Assembly: GCA_001724355.1 (NCBI GenBank)
Contig: MEEF01000006.1
Span: 62,001 to 126,000 of the forward strand
Origin: Mesorhizobium sp. SCN 65-20
GTDB lineage: Bacteria; Pseudomonadota; Alphaproteobacteria; Rhizobiales; Rhizobiaceae
DNA length: 64,000 nt
Direction of reading: 5' to 3'
The notes below the pieces were generated by a model. That model had not been told where the DNA came from. It worked only from the letters and a program-made list of their open reading frames with translations, and made no database searches. The translations under genes were made by a program, and so were the position numbers. Positions 1-64,000 of this stretch are shown here, piece by piece (positions within the stretch are counted from its first letter, which is position 1; the number at the start of each line of letters is the position of its first letter).

Positions 1-2070
1 ATCGTCGGGCTCGCGGGCATGGCGTCGCTCGTCTTCGGCGCCTATCTCGCGATGTTCCAGCAGGACCTCAAGGGACTGCTCGCCTATTCGACGATAAGCC
101 ACCTCGGCCTGATCACGCTGCTTCTCAGCCTCGGCAGCCCGCTGGGGCTGGTCGCTGCGATCTTCCACATGATGAACCACGCCACCTTCAAGGCGTCGCT
201 GTTCATGGCGGCCGGCATCATCGACCACGAGACCGGAACGCGCGATCTCAGGAAATTGAGTGGGCTCTTCCGCTACATGCCGATCACAGGCACGCTGGCG
301 ATGGTGGCGAGCGCGGCGATGGCGGGCGTCCCGCTGCTGAACGGCTTCCTGTCGAAGGAGATGTTCTTCGCCGAAGCCGTTGAGACACATGCCGATTCGT
401 GGCTCGACACTGTGGCTCCCTACGCCGCCGTTCTCGCGAGCGCGCTGGCGGTGACCTACTCCATCCGCCTGATCCATTCCATTTTCCTCGGCGCGCCGCC
501 TGAGAGTTTTCCGCGCGAACCGCATGAGCCGCCCTTCTTCATGCGCCTTCCGGTCACGCTCTTGGTGATCGCCTGCCTGGTGGTGGGGATCATTCCGGGG
601 CCAACGATCGGCCCCTACCTGCACATCGCGGTCGTCTCGGTGCTGGGGCCTGCAACCCCCGAATACAGTCTTGCCGTTTGGCACGGTTTCAACGTGCCCC
701 TGGTCATGAGCCTGATCGCCCTTGTCGCCGGGGCGCTGCTTTATCTCGTCATCGGCGACTATCTGGAGAGGTCGGAAGGGCCGTTCCTGCTGCGTCGCAT
801 CCAGGCCCAGCGCATCTTCGAGCAGGTGATGGTCACGGTCTCCTGGCGCTGGGCCCGTTTCGTCGAGAACAACCTCGGCACCAGGCGATTGCAGCCGCAA
901 TTGCGCCTGCTGGTGTTCGTCGTTCTTGGCGGCGCCTTCCTCGCGTTGTTCGGCCGGCAGATCGGGCTCGCTCCGATCGGGCTTTCCGGCACGGACTGGG
1001 TCTTCACGGGGATGTGGACCGTCGGCATGATTTGCGCGGTCGGCGCCGCCTACCAGGCCAAGTTCCATCGCCTCGCCGCGCTCGCTCTCCTTGGCGCCAC
1101 CGGCCTTGTCACCGTCATGACTTTCGTCTGGCTGTCGGCTCCCGACCTCGCGATCACCCAGCTTGTGGTGGAGATCGTCACGACGGTGCTCATCCTGCTC
1201 GGCCTGCGCTGGCTGCCGAAGCGCTTCCAGGAACTCAGCGAACCGCTGAGCCCGATGGCGCGGTTGCGCAGGTTGCGCGACCTGACCATGGCTGTCGCCG
1301 CAGGCGCCGGCATGACGCTCATCGCCTATGCGGTCATGACGCGGCCCGCGCCCGATACCATCGCCGACTACTTCCTCGACAAGGCCTACAGCGAGGGCGG
1401 CGGGCGCAACGTGGTCAACGTGATCCTGGTCGATTTCCGCGGCTTCGACACGCTTGGCGAGATCACCGTGCTCGGTATCGTCGCGCTCACCGTCTTTGCC
1501 TTGCTGCGCCGTTTCAGGCCCGCGCCTGATACTGTCGAACGGCCGGAGCAGCAACGCATCCAGCTCGCCCTCGACGAGGCCCACCCCGACCGGCAGCCGG
1601 GAGCGACGGTCGCCGACTATCTGTTCGTGCCGTCGGTGATCATGCAGTGGATGTTCCCGGTGATCATCGTCTTCGCCATCTTCCTGCTGCTGCGCGGCCA
1701 TGATTCACCCGGCGGCGGCTTTGCGGCAGGCGTGGCGATGGCCGCCGGATTCATCCTGCAATACATGGCGGCGGGAACCATCTGGGTGGAGGACAGGCTG
1801 CGAATCCTGCCTGTGACCTGGATCGGCGGCGGACTGCTCGTGGCGCTGGCTACCGGGGCGGGGGCATGGCTGTTCGGCAAGCCCTTCCTGACCTCGTATT
1901 CGCAGTATGTCGACCTACCGCTGATCGGCAAGATTCCCCTCGCCACGGCGGCGCTGTTCGATCTCGGCGTCTTCTCGCTGGTCGTCGGCGCGACGGTGCT
2001 GATGCTGATTGCACTCGCACACCAATCGGTCCGCAGGCTGCGGGCATCGCGGATCGAGGAGCAGTCGTGA
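1..2070 (+). CDS. mrpA: MrpA (PhaAB-type) cation/proton antiporter subunit A with fused MrpB domain, 5' truncated
   Basis: The reading frame is open from base 1, so the N-terminal part, probably over 250 residues, lies outside the window. The visible protein begins inside the NuoL-like antiporter half (FQQDLKGLLAYSTISHLG, then the TM12 lysine in NGFLSKEMFF). After a linker it continues into the MrpA C-terminal domain (SAPDLAITQLVVEIV) and ends in an MnhB-type domain (LLLRGHDSPGGGFAAGV). This A+B fusion marks group-2 Mrp operons such as rhizobial pha. The subunit works in the inner membrane in a multi-subunit Na+ or K+/H+ antiporter. Its stop overlaps the mrpC start (TGATG), so the cluster is translationally coupled. 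Many hydrophobic segments are present. Family assignment is firm; ion specificity cannot be read from the sequence. Confidence 0.96.
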   Translation: MVGLAGMASLVFGAYLAMFQQDLKGLLAYSTISHLGLITLLLSLGSPLGLVAAIFHMMNHATFKASLFMAAGIIDHETGTRDLRKLSGLFRYMPITGTLAMVASAAMAGVPLLNGFLSKEMFFAEAVETHADSWLDTVAPYAAVLASALAVTYSIRLIHSIFLGAPPESFPREPHEPPFFMRLPVTLLVIACLVVGIIPGPTIGPYLHIAVVSVLGPATPEYSLAVWHGFNVPLVMSLIALVAGALLYLVIGDYLERSEGPFLLRRIQAQRIFEQVMVTVSWRWARFVENNLGTRRLQPQLRLLVFVVLGGAFLALFGRQIGLAPIGLSGTDWVFTGMWTVGMICAVGAAYQAKFHRLAALALLGATGLVTVMTFVWLSAPDLAITQLVVEIVTTVLILLGLRWLPKRFQELSEPLSPMARLRRLRDLTMAVAAGAGMTLIAYAVMTRPAPDTIADYFLDKAYSEGGGRNVVNVILVDFRGFDTLGEITVLGIVALTVFALLRRFRPAPDTVERPEQQRIQLALDEAHPDRQPGATVADYLFVPSVIMQWMFPVIIVFAIFLLLRGHDSPGGGFAAGVAMAAGFILQYMAAGTIWVEDRLRILPVTWIGGGLLVALATGAGAWLFGKPFLTSYSQYVDLPLIGKIPLATAALFDLGVFSLVVGATVLMLIALAHQSVRRLRASRIEEQS

Positions 2071-2411
2071 TGGAACTGACGCTTTCAATCGCCATCGGAG
2101 TGCTGACGGGATCGGGCGTCTGGCTGCTGCTGCGGCCGCGCACCTACCAGGTGATCATCGGCCTCGCGCTGCTGTCCTATGCCGTAAACCTGTTCATCTT
2201 CAGCATGGGCAGGCTTCGCGTCGGCTCGGCCGCCATCCTGGAGGGCAGCGCTGCCGTCAACCCCGCGGACTATGCCGACCCGGTCCCGCAGGCACTGGTG
2301 CTGACCGCGATCGTCATCGGCTTCGCCACGACGGCGCTCTTCCTCGTGGTCCTCCTGGCCTCGCGCGGCTTGACCGGGAGCGACCATGTCGACGGACGGG
2401 AGCCGAAGTGA
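2070..2411 (+). CDS. mrpC: MrpC antiporter subunit C (NuoK-like)
   Basis: This 113-aa protein has three hydrophobic segments and is homologous to NuoK. It is a structural membrane subunit of the Mrp cation/proton antiporter. The start ATG at 2070 overlaps the mrpA stop by one base, and its own stop overlaps the mrpD start in the same way. Typical family stretches are visible (YQVIIGLALLSYAVNLFIF and VPQALVLTAIVIGFATTAL). The length agrees with other MrpC/PhaC proteins. Longer in-frame starts further upstream would run back over mrpA and are not credible. Confidence 0.96.
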   Translation: MELTLSIAIGVLTGSGVWLLLRPRTYQVIIGLALLSYAVNLFIFSMGRLRVGSAAILEGSAAVNPADYADPVPQALVLTAIVIGFATTALFLVVLLASRGLTGSDHVDGREPK

Positions 2412-4045
2412 TGGGTGTCTCCCCACATCTGGTCATCCTGCCGATCCTGCTGCCCATGGCGGCGGGAGCGTTGCTGCTGCTGTTCGAGGAGCGGCGCCAC
2501 AAGCTGAAGGCTGGCATCAACATCGTGGCGACGGTGCTGCTGCTGGTCCTCTCGATATGGCTGCTGCGTCTGGTCGATACGTCAGGTGGTCCCGTGACGC
2601 ATGTCTACCGTCTGGGCGACTGGCCAGCACCCTTCGCCATCGTCCTGGTGCTGGACCGGCTGTCGGCGCTGATGATGATGCTGGCCTCCGTGCTTGCCGC
2701 TGCATCGCTGGTCTTCTCGCTGGCGCGCTGGCACAAGGGCGGCCCGCATTTCCATTCGCTGTTCCAGTTCCTGTTGATGGGCGTGAACGGCGCATTCCTG
2801 ACGGGCGACCTGTTCAACCTGTTCGTCTTTTTCGAAGTCCTGCTGGCCGCGTCCTATGGCCTGATGCTGCACGGATCCGGCACGTTCAGGGTCCGCGCCG
2901 GGCTTCACTACATCGCGATCAACCTCGCTGCCTCGCTGCTGTTCCTGATCGGCGTCAGCCTGATCTACGGCGTGACGGGGACCCTGAACATGGCCGACCT
3001 CGCCACGCGCGTCCCGGACATCGCCCCGGAGAACCGCGCCCTGTTTGCGGCCGGCGCGGCCATCCTGGGCACAGCGTTCCTGGTCAAGGCAGGCATGTGG
3101 CCGCTCTGCTTCTGGCTGCCGCCCGCCTATATGGCGGCTTCCGCGCCGGCCTCCGCGCTCTTCGCCATCCTGAGCAAGGTCGGCTTCTATGTACTGCTGC
3201 GGCTCACCCTGCTTGTGTTCGGCGCCGGTGCGGGTTCCCTGTCCGGTTTCGGCAGCCAGGTGCTTCTGTTCGGCGGCATGGCCACCATCGCCTTCGGAGC
3301 ATTCGGCGTGCTCGCCTCGCAGTCGCTCGGCCGGCTTGCCGGCTACAGCTTGCTGATTTCCTCGGGCACCCTGCTTGCCGCGGTGGGCCTTGGGGACACG
3401 GCCGCGGTTTCGGGCGCCATGTTCTACCTCGTCAGTTCGACGCTTTCGATCAGCGCCTTCTTCCTGCTGATCGAACTCGTCGAGAGGGCGCAGGAACCGG
3501 CGGCGGACCTGCTGATGGTCACCATGGAAGCGTATGGTATCGAGCCCGAACCCGAGGACGAGGAGGAAGAGGAGGTCGGCGTGGTCATGCCGGGCGCGCT
3601 CGCCATCCTTGGCGTGTGCTTTGGCCTGCTTGCCCTGCTGCTCGCCGGCCTGCCGCCGCTGTCCGGATTCATCGGCAAGTTCGCGCTGATCGATGCGGTG
3701 TTCAATCCCGATGGGTTGGGAACAACTGCAGGCGGCCCGAACGGTGCGGGCTGGCTTCTTACGGCCCTGCTGATCCTGTCGGGACTGGCCGCGCTGCTGG
3801 CGATGATGCGTACCGGCATCCGCACGTTCTGGGCTCCGCTGGAGGTGATCGTGCCCAGGGTGCTGGTCGTCGAGATCGTCCCCGTGATCGCGCTGATCGG
3901 GCTTTGCGTCCTGCTCACGGTCAATGCCGGTACGGTCATGCGCTACACCGACGCAGCCGCCCAGGCCCTGCACGAACCGCGATCCTACGTCGACAGCGTC
4001 ATGCCCGAGGCCGGGACGGTGGGCCAGCCGGAGCAGGCACAATGA
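2411..4045 (+). CDS. mrpD: MrpD antiporter subunit D
   Basis: A 544-aa polytopic antiporter-like subunit of the Mrp complex, related to NuoM and NuoN. The key charged residues are present: Glu142 in TM5 (VFFEVLLAASYG) and Lys226 in TM7 (FLVKAGMWPLCFW), so it should be competent for ion transfer. At roughly residues 376-392 there is a strongly acidic cytoplasmic loop (EPEPEDEEEEEVG), which I recall as common in rhizobial PhaD proteins. The start overlaps the mrpC stop (TGATG), and the 3' end overlaps mrpE by four bases. The gene belongs to the mrpACDEFG operon. Confidence 0.96.
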   Translation: MGVSPHLVILPILLPMAAGALLLLFEERRHKLKAGINIVATVLLLVLSIWLLRLVDTSGGPVTHVYRLGDWPAPFAIVLVLDRLSALMMMLASVLAAASLVFSLARWHKGGPHFHSLFQFLLMGVNGAFLTGDLFNLFVFFEVLLAASYGLMLHGSGTFRVRAGLHYIAINLAASLLFLIGVSLIYGVTGTLNMADLATRVPDIAPENRALFAAGAAILGTAFLVKAGMWPLCFWLPPAYMAASAPASALFAILSKVGFYVLLRLTLLVFGAGAGSLSGFGSQVLLFGGMATIAFGAFGVLASQSLGRLAGYSLLISSGTLLAAVGLGDTAAVSGAMFYLVSSTLSISAFFLLIELVERAQEPAADLLMVTMEAYGIEPEPEDEEEEEVGVVMPGALAILGVCFGLLALLLAGLPPLSGFIGKFALIDAVFNPDGLGTTAGGPNGAGWLLTALLILSGLAALLAMMRTGIRTFWAPLEVIVPRVLVVEIVPVIALIGLCVLLTVNAGTVMRYTDAAAQALHEPRSYVDSVMPEAGTVGQPEQAQ

Positions 4046-4527
4046 GGAAGGTTCTGCCCTATCCGGTCCTCACCGCCTCGCTCATCGTCGTCTGGATGCT
4101 GCTGAACGCCTTCACGCTCGGCCACCTCCTTCTCGGAACGGTCGTCGCCGTCGGCGCCTCGCGCGTCATGACCGCGCTGGAGCCGTCCAAACCGCGGCTG
4201 CGGCGATGGCAACTCATCCCGTGGCTGTGCGCGGTGGTGCTGCTCGATATCGCGCGATCCAACATTGCCGTCGTCGCCGTCATCCTCCAGGGCAACCGCC
4301 GCGCCCGGAGGGCCGGCTTCGTCTCGATCCCGCTCGACCTGCGCGACCGCACCGGCCTCGCAGTGCTTGCATGCATCGTCACCAGCACGCCGGGAACTGC
4401 CTGGGTCGAGTACGATTCCGCCACGGGCATGCTCGTCATCCATGTCCTGGACCTCGTCGAGGAGCAGGAATGGGTCGAGCTGATCAAGAACCGCTACGAA
4501 GCGACGCTGCAGGAGATCTTCGAATGA
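4042..4527 (+). CDS. mrpE: MrpE antiporter subunit E
   Basis: A 161-aa membrane protein with hydrophobic segments in its first half and a soluble C-terminal domain, as usual for MrpE. Recognisable family stretches are TCIVTSTPGTAWVEYD-like (here ACIVTSTPGTAWVEYD) and LVIHVLDLVEEQEW near the end. MrpE is a small Mrp component with no counterpart in complex I, so it separates this operon from the nuo cluster downstream. The ATG overlaps the mrpD stop (ATGA), and the stop overlaps mrpF (ATGA), indicating one polycistronic message. Confidence 0.95.
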   Translation: MRKVLPYPVLTASLIVVWMLLNAFTLGHLLLGTVVAVGASRVMTALEPSKPRLRRWQLIPWLCAVVLLDIARSNIAVVAVILQGNRRARRAGFVSIPLDLRDRTGLAVLACIVTSTPGTAWVEYDSATGMLVIHVLDLVEEQEWVELIKNRYEATLQEIFE

Positions 4528-4808
4528 CCGCCACCACCATCCTCGTCTGGTCGGTGACCGTGTCGCAATTGATGCTGGTTGCTGCGATGGCCTGCTATCT
4601 CTACCGGCTCATTCGCGGGCCGCGGGCGCAGGACCGGGTCCTTTCCCTCGATGCGATCTACGCCTGCGCCATGTTGCTGGTGCTGACGTTCGGCATTCGC
4701 ACCGGCAGCGCGCTCTATTTCGAGGTGGCCCTGGTGATCGCGCTGCTCGGCTTCATCTCGTCGGTGGCGCTGGCCAAGTTCCTCATGCGCGGTGAGGTGA
4801 TCGAATGA
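4524..4808 (+). CDS. mrpF: MrpF antiporter subunit F
   Basis: A 94-aa protein with three predicted transmembrane helices. The family motif is visible in the loop after helix 1 (YRLIRGPRAQDRVLSLDAI). It is a small membrane subunit of the Mrp antiporter, without a complex I counterpart. It overlaps mrpE and mrpG by four bases on each side. Size and order are normal for the family. Confidence 0.95.
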   Translation: MTATTILVWSVTVSQLMLVAAMACYLYRLIRGPRAQDRVLSLDAIYACAMLLVLTFGIRTGSALYFEVALVIALLGFISSVALAKFLMRGEVIE

Positions 4809-5161
4809 CCCACGTCGAAAACCTGCCCGGATGGGCTGCCCTGCTCACCGCTCTGCTGGTGTTTGCCGGTGCAAGCCTTACGCTGATCGGCGCGGTCGGC
4901 ACCCTGCGTTTCCGCACGTTCTTCGAAAGGGTACATGCACCGACGCTCGGCACGAGTTGGGGCACGGGCGCCATCGTCCTGGCATCCATGCTGATGTTCT
5001 CGGTGCTTGGCTCGCGGCTGGTTCTCCATGAGATCCTGATCGGCATCTTTGTCACCATCACCACGCCCGTGACCCTGATGCTGCTCGCCCGCGCGGCCCT
5101 CTATCGCGAGAGTTCGGAAGGTGGCGAGACAGAAGTGCCAGCCGATCGGCGCACCGATTGA
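4805..5161 (+). CDS. mrpG: MrpG antiporter subunit G
   Basis: This 118-aa last gene of the Mrp operon encodes three hydrophobic segments and the conserved stretch GTLRFRTFFERVHAPTLG. It ends in a short hydrophilic tail. The start overlaps the mrpF stop (ATGA). The next gene lies on the opposite strand, so the Mrp operon ends here. The space behind the stop has only weak short hairpins (for instance CCCC-TACT-GGGG near 5198-5209), with no clear T-rich terminator. Confidence 0.95.
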   Translation: MTHVENLPGWAALLTALLVFAGASLTLIGAVGTLRFRTFFERVHAPTLGTSWGTGAIVLASMLMFSVLGSRLVLHEILIGIFVTITTPVTLMLLARAALYRESSEGGETEVPADRRTD

Positions 5162-5200
5162 GCTGGCACTCCAGTGAAGTCAGCTTGAAGCTGGGTTCCC

Positions 5201-5479
5201 CTACTGGGGCGTGTGCAACGCCACGTCGAATTCACCCCTGTCGAACGTCAGCATATCGACGAAGTTCCGGTCACCGGCTTCCTCGAAGACAAAGATATGA
5301 ACGCCATCGTTCTGGATGGTTGCCCGGCAAAACACGCCCTGGGATTTCACCTGGCTTGGGCATTGATCGAGATCGATGTGATTTACGGAGTTTTCGAAGA
5401 GCTCATATGTGAATGGACCGGCGTGCCCCGCAGTAACCGTCGCCGCAATCAACAATGCCGATATAGTGGCCGTCTTCAT
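5201..5479 (-). CDS. Small exported protein of unknown function
   Basis: A 92-aa hypothetical protein. I chose the ATG at 5479 because AGGGG lies a few bases upstream and because it gives a clean signal peptide (MKTATISALLIAATVTAGHA) with an expected cleavage after AGHA. A longer reading from 5518 would put 13 unlikely residues before it. The mature part is about 70 residues and has two cysteines (DLDQCPSQ and GVFCRATI) that could form a disulfide in the periplasm. I do not recognise the family. It is convergent with mrpG, 39 bases away. Confidence 0.7.
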   Translation of the reverse strand: MKTATISALLIAATVTAGHAGPFTYELFENSVNHIDLDQCPSQVKSQGVFCRATIQNDGVHIFVFEEAGDRNFVDMLTFDRGEFDVALHTPQ

Positions 5480-5627
5480 CCCAATCCCCTTGGATGTGTT
5501 GTTGAAACATGAGTTCACAACTCATGTTTCTCGTCGATACGGCCACGCGCTCGACGGGTCTTTGCGCTGACGCAAAGATGCCACGGCTCAGTATCTCGGC
5601 GAGGGGACGTCCCAGCCTCGACGCCGG

Positions 5628-6269
5628 TTACGCAGTTTCGTGCGGCCTCCGGATGGCCCTTATCTTTCCGCTGTTGCCGCCGCCGCAGAAGAAGCGCTCG
5701 CCGCCATCGGACTCCAGCCCCGATACCGCCGTATCCGGAGGCATATCGAGCTTCTGCAGGACCTTTCCGGTCTCGGGGTCGATCCGGCGTACGTCGCTGT
5801 TATCGCCTTCCCAGGTGGCATGCCAGAGTTCGCCGTCGACCCAGCTCACGCCGGTGACGAAACGGTTGGACTCGATGGTGCGCAGAACGACGCCCGTTTC
5901 GGGGTCGACCTGATGGATCTTGCGGTCGCGATACTGCCCGACCCACAGCGTTCCCTCGGCCCAGGCCAGACCTGAATCGCCACCGCCTCCGGGCGCCGGG
6001 ATGCTGGAGAGGATCTTGCCGGTCTCCGGGTCGATCTTGTGGATGCGGTCCTCGGCGATCTGGAACAGGTAGCGGCCGTCGAAAGCCGTTCCGGCATGCG
6101 CGGCGACGTCGATGCTGTGCACCAGCTCGCCGCTTGCCGGGTCGAGCGCGTTCAGCCTGTCGCCGGACGCAAACCAGACCCGCTGGCCGTCGAAGGTGAC
6201 GCCACCCACCTGGTTGACCCCGGGAAAGGGGCCGTATTCCTGAAGGATTTCAGCGTTGGAGTGTTTCAT
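5628..6269 (-). CDS. Beta-propeller (PQQ/Vgb-like repeat) protein
   Basis: A 213-aa protein built from repeated blades, each carrying an aspartate-proline turn: LDPASGELVHSI, IDPETGKILSSI, VDPETGVVLRTI and IDPETGKVLQKL. Such repeats are typical of PQQ-like or virginiamycin-B-lyase-like beta-propellers and of glutaminyl cyclase-like proteins. Five to six blades fit the length. No signal peptide or membrane segment is seen, so it is probably cytoplasmic. The catalytic role is unknown. The start ATG at 6269 has only a weak ribosome binding site (GGGAATG). It could form a unit with the regulator gene upstream at 6306-7526, which is on the same strand. Confidence 0.8.
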   Translation of the reverse strand: MKHSNAEILQEYGPFPGVNQVGGVTFDGQRVWFASGDRLNALDPASGELVHSIDVAAHAGTAFDGRYLFQIAEDRIHKIDPETGKILSSIPAPGGGGDSGLAWAEGTLWVGQYRDRKIHQVDPETGVVLRTIESNRFVTGVSWVDGELWHATWEGDNSDVRRIDPETGKVLQKLDMPPDTAVSGLESDGGERFFCGGGNSGKIRAIRRPHETA

Positions 6270-6305
6270 CTGTTCATTCCCGTGGGACCATGACCGGCAC
6301 CGACT

Positions 6306-7526
6306 CTAGCCGCTCGGCAGCGGACCGGGGAGTAACAGTGTTGTCGGGAAGCCCGGCACCGGCGGCGTCATCCAGCGGCGTGCTGGCCCGCGCCCGACGG
6401 ACTGTACCTTGCCCGAGTTCGAAAGCTGCTCCAGCGCCCGCTGCACGCCGCGCGCGCTGATGTCGAGCGCGATCGCCAGCGCCGAGCTCGACCAGGCTTC
6501 TCCGTCGGCAAGCAGGGCGAGGACCGTCGCATGCTGCTCCTCGGCGTTCGGCGCCAGGACGACCACCTCGGTCGCGGAACGCGGCGACAGTGCGAAGCCC
6601 TGATCCGTCGCGATCACCTCCGCCAGCGGGCCGAGTTCCGCGCGCAGCCGTCCGATTTCCACTCGTAGCCGGGCACGGTGCGATTCATCCGCGTGCCTGG
6701 CCCGGAACGCGCGCTTGACGAGCACGTCCCTGCTGATGTCTCCCGGCCACCCTTCGGCCAGACCCCGCGCAAGGGAGAAAAGGACCGGGCGCGTCGCGAG
6801 CGGGGCCACCGTTCCCCGGTGCCTCACGACATTGCGGCAGGCGTCCACGATGAACGCGTCCGAGGCCAGCAGTTCCTCAACCTCTTCCAATGTGAGGAAG
6901 CGCTCCGTCCCGCCCGCGATCACCCGCGCCGCCGGCTGGGTCATCAGTTGCGCGACACCTTCCACCTCCGCCATGAGGGCGGAGATGCCGGCCACCTGCG
7001 CTTCGTACTTGGCCCTGGCAAGCGCGGATCGCGCTGCTTTCGTCCGCAGGCGCCGGATTGCGATACCCGCCGCGGCAAGCTCGCAGGCCGCTCTCAGTGC
7101 CGGCGAGAGCGACGTGGGGTCCACTTCTGCGATGGCGTGCTCGGCCTCTTCGAGACGCCCGATCAGCAGCAGGCGACGAGCGGTGAGAACTCCCGCATGC
7201 GCGGCATTGATCCGGTCGCCGCGCCGTTCCAGCACCGTCCGTGCCGCCTCGAGTTCCTTCGCGGGCCATGTCAGGTCGCGTGAAACCAGCGCAATTTCGG
7301 CTTCGGCGACCACGCACCGCGCCCGCGCGACCGCATCCCTGGGGCCGAATGCGCGCGCGGCCCGCTTGAGAAGATCCTTCGCCCGGACGAGATCGCCGAG
7401 CTGCGCCATGGCGATGCCGCGCAGCGCCAGTGCGGGTGCATCGTTGCGGAGTGCGATCCGCTTCAACGCGTGGAGGGGATCGCCAACGGCAAGGGAGTGT
7501 GCGGCTGCCGTGATCAGCGAGTCCAT
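6306..7526 (-). CDS. Transcriptional regulator with helical repeats and two DNA-binding domains
   Basis: A 406-aa protein from the ATG at 7526. Residues 1-200 are alanine- and leucine-rich alpha helices resembling TPR-type repeats. Residues about 225-315 look like an OmpR/transcription-factor winged helix (RPVLFSLARGLAEGWP, then ESHRARLRVEIGRLRAELG). Residues 332-388 look like a second MarR-like helix-turn-helix (VLALLADGEAWSSSALAIA). The reading frame continues upstream to 7907, but that part overlaps the divergent DUF899 gene and is not credible. Because it is divergent from the DUF899 gene with a 142-base shared promoter region, it probably controls that gene. The ligand or signal is unknown. 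Confidence 0.8.
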   Translation of the reverse strand: MDSLITAAAHSLAVGDPLHALKRIALRNDAPALALRGIAMAQLGDLVRAKDLLKRAARAFGPRDAVARARCVVAEAEIALVSRDLTWPAKELEAARTVLERRGDRINAAHAGVLTARRLLLIGRLEEAEHAIAEVDPTSLSPALRAACELAAAGIAIRRLRTKAARSALARAKYEAQVAGISALMAEVEGVAQLMTQPAARVIAGGTERFLTLEEVEELLASDAFIVDACRNVVRHRGTVAPLATRPVLFSLARGLAEGWPGDISRDVLVKRAFRARHADESHRARLRVEIGRLRAELGPLAEVIATDQGFALSPRSATEVVVLAPNAEEQHATVLALLADGEAWSSSALAIALDISARGVQRALEQLSNSGKVQSVGRGPARRWMTPPVPGFPTTLLLPGPLPSG

Positions 7527-7668
7527 GGCGATCCCGTCACACTTGTTACTCCCACCGTTCGTTTGTCCGGTGCCAGAACTGTCTCCGGCCGACAGCGTGA
7601 TGGCTTGGCGAAATCGCGCTTCTGCCTCGAGGCAACGGAAATCGCCAAAACCAGGAGGTTCGAAAGCA
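7527..7668. promoter_or_regulatory. Divergent intergenic region between regulator and DUF899 gene
   Basis: This 142-base stretch must hold the promoters for the regulator gene (leftward) and the DUF899 gene (rightward). A strong AGGAGG ribosome binding site at 7653-7658 serves the ATG at 7669. I could not assign -35/-10 boxes with confidence. Confidence 0.5.
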
Positions 7669-8463
7669 ATGACTACATCAGCCGAGAACGGACGGAAAGC
7701 CAGCCAGCCTGCCATGCACACGCCACCGGTGGTGTCGCCGCAGGCGTGGGAAGAAGCCCGCAAGGAACTGCTTGTGAAGGAGAAGGCCCAGAGCCGCGCT
7801 CGCGATGCCCTGGCGGCCGAGCGGCGGCGTATGCCGTGGATGGCCGTGGAGCGCACGTATTCGTTCGAGGGACCGTTGGGCAAGGCCAGTCTGCTCGACC
7901 TGTTCAACGGCCGGCGCCAGCTGATCGTCTACCGCGCCTTCTTCGAGCCCGGTGTTTACGGCTGGCCCGACCACGCCTGCCGGGGCTGCTCCATGGTGGC
8001 CGACCAGGTCGCCCACGTCGCCCATCTCAACGCCCGCGACACCACCCTCGTCTTCGTCTCGCGGGCGCCACAGGCGGACATCGAGCCGCTCAAGGCGCGG
8101 ATGGGGTGGAACATCCCGTGGTTCACGATCACGGACCGCTTCGATGCCGACTTCGGCGTGGACGAATGGCACGGCACCAACGTGTTCTATCGCGACGGCG
8201 ACCGCGTTTTCCGCACCTACTTCGTCAACAATCGCGGCGACGAGCAGATGGGCGGTACCTGGAACTACCTCGACATCACGCCGCTGGGCCGGCAGGAGGT
8301 CTGGGAGGATTCGCCCGAAGGCTATCCCCAGACGCAGACCTACAAATGGTGGAACTGGCACGACAGCTACGTGGCGGACGCAGCGCCCGACAAGAAGTGG
8401 ATCGAGATATCGGACGCCGGCGAGGCGGCGTTCCGCGAGCAGAGCGCGGGCACAAGGCCATGA
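7669..8463 (+). CDS. DUF899 family thioredoxin-like protein
   Basis: A 264-aa protein of the DUF899 family, which has a thioredoxin-like fold and is thought to act as a dithiol-disulfide oxidoreductase. A CxxC pair is present at Cys104/Cys107 in DHACRGCSMVADQVAHVAHL, followed by family stretches (DTTLVFVSRAPQADIEPLKA, GVDEWHGTNVFYRDGD and MGGTWNYLDITPLGRQEVW). The ATG at 7669 is preceded by AGGAGG. The stop overlaps the next small gene (ATGA), so the two are co-translated. The physiological substrate is not known. Regulation is probably by the divergent two-domain regulator. Confidence 0.88.
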   Translation: MTTSAENGRKASQPAMHTPPVVSPQAWEEARKELLVKEKAQSRARDALAAERRRMPWMAVERTYSFEGPLGKASLLDLFNGRRQLIVYRAFFEPGVYGWPDHACRGCSMVADQVAHVAHLNARDTTLVFVSRAPQADIEPLKARMGWNIPWFTITDRFDADFGVDEWHGTNVFYRDGDRVFRTYFVNNRGDEQMGGTWNYLDITPLGRQEVWEDSPEGYPQTQTYKWWNWHDSYVADAAPDKKWIEISDAGEAAFREQSAGTRP

Positions 8464-8735
8464 GCCGGGCCTGTTGCGAAATGTTCGGTGCGCCGGCGCC
8501 CGAAGCGAGTGCCACGGCGTTCGGCGCGGCCGAGTGGCTGGCGCTGGCGGCGTCACCCACCTTCGCCGGCATGGCGCTGCTGAGCGGCATCCTCGGCAGC
8601 GGCGCGGCTGACATGATCTGTTCCTCGTCGGATATGTCGCCGATGAGCGGCATGGCCGCGATGTACCTGCTGATGGGCGTCTTCCACGCCGCCCCTTGGC
8701 TGCGGCTGGTCCGCCAGCGCAAGTCGGTCGCCTGA
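8460..8735 (+). CDS. Small cysteine-containing membrane protein
   Basis: A 91-aa protein whose start overlaps the DUF899 stop by four bases. It begins with a Cys-Cys pair (MSRACCEMFG), has two hydrophobic segments (about residues 24-48 and 64-80), and a methionine- and serine-rich stretch between them (ICSSSDMSPMSGMAAMYLL). The end is basic. I do not recognise the family. Its tight coupling to a thiol-redox-like protein suggests a membrane partner of that protein. The Met/Cys content could also point to metal contact, but that is only a guess. Confidence 0.7.
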   Translation: MSRACCEMFGAPAPEASATAFGAAEWLALAASPTFAGMALLSGILGSGAADMICSSSDMSPMSGMAAMYLLMGVFHAAPWLRLVRQRKSVA

Positions 8736-9064
8736 GCGTGCCGGATCTCGCGCAATCCGCCTGAACCAGGGCGCGAAAGTCCGGCCAAGATCGGGCCAGC
8801 GCCTCTCGACGTCAGCTTCTGGGGCCCGTTCGGACCGTTCGAGTGCGGAACGGGCCTCCGAAGCTGACGTTGGCCGAACCCGCAATGAGTGGGCGGCTGC
8901 GGCTCCGTCTTGCCGGAACGATCATTTACGCGCGTTGCCGACCAACAATCTTGAGAAACGTTCGAGATTAGGGCACTATTTCCGGACGCATCTGAAGTGC
9001 GCAACTGTCTCAAATGCGGCCGGGCTAAGACCAAAGCGACGGCTTGCGCAGAGGGGCGGCGTCG
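8736..9064. other. Gene-free stretch before the complex I cluster
   Basis: These 329 bases contain no convincing gene. They hold a long imperfect inverted repeat (8808-8871, listed separately) and, after it, the region that should contain the promoter of the nuoJ operon. I looked for an FNR/FixK box (TTGAT-N4-ATCAA type) and found only a poor CTTGA...TCGAG pair near 8950-8966. Confidence 0.6.
8808..8871. repeat. Long imperfect inverted repeat (hairpin)
   Basis: Two 24-base arms, 8808-8831 and 8848-8871, match at 21 of 24 positions when one is reverse-complemented (cores ACGTCAGCTTC and GGCCCGTTC). They are separated by a 16-base loop. No run of T follows on either strand, so it is not a standard terminator. 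It may be a copy of a dispersed palindromic element or a structured 5' leader upstream of nuoJ. Confidence 0.75.
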
Positions 9065-9565
9065 ATGGTTCAGGGGCTGTTTCTGCTTTTTGCTGCAGCG
9101 TCCGTCATCGCGGCCCTGACCCTTGTTCTGGCGCGGAATCCGGTTCACAGCGCGTTGGCGCTGATGGCATGCTTCCTGCAAATCTCGGCCATCTTCGTCC
9201 TGCTCGAAGCACCGCTTCTCGCCGTCATCCAGATATTCGTCTATGTCGGCGCGATCATGGTCCTGTTCATCTTCGTGATCATGATGGTCGATGTGCGCGA
9301 AGCCGTGCTGCAGCGCTTCCTGCCGGGCAACAATCTTCCGGCGATGGTGCTGCTCGCCCTTCTCGGCACCGAGATGCTGGTCCTGGTGCTCTGGAGCGGG
9401 GCTTTCTCGGCGGCGACCCCTCCCGCAGGGGGCGAGGGCATCGGGCTCAGGCAACTCGCCACGAGCCTTTTCGCTGAATATCTGCTGCCCTTCGAGGTCG
9501 CCTCCGTCATTCTGCTCGCCGCTTTGGTGGGGGCCATCGTCCTGGCCCAGAAGGAGCAGCGCTGA
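9065..9565 (+). CDS. nuoJ: NADH-quinone oxidoreductase subunit J
   Basis: A 166-aa membrane subunit of complex I with five predicted helices. Family stretches are visible ([20 protein letters not shown] and [18 protein letters not shown]). I chose the ATG at 9065; a longer frame from 9044 adds seven residues without support. An AGAGGGG stretch about ten bases upstream is the likely ribosome binding site. nuoJ opens the plus-strand nuo operon, an unusual position, since it normally follows nuoI. The stop overlaps the nuoK start (TGATG). Confidence 0.95.
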
Positions 9566-9867
9566 TGGTGCCGCTCTGGTGGAGCATAGTGCTCGGGGTG
9601 GCACTGTTCGTCATCGGAGCGGGGGGCGTGCTCTTGAGGCGCAACATCCTCGTCGTGCTGATGTCGCTCGAACTGCTGCTCAATTCGGTCAACATCAATT
9701 TCATCGCCTTCGGGCACCACTTCGCAGACTCCCGCGGACAGGTCTTCGCGATCTTCGTCATCGCGATCACCGCAGCCGAAGTGGCCGTGGCCCTGGGCAT
9801 CCTGGTCGCCCTGGTGAGGAACAAATCCACGCTCAGGTCCGACGATGTGACATTGATGAAAGGATAG
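9565..9867 (+). CDS. nuoK: NADH-quinone oxidoreductase subunit K
   Basis: A 100-aa, three-helix complex I membrane subunit homologous to MrpC. The two conserved membrane glutamates are present ([10 protein letters not shown] and [12 protein letters not shown]); they form part of the proton path. The start overlaps nuoJ by one base. The stop is four bases before the TTG start of the next gene. Confidence 0.96.
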
Positions 9868-9871
9868 CGGC

Positions 9872-11305
9872 TTGGACCCGGTGACATCGATCCGGCCGCT
9901 GCTTGCCGTCGTCGTCGCGGGCCTTGCGGCTCTCGCCATCCTCCTCCTGAAGAATCGGGAACGTCTTCGCGACGCGGTCTCTCCCCTGGCGGCGGTCGTC
10001 ATGTTTGCCTTCGTCGCCTCCATGGCTCCCACCGTTCTGGCAGGCCGGACGATCGATCTGACGCTGTTCGAGATCTTGCCCGGAGTCGACTTCGCCTTCC
10101 GGGTCGATGCGCTCGGCATGGTCTTCGCCAGCGTCTCGTCGCTGCTCTGGATCGCTGCGTCGATCTATTCGATCGGCTACATGCGGGCCCTGAACGAGCA
10201 TGCCCAGACCCGGTTCTACGCCTGCTTCGCCACAAGCCTTGCGGCCGCCGTCGGCGGCGCCTTCTCCGCCAACCTGTTCACGCTGGTGATCTTCTACGAG
10301 GTGCTCAGCCTGGTCACCTATCCGCTCGTCTACCATCACGAGGACGAGGAGGCATGGGCCGGCAGCCGCAAGTATCTCGTCTACCTGATGGGGGCCTCGA
10401 AGAGCGTGCTTCTCGCCGCCCTGGCCCTGACCTACCAGATCGCCGGATCGCTCGACTTCGTGCCGGGCGGATTGCTGGCGGGCACCGGAGCCTCGGCTCC
10501 GCTGCTGACTGCGAAATCGGCCATCATGCCGATGCATGCCTGGTTGCCCGCCGCCATGGTGGCGCCAACCCCCGTCAGCGCGCTGCTGCATGCAGTGGCC
10601 GTGGTCAAGATGGGCGTATTCTGCGCGCTGCGGGTTATCTTCGACATCTTCGGTACGGGGCTGGTGGCGGCCCTCGGGCTCGGCTTGGCCACTGCCTATC
10701 TGGTCTCGTTCACGATCCTGACGGCGTCGATCTATGCGCTGACCCGCGACGACCTCAAGGCGCGGCTCGCCTATTCGACGGTCAGCCAACTCTCCTACAT
10801 CGTGCTCGGCGCGGTCCTGCTGTCGCCGGTGGCGATGGTGGGCGGGATCATCCACATCGCCGTGCACGCGTTTTCCAAGATCACGCTCTTCTTCTGTGCC
10901 GGGTCGATCTACTGCGCGTCAGGCAAGCGCAACATCAGCGACATGGCGGGCATAGGCCGGCGGCTGCCCTGGACGATGGGCGCGTTCTTCATAGGCTCGC
11001 TCAGCATGATCGGCGTGCCGCCGACCGGCGGCTTCGTCAGCAAGTGGTATCTCGCGCTGGGGTCGGTTGAAGGCGGAGAAATCGCATTCCTGATCGTGCT
11101 TCTTGCGAGCTCGGTCCTCAACGCCGCCTATTTCCTGCCGGTCAGCTATGTCGCCTTCTTCGGGAAGGAGGCGCCGGAGAGTACCCCAACGGTCCGGGAA
11201 ATTCCGATGATCGCGATCCCGCTCGTGGCGACCGCCGTGCTGTCGGTGGCAGTGGGCCTCTTCCCCGGATACTTCATCGCTCTCGCCGAAAGGGTGGCCG
11301 GATGA
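9872..11305 (+). CDS. MrpD-like antiporter subunit in complex I cluster (first extra pumping subunit)
   Basis: A 477-aa polytopic protein of the NuoL/M/N-MrpD family. All four key charged residues are present: Glu143 (FYEVLSLVTYPL), Lys215 (LLTAKSAIMPMHAWL), Lys246 (AVVKMGVFCALRV) and Lys391 (GGFVSKWYLALG). It should therefore pump protons. It has no NuoL-type C-terminal lateral helix. By sequence it is closer to stand-alone MrpD-like 'subunit D family' proteins than to NuoM. The start is a TTG at 9872 with AAAGGA upstream; no in-frame ATG exists before the first helix. It overlaps the next gene by four bases. Its place between nuoK and nuoM suggests it is built into the membrane arm. Confidence 0.9.
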   Translation: MDPVTSIRPLLAVVVAGLAALAILLLKNRERLRDAVSPLAAVVMFAFVASMAPTVLAGRTIDLTLFEILPGVDFAFRVDALGMVFASVSSLLWIAASIYSIGYMRALNEHAQTRFYACFATSLAAAVGGAFSANLFTLVIFYEVLSLVTYPLVYHHEDEEAWAGSRKYLVYLMGASKSVLLAALALTYQIAGSLDFVPGGLLAGTGASAPLLTAKSAIMPMHAWLPAAMVAPTPVSALLHAVAVVKMGVFCALRVIFDIFGTGLVAALGLGLATAYLVSFTILTASIYALTRDDLKARLAYSTVSQLSYIVLGAVLLSPVAMVGGIIHIAVHAFSKITLFFCAGSIYCASGKRNISDMAGIGRRLPWTMGAFFIGSLSMIGVPPTGGFVSKWYLALGSVEGGEIAFLIVLLASSVLNAAYFLPVSYVAFFGKEAPESTPTVREIPMIAIPLVATAVLSVAVGLFPGYFIALAERVAG

Positions 11306-11556
11306 TCAAGCGTGTCGTCGATTTCTTTGGCGACCAGGCATTTGCCGTCCGCCGCCGCCAGCTCTTCTACGTTTCACTCGCCATAATCGTCATCGCCGAC
11401 TTCCTGGTCTCCCGCGAGCACGCGGAATACCTCTGGGACCGAATACCGGGCTGGTCGGCCCTCTATGGTTTCGGCTCCTGCGTGCTGCTGATCTTCGTCT
11501 CCAAGTTCCTCGGCCACAAATGCGGACTGATGCGGCGCGAGGACTATTATGACTGA
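11302..11556 (+). CDS. 84-aa membrane protein between two MrpD-like subunits
   Basis: A small protein with two hydrophobic segments (about residues 20-36 and 50-68), a basic N-terminus, and a C-terminal tail ending in MRREDYYD. The central loop has WDRIPGWSALYGFGSCVLLI. From memory, proteins of this type accompany MrpD-like pairs in other bacteria, but I know no assigned function. It overlaps the upstream gene by four bases and the downstream one by eight, so it is surely co-translated. A linker or accessory subunit of the membrane arm is the natural guess. Confidence 0.85.
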   Translation: MIKRVVDFFGDQAFAVRRRQLFYVSLAIIVIADFLVSREHAEYLWDRIPGWSALYGFGSCVLLIFVSKFLGHKCGLMRREDYYD

Positions 11557-13309
11557 CTTCGTGCACCCCGCAGCGCTGTTCATTCTCGGGGCCGTGCCGA
11601 TCCCCTTCCTGCCAGGGAAGATTCGCAAGGCCTACCTGGTCGTGATTCCGGCGCTGGCGCTCCTCGCCGTGCTCTCCATCCAGCCGGGCAACTACGGCGC
11701 GATGCGGTTCATCGGGCAGGAAATCCTGATCGCCAGGGTCGACAGGCTGAGCATCGTCTTTGCCACCGTCTTCACGATCATGGCGCTTATCGGCACGGTC
11801 TATGCGCTGCACGTCACGCGTGCCGGCGAGCATGTCGCGGCGTTCGTCTATGTCGGCAGCGCGCTTGGTGTGGTCTTCGCCGGTGACTACCTGACCCTCT
11901 ACGTCTTCTGGGAGGCAATGGCGGTTGCCTCCGCCTACCTGGTCTTCGCGCAGGGTGGCGGGCCGGCGATCCGCGCCGGCTTTCGCTACCTGATGGTCCA
12001 CATCACCGGCGGCGTCGTCCTCCTCGGCGGCATCGTCCTGCAGGGCTTCGGTACCGGTTCGCTGCTTTTCGGTCCCTTCGAAGGGCAGATGGGGCCGGCC
12101 GCACTGCTGATCCTCGCGAGCTTCATGCTCAACGCCGCGGTGCCGCCGCTCAATGCCTGGCTGACCGATGCCTATCCGGAGGCGACGGTCACCGGGGCGG
12201 TGTTCATGAGCGCCTTCACCACCAAGACCGCGGTCTATGTGCTGGCGCGCGCATTCCCCGGAACCGAGTTGCTGGTCTGGTTCGGCACCGCGATGGCGCT
12301 CTACGGCGTCGTCTACGCCGTGCTCGAGAACGACTGTCGGCGGCTGCTCGCCTATCACATCGTCAGCCAGGTGGGTTACATGGTGGCGGGTATCGGGATC
12401 GGCACCGAAATGGCGGTCAACGGCGCCGCAAGCCATGCCTTCGCCCACATCCTCTACAAGGGGCTGCTGTTCATGGGCGCGGGCGCGGTGATCTACGTGA
12501 CGGGGCGGCGCAAGCTCACCGAACTCGGCGGGCTCTACAAATCGATGCCGATCACCGTTGCGCTCTACATGATCGGGGCCTTTGCGATCTCGGCATTCCC
12601 GTTCTTTTCGGGTTTTGTCACCAAGTCCATGGTGATTGCCGCGGCCGGGCAGGAACATCGTGCGCTGGTGGTGCTGGCACTGACGATGGCTTCGTCGGGG
12701 ACGTTCCTGCACACCGGCCTCAAGCTCCCCTACTACATGTTCTTCGGCACCGACCGTGGGCTTCCGGCGCACGAGCCTCCCCGCAACATGCTGATCGCCA
12801 TGGCGATGGCGGCAGTGCTCTGCATCGCCATTGGCGTCTATCCCCAGCCGCTCTACGCGCTGCTGCCCTATCCTGTGGACTTCGAGCCCTATACCGGCGT
12901 CCACATCACCGAGAGCCTGGGGCTGCTGATGTTCACGGCGCTCGGCTTCGTCCTGTTCCTGAGGGCGCTCGACCCCGAGGCCACGATCAGCATCGACACG
13001 GACTGGTTCTACCGCATGGGCGCGCGGCGCTTCATGTGGTTCGCCGAAAAGCCGCTGGCGTACTGGGAGCAGGCCGTAAGCAGCGTATCTGAAACCATCG
13101 CCCTGCCGCTGATGCATGGCCTGGCGCGCGTCGGGCTGCGCATCGACGTCAACGGCGTCGACGGCATAGTCAACGGCGTCGCCCGTTCGATCCTGCGTGG
13201 CGGCGGCGCGCTGCGGCGACTGCAGACCGGGGTGGTGAACCACTACGCCCTGGCCATGATCGCCGGCCTGATCGGCGCCACCGCCGTTTTCGCCGTCGTG
13301 TGGCAATAG
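11549..13309 (+). CDS. MrpD/NuoL-like antiporter subunit with NuoL-type C-terminal tail (second extra pumping subunit)
   Basis: A 586-aa polytopic antiporter-like protein. The core resembles proteins annotated as Na+/H+ antiporter subunit D (PPLNAWLTDAYPEATVTGAV). The last 100 residues resemble the NuoL lateral helix and final anchor helix (GVDGIVNGVARSILRGGG, LRRLQTGVVNHYALAMIAG). Glu122 (TM5), Lys226 (TM8) and Lys359 (TM12) are kept, but the TM7 lysine is replaced by Asn195 (MLNAAVPPLNAWL). It probably occupies the distal NuoL position, since no ordinary nuoL is in the window. Whether it pumps without the TM7 lysine is open. The start ATG at 11549 overlaps the small gene before it. Confidence 0.9.
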   Translation: MTDFVHPAALFILGAVPIPFLPGKIRKAYLVVIPALALLAVLSIQPGNYGAMRFIGQEILIARVDRLSIVFATVFTIMALIGTVYALHVTRAGEHVAAFVYVGSALGVVFAGDYLTLYVFWEAMAVASAYLVFAQGGGPAIRAGFRYLMVHITGGVVLLGGIVLQGFGTGSLLFGPFEGQMGPAALLILASFMLNAAVPPLNAWLTDAYPEATVTGAVFMSAFTTKTAVYVLARAFPGTELLVWFGTAMALYGVVYAVLENDCRRLLAYHIVSQVGYMVAGIGIGTEMAVNGAASHAFAHILYKGLLFMGAGAVIYVTGRRKLTELGGLYKSMPITVALYMIGAFAISAFPFFSGFVTKSMVIAAAGQEHRALVVLALTMASSGTFLHTGLKLPYYMFFGTDRGLPAHEPPRNMLIAMAMAAVLCIAIGVYPQPLYALLPYPVDFEPYTGVHITESLGLLMFTALGFVLFLRALDPEATISIDTDWFYRMGARRFMWFAEKPLAYWEQAVSSVSETIALPLMHGLARVGLRIDVNGVDGIVNGVARSILRGGGALRRLQTGVVNHYALAMIAGLIGATAVFAVVWQ

Positions 13310-13317
13310 GGGGACCG

Positions 13318-14787
13318 ATGGCGCTGCTCAGCCTCATCGTGTTCACGCCGGCGGTTGGGGCGTTGGTACTTGCGTTCATCCGCAACGAGCAGACGGTGCG
13401 GTGGACCGCGCTTGGCTTCACGGCGCTCGATTTCGTGCTGGCTGTGATGATGCTGGCCGGTTTCGATGCGACCACCCACGCAATGCAGTTCACCGAAGCG
13501 CGACCGTGGGTGCCCGCGCTCGGCATCACCTACGCGCTCGGCGTCGACGGGATCAGCGTGCTCTTCGTGTTCCTGACCGCGCTCTTGGGCTGGATCTGCG
13601 TGCTCGCCTCGTGGACCGCGATCGAGAGCAAGGTCAAGGAGTTCATGATCAGCCTGCTGGTCATGCAGTCGCTGATGCTGGGCGTGTTCTGCGCGCTCGA
13701 CCTGTTCCTGTTCTACGTCTTCTGGGAAGCCATGCTGATCCCGATGTACATCATCATCGGCGTCTGGGGCGGGGAGGGCAGGGTCTATGCGGCTTTCAAG
13801 TTCTTTCTCTACACGCTCGCCGGCAGCCTGCTGTTCCTGGTCGGCGTCATCGTGCTCTATTTGCAGGGCGGCCAGACCTTCGACATCATCGCGCTGAGCA
13901 ACCAGGACATCCCGTTCTCGGTGCAATCCTGGTTGTTCCTGGCGTTCCTGGTCGCCTTCGCCGTCAAGGTGCCGATGGTTCCGGTCCACACCTGGCTGCC
14001 CGACGCCCATGTGCAGGCGCCCACGGCGGGCAGCATCATCCTCGCAGCCGTCCTGCTGAAGATGGGCGCATACGGCTTCCTGCGGTTCTCCTTGCCGATG
14101 CTGCCGGAGGCCTCGGTGTACTACTCGACGGCGATGCTGATGCTGTCGGCGCTTGCGATCGTCTATGGCGGTCTGCTCGCTCTGGCGCAGGACGACCTGA
14201 AGAAGCTGGTCGCCTATTCCAGCATCAGCCACATGGGTTTCGTGACGCTGGGTATATTCACCTTGAACCTGCGCGGGCTCGAGGGCGGCATATTGCAGAT
14301 GTTCAATCACGGCGTGACGACCGGTGCGCTGTTCCTGTTCGTCGGCCTGATCTACGAGCGCACCCACACGCGCAGCATCGGCGCCTATGGCGGGCTGATG
14401 AAGCTGGCGCCGGTCTACACGTCTTTTCTCGCGTTGTTTGCCCTGTCGTCCATGGCATTGCCGGGCACCAACTCGTTCGTGGGCGAGTTGCTCGTCCTGT
14501 CGGGCGGATTTGCCGCCAATCCCGCCATCACAGCCATAGCCGTGCTCGGCGCCCTTCTGGGGGCGGCCTACCTGCTCGGCATGTACCGGAAGGTCGCGCT
14601 GGGTCCGGTCCGGTTGCCTGGAGGGGCGAAGGTTCGCGATGTGAACGCCCGTGAGCTGATCGCGATCCTGCCGCTGGCCGTGTTGGTGTTCTGGGTTGGG
14701 CTCTATCCGAAGCCCTTTCTTGGTATCATCGACGCCTCGGTGAAGCATCTGCTCGTGCGCGTGCATGGAGAGGGGAGCGGCCAATGA
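13318..14787 (+). CDS. nuoM: NADH-quinone oxidoreductase subunit M
   Basis: A 489-aa canonical NuoM. It has the TM5 glutamate (FYVFWEAMLIPMYIIIG), both central lysines (AFAVKVPMVPVHTWLPDAHV and AVLLKMGAYGFLRF) and the TM12 glutamate (NSFVGELLVLSG) that sets NuoM apart from NuoL. I chose the ATG at 13318 because AGGGGGA lies just upstream; a few in-frame codons before it are not needed. The 3' end overlaps nuoN by four bases. Confidence 0.97.
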   Translation: MALLSLIVFTPAVGALVLAFIRNEQTVRWTALGFTALDFVLAVMMLAGFDATTHAMQFTEARPWVPALGITYALGVDGISVLFVFLTALLGWICVLASWTAIESKVKEFMISLLVMQSLMLGVFCALDLFLFYVFWEAMLIPMYIIIGVWGGEGRVYAAFKFFLYTLAGSLLFLVGVIVLYLQGGQTFDIIALSNQDIPFSVQSWLFLAFLVAFAVKVPMVPVHTWLPDAHVQAPTAGSIILAAVLLKMGAYGFLRFSLPMLPEASVYYSTAMLMLSALAIVYGGLLALAQDDLKKLVAYSSISHMGFVTLGIFTLNLRGLEGGILQMFNHGVTTGALFLFVGLIYERTHTRSIGAYGGLMKLAPVYTSFLALFALSSMALPGTNSFVGELLVLSGGFAANPAITAIAVLGALLGAAYLLGMYRKVALGPVRLPGGAKVRDVNARELIAILPLAVLVFWVGLYPKPFLGIIDASVKHLLVRVHGEGSGQ

Positions 14788-16223
14788 CCGGCTCGGTGCT
14801 CCTTCAATGGGTGCTTGCGAGCCTGCCTGAGATCGTGGTGGTCGTTGGGGCCTGTGCCCTGCTGATCCTCGGGCAGTTGCTCCCGAAGGGACAGGGGTAC
14901 TTCCTGGTCTGGGGCTCCATCGCGGTCGTGTTGGCCGCGGCCCTGGCGACTCTTCTGCTCGCCGGCCAGACGCAGCCGGCCTACATGGACATGTTCATCG
15001 CCGACCGCTTCGCAGTCTTCTTCAAGGCGGTGTTCTACCTTGCCACGGTACTTACGTTCCTGCTGTCGCGGCGATATGCCGAGATCGAGGGGATAGAGAG
15101 CAGCGAGTATTATGTGCTCCTGCTCTTCGCGTTGTCCGGCATGATGATCATGGCTTCGGCGGTCGACCTGTTGTCGATCTATGTCGGCCTCGAACTGATG
15201 GCGCTCTGCACCTATGTGCTGACCGGCTTCCTGCGCAGCGAGCGGCGATCGAACGAAGCGGCGCTGAAATATGTGGTGCTGGGAGGGGCTGCGACCGGGG
15301 TTTTCCTCTACGGCGTCTCGCTGGTCTATGGGGTCACCGGAACGACGCGCCTCGACGGCCTGGCCGCCGCCGTTGCCACCAGCGCCGGCGATCCCGGATT
15401 GCTGCTGGCGGTGGTCTTCATCGTTGCAGGGCTGGCGTTCAAGGTCGGCGCGGTGCCGTTCCATATGTGGGTGCCCGACGTCTACGAGGGCGCGCCGACG
15501 ACGATCACGGCCTTCATGTCGGTGGCGCCCAAGGCGGCCGGCTTCGCGGTGATCCTGCGCGTGTTCCTCAATCCGCTCGTCACGGCCTCGAATGCCTGGA
15601 TCATCATTGCGGTCATCGCGGTGGTGACGATGGCGCTTGGGAGCTTCGTGGCGCTGGTCCAGGACAACATCAAGCGGCTGCTCGCCTATTCCAGCATCGC
15701 CCATGCGGGCTTTGCCATGTTCGGCGTCGTGGCAGGCGGCGCAGATGGCATCGCCAGCGTCATGCTCTACCTGCTCATCTACGCGTTCATGAACCTGGGT
15801 ATCTTCGCCACGGTCATCTTGATGCGGAACGGCGATTTTTCCGGCGAGGCCATCGACGACTACAGGGGGCTCGCCAAGTCGCATCCCGGGCTCGCGCTCC
15901 TGATGCTGCTCTACCTGTTCTCGCTCGCCGGCATCCCCCCGACGGCGGGGTTCTTCGCCAAGTTCTACGTGCTGGTGGCACTCGTCGAGCGCGGTTTCGT
16001 GGGGCTGGCGGTGATTGCGGTGCTGCTGAGCGCGGTCGCCGCCTATTTCTACATCCGCATCGTCATGGTCATCTACATGCGCGAACCCGGCGAGCAGGCC
16101 AATCCGGCACTTACGCCCTCCGTCCGCGCCACGCTCGCCCTCACTGCGGCCGGCACGATCGGTATTGGACTGTTCCCGGCGTGGTTCCTGAAGCTTGCGC
16201 AAGACTCCGTGTTCGGCGGCTGA
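14784..16223 (+). CDS. nuoN: NADH-quinone oxidoreductase subunit N
   Basis: A 479-aa NuoN with about 14 helices. Key residues are present: the TM5 glutamate (YVGLELMALCTYVLTG), lysines in IVAGLAFKVGAVPFHMWVPD and APKAAGFAVILRV, and the TM12 lysine in PPTAGFFAKFYVLV. The ATG overlaps the nuoM stop (ATGA). A gap of about 150 bases follows before nuoA, the largest gap within the plus-strand nuo genes, so a second promoter there is possible. Confidence 0.97.
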   Translation: MTGSVLLQWVLASLPEIVVVVGACALLILGQLLPKGQGYFLVWGSIAVVLAAALATLLLAGQTQPAYMDMFIADRFAVFFKAVFYLATVLTFLLSRRYAEIEGIESSEYYVLLLFALSGMMIMASAVDLLSIYVGLELMALCTYVLTGFLRSERRSNEAALKYVVLGGAATGVFLYGVSLVYGVTGTTRLDGLAAAVATSAGDPGLLLAVVFIVAGLAFKVGAVPFHMWVPDVYEGAPTTITAFMSVAPKAAGFAVILRVFLNPLVTASNAWIIIAVIAVVTMALGSFVALVQDNIKRLLAYSSIAHAGFAMFGVVAGGADGIASVMLYLLIYAFMNLGIFATVILMRNGDFSGEAIDDYRGLAKSHPGLALLMLLYLFSLAGIPPTAGFFAKFYVLVALVERGFVGLAVIAVLLSAVAAYFYIRIVMVIYMREPGEQANPALTPSVRATLALTAAGTIGIGLFPAWFLKLAQDSVFGG

Positions 16224-16372
16224 CCGATTGAGTTTGCAATGCATATCCCGACCGCATATCCTCGAAGATGGACGAAAGGAAAGCCCAAGTCGCTTCCCTA
16301 GGCCAGCCCGACCGGCCCTAAGGGGGCAGCCGTATCACGAGGTTGCTTCGGCGCCGACTTGGACAACGCGCC

Positions 16373-16738
16373 ATGGCTGGAATGGAATTCCTGCCGGTAC
16401 TTTTCATGACCGCCGGAATTGTCCTGGTGGCAGTGGCGACGATGTTTGTTTCCTCCCTGCTGCGCCCGGCCAATCCTTATCCGGCAAAGAACATGCCCTA
16501 TGAATGCGGCATGGATCCCGCCGGCGAGGCCGCCGGCGGCAACTTCCGGGTCCAGTTCTTCGTGCTTGCCATCCTGCTGGTGGTCTTCGACGTCGAGACG
16601 ATGTTCCTCTTCCCATGGGCGGTCGTGCTGAAGGAGATCGGCCTGGTCGGCTACATCGAGATGTTCGTCTTCATGCTGCTGCTGATCGTCGGGTTCGCCT
16701 ATGCCTGGATGAAGGGAGCCCTGGAATGGGAGAAGTAG
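16373..16738 (+). CDS. nuoA: NADH-quinone oxidoreductase subunit A
   Basis: A 121-aa membrane subunit with three helices and the conserved [16 protein letters not shown] loop containing the cysteine of subunit A, plus [15 protein letters not shown]. The start is uncertain among TTG 16343, ATG 16373 and ATG 16382; none has a strong ribosome binding site, and I chose the ATG at 16373. The 3' end overlaps nuoB by 13 bases. Confidence 0.94.
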
Positions 16739-17229
16739 GCGGCACCATCCGCGACAGCGTGCTGTTCACCACGGCCGACAGCCTGGTCAGCTGGAGCCGC
16801 AGGTCTGCGCTGTGGCCGGAGACCTTCGGCATCGCCTGCTGTGCCATCGAGATGATCTCGGCCGGCTGCGCCCGCTATGATCTCGACCGCTTCGGCGTCG
16901 TCTTCCGGCCTTCGCCGCGCCAGTCCGACGTCATGATCATCGCCGGCACCGTGACGCGGAAATTCGCCCCCGTCGTGCGGCGCCTCTACGACCAGATGCC
17001 TGAGCCGCGCTGGGTCATAGCCATGGGCACCTGCGCCATCTCGGGCGGGGTCTATAACACCTATGCGGTTGTGCAGGGGGCGCAGACCTTCGTGCCGGTG
17101 GACGTGCACGTGCCCGGCTGCCCGCCGCGGCCCGAGGCGCTGATGCACGGATTCCTTTTGCTGCAGGAGAAGATCAAGAAGTCCCGCGCGTTGGCCGGGA
17201 CGCCCTTCGAGCGGGTCACCGCATCATGA
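16726..17229 (+). CDS. nuoB: NADH-quinone oxidoreductase subunit B (cluster N2)
   Basis: A 167-aa peripheral subunit that binds the terminal iron-sulfur cluster N2, which reduces quinone. The four ligands are seen as the tandem Cys38-Cys39 ([13 protein letters not shown]), Cys103 (MGTCAISGG) and Cys132 ([11 protein letters not shown]). The start overlaps the end of nuoA, and the stop overlaps nuoC (ATGA). Confidence 0.97.
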
Positions 17230-17762
17230 GCGCGGAGGCGCCCCTCGTTCCAGCGCTCATCGCCGAGCGTTTCGGCGGGGCGGTCGAGGATCTCGGTTTC
17301 GCCCACGGCATCCATGCCTTCGCCGCACCGCCCGACAGGATTGTTGAGATTTGCCGGTTCCTGAAGGAACAACCGGAGCTTCGTTTCGATTTCCTGTCCG
17401 ACATCTGCGGGGTGGACCACCACCCCGAAAGGCCGCGCTACGAGGCCGTGTACCACCTCTATTCGCTGCCCAACAAATGGCGCGTCCGGATCAAGTGCCG
17501 CCTCGGCGATCCCCCGCATATCTCTTCGGTGACGGGCGTCTGGCGTACCGCCAACTGGCACGAACGCGAGGCCTGGGACATGTATGGGATTGTGTTTACG
17601 GACCATCCCGACCTGCGCCGGATCTATATGTGGGAAGAGTTCGAGGGCTTCCCGCAGCGCAAGGATTTCCCGCTGCGGGGCTACAGGGACACGCTCAATC
17701 CATTTGGTGCCGAGGGCCGGCCGCCGACCCAGCCCGACCTTGCCACCAAGGACATTCCGTAA
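17226..17762 (+). CDS. nuoC: NADH-quinone oxidoreductase subunit C
   Basis: A 178-aa subunit C (30-kDa subunit). The family signature is present around [40 protein letters not shown] and FPLRGYRD. It is a separate gene from nuoD, unlike in E. coli where they are fused. The start overlaps the nuoB stop. Confidence 0.97.
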
Positions 17763-17790
17763 GGGAGTTGCTGCACGACGGTGCCTTGAA

Positions 17791-19005
17791 ATGACCGAAG
17801 TCACGGAACTCAGCAGGCCGGAAGGCGAGGCCTCCGCGATCAAGGAGGTGCTCCTCAACCTCGGCCCGCAGCATCCCAGTACGCATGGCGTGTTGCGCCT
17901 CGTGCTGGAGCTGGAGGGCGAGTATGTCGCGCGCGTCGATCCGCATATCGGCTACCTGCATCGCGGCACCGAAAAGCTGGCGGAGAGCTTCACCTACACG
18001 CAGATCTTTCCGCTGACCGACCGCCTCGATTACCTCTGCCCACCTTCGAACAACCTCGCCTTCGCGCTTGCGGTGGAGAAGCTATTGGGCATCGAGGCGC
18101 CGATCCGTGCGCAGTATATCCGCGTGTTGATGGCCGAGCTGGCGCGGATTTCCGGCCATCTGCTGATCACCGGTGCGCTGCCCATGGATCTGGGGGCCAT
18201 GACCGCGCTGCTCTACGCCATGCGCGAACGCGAAATGATCATGGACCTCCTGGAGATGGTCGCGGGGGCCCGGATGCACACCTCGTTCTGCCGGGTGGGT
18301 GGCGTGCGCGAAGACCTGCCCGCTGAGTTCTTCCCGAAGATCAGGGAATTCTGCGCCATCTTCCCGAACCGGATCCGAGACTATGAGCGGCTTATCGAAG
18401 ACAATCGGGTGTTCCTGAAGCGCACGCGGGGCGTCGGCGTGATCTCGGCCGAGGACGGCATCGATCTCGGCCTGAGCGGCCCGAACCTGCGTGCCTCGGG
18501 CGTCGACTGGGACATCCGCCGCGACGAGCCGTACGAGATTTACGACCGCCTGGAGTTCAACGTCGTCACGCGTGACGAAGGCGATTGCTACGCGCGCTGG
18601 CAGTGCCGGGTCGAAGAGATGCGCGAGAGCATGCGGATCATCGAGCAGTGTCTCGACCAGATGCCCGAGGGGCCGTTCCAGATCGATATGCCGACAGTCG
18701 CCTTTCCGGTGAACAAGGACAGGGTGCACTGTTCGATGGAAGCGCTGATCCAGCACTTCGACCTCGCTGCCTATGGCTTCAAGGTGCCAAAGGGCGAGGC
18801 GTATTCGGCGATCGAGGCGCCCAAGGGCGAACTCGGCTTCTACATCATCAGCGATGGGTCGGAAAAACCGTTCCGGATGAAGGTGAGAGCACCGTCCTTC
18901 GTCAACCTCCAGGGGCTCTTCGGGGTCAGCAACGCGCGCTACCTGGCGGACATGATCGCGGTGCTGGGCAGCCTCGACCCGGTGATGGCCGAAGTGGACA
19001 AGTAG
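17791..19005 (+). CDS. nuoD: NADH-quinone oxidoreductase subunit D
   Basis: A 404-aa subunit D (49-kDa subunit) that forms the quinone-binding site with NuoB. Visible family stretches are NLGPQHPSTHGVLRL, IGYLHRGTEKL, GARMHTSFCRVGGV, and near the end KVRAPSFVNLQGL. I chose the ATG at 17791; it lacks a close ribosome binding site (the nearest GGGAG is over 20 bases upstream), so coupling to nuoC 28 bases before is likely. Confidence 0.97.
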   Translation: MTEVTELSRPEGEASAIKEVLLNLGPQHPSTHGVLRLVLELEGEYVARVDPHIGYLHRGTEKLAESFTYTQIFPLTDRLDYLCPPSNNLAFALAVEKLLGIEAPIRAQYIRVLMAELARISGHLLITGALPMDLGAMTALLYAMREREMIMDLLEMVAGARMHTSFCRVGGVREDLPAEFFPKIREFCAIFPNRIRDYERLIEDNRVFLKRTRGVGVISAEDGIDLGLSGPNLRASGVDWDIRRDEPYEIYDRLEFNVVTRDEGDCYARWQCRVEEMRESMRIIEQCLDQMPEGPFQIDMPTVAFPVNKDRVHCSMEALIQHFDLAAYGFKVPKGEAYSAIEAPKGELGFYIISDGSEKPFRMKVRAPSFVNLQGLFGVSNARYLADMIAVLGSLDPVMAEVDK

Positions 19006-19021
19006 CAGGGAGACGCCCGCG

Positions 19022-19519
19022 ATGGGCATGCGCGAGAAGATCGAAGCAGCGGCAGGGCGATATCCCGACCGGCGGTCGGCGATCATGCCCGCTTTGCTCA
19101 TCGCGCAGAAGGAGCACGGGCATCTGCCCGGCCCGGTGCTGGAGGAGGTGGCCGACGTGCTCGGCGTCGAGCGGATCTGGGTCTACGAGCTCGCGACCTT
19201 CTATACGCTCTTCCACACCGAGCCGGTGGGGATGTTCCATCTGCAACTGTGCGACAACGTCTCGTGCATGCTGCGAGGGGCGGAGGCACTGCTGGCCCAC
19301 ATGGAAGCGGTGCTGGGGATCGGGAAGGGCGGCACGACCTCCGACGGGCTGTTCACCCTGTCGACGGTCGAATGCCTCGGTGCCTGCGAGATGGCACCCG
19401 TGATGCAGGTCGGTGACGACTACCATGGCGACCTCGACGTGGCCCGCATCGACACCCTGCTGGACCACCTGCGCCGTGCAGGGTCCGGGGTACCTCTAGC
19501 CCCTCGGGCGGGAGCCTAG
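19022..19519 (+). CDS. nuoE: NADH-quinone oxidoreductase subunit E (2Fe-2S)
   Basis: A 165-aa thioredoxin-fold subunit of the NADH dehydrogenase module that binds 2Fe-2S cluster N1a. The ligands are Cys77 and Cys82 (LQLCDNVSCML) and Cys118 and Cys122 (VECLGACEMAPVMQ). The preceding CAGGGAG gives a fair ribosome binding site. The C-terminal 15 residues are variable. Confidence 0.97.
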   Translation: MGMREKIEAAAGRYPDRRSAIMPALLIAQKEHGHLPGPVLEEVADVLGVERIWVYELATFYTLFHTEPVGMFHLQLCDNVSCMLRGAEALLAHMEAVLGIGKGGTTSDGLFTLSTVECLGACEMAPVMQVGDDYHGDLDVARIDTLLDHLRRAGSGVPLAPRAGA

Positions 19520-19523
19520 TGCC

Positions 19524-20789
19524 GTGTCGGAACGGGTGCTTCTCAGGAACGTGGACGTGCCGGACGGCCATCTGATCTCGGCCTATGAGGCCGGTGGCGG
19601 CTACCGGGCGCTGGCGAAGGCACTGCGTGAGCATACCCCCGACGAGATCATCGAACTGGTCAAGAACTCCAACCTGCGCGGTCGCGGCGGCGCCGGGTTC
19701 CCGACGGGCATGAAATGGAGCTTCGTACCCAAGCAGGCAAACAAGCCCAAATATCTGTGCTGCAACGCCGACGAGGGCGAGCCGGGCACCTTCAAGGACC
19801 GCATCATCATGGAGCGCGATCCGCACCAGTTGATCGAGGGGATGGCGATCAGCGCCTACGCGATCGGTGCGGAAACCGCCTATGTCTATGTTCGCGGGGA
19901 ATACGTGTTGGCGATCCGGCGGCTGGAGCAGGCGATCGCGGAGGCACATGCCAAAGGGTATCTGGGAACGCGCATCCTGGGGGCGGATTTCAACTTCACC
20001 GTCCACGTCCATTGCGGCGCCGGCGCCTATATATGCGGCGAAGAGACGGCCATGCTCGACTCGCTCGAAGGCAAGCGGGCGCAGCCGCGCCTCAAGCCGC
20101 CGTTCCCCGCGGTCGCGGGGCTCTATGCCAGCCCGACCGTAATCAACAACGTCGAGACCCTGGTCTGCGTGCCGCATATCGTGAGCCGCGGAGCCGACTG
20201 GTTCCGTGGCATCGGCCCGGACAAGAGCCCCGGCCCGAAGCTCTATTGCGTGAGCGGGCAGGTGCGCAGGCCGGGCCTCTACGAGCTGCCGATGGGCATA
20301 CCGTTGCGCGAACTGGTCGACGAGCATGCCGGAGGGGCGTTGCAGGGGCGCAAGGTCAAGGCAGTGATCCCCGGCGGGGTCTCGGCGTCGGTCATCCCCG
20401 AGAGCGGACTGGACGTCCGGATGGATTTCGATTCCCTGGCCGCAGTCGGCTCGATGCTGGGCTCGGCCGGGGTGATCGTGATCGACGACACGACCTGCAT
20501 GGTGAAGGTCGCAACCCGCATCGTCGAGTTCTTCCACCATGAATCCTGCGGCAAGTGCACCCCCTGCCGCGAAGGGCTTAACTGGGTCTTCAAGGTGCTG
20601 CGCCGGATCGAGGCGGGGCAGGGCGCGCCCGACGACATCGAACAGTTGCAGGGGCTCTGCAAGGGCATCTTCGGCAACACCTTCTGCGCGCTGGGCGATG
20701 GTGCGGCGATGGGCTTGCGGGCGGCACTGGCGCATTTCGAGCACGAGTTCACCGCCCATATCGAGGAGCACAGGTGCCCCTTCCATTGA
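19524..20789 (+). CDS. nuoF: NADH-quinone oxidoreductase subunit F (FMN, 4Fe-4S)
   Basis: A 421-aa NADH-binding subunit carrying FMN and 4Fe-4S cluster N3. It shows the glycine-rich FMN/NADH motif GRGGAGFPTGMKWSFVP and CNADEGEPGTFKDR, and the cluster ligands Cys342, Cys345 and Cys348 (ESCGKCTPCREG) with the fourth in GNTFCALGDG. The start is GTG at 19524, with GGGAG upstream. The presence of E, F and G means this complex can take electrons directly from NADH. Confidence 0.97.
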   Translation: MSERVLLRNVDVPDGHLISAYEAGGGYRALAKALREHTPDEIIELVKNSNLRGRGGAGFPTGMKWSFVPKQANKPKYLCCNADEGEPGTFKDRIIMERDPHQLIEGMAISAYAIGAETAYVYVRGEYVLAIRRLEQAIAEAHAKGYLGTRILGADFNFTVHVHCGAGAYICGEETAMLDSLEGKRAQPRLKPPFPAVAGLYASPTVINNVETLVCVPHIVSRGADWFRGIGPDKSPGPKLYCVSGQVRRPGLYELPMGIPLRELVDEHAGGALQGRKVKAVIPGGVSASVIPESGLDVRMDFDSLAAVGSMLGSAGVIVIDDTTCMVKVATRIVEFFHHESCGKCTPCREGLNWVFKVLRRIEAGQGAPDDIEQLQGLCKGIFGNTFCALGDGAAMGLRAALAHFEHEFTAHIEEHRCPFH

Positions 20790-20807
20790 GAAGGCCGCGA
20801 GGAAGCG

Positions 20808-23372
20808 ATGGTACGCGTCACGATCGACGATCATGAACTCGAAGTGGAGGCAGGCTCCACGATCCTGCAAGCCGCCCAATCGCTCGGCATCGAGATCCCG
20901 ACCTTCTGCTACATGAAGCGCCTGCCGCCGCTTGCCTCCTGCCGCATGTGCCTGGTGGAGATCGCCGGGCTGAGGCGGCTTCAGCCCGCCTGTGCGACTG
21001 CCGTGGCAGATGGCATGGCGGTGCGGACGAACACGCCGCTGATCGAGGAGACGCGCTCCTCGATGCTCGACATGCTGCTTGCCAACCATCCCCTCGATTG
21101 CCCGGTCTGCGACAAGGGCGGCGAGTGCGAGCTTCAGGACATGGTGATGGCCTACGGGCCGCGCCGAAGCGGGTTCCGGGATCCCAAGCGCGTGTTCCAC
21201 TCGCACGACATCCGCCTCAGCCCGGTCATCATCATGAACGTCAATCGCTGCATCCAGTGCCAGCGTTGCGTGCGCATGTGCGAGGAGGTGGTAGGCGCGG
21301 TAGCCCTCGGCACCGTCGAGAAGGGCATGGACACTGCCGTCACGGGCTTCGAGGGCAGTCTCGCCAGTTGCGACCAGTGCGGCAATTGCGTCGAGGTCTG
21401 CCCCGTCGGCGCGCTGATGAGCTTCCCCTACCGCTACAAGGCGCGGCCCTGGGACCTGGTGGAAACGGACACGGTCTGCCCGCATTGCGGCACCGGCTGC
21501 CAGCTCACCGTGGGTTCCCGCAAGGGCGAGTTCATGCGGGTCCGCTCCAAGGAGGAGCACGGGGTCAATCGCGAAACGCTCTGCGTGCGCGGCCGCTTCG
21601 GCCTCGACTTCGTGGCGAGCCGGGATCGCATCAGGTCGCCGATGATCCGCCGCGACGGCGCGCTGGCGCCGATCTCCTGGGACGAGGCGGGTGCCTATCT
21701 TCGCCGGCGCCTGTCGGAGGTCGGAGAGAAGAGTGCTGGCGGGCTGGTTTCGCCCCGCCTGCCCAACGAGGTGATCTACCAGTTCCAGAAGCTGATGCGC
21801 ACGGTGTTCCGCACCAACAGCGTCGATTGTTCGTCGCGCTGGGTGATGCCTTTCGACATGCTTGGTCCGTTGGCCCGCTTCTACACCCGCGCCCCGCTGC
21901 AGGAGGTGCTGGGCAGTGACCGCGTGCTCGTCGTCGGCGGCAACGTGACGGAGGAAAACCCGGTCACCGAATATCTGCTGCGGGACAGCGTGCGGCGGCG
22001 TCGGGTCCAACTCCTCATACTTTCGGCGCGGCCGTCGCGGCTGGACGCCGATGCCCGCGCGGTGCTGCGCGTGCGGCCGGGCGCCGAGACGGTAGCCCTT
22101 GCCGCTGTGCTGGCCGAACTCACGGCCGCAGCGGGACAAGTACCCGGTGACCACACGTCGAATGGGGGCTCGGCTGCATCTGCCGACGACGGACGGCAGC
22201 GCCTTGCCGCAGCACTTCTCGACGGCAAGAGAGCCACGGTTTTCGTCAGCGTCGACCTGCTGAGATCGCCGCAATCGCGCGCAACGCTGCAACAGCTGGA
22301 CAGCCTCCTGCAGCTCCTTCAAGCTCTGGGCAAGAACCCGCAGATGCAGTTCCTTTTCGACCGCGCCAACCAGCTGGGCGCGTGGGACATGGGAGCCCTG
22401 CCGATGGCTTTTCCCGGCTGGCGGGACGTTGCCGACAGTACGGCGCGCGCGAGCCTGGAGCAGGCCTGGAGGGCTGAAGTTTCCGCAGTTCCGGGAGCGG
22501 ATTTCGGCGCCATGCTCGATCTCTGCGAGCAGGGCCGGATGGGCGCGCTCTACATCGTGGGAAGCGATCCGCTGGCGTCGTTTCCCGACCGCGGCCTCGT
22601 GCAGCGGGGGCTCGGTGCCGCCGATCTTCTGATCGTGCAGGATGCCTATCTCACGGAGACTGCTGCCCTTGCCGATGTCGTCCTGCCTGCCTCTGGCTAC
22701 GGCGAAGAGACCGGGACGTTCACCAGCAATGAGGGCCGCGTCCAGAAAATCTCCAAGTTCCGCGAGCCTCCTTTCGAGGCACGTAACAACCTGACGATTT
22801 TCGATTTCGTCGCCACCCTTCGCGACAAGGTCCTGCAGCCATCGTCGCCGGACGAGGTCTTCGACGAGATCGCCCGGCTCGTACCCGCCTACCAGGGATT
22901 GACGCGGCAGGAACTCGGCCCGGATGGCGCTTTCACCAAGGCAGCGCCGGTGTCGCCCGCCGCAGGCGGCGCGGTCTCGCCGCCGCCCCAAGACGTCGGC
23001 AACGGGCTCGTTCTGGTCACCGGCAACGGCCTGTTCCATAACGGCTACCTTTCCGAGCGTTCTGAGATACTGAACACGGTCGCCGACGAGCCGTATGTGG
23101 AAATGAGTTCGCAGGATGCCAGCCGGCTCGGCTTGATCGACGGCAGTCCGGTGGTGGTGCGCTCGGCCAGGAGCGAACTGACGGCCAAGCTCAAGGTCAA
23201 CCGGCATTTCCCGGAGGGCCTGGTCTTCGTGCCGGAGAACTACATCGCGTTGCGCCTCAACGCGCTGATGAGGCGGGGCGAATATCCGTGCCCGGTCGAG
23301 ATAGAGCCGGCGCACACCAGTCTAACCGCGGCCGCCGCGGCCGGGACACGCCCCTTGGAGTTGGATATTTGA
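20808..23372 (+). CDS. nuoG: NADH-quinone oxidoreductase subunit G
   Basis: An 854-aa subunit with an N-terminal 2Fe-2S ferredoxin domain (CYMKRLPPLASCRMCLVEI), the His/Cys cluster N5 site (HPLDCPVCDKGGECELQDM) and the N4 site (CIQCQRCVRMCEEVV, CDQCGNCVEVCPVG). It also has the extra N7 site Cys224, Cys227, Cys231 and Cys259 (CPHCGTGCQLTVG, LCVRGRFG). A degenerate molybdopterin-oxidoreductase domain follows. The N7 cysteines and the length are like E. coli NuoG and unlike the shorter NuoG of the usual rhizobial, mitochondrion-like complex I. It has a GAGGA ribosome binding site. Confidence 0.96.
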   Translation: MVRVTIDDHELEVEAGSTILQAAQSLGIEIPTFCYMKRLPPLASCRMCLVEIAGLRRLQPACATAVADGMAVRTNTPLIEETRSSMLDMLLANHPLDCPVCDKGGECELQDMVMAYGPRRSGFRDPKRVFHSHDIRLSPVIIMNVNRCIQCQRCVRMCEEVVGAVALGTVEKGMDTAVTGFEGSLASCDQCGNCVEVCPVGALMSFPYRYKARPWDLVETDTVCPHCGTGCQLTVGSRKGEFMRVRSKEEHGVNRETLCVRGRFGLDFVASRDRIRSPMIRRDGALAPISWDEAGAYLRRRLSEVGEKSAGGLVSPRLPNEVIYQFQKLMRTVFRTNSVDCSSRWVMPFDMLGPLARFYTRAPLQEVLGSDRVLVVGGNVTEENPVTEYLLRDSVRRRRVQLLILSARPSRLDADARAVLRVRPGAETVALAAVLAELTAAAGQVPGDHTSNGGSAASADDGRQRLAAALLDGKRATVFVSVDLLRSPQSRATLQQLDSLLQLLQALGKNPQMQFLFDRANQLGAWDMGALPMAFPGWRDVADSTARASLEQAWRAEVSAVPGADFGAMLDLCEQGRMGALYIVGSDPLASFPDRGLVQRGLGAADLLIVQDAYLTETAALADVVLPASGYGEETGTFTSNEGRVQKISKFREPPFEARNNLTIFDFVATLRDKVLQPSSPDEVFDEIARLVPAYQGLTRQELGPDGAFTKAAPVSPAAGGAVSPPPQDVGNGLVLVTGNGLFHNGYLSERSEILNTVADEPYVEMSSQDASRLGLIDGSPVVVRSARSELTAKLKVNRHFPEGLVFVPENYIALRLNALMRRGEYPCPVEIEPAHTSLTAAAAAGTRPLELDI

Positions 23373-23587
23373 AGGGGAGTTGTCCCTTGAGCGAGGGGGC
23401 GAGTCGCCACAGATACTTGAGATGCAAAAGCGCAAGCGGAAGGGCCTGGTGCCCAGGCGGCGACAACAGCGCAGGGCCACCAGCGGGATGGTGGCGACAG
23501 GCAACGAGCGCCTTGCCGCACAACTGCGCAGGATCCTGGGCACCCACTACATGAACAGGTTCCAGTGCCGAAGACAGGGAGGAAAGT

Positions 23588-23941
23588 ATGGCTGAAGGTT
23601 TGGCCCAGAAGGTCTGCACGCCTTGCCAAGGCGGGGTTCCACCGCTGACACCGGAGGAAGCCGGAAGCTACCTGTCCCAGACGCCAGGCTGGGAACTGAA
23701 GGACGACGGCCGCTGGCTGCGCCGCGAGTTCAAGTTCGCGAATTTCCGGGGCGCGCAGGATTTCATCGACAAGGTGGGGCGATTGGCCGAAGAACAAGGC
23801 CACCATCCAGACCTCTGTTTCGGCTGGGGCTACGCCACCATCTCGCTGCAGACCCACAAGATCGGAGGCCTGCACGAGAACGACTTCATCATGGCGGGCA
23901 AGATTGGTGAGTTGGCGGACCTGGGTGCGCGGGACGCGTGA
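23588..23941 (+). CDS. phhB: 4a-hydroxytetrahydrobiopterin dehydratase (pterin carbinolamine dehydratase)
   Basis: A 117-aa protein of the PCD/DCoH family, which dehydrates 4a-hydroxytetrahydropterin to quinonoid dihydropterin. The active-site histidines are His72, His73 and His90 in EEQGHHPDLCFGWGYATISL and QTHKIGGLHENDF. A strong GGGAGGAAAG ribosome binding site precedes the ATG. It sits between the two strands of the nuo cluster with no aromatic hydroxylase nearby, so its role here could be molybdopterin- or pterin-related recycling; that is inference. Confidence 0.93.
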   Translation: MAEGLAQKVCTPCQGGVPPLTPEEAGSYLSQTPGWELKDDGRWLRREFKFANFRGAQDFIDKVGRLAEEQGHHPDLCFGWGYATISLQTHKIGGLHENDFIMAGKIGELADLGARDA

Positions 23942-23983
23942 TCGCGCGACCTCCAGATACCGTCGTCAAACCGGATCTGTCGC

Positions 23984-24088
23984 ATGGCCGATCTTGTCCA
24001 GCCGAGACTCGTCAACGAGCCATTCTCCGATCCCGTCCTGTATCTCGACTTCCGGTTCCGACGCCGTGCTTTGCTGTTCGACCTGGCG
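23984..24088 (+). pseudogene. 5' remnant of an MBL-fold metallo-hydrolase (ribonuclease Z-like) gene
   Basis: The first 34 or so codons from the ATG at 23984 read as [18 protein letters not shown] followed by [16 protein letters not shown]. This matches, from memory, the N-terminal start of a widespread ribonuclease Z-like MBL-fold family, where it would normally go on to a GD and then an HxHxDH metal site. Here the similarity stops near 24086 and the frame soon runs antisense into the CBS-domain gene. No HxHxDH follows. I read it as a gene truncated at a rearrangement point. Confidence 0.6.
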
Positions 24089-24098
24089 CGGACGCGAG

Positions 24099-24539
24099 TC
24101 AATGATAGCCGGTGCCGGCGATATAGTCGTGCAGCACCTGCTCGTTGCGCAGGGATTCGTCGAGCCGGTGCTTGACCACGTCGCCGATGCTGACCACTCC
24201 GGCGATGGCCTTGCCTTCGAGTACCAGCACATGACGCGTCCGCTGCTTGGTCATGATCGCCATGACGAGCGGCAGCCCGTCGCGGGCCGAGCAGGTGGCG
24301 ACGTTGCGGTTCATGATGTCGGCGACAGCCATCAGCGGTGCGGCGGCTCCATGTTCGGCCACCGCGTTGCAGCAGTCCCGCTCGGAGAGGCTGCCGAGAT
24401 ATTCTCCTGCAACCCGGTTGACGACGACGAAGCCGATGTTGCTGTCGCGGAACAGCCGTAGCACCTCCACGACTGTCGTTTCAGGGGCGACCGAGACGAC
24501 CCCGGGCGCTTTCGTCTTCAGGATTTCGCCTACAAGCAT
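24099..24539 (-). CDS. CBS-domain pair protein
   Basis: A 146-aa protein made of two CBS domains (about residues 8-60 and 73-130), with stretches such as [18 protein letters not shown] and [23 protein letters not shown] pairs bind adenine nucleotides and usually act as energy or redox sensors. The ATG at 24539 has a GGAGG ribosome binding site. It lies 38 bases downstream of nuoI on the same strand, so nuoH-nuoI-CBS form one short leftward operon. A role in sensing nucleotide state near complex I is only suggested by position. Confidence 0.88.
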
Positions 24540-24577
24540 GTGCACCTCCCGCCCGCCAACCGGCGGATCGGACGCCG

Positions 24578-25144
24578 TCACCTCCGCCGGATGTTCCGCC
24601 ACCAGTTGTAGCCTTGCGTGCCCGTGGCCTCGACGCGCACATCCTGTCCGGCCTGGAACTGCGCGGCGACCACGGCGCCCCCGCTGACCGCCTTGCCCGG
24701 CTTGGCAAGCAGGTCGTCGCGCCCCACGACAAGGTCGTCGGAAGAGAAGCTCGAGAATTCGTATTGCTGGCCGAGCGCGATCGCATCCGCCGGGCAGGCA
24801 TCCTCGCACAGCCCGCAGAACAGGCAGCGGCTCATGTCGATCTCGAATTTCGCAGGCCGCCGGTTGCCCTTGTCATCCTCGTAGGGGACGACCTCGATGC
24901 AATAGCAGGGGCAGATCCGCGCGCAGAGTTCGCAGGCCACGCATTTGATCTCGCCCTCGGCGTCGCGCTTCAGGAAATGGTGTCCGCGATAGCGCTGGTA
25001 GGGGAGCCATTTCTCCTTGTCCGGATATTGCATGGTCACGGTCCGGGAGAACATGTAGCTGAACGTCAGCGCCAACGCGCTGCCGAGATCGGCGAAGTAA
25101 GCCCAGCCGATCCACTTTCCACCACTGTCCAACACACGCGACAT
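24578..25144 (-). CDS. nuoI: NADH-quinone oxidoreductase subunit I (two 4Fe-4S clusters)
   Basis: A 188-aa ferredoxin-like subunit carrying clusters N6a and N6b. Ligands are Cys68, Cys71, Cys74 and Cys78 (CVACELCARICPCYCIEV) and Cys107, Cys110, Cys113 and Cys117 (CLFCGLCEDACPADAI). The C-terminal 40 residues after the second cluster are longer than the core family. It is on the minus strand, opposite to nuoA-G, 30 bases after nuoH. Together with nuoH it supplies the two subunits missing from the plus-strand set. Confidence 0.96.
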   Translation of the reverse strand: MSRVLDSGGKWIGWAYFADLGSALALTFSYMFSRTVTMQYPDKEKWLPYQRYRGHHFLKRDAEGEIKCVACELCARICPCYCIEVVPYEDDKGNRRPAKFEIDMSRCLFCGLCEDACPADAIALGQQYEFSSFSSDDLVVGRDDLLAKPGKAVSGGAVVAAQFQAGQDVRVEATGTQGYNWWRNIRRR

Positions 25145-25174
25145 CGCCGTCTCGCCATGGAACAGGCCATGGGC

Positions 25175-26161
25175 CTATAGGAAGGCAATACCCGTCACGA
25201 TTATGTTCGCCAGAGAGAGTGGAAGCAAGACTTTCCACCCGATCGCCATCAACTGGTCGTAGCGGTAGCGCGGGAACGTGAAGCGGAACCAGATGAACAG
25301 GTAGATGAAGAACGCTACCTTGATCAGGAACCACAGGATCGGCGGCAGCGGGATCAGGACGCCGTTCCAGCCGCCGAAGAACAGCACCACCGAGAGCACC
25401 GAGATCAGCAGCATGATGGCGTATTCGCTGACCATGAAGAACGCGAAGCGGATGCCGCTGTATTCGGTGTGGAAGCCGGCACCCAGGTCGCCTTCCGCTT
25501 CCGAAAGGTCGAAGGGGATGCGCTGGGCCTCGGCGAGGCCCGCGATGAAGAACACGAAGAAGCCGATCGGCTGGTAGACGATGAACCAGACATCGGATTG
25601 CGCGCGCACGATGTCGAGCAGGCTCATGGATTGCGCCAGCATCACGACGCCGATCACCGCGAACCCCATCGGGATCTCGTAGCTGATCATCTGGGCGCAG
25701 GTCCTGAGGCTGCCGAGCACGGCGTATTTGCTGTTTGCGGCCCATCCGCCGAAGATGACGCCGTAGACCTCTATGCCGATGACCGCCAGGATGAAGAGCA
25801 GCGCCACGTTCATGTTCGAGGCATAGAGCGTGATCTCGTTGCCGAGCACGGAGACGCTTTCCCCGAAGGGGATTGCGACGAACACCACGAAGGGCGGTGC
25901 AAGGGCGAGGACGGGCGCCAGCTTGAACAGCAGCCGGTCGGCGTCGGCCGGAATGTGATCCTCTTTCGTCAGCAGCTTGATGCCGTCCGCCACCGGCTGC
26001 AGCAATCCGTGCCAGCCCACCCGCATCGGGCCCATCCGCTGCTGCATGTGCCCGGCGACCTTGCGTTCGAGCCAGGTCAGCGGCAACGGCAACAAAAGCA
26101 GCGCCGCGATCAGGATCGCGACCTTGAGGGCGATGAGGCCAAGGGCGACGAGAAGCTCCAT
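25175..26161 (-). CDS. nuoH: NADH-quinone oxidoreductase subunit H
   Basis: A 328-aa membrane subunit with about eight helices that connects the quinone site to the pumps. Family stretches include TWLERKVAGHMQQRMGP, GIKLLTKEDHIPADAD, YEIPMGFAVIGV and EAQRIPFDLSEAEGDLGAG. I chose the ATG at 26161 (MELLVALG); a TTG at 26200 would add 13 residues lacking hydrophobic or conserved character. The ribosome binding site is weak. It is first in the inverted nuoH-nuoI-CBS operon. Confidence 0.96.
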   Translation of the reverse strand: MELLVALGLIALKVAILIAALLLLPLPLTWLERKVAGHMQQRMGPMRVGWHGLLQPVADGIKLLTKEDHIPADADRLLFKLAPVLALAPPFVVFVAIPFGESVSVLGNEITLYASNMNVALLFILAVIGIEVYGVIFGGWAANSKYAVLGSLRTCAQMISYEIPMGFAVIGVVMLAQSMSLLDIVRAQSDVWFIVYQPIGFFVFFIAGLAEAQRIPFDLSEAEGDLGAGFHTEYSGIRFAFFMVSEYAIMLLISVLSVVLFFGGWNGVLIPLPPILWFLIKVAFFIYLFIWFRFTFPRYRYDQLMAIGWKVLLPLSLANIIVTGIAFL

Positions 26162-26194
26162 TCGGCGGCACCATGAGGCGACGGCATGCGCCGT

Positions 26195-26209
26195 AGCCAA
26201 CTGTTGGCT
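26195..26209. repeat. Short palindrome upstream of nuoH
   Basis: AGCCAA-CTG-TTGGCT is a perfect 6-base inverted repeat with a 3-base centre. It lies 34 bases upstream of the chosen nuoH start, where a repressor or activator of the nuoH-nuoI-CBS operon could bind. It is short and could be chance. Confidence 0.35.
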
Positions 26210-26252
26210 GCGGCCAAGAACCCGGCGAGGTTCGGCCGGTTCGCAACCGAAG

Positions 26253-26299
26253 CCGGCCAGGTTTCGAAATTCCCCACGAAGGTATCACAACCTGGCCGG
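26253..26299. repeat. 11-base perfect inverted repeat
   Basis: The arms CCGGCCAGGTT (26253-26263) and AACCTGGCCGG (26289-26299) match perfectly around a 25-base loop. The position, 90-140 bases upstream of nuoH, suggests a binding site for a dimeric regulator or a leader hairpin. Confidence 0.45.
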
Positions 26300-26594
26300 G
26301 TTGTCCCCGGACAGGTTATCTTGCGCTGCAGTCTTGGCGGTTGCTGCGCCAGCGACCTGTCGATGCAGATCGGTTTACCTTCACATTTTCGCGATCTTTT
26401 TCGCGAAGCGCGCAAATCCGGCACTTGGCACGCGGTTCGCTGCCAATTGCCGCATTCCGCAGGCCTGAGCGTTGCCGACCTAATGCCGAACGCGCCTCTT
26501 GCCCTGCCCGATGCAGCGACAGGGAGCGCGCCCATGCCTTAGGCGCGGAAGTGCCTTGGATGGATAGTCAACCTAAACGGATACGGAGACCTAT

Positions 26595-27248
26595 ATGGAC
26601 CAACCAGCCAGGACGACAGGGCGAAGCCTCCGCGGCACGGCCGCATCAGCCGCAACGCGTAGCACGCGATTGCGGGGACTTGCCCTCGCTGCCGCCATGC
26701 TCGCGGCAGGGCCTGCGGCCGCGCATGAATTCACGGCGGCGATCCTGAGCGTTGGCGAGGGGCGCGAGGCGCGGCTGGCCGAGGCGGTGCGGGGCTTTCT
26801 CCTGGCGGCCGAAGAGCGCGATGGACATGGCGGCCAGACGTCCGATGGCCATATAGGCGGGGTGGACGTGAACATCCTGCCCTTGCCGGCCGAGGCCGCC
26901 GGGGGCGTCGGCGATCTGAACGGCCGGCCTGACGCGACGCCTCACGTGGTGGTGGTCGTTGGTCCTGAGAAAGAGGCCTCAACGGCGATGGCGGAGGCTT
27001 CGGCGAACAGTGCCGTCCTGCGTCCAGGCACCTTGCCGGCGCGCGCCGTGTGGACCGACGCCGCGGCGGCCGACAGCTTCGCCGAGCGCTACCGCAGCGC
27101 CTATGGCACCGCGCCGACGGAGGCCGCGGCTGAGGGCTACAACGCCGCGCGCCGTCTCGATCTTGCAATCCGCCCGCTCGACGGCACGGAACCGCGCGCG
27201 GAACTGGCATCGGCGCTGGCGAAAACCGAAGCCGGCATCGACTGGTAG
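26595..27248 (+). CDS. Exported protein resembling a shortened periplasmic binding protein
   Basis: A 217-aa protein with a long basic N-terminus, then a signal-peptide core (LRGLALAAAMLAAGPAAA, cleavage expected before HEF). The mature part has the stretch DSFAERYRSAYGTAPTEAAA followed by EGYNAARRLDLAIRPL, which resembles the C-terminal lobe of branched-chain-type (LivJ-like) binding proteins. Those are usually 370-400 aa, so this one is much shorter and may have lost a lobe or serve another purpose. The ribosome binding site is GGAGA. No permease genes are next to it. Confidence 0.7.
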   Translation: MDQPARTTGRSLRGTAASAATRSTRLRGLALAAAMLAAGPAAAHEFTAAILSVGEGREARLAEAVRGFLLAAEERDGHGGQTSDGHIGGVDVNILPLPAEAAGGVGDLNGRPDATPHVVVVVGPEKEASTAMAEASANSAVLRPGTLPARAVWTDAAAADSFAERYRSAYGTAPTEAAAEGYNAARRLDLAIRPLDGTEPRAELASALAKTEAGIDW

Positions 27249-27319
27249 AGGTTACGCACCTGCAAAAGGACGATGGCACTCGTGCGGGTGCCATCGGTCA
27301 TTCTTGGCGAGGCTCGCGC

Positions 27320-27541
27320 TCAGCACTGCCAGAAGTGGGCACGCTTCATGCGGTAGCCCGGCTGCTCGCTGCCGCCCGGCTCTTCGTCGCTCGACGGATG
27401 TTCGGCGGTGCGCACCTTATGCTCGCCCTCCTCAGCGGCCTCCGGGTCGTCTTCCGCGGCCTTGTGGTAGTAGGTGTCGTTCGGGTCGCGATAGTTCTTC
27501 GCTGGCTTGCGGATGTGATTTTCGTCGTCTTGCGGCACCAT
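27320..27541 (-). CDS. Small conserved hydrophilic protein
   Basis: A 73-aa charged protein (MVPQDDENHIRKPAKNYRD...), rich in Asp/Glu/Pro and ending in KRAHFWQC. I chose the ATG at 27541 because AGGAGA sits seven bases upstream; the longer frame from 27571 lacks such support. There are no membrane segments or known domains, and the composition suggests an unstructured protein. It is single and flanked by a convergent gene and tRNA-Gln. Function unknown. Confidence 0.65.
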   Translation of the reverse strand: MVPQDDENHIRKPAKNYRDPNDTYYHKAAEDDPEAAEEGEHKVRTAEHPSSDEEPGGSEQPGYRMKRAHFWQC

Positions 27542-27721
27542 TGTTTGTCTCCTGGGTTCCTGAGACAACATGCGGTGGAACGTATGGTTCCTTCAGGCCG
27601 CGGCGCGGCCGGATCGCTCTTGATCGGTGAATTATAGCACCGTTGCGCCGCGCGCCCAAAATTCATGCGCGAGATGCACACAGGTATGGCGTCTGCTGAA
27701 ACTCAGATGCTGTGAGGGAAA

Positions 27722-27796
27722 TGGCTGGGGCGCCAGGATTCGAACCTGGGAATGTCGGTACCAAAAACCGATGCCTTACCGCTTGGCGACGCCCCA
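27722..27796 (-). tRNA. tRNA-Gln (anticodon TTG)
   Basis: Read on the minus strand, the 75 bases fold as a cloverleaf. The acceptor TGGGGCG pairs with CGCCCCA, followed by G and an encoded CCA. The anticodon stem TCGGT/ACCGA encloses the loop TTTTGGT with anticodon TTG, and the T-loop GTTCGAATC is standard. TTG reads CAA, so it is glutamine tRNA. Confidence 0.97.
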
Positions 27797-27911
27797 TTGA
27801 GACGCTGGCGATTCATATAGCGAGCCGCTGGCGAGTCAAATCGACCGCCGCCTTATATGCAGTGCGCGGCAAAAGCACAACGCGCCTTCGCCGCTTTTCC
27901 AAACTCGCAGC

Positions 27912-28247
27912 CTACTCGCCCCAGACGGCCAGTTCGTTGCCGGCAGGGTCGGTGAAATGGAAGCGTCGGCCGCCCGGGAAGGAGAAGATCGGCTTGACGA
28001 TGGTGCCGCCCGCTTCCTCGACGGCCCGAAGCGTCGCCTCGAGTTCTTCCGAATAGAGGATCGGAAGCGGCTTTGCCGGCACTTGCGCCTGGAAACCACC
28101 TTCGAGCCCTTCGTCGAAGGCCGCATAGTCGGGGCCATAGTCGGTGAAGGTCCAGCCGAAGGCAGAACTGTAGAAGGCCTTCACATGATCCATCGTGCCG
28201 GTGGTCGCGGCCATCTCGATGTAGTCCAGCTTGCCGGTCTTTCTCAT
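27912..28247 (-). CDS. VOC-family (glyoxalase/bleomycin-resistance-like) protein
   Basis: A 111-aa protein of the vicinal oxygen chelate fold, with beta-alpha-beta-beta-beta repeats (YIEMAATTGTMDHVKAFYSS, FGWTFTDYG, and the end FHFTDPAGNELAVWGE). Such proteins bind a divalent metal and vary widely in reaction; no specific substrate can be assigned. The ATG at 28247 has AGGAGA upstream; an in-frame extension to 28457 would invade the ppdK leader. Confidence 0.9.
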   Translation of the reverse strand: MRKTGKLDYIEMAATTGTMDHVKAFYSSAFGWTFTDYGPDYAAFDEGLEGGFQAQVPAKPLPILYSEELEATLRAVEEAGGTIVKPIFSFPGGRRFHFTDPAGNELAVWGE

Positions 28248-28288
28248 CGCGGTCTCCTGTATTTGTTCCTGAAATGTTCTATATCGCG

Positions 28289-28327
28289 ATGCCCGCTCGC
28301 GCAAGCGAAAGCAGGGCCAGCGGGCAT
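28289..28327. repeat. 9-base inverted repeat upstream of ppdK
   Basis: ATGCCCGCT (28289-28297) and AGCGGGCAT (28319-28327) form a perfect stem around a 21-base loop between the divergent VOC gene and ppdK. No T-run follows. It could be an operator or leader hairpin. Confidence 0.4.
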
Positions 28328-28449
28328 TAATCGATTGTAGGACATGACGTTTCGGAACTCCGCCTTGCCTTTCGCAGCGCAGCAACATATCGCTCCCCGA
28401 GAAGCGTGCGGCAGCCACCGCCGCTCCACACAGTCGGCGAGGAGAGAGC

Positions 28450-31116
<2,667 letters not shown>

Positions 31117-31148
31117 GCCGGCGGCCATTATCGCGCCAATATTCGGGC

Positions 31149-31176
31149 GCCAGTGACCGACCTATCGGACACTGGC
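31149..31176. repeat. Nested hairpin between ppdK and the deacetylase gene
   Basis: GCCAGTG pairs with CACTGGC, and inside, after one A/A mismatch, CCGA pairs with TCGG around the loop CCTA. This gives 11 base pairs in all. It lies 33-60 bases after the ppdK stop. There is no T-run, so it is either a weak terminator or an mRNA-stability hairpin. Confidence 0.45.
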
Positions 31177-31190
31177 CCTCGGAAATTCCC

Positions 31191-31931
31191 ATGCGCACAT
31201 TTGGCAGGTTGTTGATCGCTGCGGGCTTGGCCGCGGTTCTGGCGACCAGTGCCTCGGCTGCCGCCCTCGTCGAGCCCAAGCTGCACCTCAGGCTAAGCGG
31301 CGAGGCGCACCCGCGGGTAGCGCTCACGCTCGACGCCTGCGGTGGCAGGACCGATGAGCGCATCCTGTCCGCATTGGTGGCCAACCGGATACCGGCGACG
31401 ATCTTCGTCACGGGCACATGGCTTAAGCGCAATACCGGCGCGCTCGCGATGATGAAGGCGCACCCGGATCTCTTCGAACTCGAGGACCATGGCGCAAGGC
31501 ACATCCCTGCGGTCGACGTGCCAAGCACGATCTACGGGCTCAGGAGCGCGGGCAGCGCCGAGGCGGTGACGGCGGAGGTCGAGGCGGGCGCATCCGCGCT
31601 TGTCGGCCGGGGCGGGCCGGCGCCAAGGTGGTTTCGCGGTGCCACGGCAAAATACAGCCAAAGTTCGATAGCCGAGATCCGCCGGCTCGGCTTCCGCATC
31701 GCCGGTTTCTCGGTCAATGGCGACGGCGGCTCGCTGCTGAGCGCCGGCGAAACCGAGCGCCGCGTTTCATCGGCGCGGGACGGCGATGTCATCATCGGCC
31801 ACATCAACCAGCCGACCCACGCCGCCGGAGCAGGACTTGTCAGGGGACTGCTTGACCTCAAGGCGAAAGGCTACGCCTTCGTCCGGTTGGACGATGCCGA
31901 GGATGCCGGGACCGATAGCACGACAGGTTAG
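31191..31931 (+). CDS. Exported polysaccharide deacetylase-like protein
   Basis: A 246-aa protein with a signal peptide (about residues 1-23, ending ATSASAA). The NodB-type fold is indicated by the first motif LTLDACGG with Asp48, the metal-binding His100 and His104 (LEDHGARHIPAV), and the arginine motif RWFRGATAKYS. The LDACGG version, rather than TFDDG, marks a distinct subgroup. It probably removes acetyl groups from a cell-wall or capsular sugar in the periplasm. It ends nine bases before the convergent acidic-protein gene. Confidence 0.88.
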   Translation: MRTFGRLLIAAGLAAVLATSASAAALVEPKLHLRLSGEAHPRVALTLDACGGRTDERILSALVANRIPATIFVTGTWLKRNTGALAMMKAHPDLFELEDHGARHIPAVDVPSTIYGLRSAGSAEAVTAEVEAGASALVGRGGPAPRWFRGATAKYSQSSIAEIRRLGFRIAGFSVNGDGGSLLSAGETERRVSSARDGDVIIGHINQPTHAAGAGLVRGLLDLKAKGYAFVRLDDAEDAGTDSTTG

Positions 31932-31940
31932 GGCTGCTCG

Positions 31941-32648
31941 TCAGGCCGCCGCGCAGAAGGCCTCGACCACGCCGACATAGGCCTCCGCCAGCTTCGCGAG
32001 CGGGCTGTTGCTGCGTGCTGCCGATTCCACCTTCAGCTTGCCGCCCTCTATGGGAAGCGAGAGCAATAGGAACTGGCGACGTGCGCCTTCGCCGATGGAG
32101 GCGGCCGCGACGTGCTTCTCCTGCCCGTCCTCGTCTATGCGCATCTTGAACAGGAGAATGCCGCCGAACGATTCCAGGGCCTCGTCGACGACGTGCGCGA
32201 ACTCATCCTCGGTGACGAACTCCGGCGCGGGCAACGCCGGCTCATCGGCTGCATGGAGTGTTGTGAGCACTTCGATCGCCGATTCGCCGGCCTCGCTGCC
32301 TTCTGTCGATTCGGTCTTTTCGGAAGTCGAAATTTCAGGTTCCGCTGCGACGACAGTGTCGAGCGATTCAGGCTCGATCGGTTCGTCCGACGCCTCGGCG
32401 ACGGGAAGTTCGCTTTCGGCGGATACCGAGGTCTCGGGTTCCTCGGACTCGGCCGCTGCCGTTAGTGCGTCGCCGTCGTTCCGCTGCTCGTCATCTAGTT
32501 CTGCGAGCGATTCTGAATCTGCGATCGCTTCGAGAGTGGCCAGTGGGTCGACGGCAGACTCCAGTGCCTCGCCGGGGAGGGACAACTCTTGCGATGCCGC
32601 TACGTGCTGCGGAATGCCTGATTCTTCCGCATGGGGCTGCGTAACCAT
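31941..32648 (-). CDS. Acidic low-complexity protein of unknown function
   Basis: A 235-aa protein from the ATG at 32648 (AGGGA upstream; a GTG at 32660 is also possible). Residues about 20-150 are extremely rich in Glu, Ser, Ala and Thr (for example ESEEPETSVSAESELPVAEA) and probably disordered. The last 85 residues look folded (EDEFAHVVDEALESFGGILL, then REFLLL-like RRQFLLLSLPIEGGKLKVES). There is no signal peptide. I do not recognise the family. Confidence 0.75.
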   Translation of the reverse strand: MVTQPHAEESGIPQHVAASQELSLPGEALESAVDPLATLEAIADSESLAELDDEQRNDGDALTAAAESEEPETSVSAESELPVAEASDEPIEPESLDTVVAAEPEISTSEKTESTEGSEAGESAIEVLTTLHAADEPALPAPEFVTEDEFAHVVDEALESFGGILLFKMRIDEDGQEKHVAAASIGEGARRQFLLLSLPIEGGKLKVESAARSNSPLAKLAEAYVGVVEAFCAAA

Positions 32649-32807
32649 GTGATCCCTCACATTGCTCTACCCACGCGCCCGTTGGGAAAGGTTAACCCGG
32701 ACCGTGGCCGCAATATGGCCACAAGTCATGAAGCCGGCGCACCGGTCAGGCTAGACAATCGCCGGATTGCACGCCCAAAATGCCCCCGAATGATCTGGGA
32801 GGATCCA

Positions 32808-34445
32808 ATGCTCGGACTGATGCAGGAGTGGCCGCTGCTGTGCCACAAGATCTTGGACCATGCCGCAACGCAGCACCCGCATCGCGAGGTCGTTTCCAGG
32901 TCGATCGAAGGGCCGATCGTCCGCACCACCTATGCTGATCTGAGGACCAGGGCGCTGAAGGTCGCTCAGCGTCTCGACCGGGACGGCTTCAAGACCGGCG
33001 AGCGCATCGCGACGTTGGCCTGGAACAGCGCGCGCCACATGGAGGCGTGGTACGGCATCATGGGCATGGGCGGGGTCTACCACACGCTCAATCCGCGCCT
33101 CTTCGCCGAGCAACTCGTCTGGATCATGAACCACGCACAGGACCAGGCCCTGTTCGTCGACCTGACCTTCGTGCCCCTGGTCGAGAAGATCGCGGCGCAG
33201 GTGCCGTCGCTGAGACGGATCATCGTGCTTACCGATGCCGAGCACATGCCCCAGACGACGCTGGCGAACGCCGTCGCCTACGAGGACTGGCTGGCCGACA
33301 CCGACGGGGACTACGCCTGGAAGCAACTGGACGAGCATGCCGCGGCCGGGATGTGCTACACGTCGGGCACGACGGGCGACCCCAAGGGTGTCGTCTACAG
33401 CCACCGGTCCAACGTGCTCCACGCCATGATCGCGGTCATGCCCGACGCGATGGGCATTTCGGTGCGCGACGTGGTCATGCCCGTCGTCCCGATGTTCCAC
33501 GCCAACGCCTGGGGGCTGGCCCAGAGCGCGCCGATGATCGGCTCAAAGCTGGTGATGCCTGGCGGCAAGATGGACGGCGCGTCGATCTACGAACTGCTCG
33601 ACACGGAGCGCGTCACCTTCACGGCGGCCGTGCCGACGGTCTGGCTGATGCTGCTGCAGCATCTGGAGGAAACCGGCAAGAAGCTGCCGCACCTCGACAA
33701 GGTGGTGATAGGCGGGTCGGCATGCCCGCGCGTTGTGACGGAGAAGTTCGAGCGCAATTACGGCGTCGAGGTCATCCATGCCTGGGGCATGACGGAAATG
33801 TCGCCGCTCGGAACATTGTGCACCCTGAAGCCCGAATACGAGGACCTCGAGGGCGGCGACCGGCTCAACATCCAGCAGAAGCAGGGCTACACCCCCTTCG
33901 GCGTCGAGATGAAGGTCACCGACGACGACAACAACGAACTCCCCTGGGACGGGAAGACGTTCGGACGGCTCAAGGTGCGCGGCCCGGCGATCTCGGCCTC
34001 CTACTATGGCGGCGCAAGCGCGGACCAGTTCGATCATGACGGCTGGTTCGACACGGGCGACGTCGCCCATATCGATTCGCACGGATACATGCAGATCACC
34101 GACCGGTCCAAGGATGTCATCAAATCCGGCGGCGAATGGATTTCGAGCATCGAACTGGAGAATCTCGCCGTCGCCCACCCCGACGTGCAGGAGGCCGCGG
34201 TGATCGGGGTGAAGCACTCGCGCTGGGACGAGCGTCCGCTTCTGGTCATCGTGCGCAAGCAGGGCAAGGAGCCCGCCAAGGCCGAAATCCTGGCGTTCCT
34301 TCAGGGCAAGGTGGCGAAGTGGTGGATGCCCGACGACGTCGCATTCGTCGACGAGATTCCGCATACGGCGACCGGCAAGATCCAGAAAACCACGCTGCGC
34401 GACCGGTTCAAGGACTACCGGCTGCCCACGGACTCGGCCGCATGA
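32808..34445 (+). CDS. Long- or medium-chain acyl-CoA synthetase
   Basis: A 545-aa adenylate-forming enzyme that activates a fatty or aromatic acid with ATP and CoA. Motifs: P-loop [11 protein letters not shown] (residues 184-194), [22 protein letters not shown], and the C-terminal hinge and lysine [15 protein letters not shown] chose the ATG at 32808 because GGGAGGATCC directly precedes it; longer in-frame starts lack one. The length fits medium-chain acyl-CoA synthetases of the AlkK type. Substrate cannot be fixed from sequence. No beta-oxidation genes are beside it. Confidence 0.92.
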
Positions 34446-34582
34446 TCGATGCGAAGGCGAGGGAATAGCTCGCCTTTGAGCTTCAACGGCGAAAGGAATC
34501 CCTTTAATCTGTGGGGACAGCCGATCTGTGCCGCCGTGGGGAGCGGCCGGCTGCACTAGTCCGCAGTGGGTAACGGGGTTCG

Positions 34583-35398
34583 ATGGTCGAGTTTCACACT
34601 AGGTATGTCGTGCCGCGGACGACCCGTGCCGCTGGCCTGTCGAGGGGCATGGCCTCGTTCGCTGCCGTCCTGCTCGCGACGGCGGTGCTGGGTCATCGGC
34701 GTGGTCTGGTCGACACCACCGCCTTTTTCTGGGTCATGGGCATCGTGGCGCTCTTGGCAGCCTTTGCCCTTCTGTTTTCGGGCCTGGCCTTCTCGCGGCT
34801 CTGGAAGTTCGGCGACCAGGGAGGCCACGACCTGACCGTCGGTGCCGTGCTGGCGCTGGTGGTGCTGGCTCCCTTTGCCTATATCGCCTACCAGATAGCC
34901 ACCTTTCCGATGCTGCGCGACATCTCCACGGATCTCGACGATCCGCCTGCGTTGACGGCTGCGGCATCGTTGCGGACGTCGGCGATGAACCCCCTGGCGC
35001 CGAGTTCGCTCGGTCAGCACACCTTGCAAACGGAGGCCTATCCCCTCGTCGTGGGACGCCGCTACGACCTGTCGCTCGACCGCGTCCTGGCAAGCGTCGA
35101 GGCGGTGCTCGACCGTCAGGGCTGGCAAATCGTCGTGCCACCGCCGCCGGCCGACGAAGCCATGGGCGACGTGAACATTGAAGCCGTCGCGCGCACGCTC
35201 ATCCTGGCCCTGCCGTCCGACGTGGCGATCAGGGTCGTCGACGACGGCGACCAGACTTTCGTCGACATGCGCGCGGCTTCGCGCTACGGCCGCCATGACC
35301 TCGGCATCAATGCCGGGCTCATCTCGGCCTTCCTGACCGAACTGGACCAGGAGATCGCAACCCAGGCAGGCACGGCGACGCCGGCAGCGCAGGAATAG
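34583..35398 (+). CDS. DUF1499 membrane protein
   Basis: A 271-aa protein with three predicted membrane segments in its first 110 residues, then a soluble DUF1499 domain (typical stretch YDLSLDRVLASVEAVLDRQG, and DVAIRVVDDGDQTFVDMRAA near the end). The family is of unknown function. The ATG at 34583 follows a GGGG stretch. It ends six bases before the convergent MBL gene. Confidence 0.85.
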   Translation: MVEFHTRYVVPRTTRAAGLSRGMASFAAVLLATAVLGHRRGLVDTTAFFWVMGIVALLAAFALLFSGLAFSRLWKFGDQGGHDLTVGAVLALVVLAPFAYIAYQIATFPMLRDISTDLDDPPALTAAASLRTSAMNPLAPSSLGQHTLQTEAYPLVVGRRYDLSLDRVLASVEAVLDRQGWQIVVPPPPADEAMGDVNIEAVARTLILALPSDVAIRVVDDGDQTFVDMRAASRYGRHDLGINAGLISAFLTELDQEIATQAGTATPAAQE

Positions 35399-35404
35399 CG
35401 TGAG

Positions 35405-36313
35405 CTAGGGCGCGGGGGCGTAGGTGGCTTCGAGCGAGGGCGCGCCATCGCTGACGACTCTACCCGTACCGACGAGGTCCTCCAGATGCGCGAGGACCGA
35501 CAGGCTGGCCGCTCCGAAGAGGCGCGGATCGGTGTCGCGATAGATCGCCTTCACGATGTCTGGGATTGAACGGTCGCCGGCGGCCAGCCGTTCGAGTATG
35601 GCGCGTTCGCGCATCTTGCGATGCGCCTTCAGTCCGCGCACGAATTTCTGCGGAGCCGTGACAAGCCCGCCATGGCCGGGCAGGTAGAACCGGTCGTCGC
35701 GTTCGATCAGGCGGTCGAGCGATGCCATGTAATCGGACATCGCGCCGTCCGGTGGTGCCACGATCGAGGTCGACCAGGCCATGACGTGATCGGCCGAGAA
35801 CAGGATGCCGGTGCCTTCGAGGGCGAAAGCCGCATGGTTCGCCGCATGGCCTGGCGTGAGCACCGCGCGCAGCGCCCACCCGTCGCCGTCGACGAGGCCG
35901 GAATCACCGATCGCCAGGTCGGGCACGAAATCAGTGTCGCTGCTGGCGTCGAGCGCCGGCACTTCCCCGAGGCGCAGGGCACGCGCGGTCCGGTGCGGCC
36001 CTTCCGCCACCGTCTTGGCGCCGGTCAAAGTCTTCAGGCGCGCCGCGAGAGGCGAGTGGTCGCGGTGCGTGTGGCTTACCAGAATATGGCTGACCGGGCG
36101 GCCGGCGATGAAGCGCATGAGCGCGTCGAGATGGGCGTCGTCGTCCGGTCCCGGATCGATCACGGCAAGGGTGTCCTTGCCGACGATGTAGCTGTTGGTG
36201 CCGTGGAACGTGAAAGGGCTGGGGTTGTTCGCGGTCAGCCGCACCACCCCGTCAGCGATGGGCACGGCCTGGCCGTATGCCGGTTCGAAGCGTGTGTCGA
36301 AGTCTAGGGACAT
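35405..36313 (-). CDS. MBL-fold metallo-hydrolase (LACTB2/glyoxalase-II type)
   Basis: A 302-aa zinc hydrolase. The metal motif is HTHRDH (His81, His83, Asp85 and His86), followed by TPGHAANHAAF and SADHVM. The C-terminal 70 residues form a winged-helix-like tail, as in LACTB2-type proteins (KMRERAILERLAAGDRSIPD). Substrate unknown; hydrolysis of thioesters, lactones or RNA is possible in this family. The start at 36313 is divergent from bioY, with a palindrome between. Confidence 0.9.
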   Translation of the reverse strand: MSLDFDTRFEPAYGQAVPIADGVVRLTANNPSPFTFHGTNSYIVGKDTLAVIDPGPDDDAHLDALMRFIAGRPVSHILVSHTHRDHSPLAARLKTLTGAKTVAEGPHRTARALRLGEVPALDASSDTDFVPDLAIGDSGLVDGDGWALRAVLTPGHAANHAAFALEGTGILFSADHVMAWSTSIVAPPDGAMSDYMASLDRLIERDDRFYLPGHGGLVTAPQKFVRGLKAHRKMRERAILERLAAGDRSIPDIVKAIYRDTDPRLFGAASLSVLAHLEDLVGTGRVVSDGAPSLEATYAPAP

Positions 36314-36343
36314 GGCCTGATAGCTGTGCGTTCCAGTGCCTTA

Positions 36344-36361
36344 CGGCAAATTCGTTTGCCG
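36344..36361. repeat. Palindrome between MBL hydrolase and bioY
   Basis: CGGCAAA-TTCG-TTTGCCG is a perfect 7-base inverted repeat with a TTCG centre, 31 bases upstream of the MBL gene and 70 bases upstream of bioY. It may be an operator or a very stable UUCG hairpin. It does not match the known BioR box. Confidence 0.45.
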
Positions 36362-36430
36362 CTTAGCATGGAAGACAATATAGGGAAAACCACGTCGTAA
36401 GGCTTCGACGAACAGACCAAGAGGTTCCAA

Positions 36431-37027
36431 ATGGCCGTTGCATCCAGCAGTTCTACTGCACTCGTCTCCATGGCGCTGCCCGAAAAGGGAGCTCTTCGCC
36501 TGGCAACCCAGGTCCTGCTTGCCATCGGCGGCTCGTTGCTGCTCGTCCTCTCGGCGAAAACCAAGGTCGTGCTCGGACCGGTCGACATGTCGCTGCAGAC
36601 GCTGGTCGTGCTCGGCATCGGCGCCGCCTACGGATTGCGTCTCGGGCTCGCCACGCTGCTGCTCTACATGGCCCAGGGTGCAGCCGGCCTGCCGGTGTTC
36701 CAGAGCACGCCTGAGAAGGGCATCGGCGTCGCCTACATGCTCGGCACCACTGGCGGTTATCTGGCCGGCTTCGTCGCCATGGCGGCAATCGTCGGATGGG
36801 CGGTCGACCGCGGCTGGGGCCGCAGCCTGCTCAAGATGCTCGCAGTGATGCTCGTCGCCGAGGTGGTCATGATGGCGATGGGCTATTCTTGGCTTGCCAT
36901 GCTGATCGGCGCCGACAAGGCCTGGCAGTTCGGCGTCGTTCCATTCATCGTTCCCGACCTCATCAAGGTCGCACTTGCCGCGGCCGCTGTGCCGGCCATC
37001 TGGGCGCTGATCCCCAAGAAGGCCTGA
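36431..37027 (+). CDS. bioY: BioY biotin transporter S-component
   Basis: A 198-aa membrane protein with about six helices. Family stretches are GPVDMSLQTLVVLGIGAAYG, AQGAAGLPVFQ and LGTTGGYLAGFV. BioY binds biotin and works alone or with ECF energising proteins (BioM, BioN), which are not seen next to it. The ATG at 36431 has AGAGG upstream. A strong intrinsic terminator follows at 37053, so it is a single-gene unit. Confidence 0.95.
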   Translation: MAVASSSSTALVSMALPEKGALRLATQVLLAIGGSLLLVLSAKTKVVLGPVDMSLQTLVVLGIGAAYGLRLGLATLLLYMAQGAAGLPVFQSTPEKGIGVAYMLGTTGGYLAGFVAMAAIVGWAVDRGWGRSLLKMLAVMLVAEVVMMAMGYSWLAMLIGADKAWQFGVVPFIVPDLIKVALAAAAVPAIWALIPKKA

Positions 37028-37052
37028 CGGGTACGCAATTAGTGGTTTCGGA

Positions 37053-37086
37053 AACGCTCCGGTCTTACAAGGGCCGGGGCGTTTTT
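37053..37086 (+). terminator. Intrinsic terminator of bioY
   Basis: AACGCTCCGG pairs with CCGGGGCGTT (one G-U pair) around an 11-base loop, directly followed by TTTTT. It lies 26 bases after the bioY stop and just before the epimerase gene, which therefore needs its own promoter. Confidence 0.88.
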
Positions 37087-37113
37087 CTTTGAGTGATGCG
37101 GAGCGCAGATATC

Positions 37114-38121
37114 ATGACGGTTCTGGTTACGGGCACGGCGGGCTTCATCGGCTTTCATGTCGCCAGGCGACTGCTCGCCGACGGCTACGAGGTGGTCGGC
37201 TTCGACAGCGTCACCGACTACTACGAGACCTCGCTCAAGCGGGCGCGCCTCGCCATGCTCGCCGAGCACGGCGACTTCAGCTTCATCGAGGCCGATCTCT
37301 CGGATGCGGCGGCGGTCCGTTCGGCCTTCGCCTGCCGGCCGCAGCTGGTCGTTCACCTGGCGGCCCAGGCCGGGGTGCGCTACTCGCTCGACCATCCGCA
37401 GGCCTATGTCGACGCCAACATCACCGGCTTCCTCAACATTCTCGAGAACTGCCGGGCGTCGATGCCCAGGCACCTTGTCTATGCCTCGTCGAGCTCGGTC
37501 TATGGCGGCAACAAGAAGCAGCCCTACTCGCCGCGCGACGGCGTCGACCATCCGGTCAGCCTCTACGCCGCCACCAAGAAGGCCAACGAACTGATGGCCC
37601 ATACCTACAGCCATCTGTTCGGGATTCCCGCCACCGGCCTGCGCTTCTTCACCGTCTACGGCCCCTGGGGCCGGCCGGACATGGCGTACTACAAGTTCAC
37701 CCGCTCGATTTTCGCGGGCCAGCCCATCGACGTCTACAACGGCGGCGACATGTACCGGGACTTCACCTACATCGACGACATCGTCGAGGGCATCGTGAGG
37801 CTCATGGACCTGCCGCCCAAGCCGGACCCCGACTACGACGTGGCAACGGGCGGCGCTTCGGGCAGCTGGGCTCCGCACCGGGTCATGAACATCGGCAACC
37901 GCCGCAAGGAACATCTCATGGAGATGATCCGGGTTCTCGAGCGGGCGACCGGCCGCGAGGCGATCAAGAACTTCATGCCGCTGCAGCCTGGCGACGTGCT
38001 GAGCACATGGGCCGACGTCACTGACCTGGAGGCGCTGATCGGCGAGCTTCCACACACGCCGATCGAGGAGGGGCTGGTCCGCTTCGTCGACTGGTACGGG
38101 CGCTACTACAAGGTGCAATAG
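37114..38121 (+). CDS. UDP-glucuronate 4-epimerase-like NAD-dependent epimerase
   Basis: A 335-aa short-chain dehydrogenase-fold epimerase. The NAD motif is GTAGFIGFHVA (residues 7-17), and the catalytic Tyr151-x3-Lys155 occurs in SLYAATKKANE. Family stretches LRFFTVYGPWGRPDMAYYKF and DFTYIDDIVEGIVRL fit UDP-glucuronate 4-epimerases (LpsL/GAE type), which make UDP-galacturonate for surface sugars. I chose the ATG at 37114 because it starts at the nucleotide-binding strand; in-frame GTG 37093 and ATG 37096 would add a few residues. Confidence 0.9.
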   Translation: MTVLVTGTAGFIGFHVARRLLADGYEVVGFDSVTDYYETSLKRARLAMLAEHGDFSFIEADLSDAAAVRSAFACRPQLVVHLAAQAGVRYSLDHPQAYVDANITGFLNILENCRASMPRHLVYASSSSVYGGNKKQPYSPRDGVDHPVSLYAATKKANELMAHTYSHLFGIPATGLRFFTVYGPWGRPDMAYYKFTRSIFAGQPIDVYNGGDMYRDFTYIDDIVEGIVRLMDLPPKPDPDYDVATGGASGSWAPHRVMNIGNRRKEHLMEMIRVLERATGREAIKNFMPLQPGDVLSTWADVTDLEALIGELPHTPIEEGLVRFVDWYGRYYKVQ

Positions 38122-38133
38122 CGCACCGACCCG

Positions 38134-39582
38134 TCAGACATATTGGCCACCGGTCGCGGAACTGCCGGCGGCATTCCCGGGGAGGTAGTTCGCGCCACCC
38201 CCGGCATTGATGCAGCCATTCTGGGTGACGCTGTAGCGCGGGCCGGTCGCTGCTCCCGCGAACGTCATACCGCTGCACAGGATGTCGCCGCCCTGGCATG
38301 AGGCGAAGGCGGACGCAAAGGCCGGCGAGCCGGACAGGGTCACGGTGCGTCCCTCGACGTCGACGATGCCGCCGCTCCGCGCCAGCCAGTGGACGGGCGC
38401 CGCGCCGCCGATCGCATAATTGCCGACCGCCGATGCGACGCCGTTCTTCTGGCAGGCGAGGTGGCCCTGGGCGCAGGCGCCGAACCGGACGTTCTGGAAC
38501 TGCACCGCCCCTCCATCGGAGTTGAGCCCGTATCCGGCCGACGTCGTGCGCAGCTCGAGATCCCTCACCAGTGCGCGCGTGCCGGCCGATGCAGTGACCG
38601 CGCTCGCAGAGGTGGCCGTGATCACCACGTTGCCGGGCGCGGCACCGTTGCCGGCGAGCACGAGACTACCGGCGCCGCCCTGACCGGTAGTTGCCGGCAG
38701 CGAGACCGCGCCGGCGTAGGTGCCGTCGGCGATCTGGACCGTCACCGCGAAGCCGCCGAAATCGATGCCCGCGGCAGCGTTCAACGCCTTCTGGATCGTC
38801 TGGAAGGCGCCGCCACTTGTGTTGGCGAGTCCGTTGTTCGCATCCGATCCGTCGGTCCTCACGTAGTACACCCTGTTGGCGGCGAGCCTTTCGCGAATGT
38901 TCCTCTTGGTCACGACCTGATTGTCGTCGGTCAGGTCGGGCGCTTGCGACAGCAGGACACGGCCGTCTGTCCTGTTGACCTTCAGGGCTTCGGTCCAGGC
39001 GATGCCGTCGGGCGAAACCTTGACATGCCAGTCGTCGTCGCCCGTAAGTCCGAACTCGGCGCGGCCGGAGTAACCGGTCTGGAAGAGCAGGGATGCGGTG
39101 TCGCCGGCCGTCGCCTTGTTGATCTTGACCTGGTGGCTGGCCCCCTGGTTGTCGAACAGGACGGCCGGGCTCTTGACCGACAGCCGGTTGGTAGCGTCGG
39201 CAGCGGCATTGACGCCTACCATGGGCACAGGATTGGCGCCGAGGGCGACGGCGTCGACCCAAGTCGTTCCATCAAAGGCGAAAAGGCGCTGCTCGTCCTC
39301 GACCCATGCCAGCCACCCTTTGACAGGCTCGTAAAACGTCCAGGCGCCGTCCTGCCAGGCGGCGATCTGGCCGGGCTTGCCGCTCCAGGCGCCTGTCGGT
39401 GCCGGAGCCACGATGTAGCGGTCGCCCTTGGACGGCGCAGCCGGCGCAGCCGCAACATGGCGGTCGAGTACCGACAACTGGACAAGCGCGTCGAGCGCAA
39501 TCAGCGCCTCGTTGTGGGTCACATGCTTCTGGGCCTGAGACGGCATGATGAAGGGCATCTTCAGATTGGTTGTTTGTTCCAA
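38134..39582 (-). CDS. DUF2793 phage-tail-like protein
   Basis: A 482-aa protein. Residues 8-110 form a DUF2793 domain (PFIMPSQAQKHVTHNEALIA...GWLAWVEDEQ), found in tail or fibre-like proteins of alphaproteobacterial phages and gene transfer agents. The middle (YYVRTDGSDANNGLANTSGG) and the rest look like a right-handed parallel beta-helix as in pectin lyase-like tailspikes. The start is a TTG at 39582 with AGGAG seven bases upstream; the earlier in-frame ATGs have no such site. No other phage genes are near, so it is an orphan. Confidence 0.82.
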   Translation of the reverse strand: MEQTTNLKMPFIMPSQAQKHVTHNEALIALDALVQLSVLDRHVAAAPAAPSKGDRYIVAPAPTGAWSGKPGQIAAWQDGAWTFYEPVKGWLAWVEDEQRLFAFDGTTWVDAVALGANPVPMVGVNAAADATNRLSVKSPAVLFDNQGASHQVKINKATAGDTASLLFQTGYSGRAEFGLTGDDDWHVKVSPDGIAWTEALKVNRTDGRVLLSQAPDLTDDNQVVTKRNIRERLAANRVYYVRTDGSDANNGLANTSGGAFQTIQKALNAAAGIDFGGFAVTVQIADGTYAGAVSLPATTGQGGAGSLVLAGNGAAPGNVVITATSASAVTASAGTRALVRDLELRTTSAGYGLNSDGGAVQFQNVRFGACAQGHLACQKNGVASAVGNYAIGGAAPVHWLARSGGIVDVEGRTVTLSGSPAFASAFASCQGGDILCSGMTFAGAATGPRYSVTQNGCINAGGGANYLPGNAAGSSATGGQYV

Positions 39583-39922
39583 GGCGCGCTCCTGTGGTTG
39601 CTGTCCCTGCATTATCGAGCGGGTCGGAAGGGGGTGGAGAAACGAGCCGATTTGTTCACGCCACGGCGACACCGGAGGTGGCCGGGAAAGCCTGTGCGGC
39701 CGGCGTTTGCCAGGGTCAGGATTTTCCCTTTCGCCGCTCCTTGCCGGGTTCTGGTGGAAATGATTTCCGGCGCACCCGGTCCGGGCGGCAAAAGACGACC
39801 CGGTTGACCGCCCATTTTGGACATCGTCTTCTTGCGACATCGCGGGATTATGGGAAACTGCGCGCAACAGGCCGCAAACGCACTGAAGCTGCGGCTATCG
39901 AGCGCTTTGCGAAGGCCTTTCA
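39583..39922. other. Gene-free divergent region before cysD
   Basis: These 340 bases separate the DUF2793 gene and cysD. I see no gene. A TTGACC at about 39803-39808 could be a -35 box for the cys operon, but no good -10 lies 16-18 bases on. The ribosome binding site for cysD is GAAGG at 39911-39915. Confidence 0.45.
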
Positions 39923-40828
39923 ATGCTTGCCAGACTGACGCACCTCGACCGTCTCGAAGCCGAGGCGATCCACATCTTCCGTGAAGTCGCTGCGACCTTT
40001 TCCAAGCCGGTGATGCTCTATTCGGTGGGCAAGGACTCTTCCGTCCTCTTGCATCTCGCGATGAAGGCCTTCTATCCGGCCAAGCCGCCGTTCCCCTTCC
40101 TGCATGTCGACACGACGTGGAAGTTCCGCGAGATGATCGAGTTCCGCGACGCCATGGCGCGCGAACTCGGCTTCGACCTTCTGGTCCACGTGAATGCGGA
40201 CGGCGTTCGCGACAACATCAATCCCTTCGATCACGGCTCGAACACCCATACCCACGTAATGAAGACCGTCGGGCTGCGCCAGGCGCTCGACAAATACGGC
40301 TTCGACGCAGCCTTCGGCGGCGCGCGGCGCGACGAGGAGAAGTCGCGCGCGAAGGAACGCATCTTCTCGTTCCGCAATGCCCAGCATGCCTGGGACCCGA
40401 AGAACCAGCGGCCGGAGATGTGGAAGATCTTCAACACGCGCGTCTCGCCCGGCGAGTCGATCCGCGTCTTCCCGCTCTCCAACTGGACCGAACTCGATAT
40501 CTGGCAGTACATCCTGCAAGAGAATATCCCGATCGTGCCGCTCTACTTCGCCAAGAAGAGGCCGGTGGTCGAACGCGACGGCATGCTGATCCTGCGCGAC
40601 GACGATCGCATGAAGCTCAGGCCCGGCGAGGTCGTCGAAAACAGGCTCGTGCGCTTCCGCACGCTCGGCTGCTATCCGCTGACGGGTGCCATCGAATCCG
40701 ATGCAGATACGCTCGAGGCCATCGTCGGCGAGATGCTGACCGCCCGCACTTCCGAACGCCAGGGCCGCCTGATCGACCGCGACGAGGCCGGGTCGATGGA
40801 AAAGAAGAAGCGCGAAGGGTATTTCTGA
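39923..40828 (+). CDS. cysD: Sulfate adenylyltransferase subunit 2
   Basis: A 301-aa PP-loop ATP pyrophosphatase-type enzyme that makes adenosine 5'-phosphosulfate from sulfate and ATP together with CysN. The PP-loop is [11 protein letters not shown] (residues 33-43). Family stretches [20 protein letters not shown] and [15 protein letters not shown] are present. Full length. cysNC starts two bases after its stop. Confidence 0.97.
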
Positions 40829-40830
40829 AA

Positions 40831-42768
40831 ATGCGCCACGCCATCGCAAACGAGATCGAGGTCGTCGAAAGCGTCCGCGAATACCTGGCCTCCCAGGAGC
40901 GCAAGTCGCTGCTGCGCTTCCTTACCTGCGGATCGGTTGACGACGGCAAGTCGACGCTGATCGGCCGGCTGCTCTCGGACACCAAGCAGATATTCGAGGA
41001 CCAACTCGCCGCGCTTGAGCGCGACTCGCGCAAGCACGGCACGACCGGCGAGGACGTCGATTTCGCGCTCCTGGTCGACGGGCTGGAGGCGGAGCGCGAG
41101 CAGGGCATCACGATCGACGTCGCCTATCGCTTCTTTGCCACGGCGAAGCGCAAGTTCATCGTCGCCGATACGCCGGGCCACGAGCAATACACGCGCAACA
41201 TGGCCACCGGCGCCTCGACGGCCGACCTGGCCATCGTGCTGGTCGACGCGCGCCAGGGCGTGCTGCGCCAGACGCGGCGGCATTCGATCATCGCCTCGCT
41301 GCTCGGCATCAAGCATATCGTCGTCGCGATCAACAAGATCGACCTCGTCGACTTCAGTCAGGAGGCCTTCGACAAGATCACCGCCGACTATCAGGCCTTC
41401 GCCGAGAGCCTCGGCTTCAAGTCCATCGTGCCAATCCCCATGTCGGCGCGATTTGGCGACAACGTCACCCGCCGCTCCGAGAAAATGGGCTGGTATTCAG
41501 GCCCGACGCTGCTTGAGCATCTCGAAAGCGTCGTCGTCGAGGAGGACGCGGTCGCGCAAGCCTTCCGCTTCCCGGTGCAGTACGTGAACCGGCCCAATCT
41601 CGATTTCCGCGGCTTTGCCGGCACCGTCGCCTCGGGCTCCATCTCGCAGGGAGACGAGATCGTCGTCGCCAAGTCCGGCAAGGCTTCCAGGGTCAGGCGC
41701 ATCGTGGCGCATGGCGGCGACCTGCGCACGGCGGTCGCCGGTCAGGCGATCACGCTCGTGCTGGAAGACGAGGTCGAGGTTTCGCGCGGCAACGTGCTGG
41801 TGACCCCCGGCAGCCGGCCGCATGTGGCGGACCAGTTTGCCGCCAACGTCGTCTGGTTCGACGAGAAGGCGCTGTTGCCGGGGCGTTCCTACATCTTGCG
41901 CACCGAGAGCGATCAGGCCAGTGCCACGGTGACGGACCTGAAATATCGCATCAACGTCAACGACTTCGCCCACGAGGCCGCGAAATCGCTGGAGATGAAC
42001 GAGGTCGGCGTCTGCAACATCTCGACCCAGTCGCCCGTTGCCTTCGACAACTTCGCCGACAACCGCACGACGGGCGCCTTCATCCTAATCGACCGCATCA
42101 GCAACGCCACGGTCGGCGCCGGCATGATCCTGCATCCGTTGCGCCGGGCCGAGAACATCCACTGGCAGTCACTCGACGTGACGCGCAAGGCGCGTGCCGA
42201 TCTCAAGAACCAGAGCCCCAAGGTGCTGTGGTTCACCGGCTTGTCGGGGTCGGGGAAATCGACCGTCGCAAACCTGCTCGAGAGGAAGCTGCACGCCGCA
42301 GGACGGCACACCTACATCCTCGACGGCGACAACGTCCGCCACGGCCTGAACCGCGACCTCGGCTTCACCGACGAGGATCGCGTCGAGAACATCCGCCGCG
42401 TGGCCGAGGTGGCCAAGCTGATGGCGGATGCCGGTCTGATCGTCATTGTTTCGTTCATCTCGCCCTTCCGTGCCGAGCGCCGCATGGCGCGCGAATTGAT
42501 GGGAACCGGCGAGTTCGTCGAGGTGTTCGTCGACACGCCGTTCGAGGAATGCGCCAAGCGCGACACCAAGGGCCTCTATGCGCGTGCGCTTTCGGGCGCG
42601 ATCAAGAACTTCACCGGCGTCGATTCACCCTATGAAACGCCTGAGAATCCTGAAATTCATCTCCAGACACTCGGACGGACTCCGGAAGAGATGGTCGAGA
42701 CGATCGAGAACTGGCTGAATGAGCGTGACGTTGCAGAACACCAATTCGACGACGGCGGCGGCATCTGA
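40831..42768 (+). CDS. cysNC: Bifunctional sulfate adenylyltransferase subunit 1 / APS kinase
   Basis: A 645-aa fusion. The N-terminal GTPase (CysN) shows [14 protein letters not shown] (residues 34-47), [17 protein letters not shown] and NKIDLVD. The C-terminal APS kinase (CysC) has its own P-loop GLSGSGKST (470-478) and [17 protein letters not shown]. Together with CysD it converts sulfate to PAPS. The same fusion is known as NodQ in rhizobia. Its last 50 bases overlap the start of cysQ. Confidence 0.96.
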
Positions 42769-43570
42769 CGAGGCAATTCTCGCGACGTTCGAGGCGCTCG
42801 CCATCGCGGCCGGGCGCGCGATCATGGATGTCTACAATTCCGAGATCGAAGTCACCGACAAGGCGGACGCTACGCCCGTCACGCTGGCCGACAAGGCGAG
42901 CGAGAGGGTGATACTGGCCGGCCTGCGCGTGGCTTTCCCGAACGTGCCGTGCGTCGCCGAGGAGGAGGTCGCGGACGGCATCGTGCCGCCCGATCTCGGG
43001 CAGGCCTTCTTCGTGGTGGACCCGCTCGACGGTACCAAGGAATTCGTGAAGCGCAGGACGGACTTCACCGTCAACATCGCGCTCGTCAGGGACGGGGCGC
43101 CCGTGGTCGGGGTGGTTTATGCCCCCGCCACCGGACGTTTCTTCGCCGGTCGCCCGGGGCATGCCGAGGCATTCGATATCGTCGAGGGGAAGGCGTCCAC
43201 CCGCCACAGGATCCATGTTCGGGAAGGGCGCCAGCCGCTGACGATCGTCGCCAGCCGGTCGCATCTGACCCCCGAGACCGAAGCCTTCATCAAGAAGGTC
43301 TCAGCCGCCGAGATCGTTTCGGTCGGCTCGTCGCTGAAGTTCTGCCTGGTGGCATCAGGCGAGGCGGACCTCTATCCGCGCTTTGGCAGGACGATGGAAT
43401 GGGATACGGCGGCCGGGGACGCCGTGCTGCGAGCTGCCGGCGGCACCACGCATACTCTGGATGGTGCGCCGCTGACCTACGGCAAGCGCAACCAGGCCGA
43501 AGATGCGGATTTCGCCAATCCGCATTTCGTGTCGAGCGGCCGGATCGCCGATCCGGCCTTCCGCTTCTGA
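42719..43570 (+). CDS. cysQ: 3'(2'),5'-bisphosphate nucleotidase CysQ
   Basis: A 283-aa inositol-monophosphatase-fold enzyme that removes the 3'-phosphate of PAP, the by-product of PAPS use. Metal motifs are VAEEEVADG and [18 protein letters not shown] (Asp101, Asp104), with [16 protein letters not shown] near the end. The ATG at 42719 lies 50 bases inside cysNC in another frame, a fairly long overlap; no later ATG keeps the first helix. It completes the sulfate-activation operon. Confidence 0.95.
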
Positions 43571-43574
43571 CGTC

Positions 43575-44717
43575 TTATTCCGCCGCGATCTTCGCCGAAT
43601 TCGATCCGACATAGTTGCGGATCGTGGTGATGATCCGGTCCTGGTCGGCTTCGCTCAGATAGGGGTGCATCGGCAGGCACAGGATGATGCCCGGAACGGC
43701 CTCCGAGACCGGCAGGCCCTTCGGCGTGCGCGGATAGTGGCTGTAGGCGACCTGCACGTGCAGTGGCTTCACGTAGTAGATGACCGACGGGATGCCCTGT
43801 TCCTGCAGGTGCTTCTTCAGGCCGTCGCGGTCGGCGGTTTCGATTGCGTACTGCGCCCAGGCCGAGCGGCCGCCGGCGGGTGCGCGCGATGCCTTGACCA
43901 CGTCGCCGAGGCCGTCGGCGTAGCGCTGGGCCACCTTGGCGCGGGCCTGCATCTCGTCTTCGAGGATGGCGAGCTTCTCGATGAGGATCGCCGCCTGGAT
44001 CGTGTCGAGGCGCGAGTTCAGGCCGACATGGATGTTGTCGTACTGGGTTTCGCCCTTGCCGTGGAAGGCGAAGGAGCGCAGGCGCTCGGCGAAGGCGTCG
44101 TCGTTGGTGAACATCGCACCGCCGTCGCCGTAGCAGCCGAGCGGCTTGGCCGGATAGAAGCTTGTGGCGCCGACGTGGCCGAACGCGCCGCACATCTTGC
44201 CGTCCTGCGAGCCGCCGATCGACTGTGCCGCGTCCTCGATGACGAGCAGGTTCTCGCGCTTGGCGATCGCGTCGATCGCGGCGTAGTCGGCGGCGATGCC
44301 GAACAGGTCGACCGGGATGATCGCCTTCGGCTTCAGGCGGCCCTCGGCCTTGACCATGGCGATGGCGGCCTCGAGGCTTTCGATGCTGATGTTGTAGGTC
44401 TCGGGCTCGATGTCGACGAAAACCGGCTCTGCCTTGGCCAGCGCCACCACTTCGGCGGTGGCCGCAAAGGTGAAGCTCGGCACGAACACCGCGTCGCCCG
44501 GGCCGATGCCGGAGGCGAGCAGCGGCAGCAGCAGCGCATCGGTGCCGTTGGCGCAGGCGATCGCGTGCTTGACGCCGACATACTTCGCCAGTTGGTTTTC
44601 GAATTCGGTGACTTCCGGCCCGAGGATGTAGCGCCCGTCGTCGACGACCTTGTCGATCGCCGCCTTCAGACGGTCGCGGATTCTTTCGCGCTGCGCGCCG
44701 AGATCGATGAACTGCAT
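43575..44717 (-). CDS. DegT/DnrJ/EryC1 family sugar aminotransferase
   Basis: A 380-aa PLP enzyme of the nucleotide-sugar aminotransferase family. The Schiff-base lysine is Lys191 (TSFYPAKPLGCYGDGGAMF), the upstream aspartate motif is VIEDAAQSIGG, and ANGTDALLLPLLASG binds the cofactor. It resembles WbpE/WlbC-type enzymes that put an amino group on a keto-sugar for O-antigen or capsule. The ATG at 44717 is clear. It ends four bases from the convergent cysQ. Confidence 0.93.
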   Translation of the reverse strand: MQFIDLGAQRERIRDRLKAAIDKVVDDGRYILGPEVTEFENQLAKYVGVKHAIACANGTDALLLPLLASGIGPGDAVFVPSFTFAATAEVVALAKAEPVFVDIEPETYNISIESLEAAIAMVKAEGRLKPKAIIPVDLFGIAADYAAIDAIAKRENLLVIEDAAQSIGGSQDGKMCGAFGHVGATSFYPAKPLGCYGDGGAMFTNDDAFAERLRSFAFHGKGETQYDNIHVGLNSRLDTIQAAILIEKLAILEDEMQARAKVAQRYADGLGDVVKASRAPAGGRSAWAQYAIETADRDGLKKHLQEQGIPSVIYYVKPLHVQVAYSHYPRTPKGLPVSEAVPGIILCLPMHPYLSEADQDRIITTIRNYVGSNSAKIAAE

Positions 44718-44858
44718 ACTGGCCCCAAAACCCTTGTGTTTCTTCGCGCCGCTGATAGCAGAGTTGCCTTAGGCAAAAAAGAACAGCGCCCTGCGGCATC
44801 TCGGGCGCGGCTCAGGTTCCTGTTACTTTCGGTTGCACCGATTTCGCGCCCAAAATCG

Positions 44859-44878
44859 CGGAAAATATGGATTTTCCG
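44859..44878 (-). terminator. Hairpin between sugar kinase and aminotransferase genes
   Basis: CGGAAAAT-ATGG-ATTTTCCG is a perfect 8-base stem with a 4-base loop, 73-92 bases after the frcK stop. On the minus strand it is followed within a few bases by ATTTT. It could end the ROK-mutarotase-kinase transcript or act as an operator for the aminotransferase gene. Confidence 0.45.
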
Positions 44879-44950
44879 GCGAAGCCCGCTGAGCCGGCTT
44901 GGCAATGCGAAACATAAAGTGATCGGCGAAACCGCCCGAAAACGCCGCAA

Positions 44951-45874
44951 TCAGGCCAATTCGCGTCGCCATGGCGGGTTCGCTCCCGCCCGCGAAACGG
45001 TGATTGCGGCTGCGCGCGCGCCGAGCGTCAGCGCCTTATGGATGGCGTCTTCGGAGAGGTTTGCGACTGCCGACTTGGTAAGAGCGTTCTGTTCGTGCAG
45101 CGAGGCAAGTACGCCTGCGTTGAAGGTGTCGCCGGCGCCCACGGTATCGACCACGGTGACCTTCTCAGGTGTCACCGAAACCTGCTGCTTCTTGCTGTAG
45201 GCGGTCGCGCCCTTGCTTCCCCGGGTGATGATCACGAGGCTCGGTCCTCGCTTCAGCCAGTCGGCGGCGATCTCGTCGTGGCTGCCGGCTTCTCCGAACC
45301 AGGCAAGGTCCTCGTCGGACAGCTTCACGATATCCGCCATTGCGATCATCCGCTGCATGCGTTCGAGATGATGCTGCTTGTCGGAAATGAACCCCGGCCG
45401 GATGTTGGGGTCGAGCATGGTGACCCGCTTCTGGTGCTCCCGCTTCATCAGGGCTTCGTAAGCCGCGCCGCACGGTTCGGGGATCAGGCTGATCGCACCG
45501 AATAGCATCGCGTCGACGTCGTCGCCGAGGACGGGAAGATCGGCCTCCGTGAGCATGCGGCCGGCGGTGTTCTCGTCGTAGAAGGTGTAGGTCGCATGCC
45601 CGTCCGTCAGGCGCACGAAGGCCAGCGTCGTGGGACGTCCGGAAACGTTTGCGTAGCGCGAGCCGACGTTGCTTGCAGCCAGCACCTCGCGGATCTGTTG
45701 ACCGAAGAGGTCGGAGGAAAGGCCGGAGAAGAACTCCGTTGGTACGCCGAGGCGCCCCAGCGCAATGGCCGAGTTGAAGATCGCGCCGCCGGCATAAGGC
45801 GCGAAGGATGGCTCCGCCGCCGTGCTCTGCCGCGGCAGCATGTCGATGAGCGCTTCGCCGCAGCACAGGATCAT
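44951..45874 (-). CDS. frcK: PfkB-family sugar kinase (fructokinase)
   Basis: A 307-aa ribokinase-fold kinase. The N-terminal glycine motif is YAGGAIFNSAIALGRLG, and the C-terminal active-site motif is DTVGAGDTFNAGV (catalytic Asp249). Residues MLDPNIRPGF and ITRGSKGATAY are typical of fructokinases. Lying in a divergent operon beside frcBCA, it should phosphorylate the imported fructose (or a related sugar). The start ATG overlaps the mutarotase stop (ATGA). Confidence 0.9.
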   Translation of the reverse strand: MILCCGEALIDMLPRQSTAAEPSFAPYAGGAIFNSAIALGRLGVPTEFFSGLSSDLFGQQIREVLAASNVGSRYANVSGRPTTLAFVRLTDGHATYTFYDENTAGRMLTEADLPVLGDDVDAMLFGAISLIPEPCGAAYEALMKREHQKRVTMLDPNIRPGFISDKQHHLERMQRMIAMADIVKLSDEDLAWFGEAGSHDEIAADWLKRGPSLVIITRGSKGATAYSKKQQVSVTPEKVTVVDTVGAGDTFNAGVLASLHEQNALTKSAVANLSEDAIHKALTLGARAAAITVSRAGANPPWRRELA

Positions 45875-46314
45875 GTTCCAGACCTTTCGGGGTAAATGAC
45901 GCCCTTGCGGACGATGACGTTGCCGTAGAGCCTCGGCTCGCTCGTGGCAATGATCGTGTGCGCAGCCCTGACGCGGTCGTAGAATGCATCGCCGGCCAAT
46001 GGGACCACCGCGAAACCGGGCGCCCGGCGCGCGCAGACGTCGATGATCTCCTGATGCACCGGGTCCATGAGGGTGGGGTCGCCCTTGACCGTGGCCCGGA
46101 AGATCGCCTGGGCTACAAAGTCGTCGACGGGAAGCACCTGCAGAACCGCGTCCAGAACCGGGATCAATTCCAACCCGTCGGCGCGGATCACGCGGCGGCC
46201 ATGTTCCTCCGCCGGATAGTTGCCGTCGACGATGGCCAATTCGTCGCCGTGGCCCATGGCCCGCAACGTGAACAGCAGTTCGGGCCCGAGCAGAGCGGGA
46301 AGTCCGATGAGCAC
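45871..46314 (-). CDS. RbsD/FucU-type sugar mutarotase
   Basis: A 147-aa protein of the RbsD/FucU family, which speeds the exchange of sugar anomers or ring forms. Family stretches are GPELLFTLRAMGHGDELAIV and DGNYPAEEHGRRVIRADG, and the end LYGNVIVRKGVIYP is diagnostic. The start is GTG at 46314, two bases after the stop of the ROK gene; no ATG fits. It belongs to the ROK-mutarotase-kinase operon and would supply the right sugar form to the kinase. Confidence 0.9.
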   Translation of the reverse strand: MLIGLPALLGPELLFTLRAMGHGDELAIVDGNYPAEEHGRRVIRADGLELIPVLDAVLQVLPVDDFVAQAIFRATVKGDPTLMDPVHQEIIDVCARRAPGFAVVPLAGDAFYDRVRAAHTIIATSEPRLYGNVIVRKGVIYPERSGT

Positions 46315-46316
46315 GG

Positions 46317-47543
46317 CTAGGGGCCTCGCGAAACCGTTGTTGGGCCGATCAGGAAACGTTCCGAAAGCGGCAGGCTCGCGCCGCCGAGCGCGCGCGCATG
46401 GATGCCGACCGTCCCCTCGCGCACGGAGGGAATGCGCAATCCCTCGACGTCGATATTGCCAATGGAGGCCTGAACCGCAGCGACGAGCCGGGCGCGTATC
46501 GCCGTCGGCATCCAGCCGTCGATGATCGCGCTCTCGAAATCTATGACGGACGCCGCGGCCACGATCGCGTAGGCGAGCGCATCCGCCGCAGAGACGATCC
46601 ACTCGTCGAGTTCCGGGCCGAGTTCGCCCCACTCCTCTGGAGAGGTCCAGAGGTGGGACGCATCGACGCCGCGCGTGTTCAGCGCCTTCTCGAGCATAGC
46701 GATCGAGGCGATGTCGATGAGCTGCGCCGGCTTGCCGCCCGGACCAGGTACGGGCATTGAGCCGAGTGCGCCGGCGTTCCCCGTGGGGCCGCTGTAGAGC
46801 CGGCCGTTGAGGACGACGCCGCCTCCGGCAAATGCCCCGATGTAGAAATAGACAAAGTCGCGTAGCACGCCGATATCGCCGAAGACCAGTTCGGCGCCAC
46901 AGGCAGAGGTGGCGTCGTTCTGGACGTAGACGGGAAAGCCGACCAGCGACTGGAGATCGTCCCGGATGTCGCGGTTGCGCCACTCCTCCATGACCTCGCG
47001 CGGTGCGCCGGCCGCGTCGACCCAGTTCCAGAGCTCGAACGGCATGGCGACGCCCAGCCCGGCGATGCGCTTGTCCTGTTCGCGCGTCAGTGTTGCGCGC
47101 AACTGGACGATCCCCGTGCGTACGAAATCGATGGTGTCACGCGGGGCCGGGTAGCGATAGGAATTCTGCAGCATCGCCCGGGTGTTGCCGAGGAAGTCGA
47201 TGAGGACGAGCTCGGCGCTGCGCCGGCCGATCTTCAGTCCGATGAAGAAGGCGCCTTCCGGATTGAGCGACATCGGTATCGAGGGCTGGCCGATCTTGCC
47301 GCGCACCGGCTCCTGCCTCAGCAGCAGACCTTCGTCTTCGAGTTCCCGCATGATGACGGAGACAGTCTGCGCCGACAGGCCGGTCATGCGCGCGATGTCC
47401 GATTTGGCGAGCGCGCCGCTCTGCCGGACAAGCGACAGTACCAGGCGCTCGTTGTGATCGCGCATGCCGCTCTGGTTCGTGCCGCGCAGTCGCTGGCTCT
47501 CTATAGGCTCCGCCGAACCGTACCTCACACTCCCGGCCTCCAC
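46317..47543 (-). CDS. ROK-family transcriptional regulator of the fructose locus
   Basis: A 408-aa regulator with an N-terminal winged helix (residues about 28-85: LVLSLVRQSGALAKSDIARM and TGLSAQTVSVIMRELEDEGL) and a C-terminal ROK domain (IGAFAGGGVVLNGRLYSG, GNAGALGSM). The Cys-rich zinc motif of many ROK proteins is missing. The start is GTG at 47543, preceded by GGGAGGAAG. It is divergent from frcB and probably represses both transcripts until the sugar is present, likely through the palindrome at 47609-47642. Confidence 0.9.
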   Translation of the reverse strand: MEAGSVRYGSAEPIESQRLRGTNQSGMRDHNERLVLSLVRQSGALAKSDIARMTGLSAQTVSVIMRELEDEGLLLRQEPVRGKIGQPSIPMSLNPEGAFFIGLKIGRRSAELVLIDFLGNTRAMLQNSYRYPAPRDTIDFVRTGIVQLRATLTREQDKRIAGLGVAMPFELWNWVDAAGAPREVMEEWRNRDIRDDLQSLVGFPVYVQNDATSACGAELVFGDIGVLRDFVYFYIGAFAGGGVVLNGRLYSGPTGNAGALGSMPVPGPGGKPAQLIDIASIAMLEKALNTRGVDASHLWTSPEEWGELGPELDEWIVSAADALAYAIVAAASVIDFESAIIDGWMPTAIRARLVAAVQASIGNIDVEGLRIPSVREGTVGIHARALGGASLPLSERFLIGPTTVSRGP

Positions 47544-47608
47544 CGGCTTCCTCCCCGTCGATTTTGCTCCGCTTCTTTTGGGACAGAATGCTGCTGCGCC
47601 GCAATCCT

Positions 47609-47642
47609 GTCAATAATAAATAAGAGTGATTTAATTATTGAC
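47609..47642. promoter_or_regulatory. AT-rich palindrome, candidate operator with two divergent -35 boxes
   Basis: GTCAATAATAAAT (47609-47621) mirrors ATTTAATTATTGAC (47629-47642) with one base inserted. This AT-rich dyad stands out in GC-rich DNA. The right arm contains TTGACT (47638-47643) as a rightward -35, with a weak TTTGCT 17 bases on. The left arm on the minus strand reads TTGACA (47613-47608), with CATTCT 17 bases on. A protein on the dyad would block both promoters at once. Confidence 0.7.
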
Positions 47643-47757
47643 TCGGGCGGCAATCTGGTGTTTGCTGATGTCGGATGCTGGACTGGGAAGAGAGTGAAGG
47701 AGCATCCGGGGTCGGCCGCCTGCGAGGCCGGATTTCTGGTTCTGGGAGGAGTATCCA

Positions 47758-48789
47758 ATGAGATTTTCAGTATTGAAGACGACTGTTTTTGGCGCGGCAG
47801 TTGCCGGCCTTGCATCGCTTGCCGCCCCTGCATCGGCTGCAGAAGTGGGTGCGTGCCTGATTACCAAGACGGACACCAATCCCTTCTTCGTCAAGATGAA
47901 GGAGGGTGCGACCGCCAAGGCCACGGAACTCGGCGTCACGCTCAAGAGCTACGCTGGCAAGATCGACGGTGACAACGAGAGCCAGGTGGCTGCGATCGAG
48001 TCCTGCATCGCCGACGGCGCAAAGGGCATCCTGCTCGTTCCGTCCGACACCAAGGCCATCGTCGAATCCGTCAAGAAGGCGCGGGCCGCCGGCATTCTGG
48101 TCATCGCGCTGGACACCCCGCTTGAGCCCATCAGCGAAGCTGACGCCACTTTTGCCACCGACAATTTCAAGGCCGGCCAACTGATCGGTGCCTGGGCCAA
48201 GGCGACGCTGGGCGATGCCGCCAAGGATGCCAAGATCGCCTACATGGACCTCAATCCGAGCCAGCCGACGGTCGACGTGCTGCGTGACCAGGGCTTCATG
48301 ACCGGGTTCGGCATTGACACCAAGGACGTCACCAAGATCGGCGACGAGGACGACGCCCGCAACGTCTGCCATGACGTAACCAACGGCAACGAAGAGGGCG
48401 GCCGCAAGGCCATGGAGAATTGCCTCCAGAAGGACCCCGGCATCAACGTCGTCTACACCATCAACGAACCGTCGGCAGCCGGCGCCTACGAAGCGCTCAA
48501 GGCGGTCGGCATGGAGAAGAACGTGCTGGTCGTGTCGGTCGACGGCGGCTGCCCGGGCGTCAAGAACGTGGCCGAAGGGGTGATCGGCGCGACTTCTCAG
48601 CAATATCCGCTGCTGATGGCCTCGATGGGTATCGAGGCGATCAAGAAATTCGCCGACAGCGGCGAGAAGCCTGCGCCCACCGAGGGCAAGGACTTCTTCG
48701 ACACCGGCGCCACGCTGGTGACCGACAAGCCGGCTACCGGCGTGGAGTCGATCGATACCAAGCAGGGCCTCGACAAGTGCTGGGGCTGA
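47758..48789 (+). CDS. frcB: Sugar ABC transporter substrate-binding protein (fructose, FrcB)
   Basis: A 343-aa periplasmic binding protein of the ribose/galactose type (Peripla_BP_4). The signal peptide ends near PASAAE. Stretches [37 protein letters not shown], and the end [15 protein letters not shown] resemble rhizobial FrcB. It brings fructose (and perhaps ribose or mannose) to FrcC/FrcA. The ribosome binding site is GGGAGGAG. Two hairpins follow before frcC and could raise the level of this protein over the membrane parts. Confidence 0.93.
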
Positions 48790-48798
48790 TTTGACCCA

Positions 48799-48851
48799 GT
48801 GACGCAGCGTCAAGTATTTTTGCTGGGGGAGGCGGTCTCCGGGCCGCCTTT
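48799..48851 (+). terminator. Two hairpins between frcB and frcC (attenuation or mRNA processing)
   Basis: First, TGACG-CAG-CGTCA (about 48800-48812) is followed by AAGTATTTTT. Second, AGGCGGTC-TCCG-GGCCGCCT (48830-48849) is followed by TTCT. Both lie in the 96 bases between frcB and frcC. They fit partial termination or 3'-end protection of frcB mRNA. Confidence 0.55.
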
Positions 48852-48885
48852 CTCATAACCCTAGTCCCACGGGAGGAACCCAGCC

Positions 48886-49971
48886 ATGAGCAACGTCTCG
48901 GCAGAGGGTCGGGGACAGCCACAAGAATTCGAAAAAGTGCTGTCCGGCAGCGACACGTCAGTCGCCAGTTTCGATACGCATTCCAAAACACCACTCGAGC
49001 ACGCGCAGCACTTCCTGCATTCGAATCCGGCTGCGGTGCCGCTGATCGTGCTACTGCTTTCCCTCGTAGCCTTCGGTGTTCTGGTCGGGGGCAAGTTCTT
49101 CTCGGCCTTCTCGATGACGCTGATCCTCCAGCAGGTGGCGATCGTCGGCATCGTCGGCGCTGCCCAGACGCTGGTGGTGCTGACCGCGGGCATCGACCTC
49201 TCGGTCGGGGCGATCATGGTGCTGTCGTCGGTGGTGATGGGCCAGCTCACGTTCCGCTACGGGATACCGGCGCCCATTTCCATCCTCTGCGGCTTCGCCG
49301 TGGGAGCGTTCTGCGGTTGGATCAACGGCGCGCTCGTCGCCTACATGAAACTGCCGCCCTTCATCGTGACGCTGGGCACCTGGCAAATCGTGCTTGCGAC
49401 GAACTTCCTGTATTCGGCCAACGAGACGATCCGCTCGCAGGATATTGCCGCCCAGGCGCCGATACTCCAGTTCTTCGGTGAGAGCTTCCGCATCGGAAAT
49501 GCGGTGTTCACCTATGGCGTGGTCGTCATGGTGCTGCTGACCTTCGTGCTCTGGTACGTGCTCAATCACACGGCCTGGGGCCGGCACGTCTACGCGGTCG
49601 GCGACGATCCGGAGGCCGCAAAGCTGTCCGGTGTGAGCGTCAAGAAGGTGCTGGTGACCGTCTATGTGGTCTCGGGCCTGATCTGCGCGCTCGCCGGCTG
49701 GGTCATCATCGGGCGCCTGGGCTCCGTCTCGCCGACCTCCGGACAGTTCGCCAACATCGAGTCCATCACCGCAGTCGTCATCGGCGGCATCTCGCTCTTC
49801 GGCGGCCGCGGCTCGATCCTCGGCATGCTCTTCGGTGCGCTCATCGTCGGCGTCTTCTCGCTTGGGTTACGCCTGATCGGCACCGACCCGCAGTGGACCT
49901 ATCTGTTGATCGGCGTGCTGATCATCGTCGCCGTCGCGATCGACCAGTGGATCAGAAAGGTTGCAGGCTAA
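48886..49971 (+). CDS. frcC: Sugar ABC transporter permease (fructose, FrcC)
   Basis: A 361-aa permease of the ribose/xylose branch (BPD_transp_2) with a hydrophilic N-terminal extension of about 45 residues and eight or more helices. Typical stretches are TLVVLTAGIDLSVGAIMVLS, LPPFIVTLGTWQIV and GGISLFGGRGSILGMLFGAL. The ATG at 48886 has GGGAGG upstream. The stop overlaps frcA (TAATG). Confidence 0.94.
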   Translation: MSNVSAEGRGQPQEFEKVLSGSDTSVASFDTHSKTPLEHAQHFLHSNPAAVPLIVLLLSLVAFGVLVGGKFFSAFSMTLILQQVAIVGIVGAAQTLVVLTAGIDLSVGAIMVLSSVVMGQLTFRYGIPAPISILCGFAVGAFCGWINGALVAYMKLPPFIVTLGTWQIVLATNFLYSANETIRSQDIAAQAPILQFFGESFRIGNAVFTYGVVVMVLLTFVLWYVLNHTAWGRHVYAVGDDPEAAKLSGVSVKKVLVTVYVVSGLICALAGWVIIGRLGSVSPTSGQFANIESITAVVIGGISLFGGRGSILGMLFGALIVGVFSLGLRLIGTDPQWTYLLIGVLIIVAVAIDQWIRKVAG

Positions 49972-50753
49972 TGGCACAGGAACCCATCCTCACCGCCCGC
50001 GGACTGGTGAAGCGCTACGGCCGCGTCACTGCCCTCGACAATGCGGATTTCGACCTCTATCCGGGCGAGATCCTGGCCGTGATCGGCGACAACGGCGCCG
50101 GCAAGTCGTCGCTGATCAAGGCGATTTCCGGTGCGATCCGTGCCGACGAGGGGGAAATCCGTCTCGAAGGAAACGTCATCAACTTCAAGTCGCCCATGGA
50201 AGCCCGCGACTCGGGCATCGAGACGGTCTACCAGAACCTGGCGCTGTCGCCGGCGCTGTCGATCGCCGACAACATGTTCCTCGGCCGGGAGATCAGGAGG
50301 TCCGGGCCGCTGGGACAATGGTTCCGGATGCTCGACCGGCCGGCCATGGAAAAGCGAGCCCGGGAGAAGCTGACCGAACTGGGACTGATGACGATCCAGA
50401 ACATCAGCCAGGCGGTGGAAACCCTCTCGGGCGGCCAGCGCCAGGGCGTGGCGGTCGCGCGTGCGGCGGCCTTCGGCTCCAAGGTCGTCATCATGGACGA
50501 GCCGACGGCAGCCCTCGGCGTGAAGGAATCCCGCCGCGTGCTGGAACTCATACTGGACGTGAAGAAGCGCGGCCTGCCGATCGTGCTGATCTCGCACAAC
50601 ATGCCGCATGTATTCGAGGTGGCAGACCGCATCCACATCCACAGGCTCGGCCGCAGGCTGACCGTGATCGATCCCAAGGAATACACGATGTCGGACGCGG
50701 TCGCCTTCATGACCGGGGCGAAAAAGCCGCCGGAGGCAGCGCTCGCCGCCTGA
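49971..50753 (+). CDS. frcA: Sugar ABC transporter ATP-binding protein (fructose, FrcA)
   Basis: A 260-aa ATPase with a single nucleotide-binding domain: Walker A GDNGAGKSS (39-47), signature LSGGQRQGVAVARA, Walker B VVIMDEPTAALG, H-loop LISHNMPH. Most ribose-type ATPases (RbsA) have two such domains in about 500 residues; here two copies must pair. This half-size form is known for FrcA. The ATG overlaps the frcC stop by one base. A strong hairpin follows the gene. Confidence 0.95.
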   Translation: MAQEPILTARGLVKRYGRVTALDNADFDLYPGEILAVIGDNGAGKSSLIKAISGAIRADEGEIRLEGNVINFKSPMEARDSGIETVYQNLALSPALSIADNMFLGREIRRSGPLGQWFRMLDRPAMEKRAREKLTELGLMTIQNISQAVETLSGGQRQGVAVARAAAFGSKVVIMDEPTAALGVKESRRVLELILDVKKRGLPIVLISHNMPHVFEVADRIHIHRLGRRLTVIDPKEYTMSDAVAFMTGAKKPPEAALAA

Positions 50754-50765
50754 TCGGCGGTTCCG

Positions 50766-50796
50766 ATCTCCGCGTCATGAGTATTGACGCGGAGAT
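50766..50796 (+). terminator. Terminator-like hairpin after frcA
   Basis: ATCTCCGCGTCA and TGACGCGGAGAT form a perfect 12-base stem with a 7-base loop (TGAGTAT), followed by TCTAAT. It lies 12 bases after the frcA stop. The T-run is short, but the stem is strong. It separates the frc and glg operons. Confidence 0.7.
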
Positions 50797-50910
50797 TCTA
50801 ATCGATTGAGATCGAGTACGGATCACCTGGAAAAGCTGCGGGGAGGGTTAGTGGCGGCCTGGGAGGGAATTCAACCGTCGGTCTCGTGGGCCGACAATGC
50901 GAGAGGCAAG

Positions 50911-53379
50911 ATGACCCGCGCAGAGAACCCGAAAATCCCACAGCCGCCCCTGGGCGACACCAACCCACAGGCGCTCGCCGCCGAGATATTGCAGGCGCTG
51001 AAATACCGCCTCGGCAAGGATGCGACGGTAGCGACCGACTACGACTGGCTGACCGCCGCGATCAAGGTGGTCCGCGATCGCATCGTCGACGAGTGGATTT
51101 CCTCCACCAAGGAGGCTTACGACCAGAGCGCCAAGCGCGTCTACTACTTGTCGCTCGAGTTCCTGATCGGCCGGCTGATGCGCGACGCGTTCTCGAACCT
51201 CGGCCTGATGGAGGCGATGCGCGAGGCGCTTGCCTCGCTAGGGGTCGAGTTCGACGTCATCGCCAGGCTGGAGCCGGACGCCGCACTCGGCAATGGCGGC
51301 CTCGGGCGCCTGGCGGCCTGCTTCATGGAAAGCATGGCGACCGTCGACATTCCCGCCCATGGCTACGGCATCCGCTATGTCAACGGTATGTTCCGCCAGG
51401 AAATCCATGGCGGCTGGCAGGTCGAACTGCCGGAAACCTGGCTCGATCACGGCAATCCGTGGGAGTTCGAACGCCGCGAGCGCGCCTTCGAGGTCGGGTT
51501 CGGCGGCTCGGTGGAGTCGATAACCAGCAAGGACGGGCGGCTCGAGCGCCATGTCTGGAAGCCAACCGAAAGGGTGCTGGCGGTTCCCTACGATACCCCG
51601 GTGGTCGGCTGGCGGGGCGCGCGCGTCAACACGCTGCGCCTGTGGTCGGGCATGGCGATCGATCCGATCCTGCTCGACGCCTTCAATGCGGGCGATCACA
51701 TCGGCGCGCTGCGCGAAAGCAACAAGGCGGACGCGCTCTCACGCGTTCTCTATCCCGCCGATGCGACGTCGGCAGGCCAGGAGCTTCGGCTGAGGCAGGA
51801 GTATTTCTTCACCACGGCCTCGCTACAGGACATCCTGCAGCGCCATCTCAGCCAGTACGGCGACCTGCTGTCTTTGCCGGAGAAGGCGGCGATCCACCTC
51901 AACGACACCCATCCGGCGGTCGCCGTGGCCGAGCTGATGCGTCTCTTGATGGACCTCCATGCGCTGGATTTCGATACAGCGTGGGGGCTCACCAAGCGGA
52001 CCTTCGCCTATACCAACCACACGCTGCTGCCGGAGGCGCTTGAAAGCTGGCCCGTGCCGCTGTTCGAGCGCCTGCTGCCGCGCCACATGCAGATCGTCTA
52101 TGCGATCAACGCCGAAATCCTGCTCGAGGCGCGTGCCACCGGCCGGTTCAACGGCGACCAGATCAGCCGCATATCGCTGATCCAGGAGGATGGCGGCCGC
52201 CGCGTGCGCATGGGCAATCTGGCCTTCGTCGGCTCGCACAGCGTCAACGGCGTGTCGGCGCTTCACACGGACCTGATGAAGGAGACCGTGTTCGCCGATC
52301 TCCACAGCCTCTATCCGGACCGCATCAACAACAAGACCAACGGCATCACACCGCGCCGCTGGCTCATCCAGTGCAATCCCGGCCTGACGGCACTCGCGCG
52401 CGAGGCGATCGGCGACCGTTTCCTGGACGACATCGAGGCAATCCGCGATCTCGATCCGCTTGCCGAGGATGCGGCCTTCCGCGACAAGTTCGCGGCCGTC
52501 AAACGCGCCAACAAGGAATTGCTCGCCACGCTGGTGGCCGAGCGTCTCGGGATCAGGGTCGACCCTTCGGCCCTGTTCGACATCCAGATCAAGCGCATCC
52601 ACGAATACAAGCGCCAGCTTCTCAACATCATCGAGGCGGTGGCGCTCTACGACCAGATCCGCTCGCACCCCGAACGGGACTGGATGCCGCGGGTCAAGTT
52701 CTTCGGCGGCAAGGCGGCGCCGAGCTATCACAACGCCAAACTGATCATCAAGCTGGCCAACGACGTGGCCAAGGTGATCAACCGCGATCCTTCGGTGCGC
52801 GGCCTGCTCAAGGTAGTCTTCGTGCCGAACTACAACGTCAGCGCAGCCGAGATCCTGATGCCGGCCGCCGATCTGTCGGAACAGATATCGACTGCCGGAA
52901 TGGAGGCATCCGGAACCGGCAACATGAAGTTTGCGCTCAACGGCGCGCTCACCATTGGCACGCTCGACGGCGCCAATGTCGAGATCAAGGAGCGCGTCGG
53001 CGACGACAACATCTTCATCTTCGGCCTGACCGCCAAGGAAGTGGCAGCCCGCCGCGCCAATGGCTACCAGCCGGACTCGGTGATCGATGCTTCGCCGGAA
53101 CTGAAGCAGGCCGTGGCGGCAATCGCGTCGGGCGTGTTCTCGCCCGACGATCCGACGCGCTACCGCGACCTGATGGACGGGCTCCACCAGCACGACTGGT
53201 TCATGGTCGCCGCCGATTTCGATTCCTACGCGGCCGCGCAGCGGCAGGTCGATGCGGTGTGGCGCAACAGTCCCGACTGGTACGCCCGCGCCATCCGCAA
53301 CGTGGCGCGCGTCGGTTGGTTCTCCTCCGATCGTACTATCCGTCAATACGCCAAAGAAATCTGGAACGTGCCCGCCTGA
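50911..53379 (+). CDS. glgP: Glycogen phosphorylase
   Basis: An 822-aa PLP enzyme that releases glucose 1-phosphate from glycogen. The PLP-binding lysine is Lys673 in EASGTGNMKFALNGALTIG. Other stretches include YYLSLEFLIGRLMRDAFSNL and NKTNGITPRRWL. I chose the ATG at 50911 (GAGAGGCAAG upstream); the frame is open back to a TTG at 50806, but that adds 35 unlikely residues. It is the first gene of the glycogen operon. Confidence 0.96.
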   Translation: MTRAENPKIPQPPLGDTNPQALAAEILQALKYRLGKDATVATDYDWLTAAIKVVRDRIVDEWISSTKEAYDQSAKRVYYLSLEFLIGRLMRDAFSNLGLMEAMREALASLGVEFDVIARLEPDAALGNGGLGRLAACFMESMATVDIPAHGYGIRYVNGMFRQEIHGGWQVELPETWLDHGNPWEFERRERAFEVGFGGSVESITSKDGRLERHVWKPTERVLAVPYDTPVVGWRGARVNTLRLWSGMAIDPILLDAFNAGDHIGALRESNKADALSRVLYPADATSAGQELRLRQEYFFTTASLQDILQRHLSQYGDLLSLPEKAAIHLNDTHPAVAVAELMRLLMDLHALDFDTAWGLTKRTFAYTNHTLLPEALESWPVPLFERLLPRHMQIVYAINAEILLEARATGRFNGDQISRISLIQEDGGRRVRMGNLAFVGSHSVNGVSALHTDLMKETVFADLHSLYPDRINNKTNGITPRRWLIQCNPGLTALAREAIGDRFLDDIEAIRDLDPLAEDAAFRDKFAAVKRANKELLATLVAERLGIRVDPSALFDIQIKRIHEYKRQLLNIIEAVALYDQIRSHPERDWMPRVKFFGGKAAPSYHNAKLIIKLANDVAKVINRDPSVRGLLKVVFVPNYNVSAAEILMPAADLSEQISTAGMEASGTGNMKFALNGALTIGTLDGANVEIKERVGDDNIFIFGLTAKEVAARRANGYQPDSVIDASPELKQAVAAIASGVFSPDDPTRYRDLMDGLHQHDWFMVAADFDSYAAAQRQVDAVWRNSPDWYARAIRNVARVGWFSSDRTIRQYAKEIWNVPA

Positions 53380-53434
53380 TGTGATTGCATGAAATGATCT
53401 CCGCGAAGAGATGCATGGGAGGGGATACCTGAAC

Positions 53435-55651
<2,217 letters not shown>

Positions 55652-55665
55652 GCAGGGAGGATGCC

Positions 55666-56928
55666 ATGGTCATAAACAAGAACCAGCCGCTTGCGCGCGA
55701 CGCAATGGCTTATGTGCTGGCGGGGGGGCGCGGCAGCAGGCTCAAGGAGCTCACCGACCGGCGCGCCAAGCCCGCCGTCTATTTCGGGGGCAAGACCAGG
55801 ATCATCGATTTCGCCCTGTCGAATGCGCTGAACTCGGGCATCCGCCGGCTTGGCGTCGCCACGCAGTACAAGGCGCATTCGCTGATCCGGCATCTGCAGC
55901 GGGGCTGGAACTTCCTGAGGCCGGAGCGAAACGAGAGCTTCGACATCCTGCCCGCAAGCCAGCGCGTCTCGGAAACGCAATGGTACGAGGGCACCGCCGA
56001 CGCGGTCTACCAGAACATCGACATCATCGAGGCGTACGGCCCGGAATACATGATCATCCTGGCGGGCGATCACATCTACAAGATGGATTACGAACTCATG
56101 CTGCGCCAGCACGTCGATGCTGGCGCAGACGTGACCGTCGGCTGCCTCGAAGTGCCACGCATGGAAGCGAGCGGCTTCGGCGTCATGCATGTCGACAAGA
56201 AGGACAACATCATCTCCTTCATCGAAAAGCCGGCCGACCCGCCCGGCATCCCCGATAATCCCAATTTCGCCCTGGCCTCGATGGGTATCTACGTCTTCAA
56301 GACCGGTTTCCTCATGGAGCAGTTGCGGCGCGACGCCAATGAGCCGGAGTCGAGCCGCGATTTCGGCAAGGACATCATCCCGCACATCGTTCAGCACGGC
56401 AAAGCGGTGGCCCACCGCTTCACCAAGTCGTGCGTCCGCTCGACATCCGAGGCCGCTCCCTACTGGCGCGACGTCGGCACGGTCGACGCCTATTGGGAAG
56501 CCAACATCGACCTCACAGACGTCATTCCGGAACTGGACCTCTATGATCGCGACTGGCCGATCTGGACCTATTCCGAACTGACCCCGCCCGCCAAGTTCGT
56601 CCACGACGAGGACGGCCGCCGCGGCCAGGCGATCTCGTCGCTGGTTTCCGGCGACTGCATCGTCTCGGGCGCCTCGCTACGGCGCAGCCTGATCTTCACC
56701 GGCGCGCGGATCAATTCCTACGCCACCCTCGAAGACGTGGTGATGCTGCCGGCCTGCCATGTCGGCCGCAAGGCCCAGCTTAAGAGAGTCGTCATCGACC
56801 ACGGGGTACACATCCCCGAGGGGCTGGTGGTCGGCGAGGATCCGGAACTCGACGCAAAGCGTTTCCGCGTCTCGGAAAAGGGCATCTGCCTCATCACCCA
56901 GGACATGATCAACAGGCTGGAGCTGTAG
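55666..56928 (+). CDS. glgC: Glucose-1-phosphate adenylyltransferase
   Basis: A 420-aa enzyme that makes ADP-glucose for glycogen, usually the controlled step. The nucleotidyl-transferase motif is [20 protein letters not shown], with [20 protein letters not shown], and later [16 protein letters not shown] and [18 protein letters not shown]. The C-terminal part is a left-handed helix. The ATG at 55666 follows AGGGAGG; another ATG at 55661 is out of frame. Rhizobial forms are activated by fructose 6-phosphate and pyruvate; this is family knowledge. Confidence 0.97.
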
Positions 56929-56931
56929 CCG

Positions 56932-58377
56932 GTGCAGGTACTTTCGGTCACGCCCGAGATATTTCCGCTGATCAAGACAGGCGGGCTGGCCGATGTGACG
57001 GGAGCGCTGCCGGATGCGCTGGCAGGGCTCGGTGTTGCGACGCGAAGTCTCGTGCCGGGCTATCCGGTGGTGATGAACCAGCTGAAGAAGAAAAAGACCG
57101 TCCACCAGTATCCCGCGCTGCAGGGTGGCAAGGCGGCCGTCCACGCGGCCGAGGTCGCCGGCCTGGACCTGCTGGTGCTGGATGCACCACATCTGTTCGA
57201 CCGGCCAGGCGGACCCTACGGCGATGCGACGGGCGCCGACTGGCAGGACAACTGGCGACGGTTCGCCGCCTTCAGCAAGGTTGCTGCGGACATCGCCGCC
57301 GGCGCTATCGCCGGCTACAAGCCGGACATCGTGCATGCGCACGACTGGCAGTCGGCCATGGCGCTGGCCTACATGCGTTACGGCGAGGCTGCGAACGTGC
57401 CGTCCGTGATGACGGTCCACAATCTCGCCTTCCAGGGCCAGTTTGCGGCAAGCATCTTTCCGGGTCTGGGCCTGCCCCAGCAGGCGATGGCGCTGGACGG
57501 CATCGAGTATTATGGCGGCGTCGGCTTCCTCAAGGCGGGGCTACAGGCGGCTTGGGCGTTGACCACGGTCAGCCCGACCTATGCCCAGGAGATTCGTTCG
57601 CCGGCCTTCGGGATGGGGCTCGACGGGTTGATCAACCTGCGCGCCGCCGACCTGCATGGCATTGTCAACGGCATCGACGTCGCGATCTGGAATCCCGAAA
57701 CCGACAAGCATCTCGCTGCGACCTACGGTGCCAGGAGCCTGAAGGCGCGCAAGGCCAACAAGCGGGCGATCGAGGAGCGCATGATGCTCGATCGCGACGA
57801 CGGGCCGATCTACTGCGTGGTCAGCCGCCTGACCTGGCAGAAGGGCATGGATATACTGACCGCGATCCTGGACCCGGTGGTCGCCACGGGAGCGCGGCTC
57901 GCGATCCTCGGCGCCGGCGACGCCGGCCTGGAGGGGGCGCTGCTGGCCGGGGCCGCGCGCCATCGCGGCCGGGTGGGCGTCGTCATCGGCTACGACGAGG
58001 GCCTGTCGCATCTGCTCCAGGGCGGCGCCGACGCCATCTTGATACCGTCGCGCTTCGAACCCTGCGGCCTGACCCAGCTCTACGGTCTGCGCTATGGGTG
58101 CGTGCCGATCGTCGCCCGGACCGGAGGCCTGGCCGACACCGTCATCGACGCCAACGAGGCGGCCGTCGGGGCCGGCGTCGCGACGGGTTTCCAGTTCGCG
58201 CCGGAGAATGCGGGGGCGTTCCACCACGCCATATTGCGGGCCAATGCCCTTTACACCGACCCCGCCGCGTGGAGCTCCCTGCAACGCCAGGGGATGAAGG
58301 CGGATCTGTCCTGGGATCGGAGTGCCCAGAAATATGCCGCACTCTACAGTAAGCTTCTCTCAAAAAGGGATGCCTGA
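56932..58377 (+). CDS. glgA: Glycogen synthase (ADP-glucose)
   Basis: A 481-aa GT5 glycosyltransferase that elongates alpha-1,4-glucan. The ADP-glucose-binding KTGGLAD motif is at residues 15-21, and the C-terminal GT-B motif is [17 protein letters not shown]. The start is GTG at 56932, three bases after the glgC stop. The stop abuts the pgm start directly. Confidence 0.96.
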
Positions 58378-60006
<1,629 letters not shown>

Positions 60007-60010
60007 TGCG

Positions 60011-62032
60011 ATGACCGAGGCGGCTGGATACCGGCCGCGGTTCGGCGCGGCCGTCACAGGCAGCGGAGTCCGTTTCTCCGTGTGGTCCGGGGCGGCCGAG
60101 CGTATCTGGGTGTCGGTCTTCGACGCCTCGGGCAAGGCCGAGGCCGAACGCCTCGAACTGGCACGCGAAGGCGATGGTGTCTTCGCCCTGACGGTCGCCG
60201 GGTTGGGGGAGGGGACGCGCTACGGGTTTCGGACCGACGGCAAGTTCGCTCCCGAGGAGGGCCTCTGGTTCGATCCCGACAAGTTGCTGATCGATCCCTA
60301 TGCCCTGCGCATCGATCGTGCCTACCGCTATGACGAGCGCCTTGCAGCACGCCGCGGCACGGGAGGCGACACGGCTCCGCTGATGCCGAAGGCGATGGTC
60401 GCGTCACCGCGCTCCCTGCCGCCTCCGCCCGTGGTCTTCCGCCCCGGCGGCCTGATCTACGAAGTTCCGGCGAGAGCCTTCTCGATGCTGCACCCGGCGG
60501 TGCCGAAAAGCCTGCGCGGAACGATCCGCGCACTGGCGGAGCCGGCGGTTGTCGAGCACCTCGTCAAGATCGGGGTTTCGGCCGTAGAACTGATGCCGGT
60601 CACCGCAACGATGGACGAGCGGCACCTTCCGGCGTTGGGGCTCAGCAATGCCTGGGGCTACAATCCGGTCTCGTTCATGGCGCTCGACCCGCGCCTGGCA
60701 CCAAACGGCATCGAGGATCTGCGCGAGACCGTCGCCGTTTTGCGCAGTGCCGGCATAGGCGTCATCCTCGACCTCGTCTTCAATCACACGGCGGAGAGCG
60801 ACGAACACGGACCGACGCTGTCGTTGCGCGGCCTGGATAACCGGGCCTACTATCGCGAGGCGTTCGACGGACGCAGCCTTTACGTCAACGACACCGGTAC
60901 CGGCAATACGGTCGCCTGCGACGAGCCGATCGTTCAGGAACTCATCCTCGACAGCCTACGGCACTTCGTCCTGGCTGCCGGCGTCGATGGCTTCCGCTTC
61001 GACCTTGCGCCGGTCCTCGGCCGGGTCGGCCGCGAGTTCAGCGCTGATGCTCCCTTGCTCCGAGCGATGCAGACGGATCCGATCCTGAGCGACCGGGTGC
61101 TGATCGCCGAGCCTTGGGACGTCGGCCAAAATGGCTACCGGCTGGGCGCATTCCCTGCGGCCTTCCTTGAATGGAACGACCGCTATCGCGACGACGTTCG
61201 CCGGTTCTGGCGCGGCGACCGCGGCACGATCGCGGCACTCGCCACGAGGCTTGCCGGATCCTCGGACATCTTCGGCGGCGCGCAAACGCGCAGCGTCAAC
61301 TTCGTCGCCGCTCACGACGGCCTGACGCTTGCCGACGTCGTCCGCTACGAGCGCAAGCACAACGAAGCCAACGGCGAGCACAATCACGACGGCCACAACG
61401 AGAACTTCTCGTGGAACAACGGTTTCGAGGGCGAGAGCCGCCATCCCGAAATCACGGCCAATCGCGATCGGGACGTAAGGGCGCTGCTTGCGACCCTGTT
61501 TTGCTCGCGCGGCACAATCATGCTGACGGCCGGCGACGAGTTCGGCCGCAGCCAGCGCGGCAACAACAATGCCTATGCCCAGGACAACGGCCTGACCTGG
61601 CTGGACTGGGTCGATCGCGACGTCGAACTAGAGACCTATGTGGCTGGGCTCGCCCAACTCCGGCGCGCTGTGCCCGCCTTCGCGGAGCTCGGTTTCTTCA
61701 GCGGCGGGCCCGGTGCCCCCTCCGGCTTGCCTGATGTCGAGTGGCTGGCCGAGAACGGCCTGCCGATGACCGACGCAAGCTGGCACGATCCCGACCGGCG
61801 CCGCCTCGCCATGCTGATCGGCCACGGCACAGGATCGGGCGGCAGGCTGGCGGTGATGATCAATGGCGAGCGCCGCGCCGCCGTCTTCCAGCTTCCGACG
61901 CGGCAGGATTATCTGTGGAACGCACCGTTGGAGCAGGTAGCTCTGGCCGGCGGCCGCATTTCGGTACCGCCGCGCTGCATCCGCTTTGCAGTCGAGCGGA
62001 CGCTCGACGATTATCCGGGAGATGGGCGCTGA
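60011..62032 (+). CDS. glgX: Glycogen debranching enzyme (isoamylase type)
   Basis: A 673-aa GH13 enzyme that cleaves alpha-1,6 branches left by GlgP. An N-terminal CBM48-like domain (GVRFSVWSGAAERIWVSVFD) leads into the barrel with GVDGFRFDLAPVLGR (nucleophile Asp), VLIAEPWDVGQNGYRLG (acid Glu) and NFVAAHDGLTLADVVRYE. GDEFGRSQRGNNNAYAQDNG is a GlgX signature. The stop overlaps the next gene (TGATG). Confidence 0.96.
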   Translation: MTEAAGYRPRFGAAVTGSGVRFSVWSGAAERIWVSVFDASGKAEAERLELAREGDGVFALTVAGLGEGTRYGFRTDGKFAPEEGLWFDPDKLLIDPYALRIDRAYRYDERLAARRGTGGDTAPLMPKAMVASPRSLPPPPVVFRPGGLIYEVPARAFSMLHPAVPKSLRGTIRALAEPAVVEHLVKIGVSAVELMPVTATMDERHLPALGLSNAWGYNPVSFMALDPRLAPNGIEDLRETVAVLRSAGIGVILDLVFNHTAESDEHGPTLSLRGLDNRAYYREAFDGRSLYVNDTGTGNTVACDEPIVQELILDSLRHFVLAAGVDGFRFDLAPVLGRVGREFSADAPLLRAMQTDPILSDRVLIAEPWDVGQNGYRLGAFPAAFLEWNDRYRDDVRRFWRGDRGTIAALATRLAGSSDIFGGAQTRSVNFVAAHDGLTLADVVRYERKHNEANGEHNHDGHNENFSWNNGFEGESRHPEITANRDRDVRALLATLFCSRGTIMLTAGDEFGRSQRGNNNAYAQDNGLTWLDWVDRDVELETYVAGLAQLRRAVPAFAELGFFSGGPGAPSGLPDVEWLAENGLPMTDASWHDPDRRRLAMLIGHGTGSGGRLAVMINGERRAAVFQLPTRQDYLWNAPLEQVALAGGRISVPPRCIRFAVERTLDDYPGDGR

Positions 62033-63669
62033 TGACCGGCAAGGTTTCGATGGGCGACGACTGGTGGCGTGGCTGCGTGATCTATCAGGTCTACCCACGC
62101 TCCTACCAGGACAGTACCGGGGACGGCAGCGGCGACCTGGCCGGGATCACCCGCCGGCTGCCCCACATCGCCTCGCTCGGCGCGGATGCCGTATGGCTGT
62201 CGCCCTTCTTCAAGTCGCCGATGGCCGACATGGGCTACGACGTGTCGGACTATTGCGACGTCGACCCGATGTTCGGCTCGCTGGCCGACTTCGACGCGCT
62301 CGTCGCCGAAGCGCACCGCCTGGGGCTCAGGATCATCATCGATCAGGTGTTGTCGCACTCCTCCGACAAGCATCCCTGGTTCGTCGAAAGCCGCGCAAGC
62401 CGGGACAACCCCAGGGCTGATTGGTACGTTTGGGCGGAACCGAAGCCGGATGGAACCGCCCCCAGCAACTGGTTGTCGATCTTCGGCGGTCCGGCGTGGG
62501 AGTGGGATTCGACCCGCCGGCAGTATTATCTGCACAACTTCCTCGCGTCGCAGCCCGATCTCAACTTCCACAACCCCGACGTCCAGGACGCGTTGCTGGA
62601 AACCGTGCGATTCTGGCTCGATCGTGGGGTAGACGGGTTCCGCCTGGATACGGTGAATTTCTACGTCCACGACAGGTGGCTGAGGGACAATCCTCCGCTG
62701 GAGAAGAGCGTTTCGGGCGAGATCGAGGAGAAGAACCCGTACGAATACCAGGACCACCTGTTCGACAAGACGCGACCCGAGAACATCGGATTCCTCAAGC
62801 GCTTCAGGGCCTTGCTCGACGAATACGGCGCGCGCTCCTCGGTCGGCGAGGTGGGCGACGGCGCACGCTCGCTGCAGACGGTGGCGGCCTATACATCAGG
62901 CGGCGACAAGCTGCACATGTGCTACACCTTCGATCTCCTGGGGCCCGCTTTTTCCGCCGAGCATGTGCGCAAATGCGTCGATGATTTCGAGGCGGCTGTC
63001 GCTGACGGCTGGGTTTGCTGGGCCTTCTCGAACCATGACGTGATTCGCCACGTGACCCGCTGGACGCGACCCGGCGGCGATCCCGAGCGGGTGGCCAGAT
63101 TCTCGATCGCGCTGCTTGCCTGCCTGCGCGGCTCGATATGCCTCTACCAGGGCGAGGAACTCGGTTTCGGCGAGGCCGACCTTGCCTTCGAAGACCTCCG
63201 CGATCCCTACGGAATCCGGTTCTGGCCCGGCTACAAGGGCCGCGACGGTTGCCGCACGCCGATGGTCTGGGAGGCGCAGTCCGAGCAGGGCGGATTTACC
63301 GACGGCAAACCATGGTTGCCGATTGCGGACGAGCATCGCGCGCTCGCTGTCGACCGCCAGCAGGCCGATGCGCGGTCCGTCCTGGCGCACTATCGCGCAG
63401 TGCTGGAGGCGCGTCGCCGGCACCCTGCGCTGGTCGCCGGAACCATCAAGATTCTTGCGGCCGAAGGCGATGTGCTGACCTTCGAGCGGGAGGCAAAAGG
63501 CGAGCGATTGTTGTGCGTTTTCAACTTTTCCGACGCTGCAGCGGACGTGCCCCTGCCAGCCGGAGTGCGCAAGATCGAGCCTCTGGAATTCGCCGGCACT
63601 GCGGGACTTTTTGCACCCGGAACGTTACAGGTGCCCGGACTGGCCTACTTCATCGGTCGCTTGATTTGA
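62032..63669 (+). CDS. Alpha-glucosidase (GH13, oligo-1,6-glucosidase-like)
   Basis: A 545-aa GH13 glucosidase acting on small alpha-glucosides. Motifs: VIYQVYPRSYQDSTGDGSGD, GVDGFRLDTVNFYVHD (nucleophile Asp), SSVGEVGDGARS (acid Glu), and AFSNHDVIRHVTRW. It resembles rhizobial AglA-type alpha-glucosidases. The start overlaps the glgX stop (TGATG), so it belongs to the glycogen operon and could split the maltodextrins left by GlgX. No signal peptide is seen, so it is cytoplasmic. Confidence 0.94.
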   Translation: MTGKVSMGDDWWRGCVIYQVYPRSYQDSTGDGSGDLAGITRRLPHIASLGADAVWLSPFFKSPMADMGYDVSDYCDVDPMFGSLADFDALVAEAHRLGLRIIIDQVLSHSSDKHPWFVESRASRDNPRADWYVWAEPKPDGTAPSNWLSIFGGPAWEWDSTRRQYYLHNFLASQPDLNFHNPDVQDALLETVRFWLDRGVDGFRLDTVNFYVHDRWLRDNPPLEKSVSGEIEEKNPYEYQDHLFDKTRPENIGFLKRFRALLDEYGARSSVGEVGDGARSLQTVAAYTSGGDKLHMCYTFDLLGPAFSAEHVRKCVDDFEAAVADGWVCWAFSNHDVIRHVTRWTRPGGDPERVARFSIALLACLRGSICLYQGEELGFGEADLAFEDLRDPYGIRFWPGYKGRDGCRTPMVWEAQSEQGGFTDGKPWLPIADEHRALAVDRQQADARSVLAHYRAVLEARRRHPALVAGTIKILAAEGDVLTFEREAKGERLLCVFNFSDAAADVPLPAGVRKIEPLEFAGTAGLFAPGTLQVPGLAYFIGRLI

Positions 63670-63813
63670 ATGAGCTCAGGTTGACTTAGGGTGAGCATGA
63701 GTCGTGTTGAAATAAAGTTTTGTCGCGAATAGTGTCAGCCACCGCTGGCGGTAGGGAGCCGCTGGCCCGCTCAACGAAGCCGGGCATTCCGGCATTCGGG
63801 TGCTAACCAGGCG

Positions 63814-63841
63814 AGGCCGTGTTTTTACGGGGAACACGCCT
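63814..63841 (+). repeat. Leader hairpin before the oligopeptide-binding protein gene
   Basis: AGGC-(C)-GTGTT pairs with AACAC-GCCT, with one bulged C and a 9-base loop. It lies 20 bases before the ATG at 63861, in a 191-base gap. No T-run follows it directly, so it looks like a 5' leader hairpin rather than a terminator. Confidence 0.45.
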
Positions 63842-63860
63842 AATTGGGAGATGAAAACTC

Positions 63861-64000
63861 ATGCTCAAAAATATGCTGAAAGCGACCGTGTTCGCCACGA
63901 CGCTCGCATTGACCGCAGGCGCGGTATCGATGCCGGCCTTCGCGGAGGTCGTCTACAATCGCGGCAATTCGGCCGATCCGGAGTCGCTCGATCCGCACAA
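63861..64000 (+). CDS. Oligopeptide ABC transporter substrate-binding protein, 3' truncated by window end
   Basis: The first 46 codons of a gene that runs out of the window. A signal peptide (MLKNMLKATVFATTLALTAG..., cleavage expected after PAFA) is followed by VVYNRGNSADPESLDPHK. NxGNxxDPxSLDPH is the usual mature start of OppA/DppA-type peptide-binding proteins (SBP_bac_5). The ribosome binding site is GGGAGAT. It probably opens an opp or dpp operon. Confidence 0.88.
   Translation, partial: MLKNMLKATVFATTLALTAGAVSMPAFAEVVYNRGNSADPESLDPH

Follow-up and report, generated by a model that had tools for sequence, protein, structure and literature searches.

Two antiporter-like proteins and no NuoL in the green complex I gene cluster of Mesorhizobium sp. 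SCN 65-20, one of the two lacking the TM7 lysine

The window, a 64,000-nucleotide stretch of the Mesorhizobium sp. SCN 65-20 genome, contains the gene cluster of the 'green complex I' of rhizobia, which has already been published and is described as having two MrpD-like proteins instead of a single NuoL (PMC9040806); its upregulation in symbiosis is reported in PMC7415380. The sequence comparisons lean towards a reading in which three genes, here called D1, s84 and D2, replace nuoL, where D1, likely flanked by NuoM and D2, would be the final functional pump and D2 is predicted to be a non-pumping clamp at the end of the membrane arm. Because D2 is without the lysine that the other pump subunits have, a count of four antiporter-like subunits does not have to imply five protons, and the longer green complex I likely moves no more protons than ordinary complex I. 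The results that apparently go beyond published accounts are the presence of Asn in D2 against Lys in D1, a NuoL-like but shifted D2 tail found in complex I only, and the occurrence of the trio in Mrp operons without MrpA.

The cluster begins on the forward strand with nuoJ (9044..9565; PF00499) and nuoK (9565..9867; PF00420, over the cut-off of NCBIfam NuoK NF004320), followed by D1 (9872..11305; 477 aa; PF00361, over the NF006236 cut-off), s84 (11302..11556; 84 aa) and D2 (11549..13309; 586 aa; PF00361, over the NF009310 cut-off). Downstream on the same strand are nuoM (13300..14787; TIGR01972, 638.6 bits), nuoN (14784..16223; TIGR01770, 510.9 bits), nuoA (16343..16738; PF00507), nuoB (16744..17229, start approximate; PF01058), nuoC (17226..17762; PF00329), nuoD (17584..19005, with the true start within the ORF; PF00346), nuoE (19022..19519; PF01257), nuoF (19524..20789; PF01512 and PF10589) and nuoG (20808..23372; over the TIGR01973 cut-off), while nuoI (24578..25144; over the TIGR01971 cut-off) and nuoH (25175..26200; PF00146, over the NF004741 cut-off) lie on the reverse strand. 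All reading frames are open, and four PF00361 antiporter-like subunits are encoded in this single cluster. The ORFs bear out the original observation of two antiporter-like proteins and a small membrane protein between nuoK and nuoM, and Pfam and NCBIfam confirm NuoM, NuoN and all of NuoA-K. The arrangement J K D1 s84 D2 M N A-G, with I and H following on the opposite strand, is identical to that on S. meliloti pSymA, and a new type of complex I was therefore ruled out. The small ORF s84 is conserved in its place between the two larger ones, and its product, a membrane protein with the C-terminus R-EDYYD, gave no Pfam or NCBIfam match; as a guess, it might be a wedge or an assembly factor for D1 and D2. 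A pterin dehydratase gene is also found inside the cluster, and a Mrp operon is located just upstream of it.

No NuoL was found among the four antiporter-like proteins of the cluster, none of which reaches the cut-off of the NuoL family model TIGR01974 (407.5 bits): the scores were 182.5 bits for D1, 140.8 for D2 and 112.4 for NuoN, and for NuoM this model was not among the best 25 (down to 139.9 bits). The noted absence of NuoL from the cluster is therefore upheld, as is the proposal that a pair of proteins takes its place, but the accompanying claim that no NuoL-type TM7 is present is not, since D1 carries a NuoL-type TM7-8 block (AKSAIMPMHAWLP...APTPVSALLHA) and merely the literal GKSAQ string is absent. 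An ordinary NuoL does exist in the same genome, as had been considered, but on another contig (C91), where it belongs to a separate cluster together with a NuoM and a NuoN, so the objection that a separate NuoL might serve the complex is half borne out. Reading 50 complex-I loci for an ordinary NuoL ORF revealed none. Of the 47 named complex-I loci, 24 were included in the genome check, and in 10 of these 24 other trio-bearing genomes, which are draft assemblies, no NuoL over the family cut-off was found; they include two named strains, Desulfoluna spongiiphila AA1 and Salidesulfovibrio brasiliensis JCM 12178. On the evidence of these genomes, the D1-s84-D2 trio is able to replace NuoL.

The two large proteins differ at the TM7 lysine position. 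The lysine is kept in all 136 D1 sequences (135/135 relatives and the window copy), and the TM5 Glu - TM7 Lys ion pair is present in D1, although ten TM7 residues are absent from the window copy. In D2 the position is Asn in 52/52 complex-I loci, being codon 195 in the window (12131..12133, forward strand), and Asn also occurs in 119 of the 120 listed close relatives, window included, the search motif not having been found in the remaining one. The ion pair is absent from D2, in which the Glu is kept and Lys is replaced by Asn. Other channel residues are conserved (TM5 Glu 158/158, TM8 Lys 158/158, TM12 Lys 157/158), and given these, ion transport by D2 might still be possible. The same residues, the four PF00361 subunits of the single cluster and the extended lateral helix (HL) favour an arm in which all four antiporter-like subunits pump, giving five protons per NADH, as complexes with extra pumping subunits are read in PMC9040806. 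This outcome is nevertheless unlikely, since every D2 of the complex-I loci lacks the TM7 lysine and the TM5-Glu/TM7-Lys pair is reported to be essential for catalysis in NuoM (PMC9802314); for the first of these reasons the originally suggested change in the proton/electron ratio also appears doubtful. According to PMC9802314, the traverse helix is structural and the stoichiometry remains four. In a complementation assay in Bacillus, outside the setting of complex I, the NuoL substitution K229A is reported to have had little effect (PMC4938563).

The placement of D2 at the end of the arm is suggested by its tail; D1 has no lateral helix. The lateral helix region of the window D2 (approximately residues 485-563; 13001..13237, forward strand) ends in a NuoL-like anchor before TM16. 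A NuoL-tail HMM built from 16 sequences matched 48 of the 52 complex-I D2 tails, leaving four unmatched, and gave no match in 103 Mrp D2 tails, three undecided ones or 260 shuffles. In 45 of the 48 matching tails the match began 21-22 residues further out, as if D1 sat between NuoM and D2; the shift of its end was less uniform (18-26 residues in 47/48, mostly 20-21). In the window these extra residues, on the D2 side of HL, lie approximately at 13007..13072 on the forward strand. The distance from the Trp at the start of HL to TM16 was 88-91 in 49 of 51 complex-I D2 proteins versus a median of 69 in NuoL, the latter measured by a regular expression that mismeasured at least one NuoL row (negative distance) and left E. 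coli NuoL unmeasured. An enlarged membrane arm, as originally envisaged, is likely, with a lateral helix of NuoL type displaced outward by 21-22 residues.

The rule on HL length applies within complex I only, because tails vary among Mrp-context D2 proteins of other than the alpha class (Trp-TM16 distance 59-115); a length rule for Mrp operons was dropped, as it fails outside the alpha and gamma types. One D2, from a Nitrospiria locus, contains a further 26 residues in HL, an extension published for five-pump complexes (PMC9040806). An AF2 model of D2 had a mean pLDDT of 83.9, with HL largely below 60 and much of it below 50, and a Foldseek search with this model confirmed the fold only, the best chains being MrpA, NdhF and NuoL.

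The gene order D1-s84-D2-M-N, in which D2 adjoins nuoM, would also agree with D2 occupying the NuoL place beside NuoM and D1 forming an extra distal cap, the longer HL having some other cause. The distances between TM15 and TM16 centres point the same way, with D2 medians of 111-113 just 8-10 above the 103 of NuoL; this excess is smaller owing to the greater length of NuoL ahead of the HL Trp, and the measure is less clear on D2 placement than the HL-only comparison. An ordinary HL length with D1 as a distal cap had been read from whole-protein HMM spans and was reversed by that comparison. We regard the cap arrangement as improbable, as the NuoL HL model aligns after the 21-22 extra residues beside the D2 core in 45/48 tails and HL length in the complex-I loci is almost constant across phyla.

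The outward HL match by about 21 residues, together with the TM7 Asn, thus makes D1 the likely last working pump between NuoM and D2. In the mechanism proposed here, D1, s84 and D2 would be stable parts of the complex, the arm would have the linear order N-M-D1-D2, and TM16 of D2 would dock at the usual NuoN/K/J end. The Asn would disable the Glu-Lys switch of D2, and with this switch disabled about four protons would be moved per NADH, like in ordinary complex I.

The D1 of the window itself is unusual. It lacks ten residues directly before the TM7 lysine and is the sole copy to do so (1/136; 1/120 among the listed proteins); 109 of the 120 listed proteins, among which the 477-aa window copy is counted, are 487 aa long. 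The length of 477 aa is an oddity of this assembly, and the loss of these residues means that the window's own D1 may be impaired or misassembled. It would also fit a green complex that is decaying in this organism. Such decay is quite unlikely, as all reading frames are open, and the short form was found in one contig only, from an 81% complete draft, and may therefore be an assembly or strain variant.

It is very improbable that D1, s84 and D2 are a separate co-transcribed Mrp-like antiporter beside a complex that borrows NuoL from the ordinary operon: the antiporter-subunit matches of D1 and D2, the trio in Mrp operons, the ordinary NuoL in the genome and the adjacent Mrp operon favour it, but the S. 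meliloti counterpart cluster is annotated without any other Mrp gene, NuoL-type D2 tails occur in complex-I loci only (48/52 versus 0/103 Mrp loci), and no NuoL reaches the cut-off in 10/24 trio genomes.

Mrp operons that lack MrpA contain the trio in several phyla, and a Manganitrophus cluster of cytochrome genes has it too. Both D1 and D2 exceed the cut-offs of NCBIfam models named 'cation/H+ antiporter subunit D'. Despite these names, a tree of 75 of the 212 sequences groups them with NuoL and MrpA, apart from MrpD, NuoM and NuoN (SH-aLRT 92, long branches), and the description of the pair as MrpD-derived lacks support and was dropped as a firm statement. Switches between complex I and Mrp amount to one change in an alpha-only tree; a 155-row tree requires four, at least three of them forced by starred branches, and a single switch between the machines was given up. 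It is conceivable, if somewhat short of probable, that D1-s84-D2 represents a mobile NuoL in two halves, transferred several times between redox-driven complex I and Mrp antiporters, one half keeping the ion channel and the other having become a clamp that lacks the lysine and has its lateral helix remodelled to suit each machine. With such a clamp, every 21-26 or so residues of HL would lengthen the arm by one subunit with no proton gained; if true, pumping stoichiometry would no longer follow from how many antiporter-like subunits there are. It is an old question whether one proton is moved by every antiporter-like subunit of complex I, and the green form offers a natural experiment, since a fourth such subunit is present yet one of the four is without the central lysine (52/52 copies). 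The H+/2e- ratio of green complex I would bear directly on whether arm length sets stoichiometry, and the trio genomes without NuoL over the cut-off (10/24, draft assemblies) indicate hosts in which no ordinary complex would confound the measurement.

Among known systems, the cluster has the same genes and order as the rhizobial green complex I (nuo2 of S. meliloti), with two MrpD-like proteins for NuoL and, likewise, a second, ordinary nuo operon in the genome, here on contig C91. It differs from its green complex I kin in a D1 that is ten residues shorter and in the pterin dehydratase gene. The five-pump Complex_I_3 of Ca. Manganitrophaceae, as described in PMC9040806, also has a D1/D2 pair instead of NuoL, but with a second NuoM and the 26-residue addition in the D2 HL, whereas the window has one NuoM and no insert. 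The 2M complex I of Nitrospira likewise has a fourth antiporter-like subunit, and its lateral helix is also lengthened, but, as cited in PMC9040806, it keeps NuoL, has an additional NuoM and carries an insert of a length similar to 26 residues; a second NuoM, the mark of that complex, was not found, just one of the four window proteins exceeding the TIGR01972 cut-off. Extra MrpD-like genes are also reported for irregular Mrp antiporters (Group 3, PMC5703873), and Mrp operons without MrpA contain the same trio, but Mrp antiporters have no redox module and the D2 tail is different. With ordinary complex I the cluster shares NuoA-K, NuoM, NuoN and the NuoL-like lateral-helix tail of D2, from which TM7 Lys is missing; unlike in ordinary complex I, the features of NuoL are split, with the channel residues in D1 and the lateral helix in D2.

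ORF tables and Pfam/NCBIfam scans bore out the original prediction of a complex I gene set that includes two antiporter-like proteins and an 84-aa ORF. The cluster lies within 9044-26200: nuoJ, nuoK, D1 (477 aa), s84 (84 aa), D2 (586 aa), nuoM, nuoN and nuoA-G on the plus strand, with nuoI and nuoH on the minus strand. Among the NCBIfam models named 'antiporter subunit D', D1 passed the cut-off of NF006236 (775 bits) and D2 that of NF009310 (781 bits); both were far under the cut-off of the NuoL model. The small protein s84 had no Pfam match in three copies scanned and no NCBIfam match for the window copy. A small ORF separates D1 and D2 in at least 124 of 144 loci with full D1, with a YYD-like end in at least 88 of the 124; these counts are lower bounds, since the search overlooked some known instances, S. 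meliloti among them. A pterin-4a-carbinolamine dehydratase gene (PF01329, 23588-23941) follows nuoG within the cluster. The CBS-domain protein gene adjoining nuoI (PF00571, 24099-24809, minus strand) has an annotated counterpart at the same place in S. meliloti pSymA.

The genome assembly (3.68 Mb, 136 contigs, 81% complete) contains nine PF00361 matches: four in this cluster, two in an upstream Mrp operon and three on contig C91, which carries an ordinary nuo cluster with L, M and N. The Mrp operon (window 1-5200; L013) immediately precedes the complex I cluster, and its MrpA of 973 aa looks ordinary. Window D1 lacks, in frame, the 10 residues before the TM7 lysine (10450-10540), the only such case among 136 aligned D1. 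The short form is known from one contig and close relatives carry full-length copies; it may be either a real mutation or an assembly variant.

D2 above the family cut-off occurred in 87 of 385 alphaproteobacterial genomes drawn. Of these places 80 were fetched; three were complex I and the rest Mrp operons, apart from a handful whose contigs were too short for a call. Scanning named genomes added 80 loci, the best 80 of at least 583 relatives and not a census, from Desulfobacterota, Nitrospirota, Nitrospinota, Verrucomicrobia, Planctomycetota, Chloroflexi, beta- and gammaproteobacteria, and archaea. After dropping cut or broken D2, the set comprised 158 sequences: 52 from complex I, 103 from Mrp operons and three undecided. 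The Mrp label is by default for six of the 103 (L061, L073, L087, L092, L093, L113), short stretches with no Mrp gene seen. By Pfam, the operon of locus L051 encodes MrpE, F, G, MbhD/E-like, B, C, D-like, D1 and D2, and the same Mrp-type gene set is present in L211, from a Brocadiaceae genome. Within the stretch read, no ORF of at least 560 aa had MrpA or NuoL as its best match in 102 of the 103 Mrp loci; the exception is L211, where the trio-type Mrp operon is directly followed by a separate, ordinary MrpA-type operon (2187-15876 for the two together). No ordinary NuoL ORF was present in any of 50 complex-I loci. A third setting for the pair was found in Ca. Manganitrophus GAC4 (L221, 7344-10527), where D1 and D2, the latter over two frames, lie among c-type cytochrome genes; this fits oxidase TO_2 as described in PMC9040806.

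The lateral helix of complex-I D2 appears to be longer than that of NuoL. From the tryptophan at its start to TM16, the following helix, 49 of 51 complex-I D2 have 88-91 residues, one 94 and one 115 (Nitrospiria locus L168), one over-long ORF having been dropped, against a median of 69 for NuoL (15 rows, at least one mismeasured). From this tryptophan to the QTG motif there are 76 residues in all five complex-I D2 of the alphaproteobacterial set versus 55-56 in 16 NuoL. An HMM built from 16 alphaproteobacterial NuoL tails matched 48 of 52 complex-I D2, none of 103 Mrp D2, none of three undecided and none of 260 shuffled tails. The match began inside the first 12 positions of the NuoL helix in 21 of the 48; its end was shifted mostly by 20-21 residues (range 18-26, one 48). 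Relative to NuoL, the onset of the match is displaced outward by 21-22 residues in 45 of 48; the three remaining shifts are 18, 23 and 46, and the 46 belongs to L168, which carries an insert. D2 therefore seems to combine the helix and anchor of NuoL with one additional piece beside the D2 core, at the point that would have to be bridged if D1 were interposed. A pitch of about 20 residues is plausible given the E. coli positions in PMC3274701, where P552 lies between L and M and the sites tested include P564, in contact with M, and P572. By inspection of AF2 models, the lateral helix of D2 spans residues 485-561 or so, and that of the genome's own NuoL roughly 581-636, both at low confidence. 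Median TM15-TM16 centre distances, a less favourable measure, were 111-113 for complex-I D2, 103 for NuoL, 89 for alphaproteobacterial Mrp D2 and 66 for three MrpA.

The Nitrospiria D2 (L168, 9001-10803) has 26 extra lateral-helix residues, like published five-pump complexes, and its contig ends before a possible second NuoM. In Nitrospirota, Desulfobacterota and archaea, D2 from Mrp settings (for example L211, L214 and L223) have long charged tails from TM15 to the last helix, unlike NuoL or alphaproteobacterial Mrp D2.

At the position of the TM7 lysine, D2 has Asn in all 52 complex-I loci; the 103 Mrp loci are divided between Lys (57), Asn (45) and Ser (one). The TM5 Glu and TM8 Lys are kept in 158/158 D2 and the TM12 Lys in 157/158. 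In the AF2 model, TM7 of D2 is broken at the Asn position (helices 183-195 and 203-211). D1 relatives keep the TM7 Lys in 135/135 cases, inside a NuoL-type TM7-8 block, and it is present in NuoM and NuoN of both the window and S. meliloti. Since Asn replaces this lysine, complex-I D2 is probably inactive as a pump, but not certainly. In NuoL outside complex I, K229A has little effect, according to PMC4938563.

A tree built from 75 of 212 sequences recovered one clade each for D1, D2 and the MrpD-like partner from Mrp operons (support 100, 100 and 99). D1 and D2 fell on the NuoL/MrpA side at 92, and the window genome's own MrpD was a long branch. In a tree of 155 D2, the Lys-type sequences formed one clade (100), and the distribution of machine context calls for four changes, of which starred branches force at least three, with six Mrp labels assigned by default.

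NuoL above cut-off was found in 30/30 alphaproteobacterial genomes tested, four green-cluster genomes among them. A further 24 trio genomes, taken from the 47 named complex-I loci and all shotgun assemblies that may be incomplete, had NuoL above cut-off in 14 cases and none above it in ten. The ten include two named strains, Desulfoluna spongiiphila AA1 and Salidesulfovibrio brasiliensis JCM 12178, and the others bear uncultured or MAG titles; one of the ten, a Nitrospiria genome, has a sub-cut-off NuoL match of 350 bits in a long frame, which may be an MrpA. Given these ten genomes, the trio is evidently able to replace NuoL.

Full-text literature searches, whose coverage did not extend to the two most relevant papers, returned no mention of the missing D2 lysine, the 21-22-residue shift or the trio's occurrence in Mrp operons as well, a silence that is no proof of their novelty. 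The window system itself is already known, as green complex I. Its D2 is 93% identical to Aminobacter and Mesorhizobium proteins, and relatives occur in 114 plasmid records, at 80-90% identity in 99. According to PMC7415380, the green operon occurs beside a standard operon in about 70 alphaproteobacteria and is upregulated in symbiosis. S. meliloti pSymA carries the same genes as the window cluster, in the same order.
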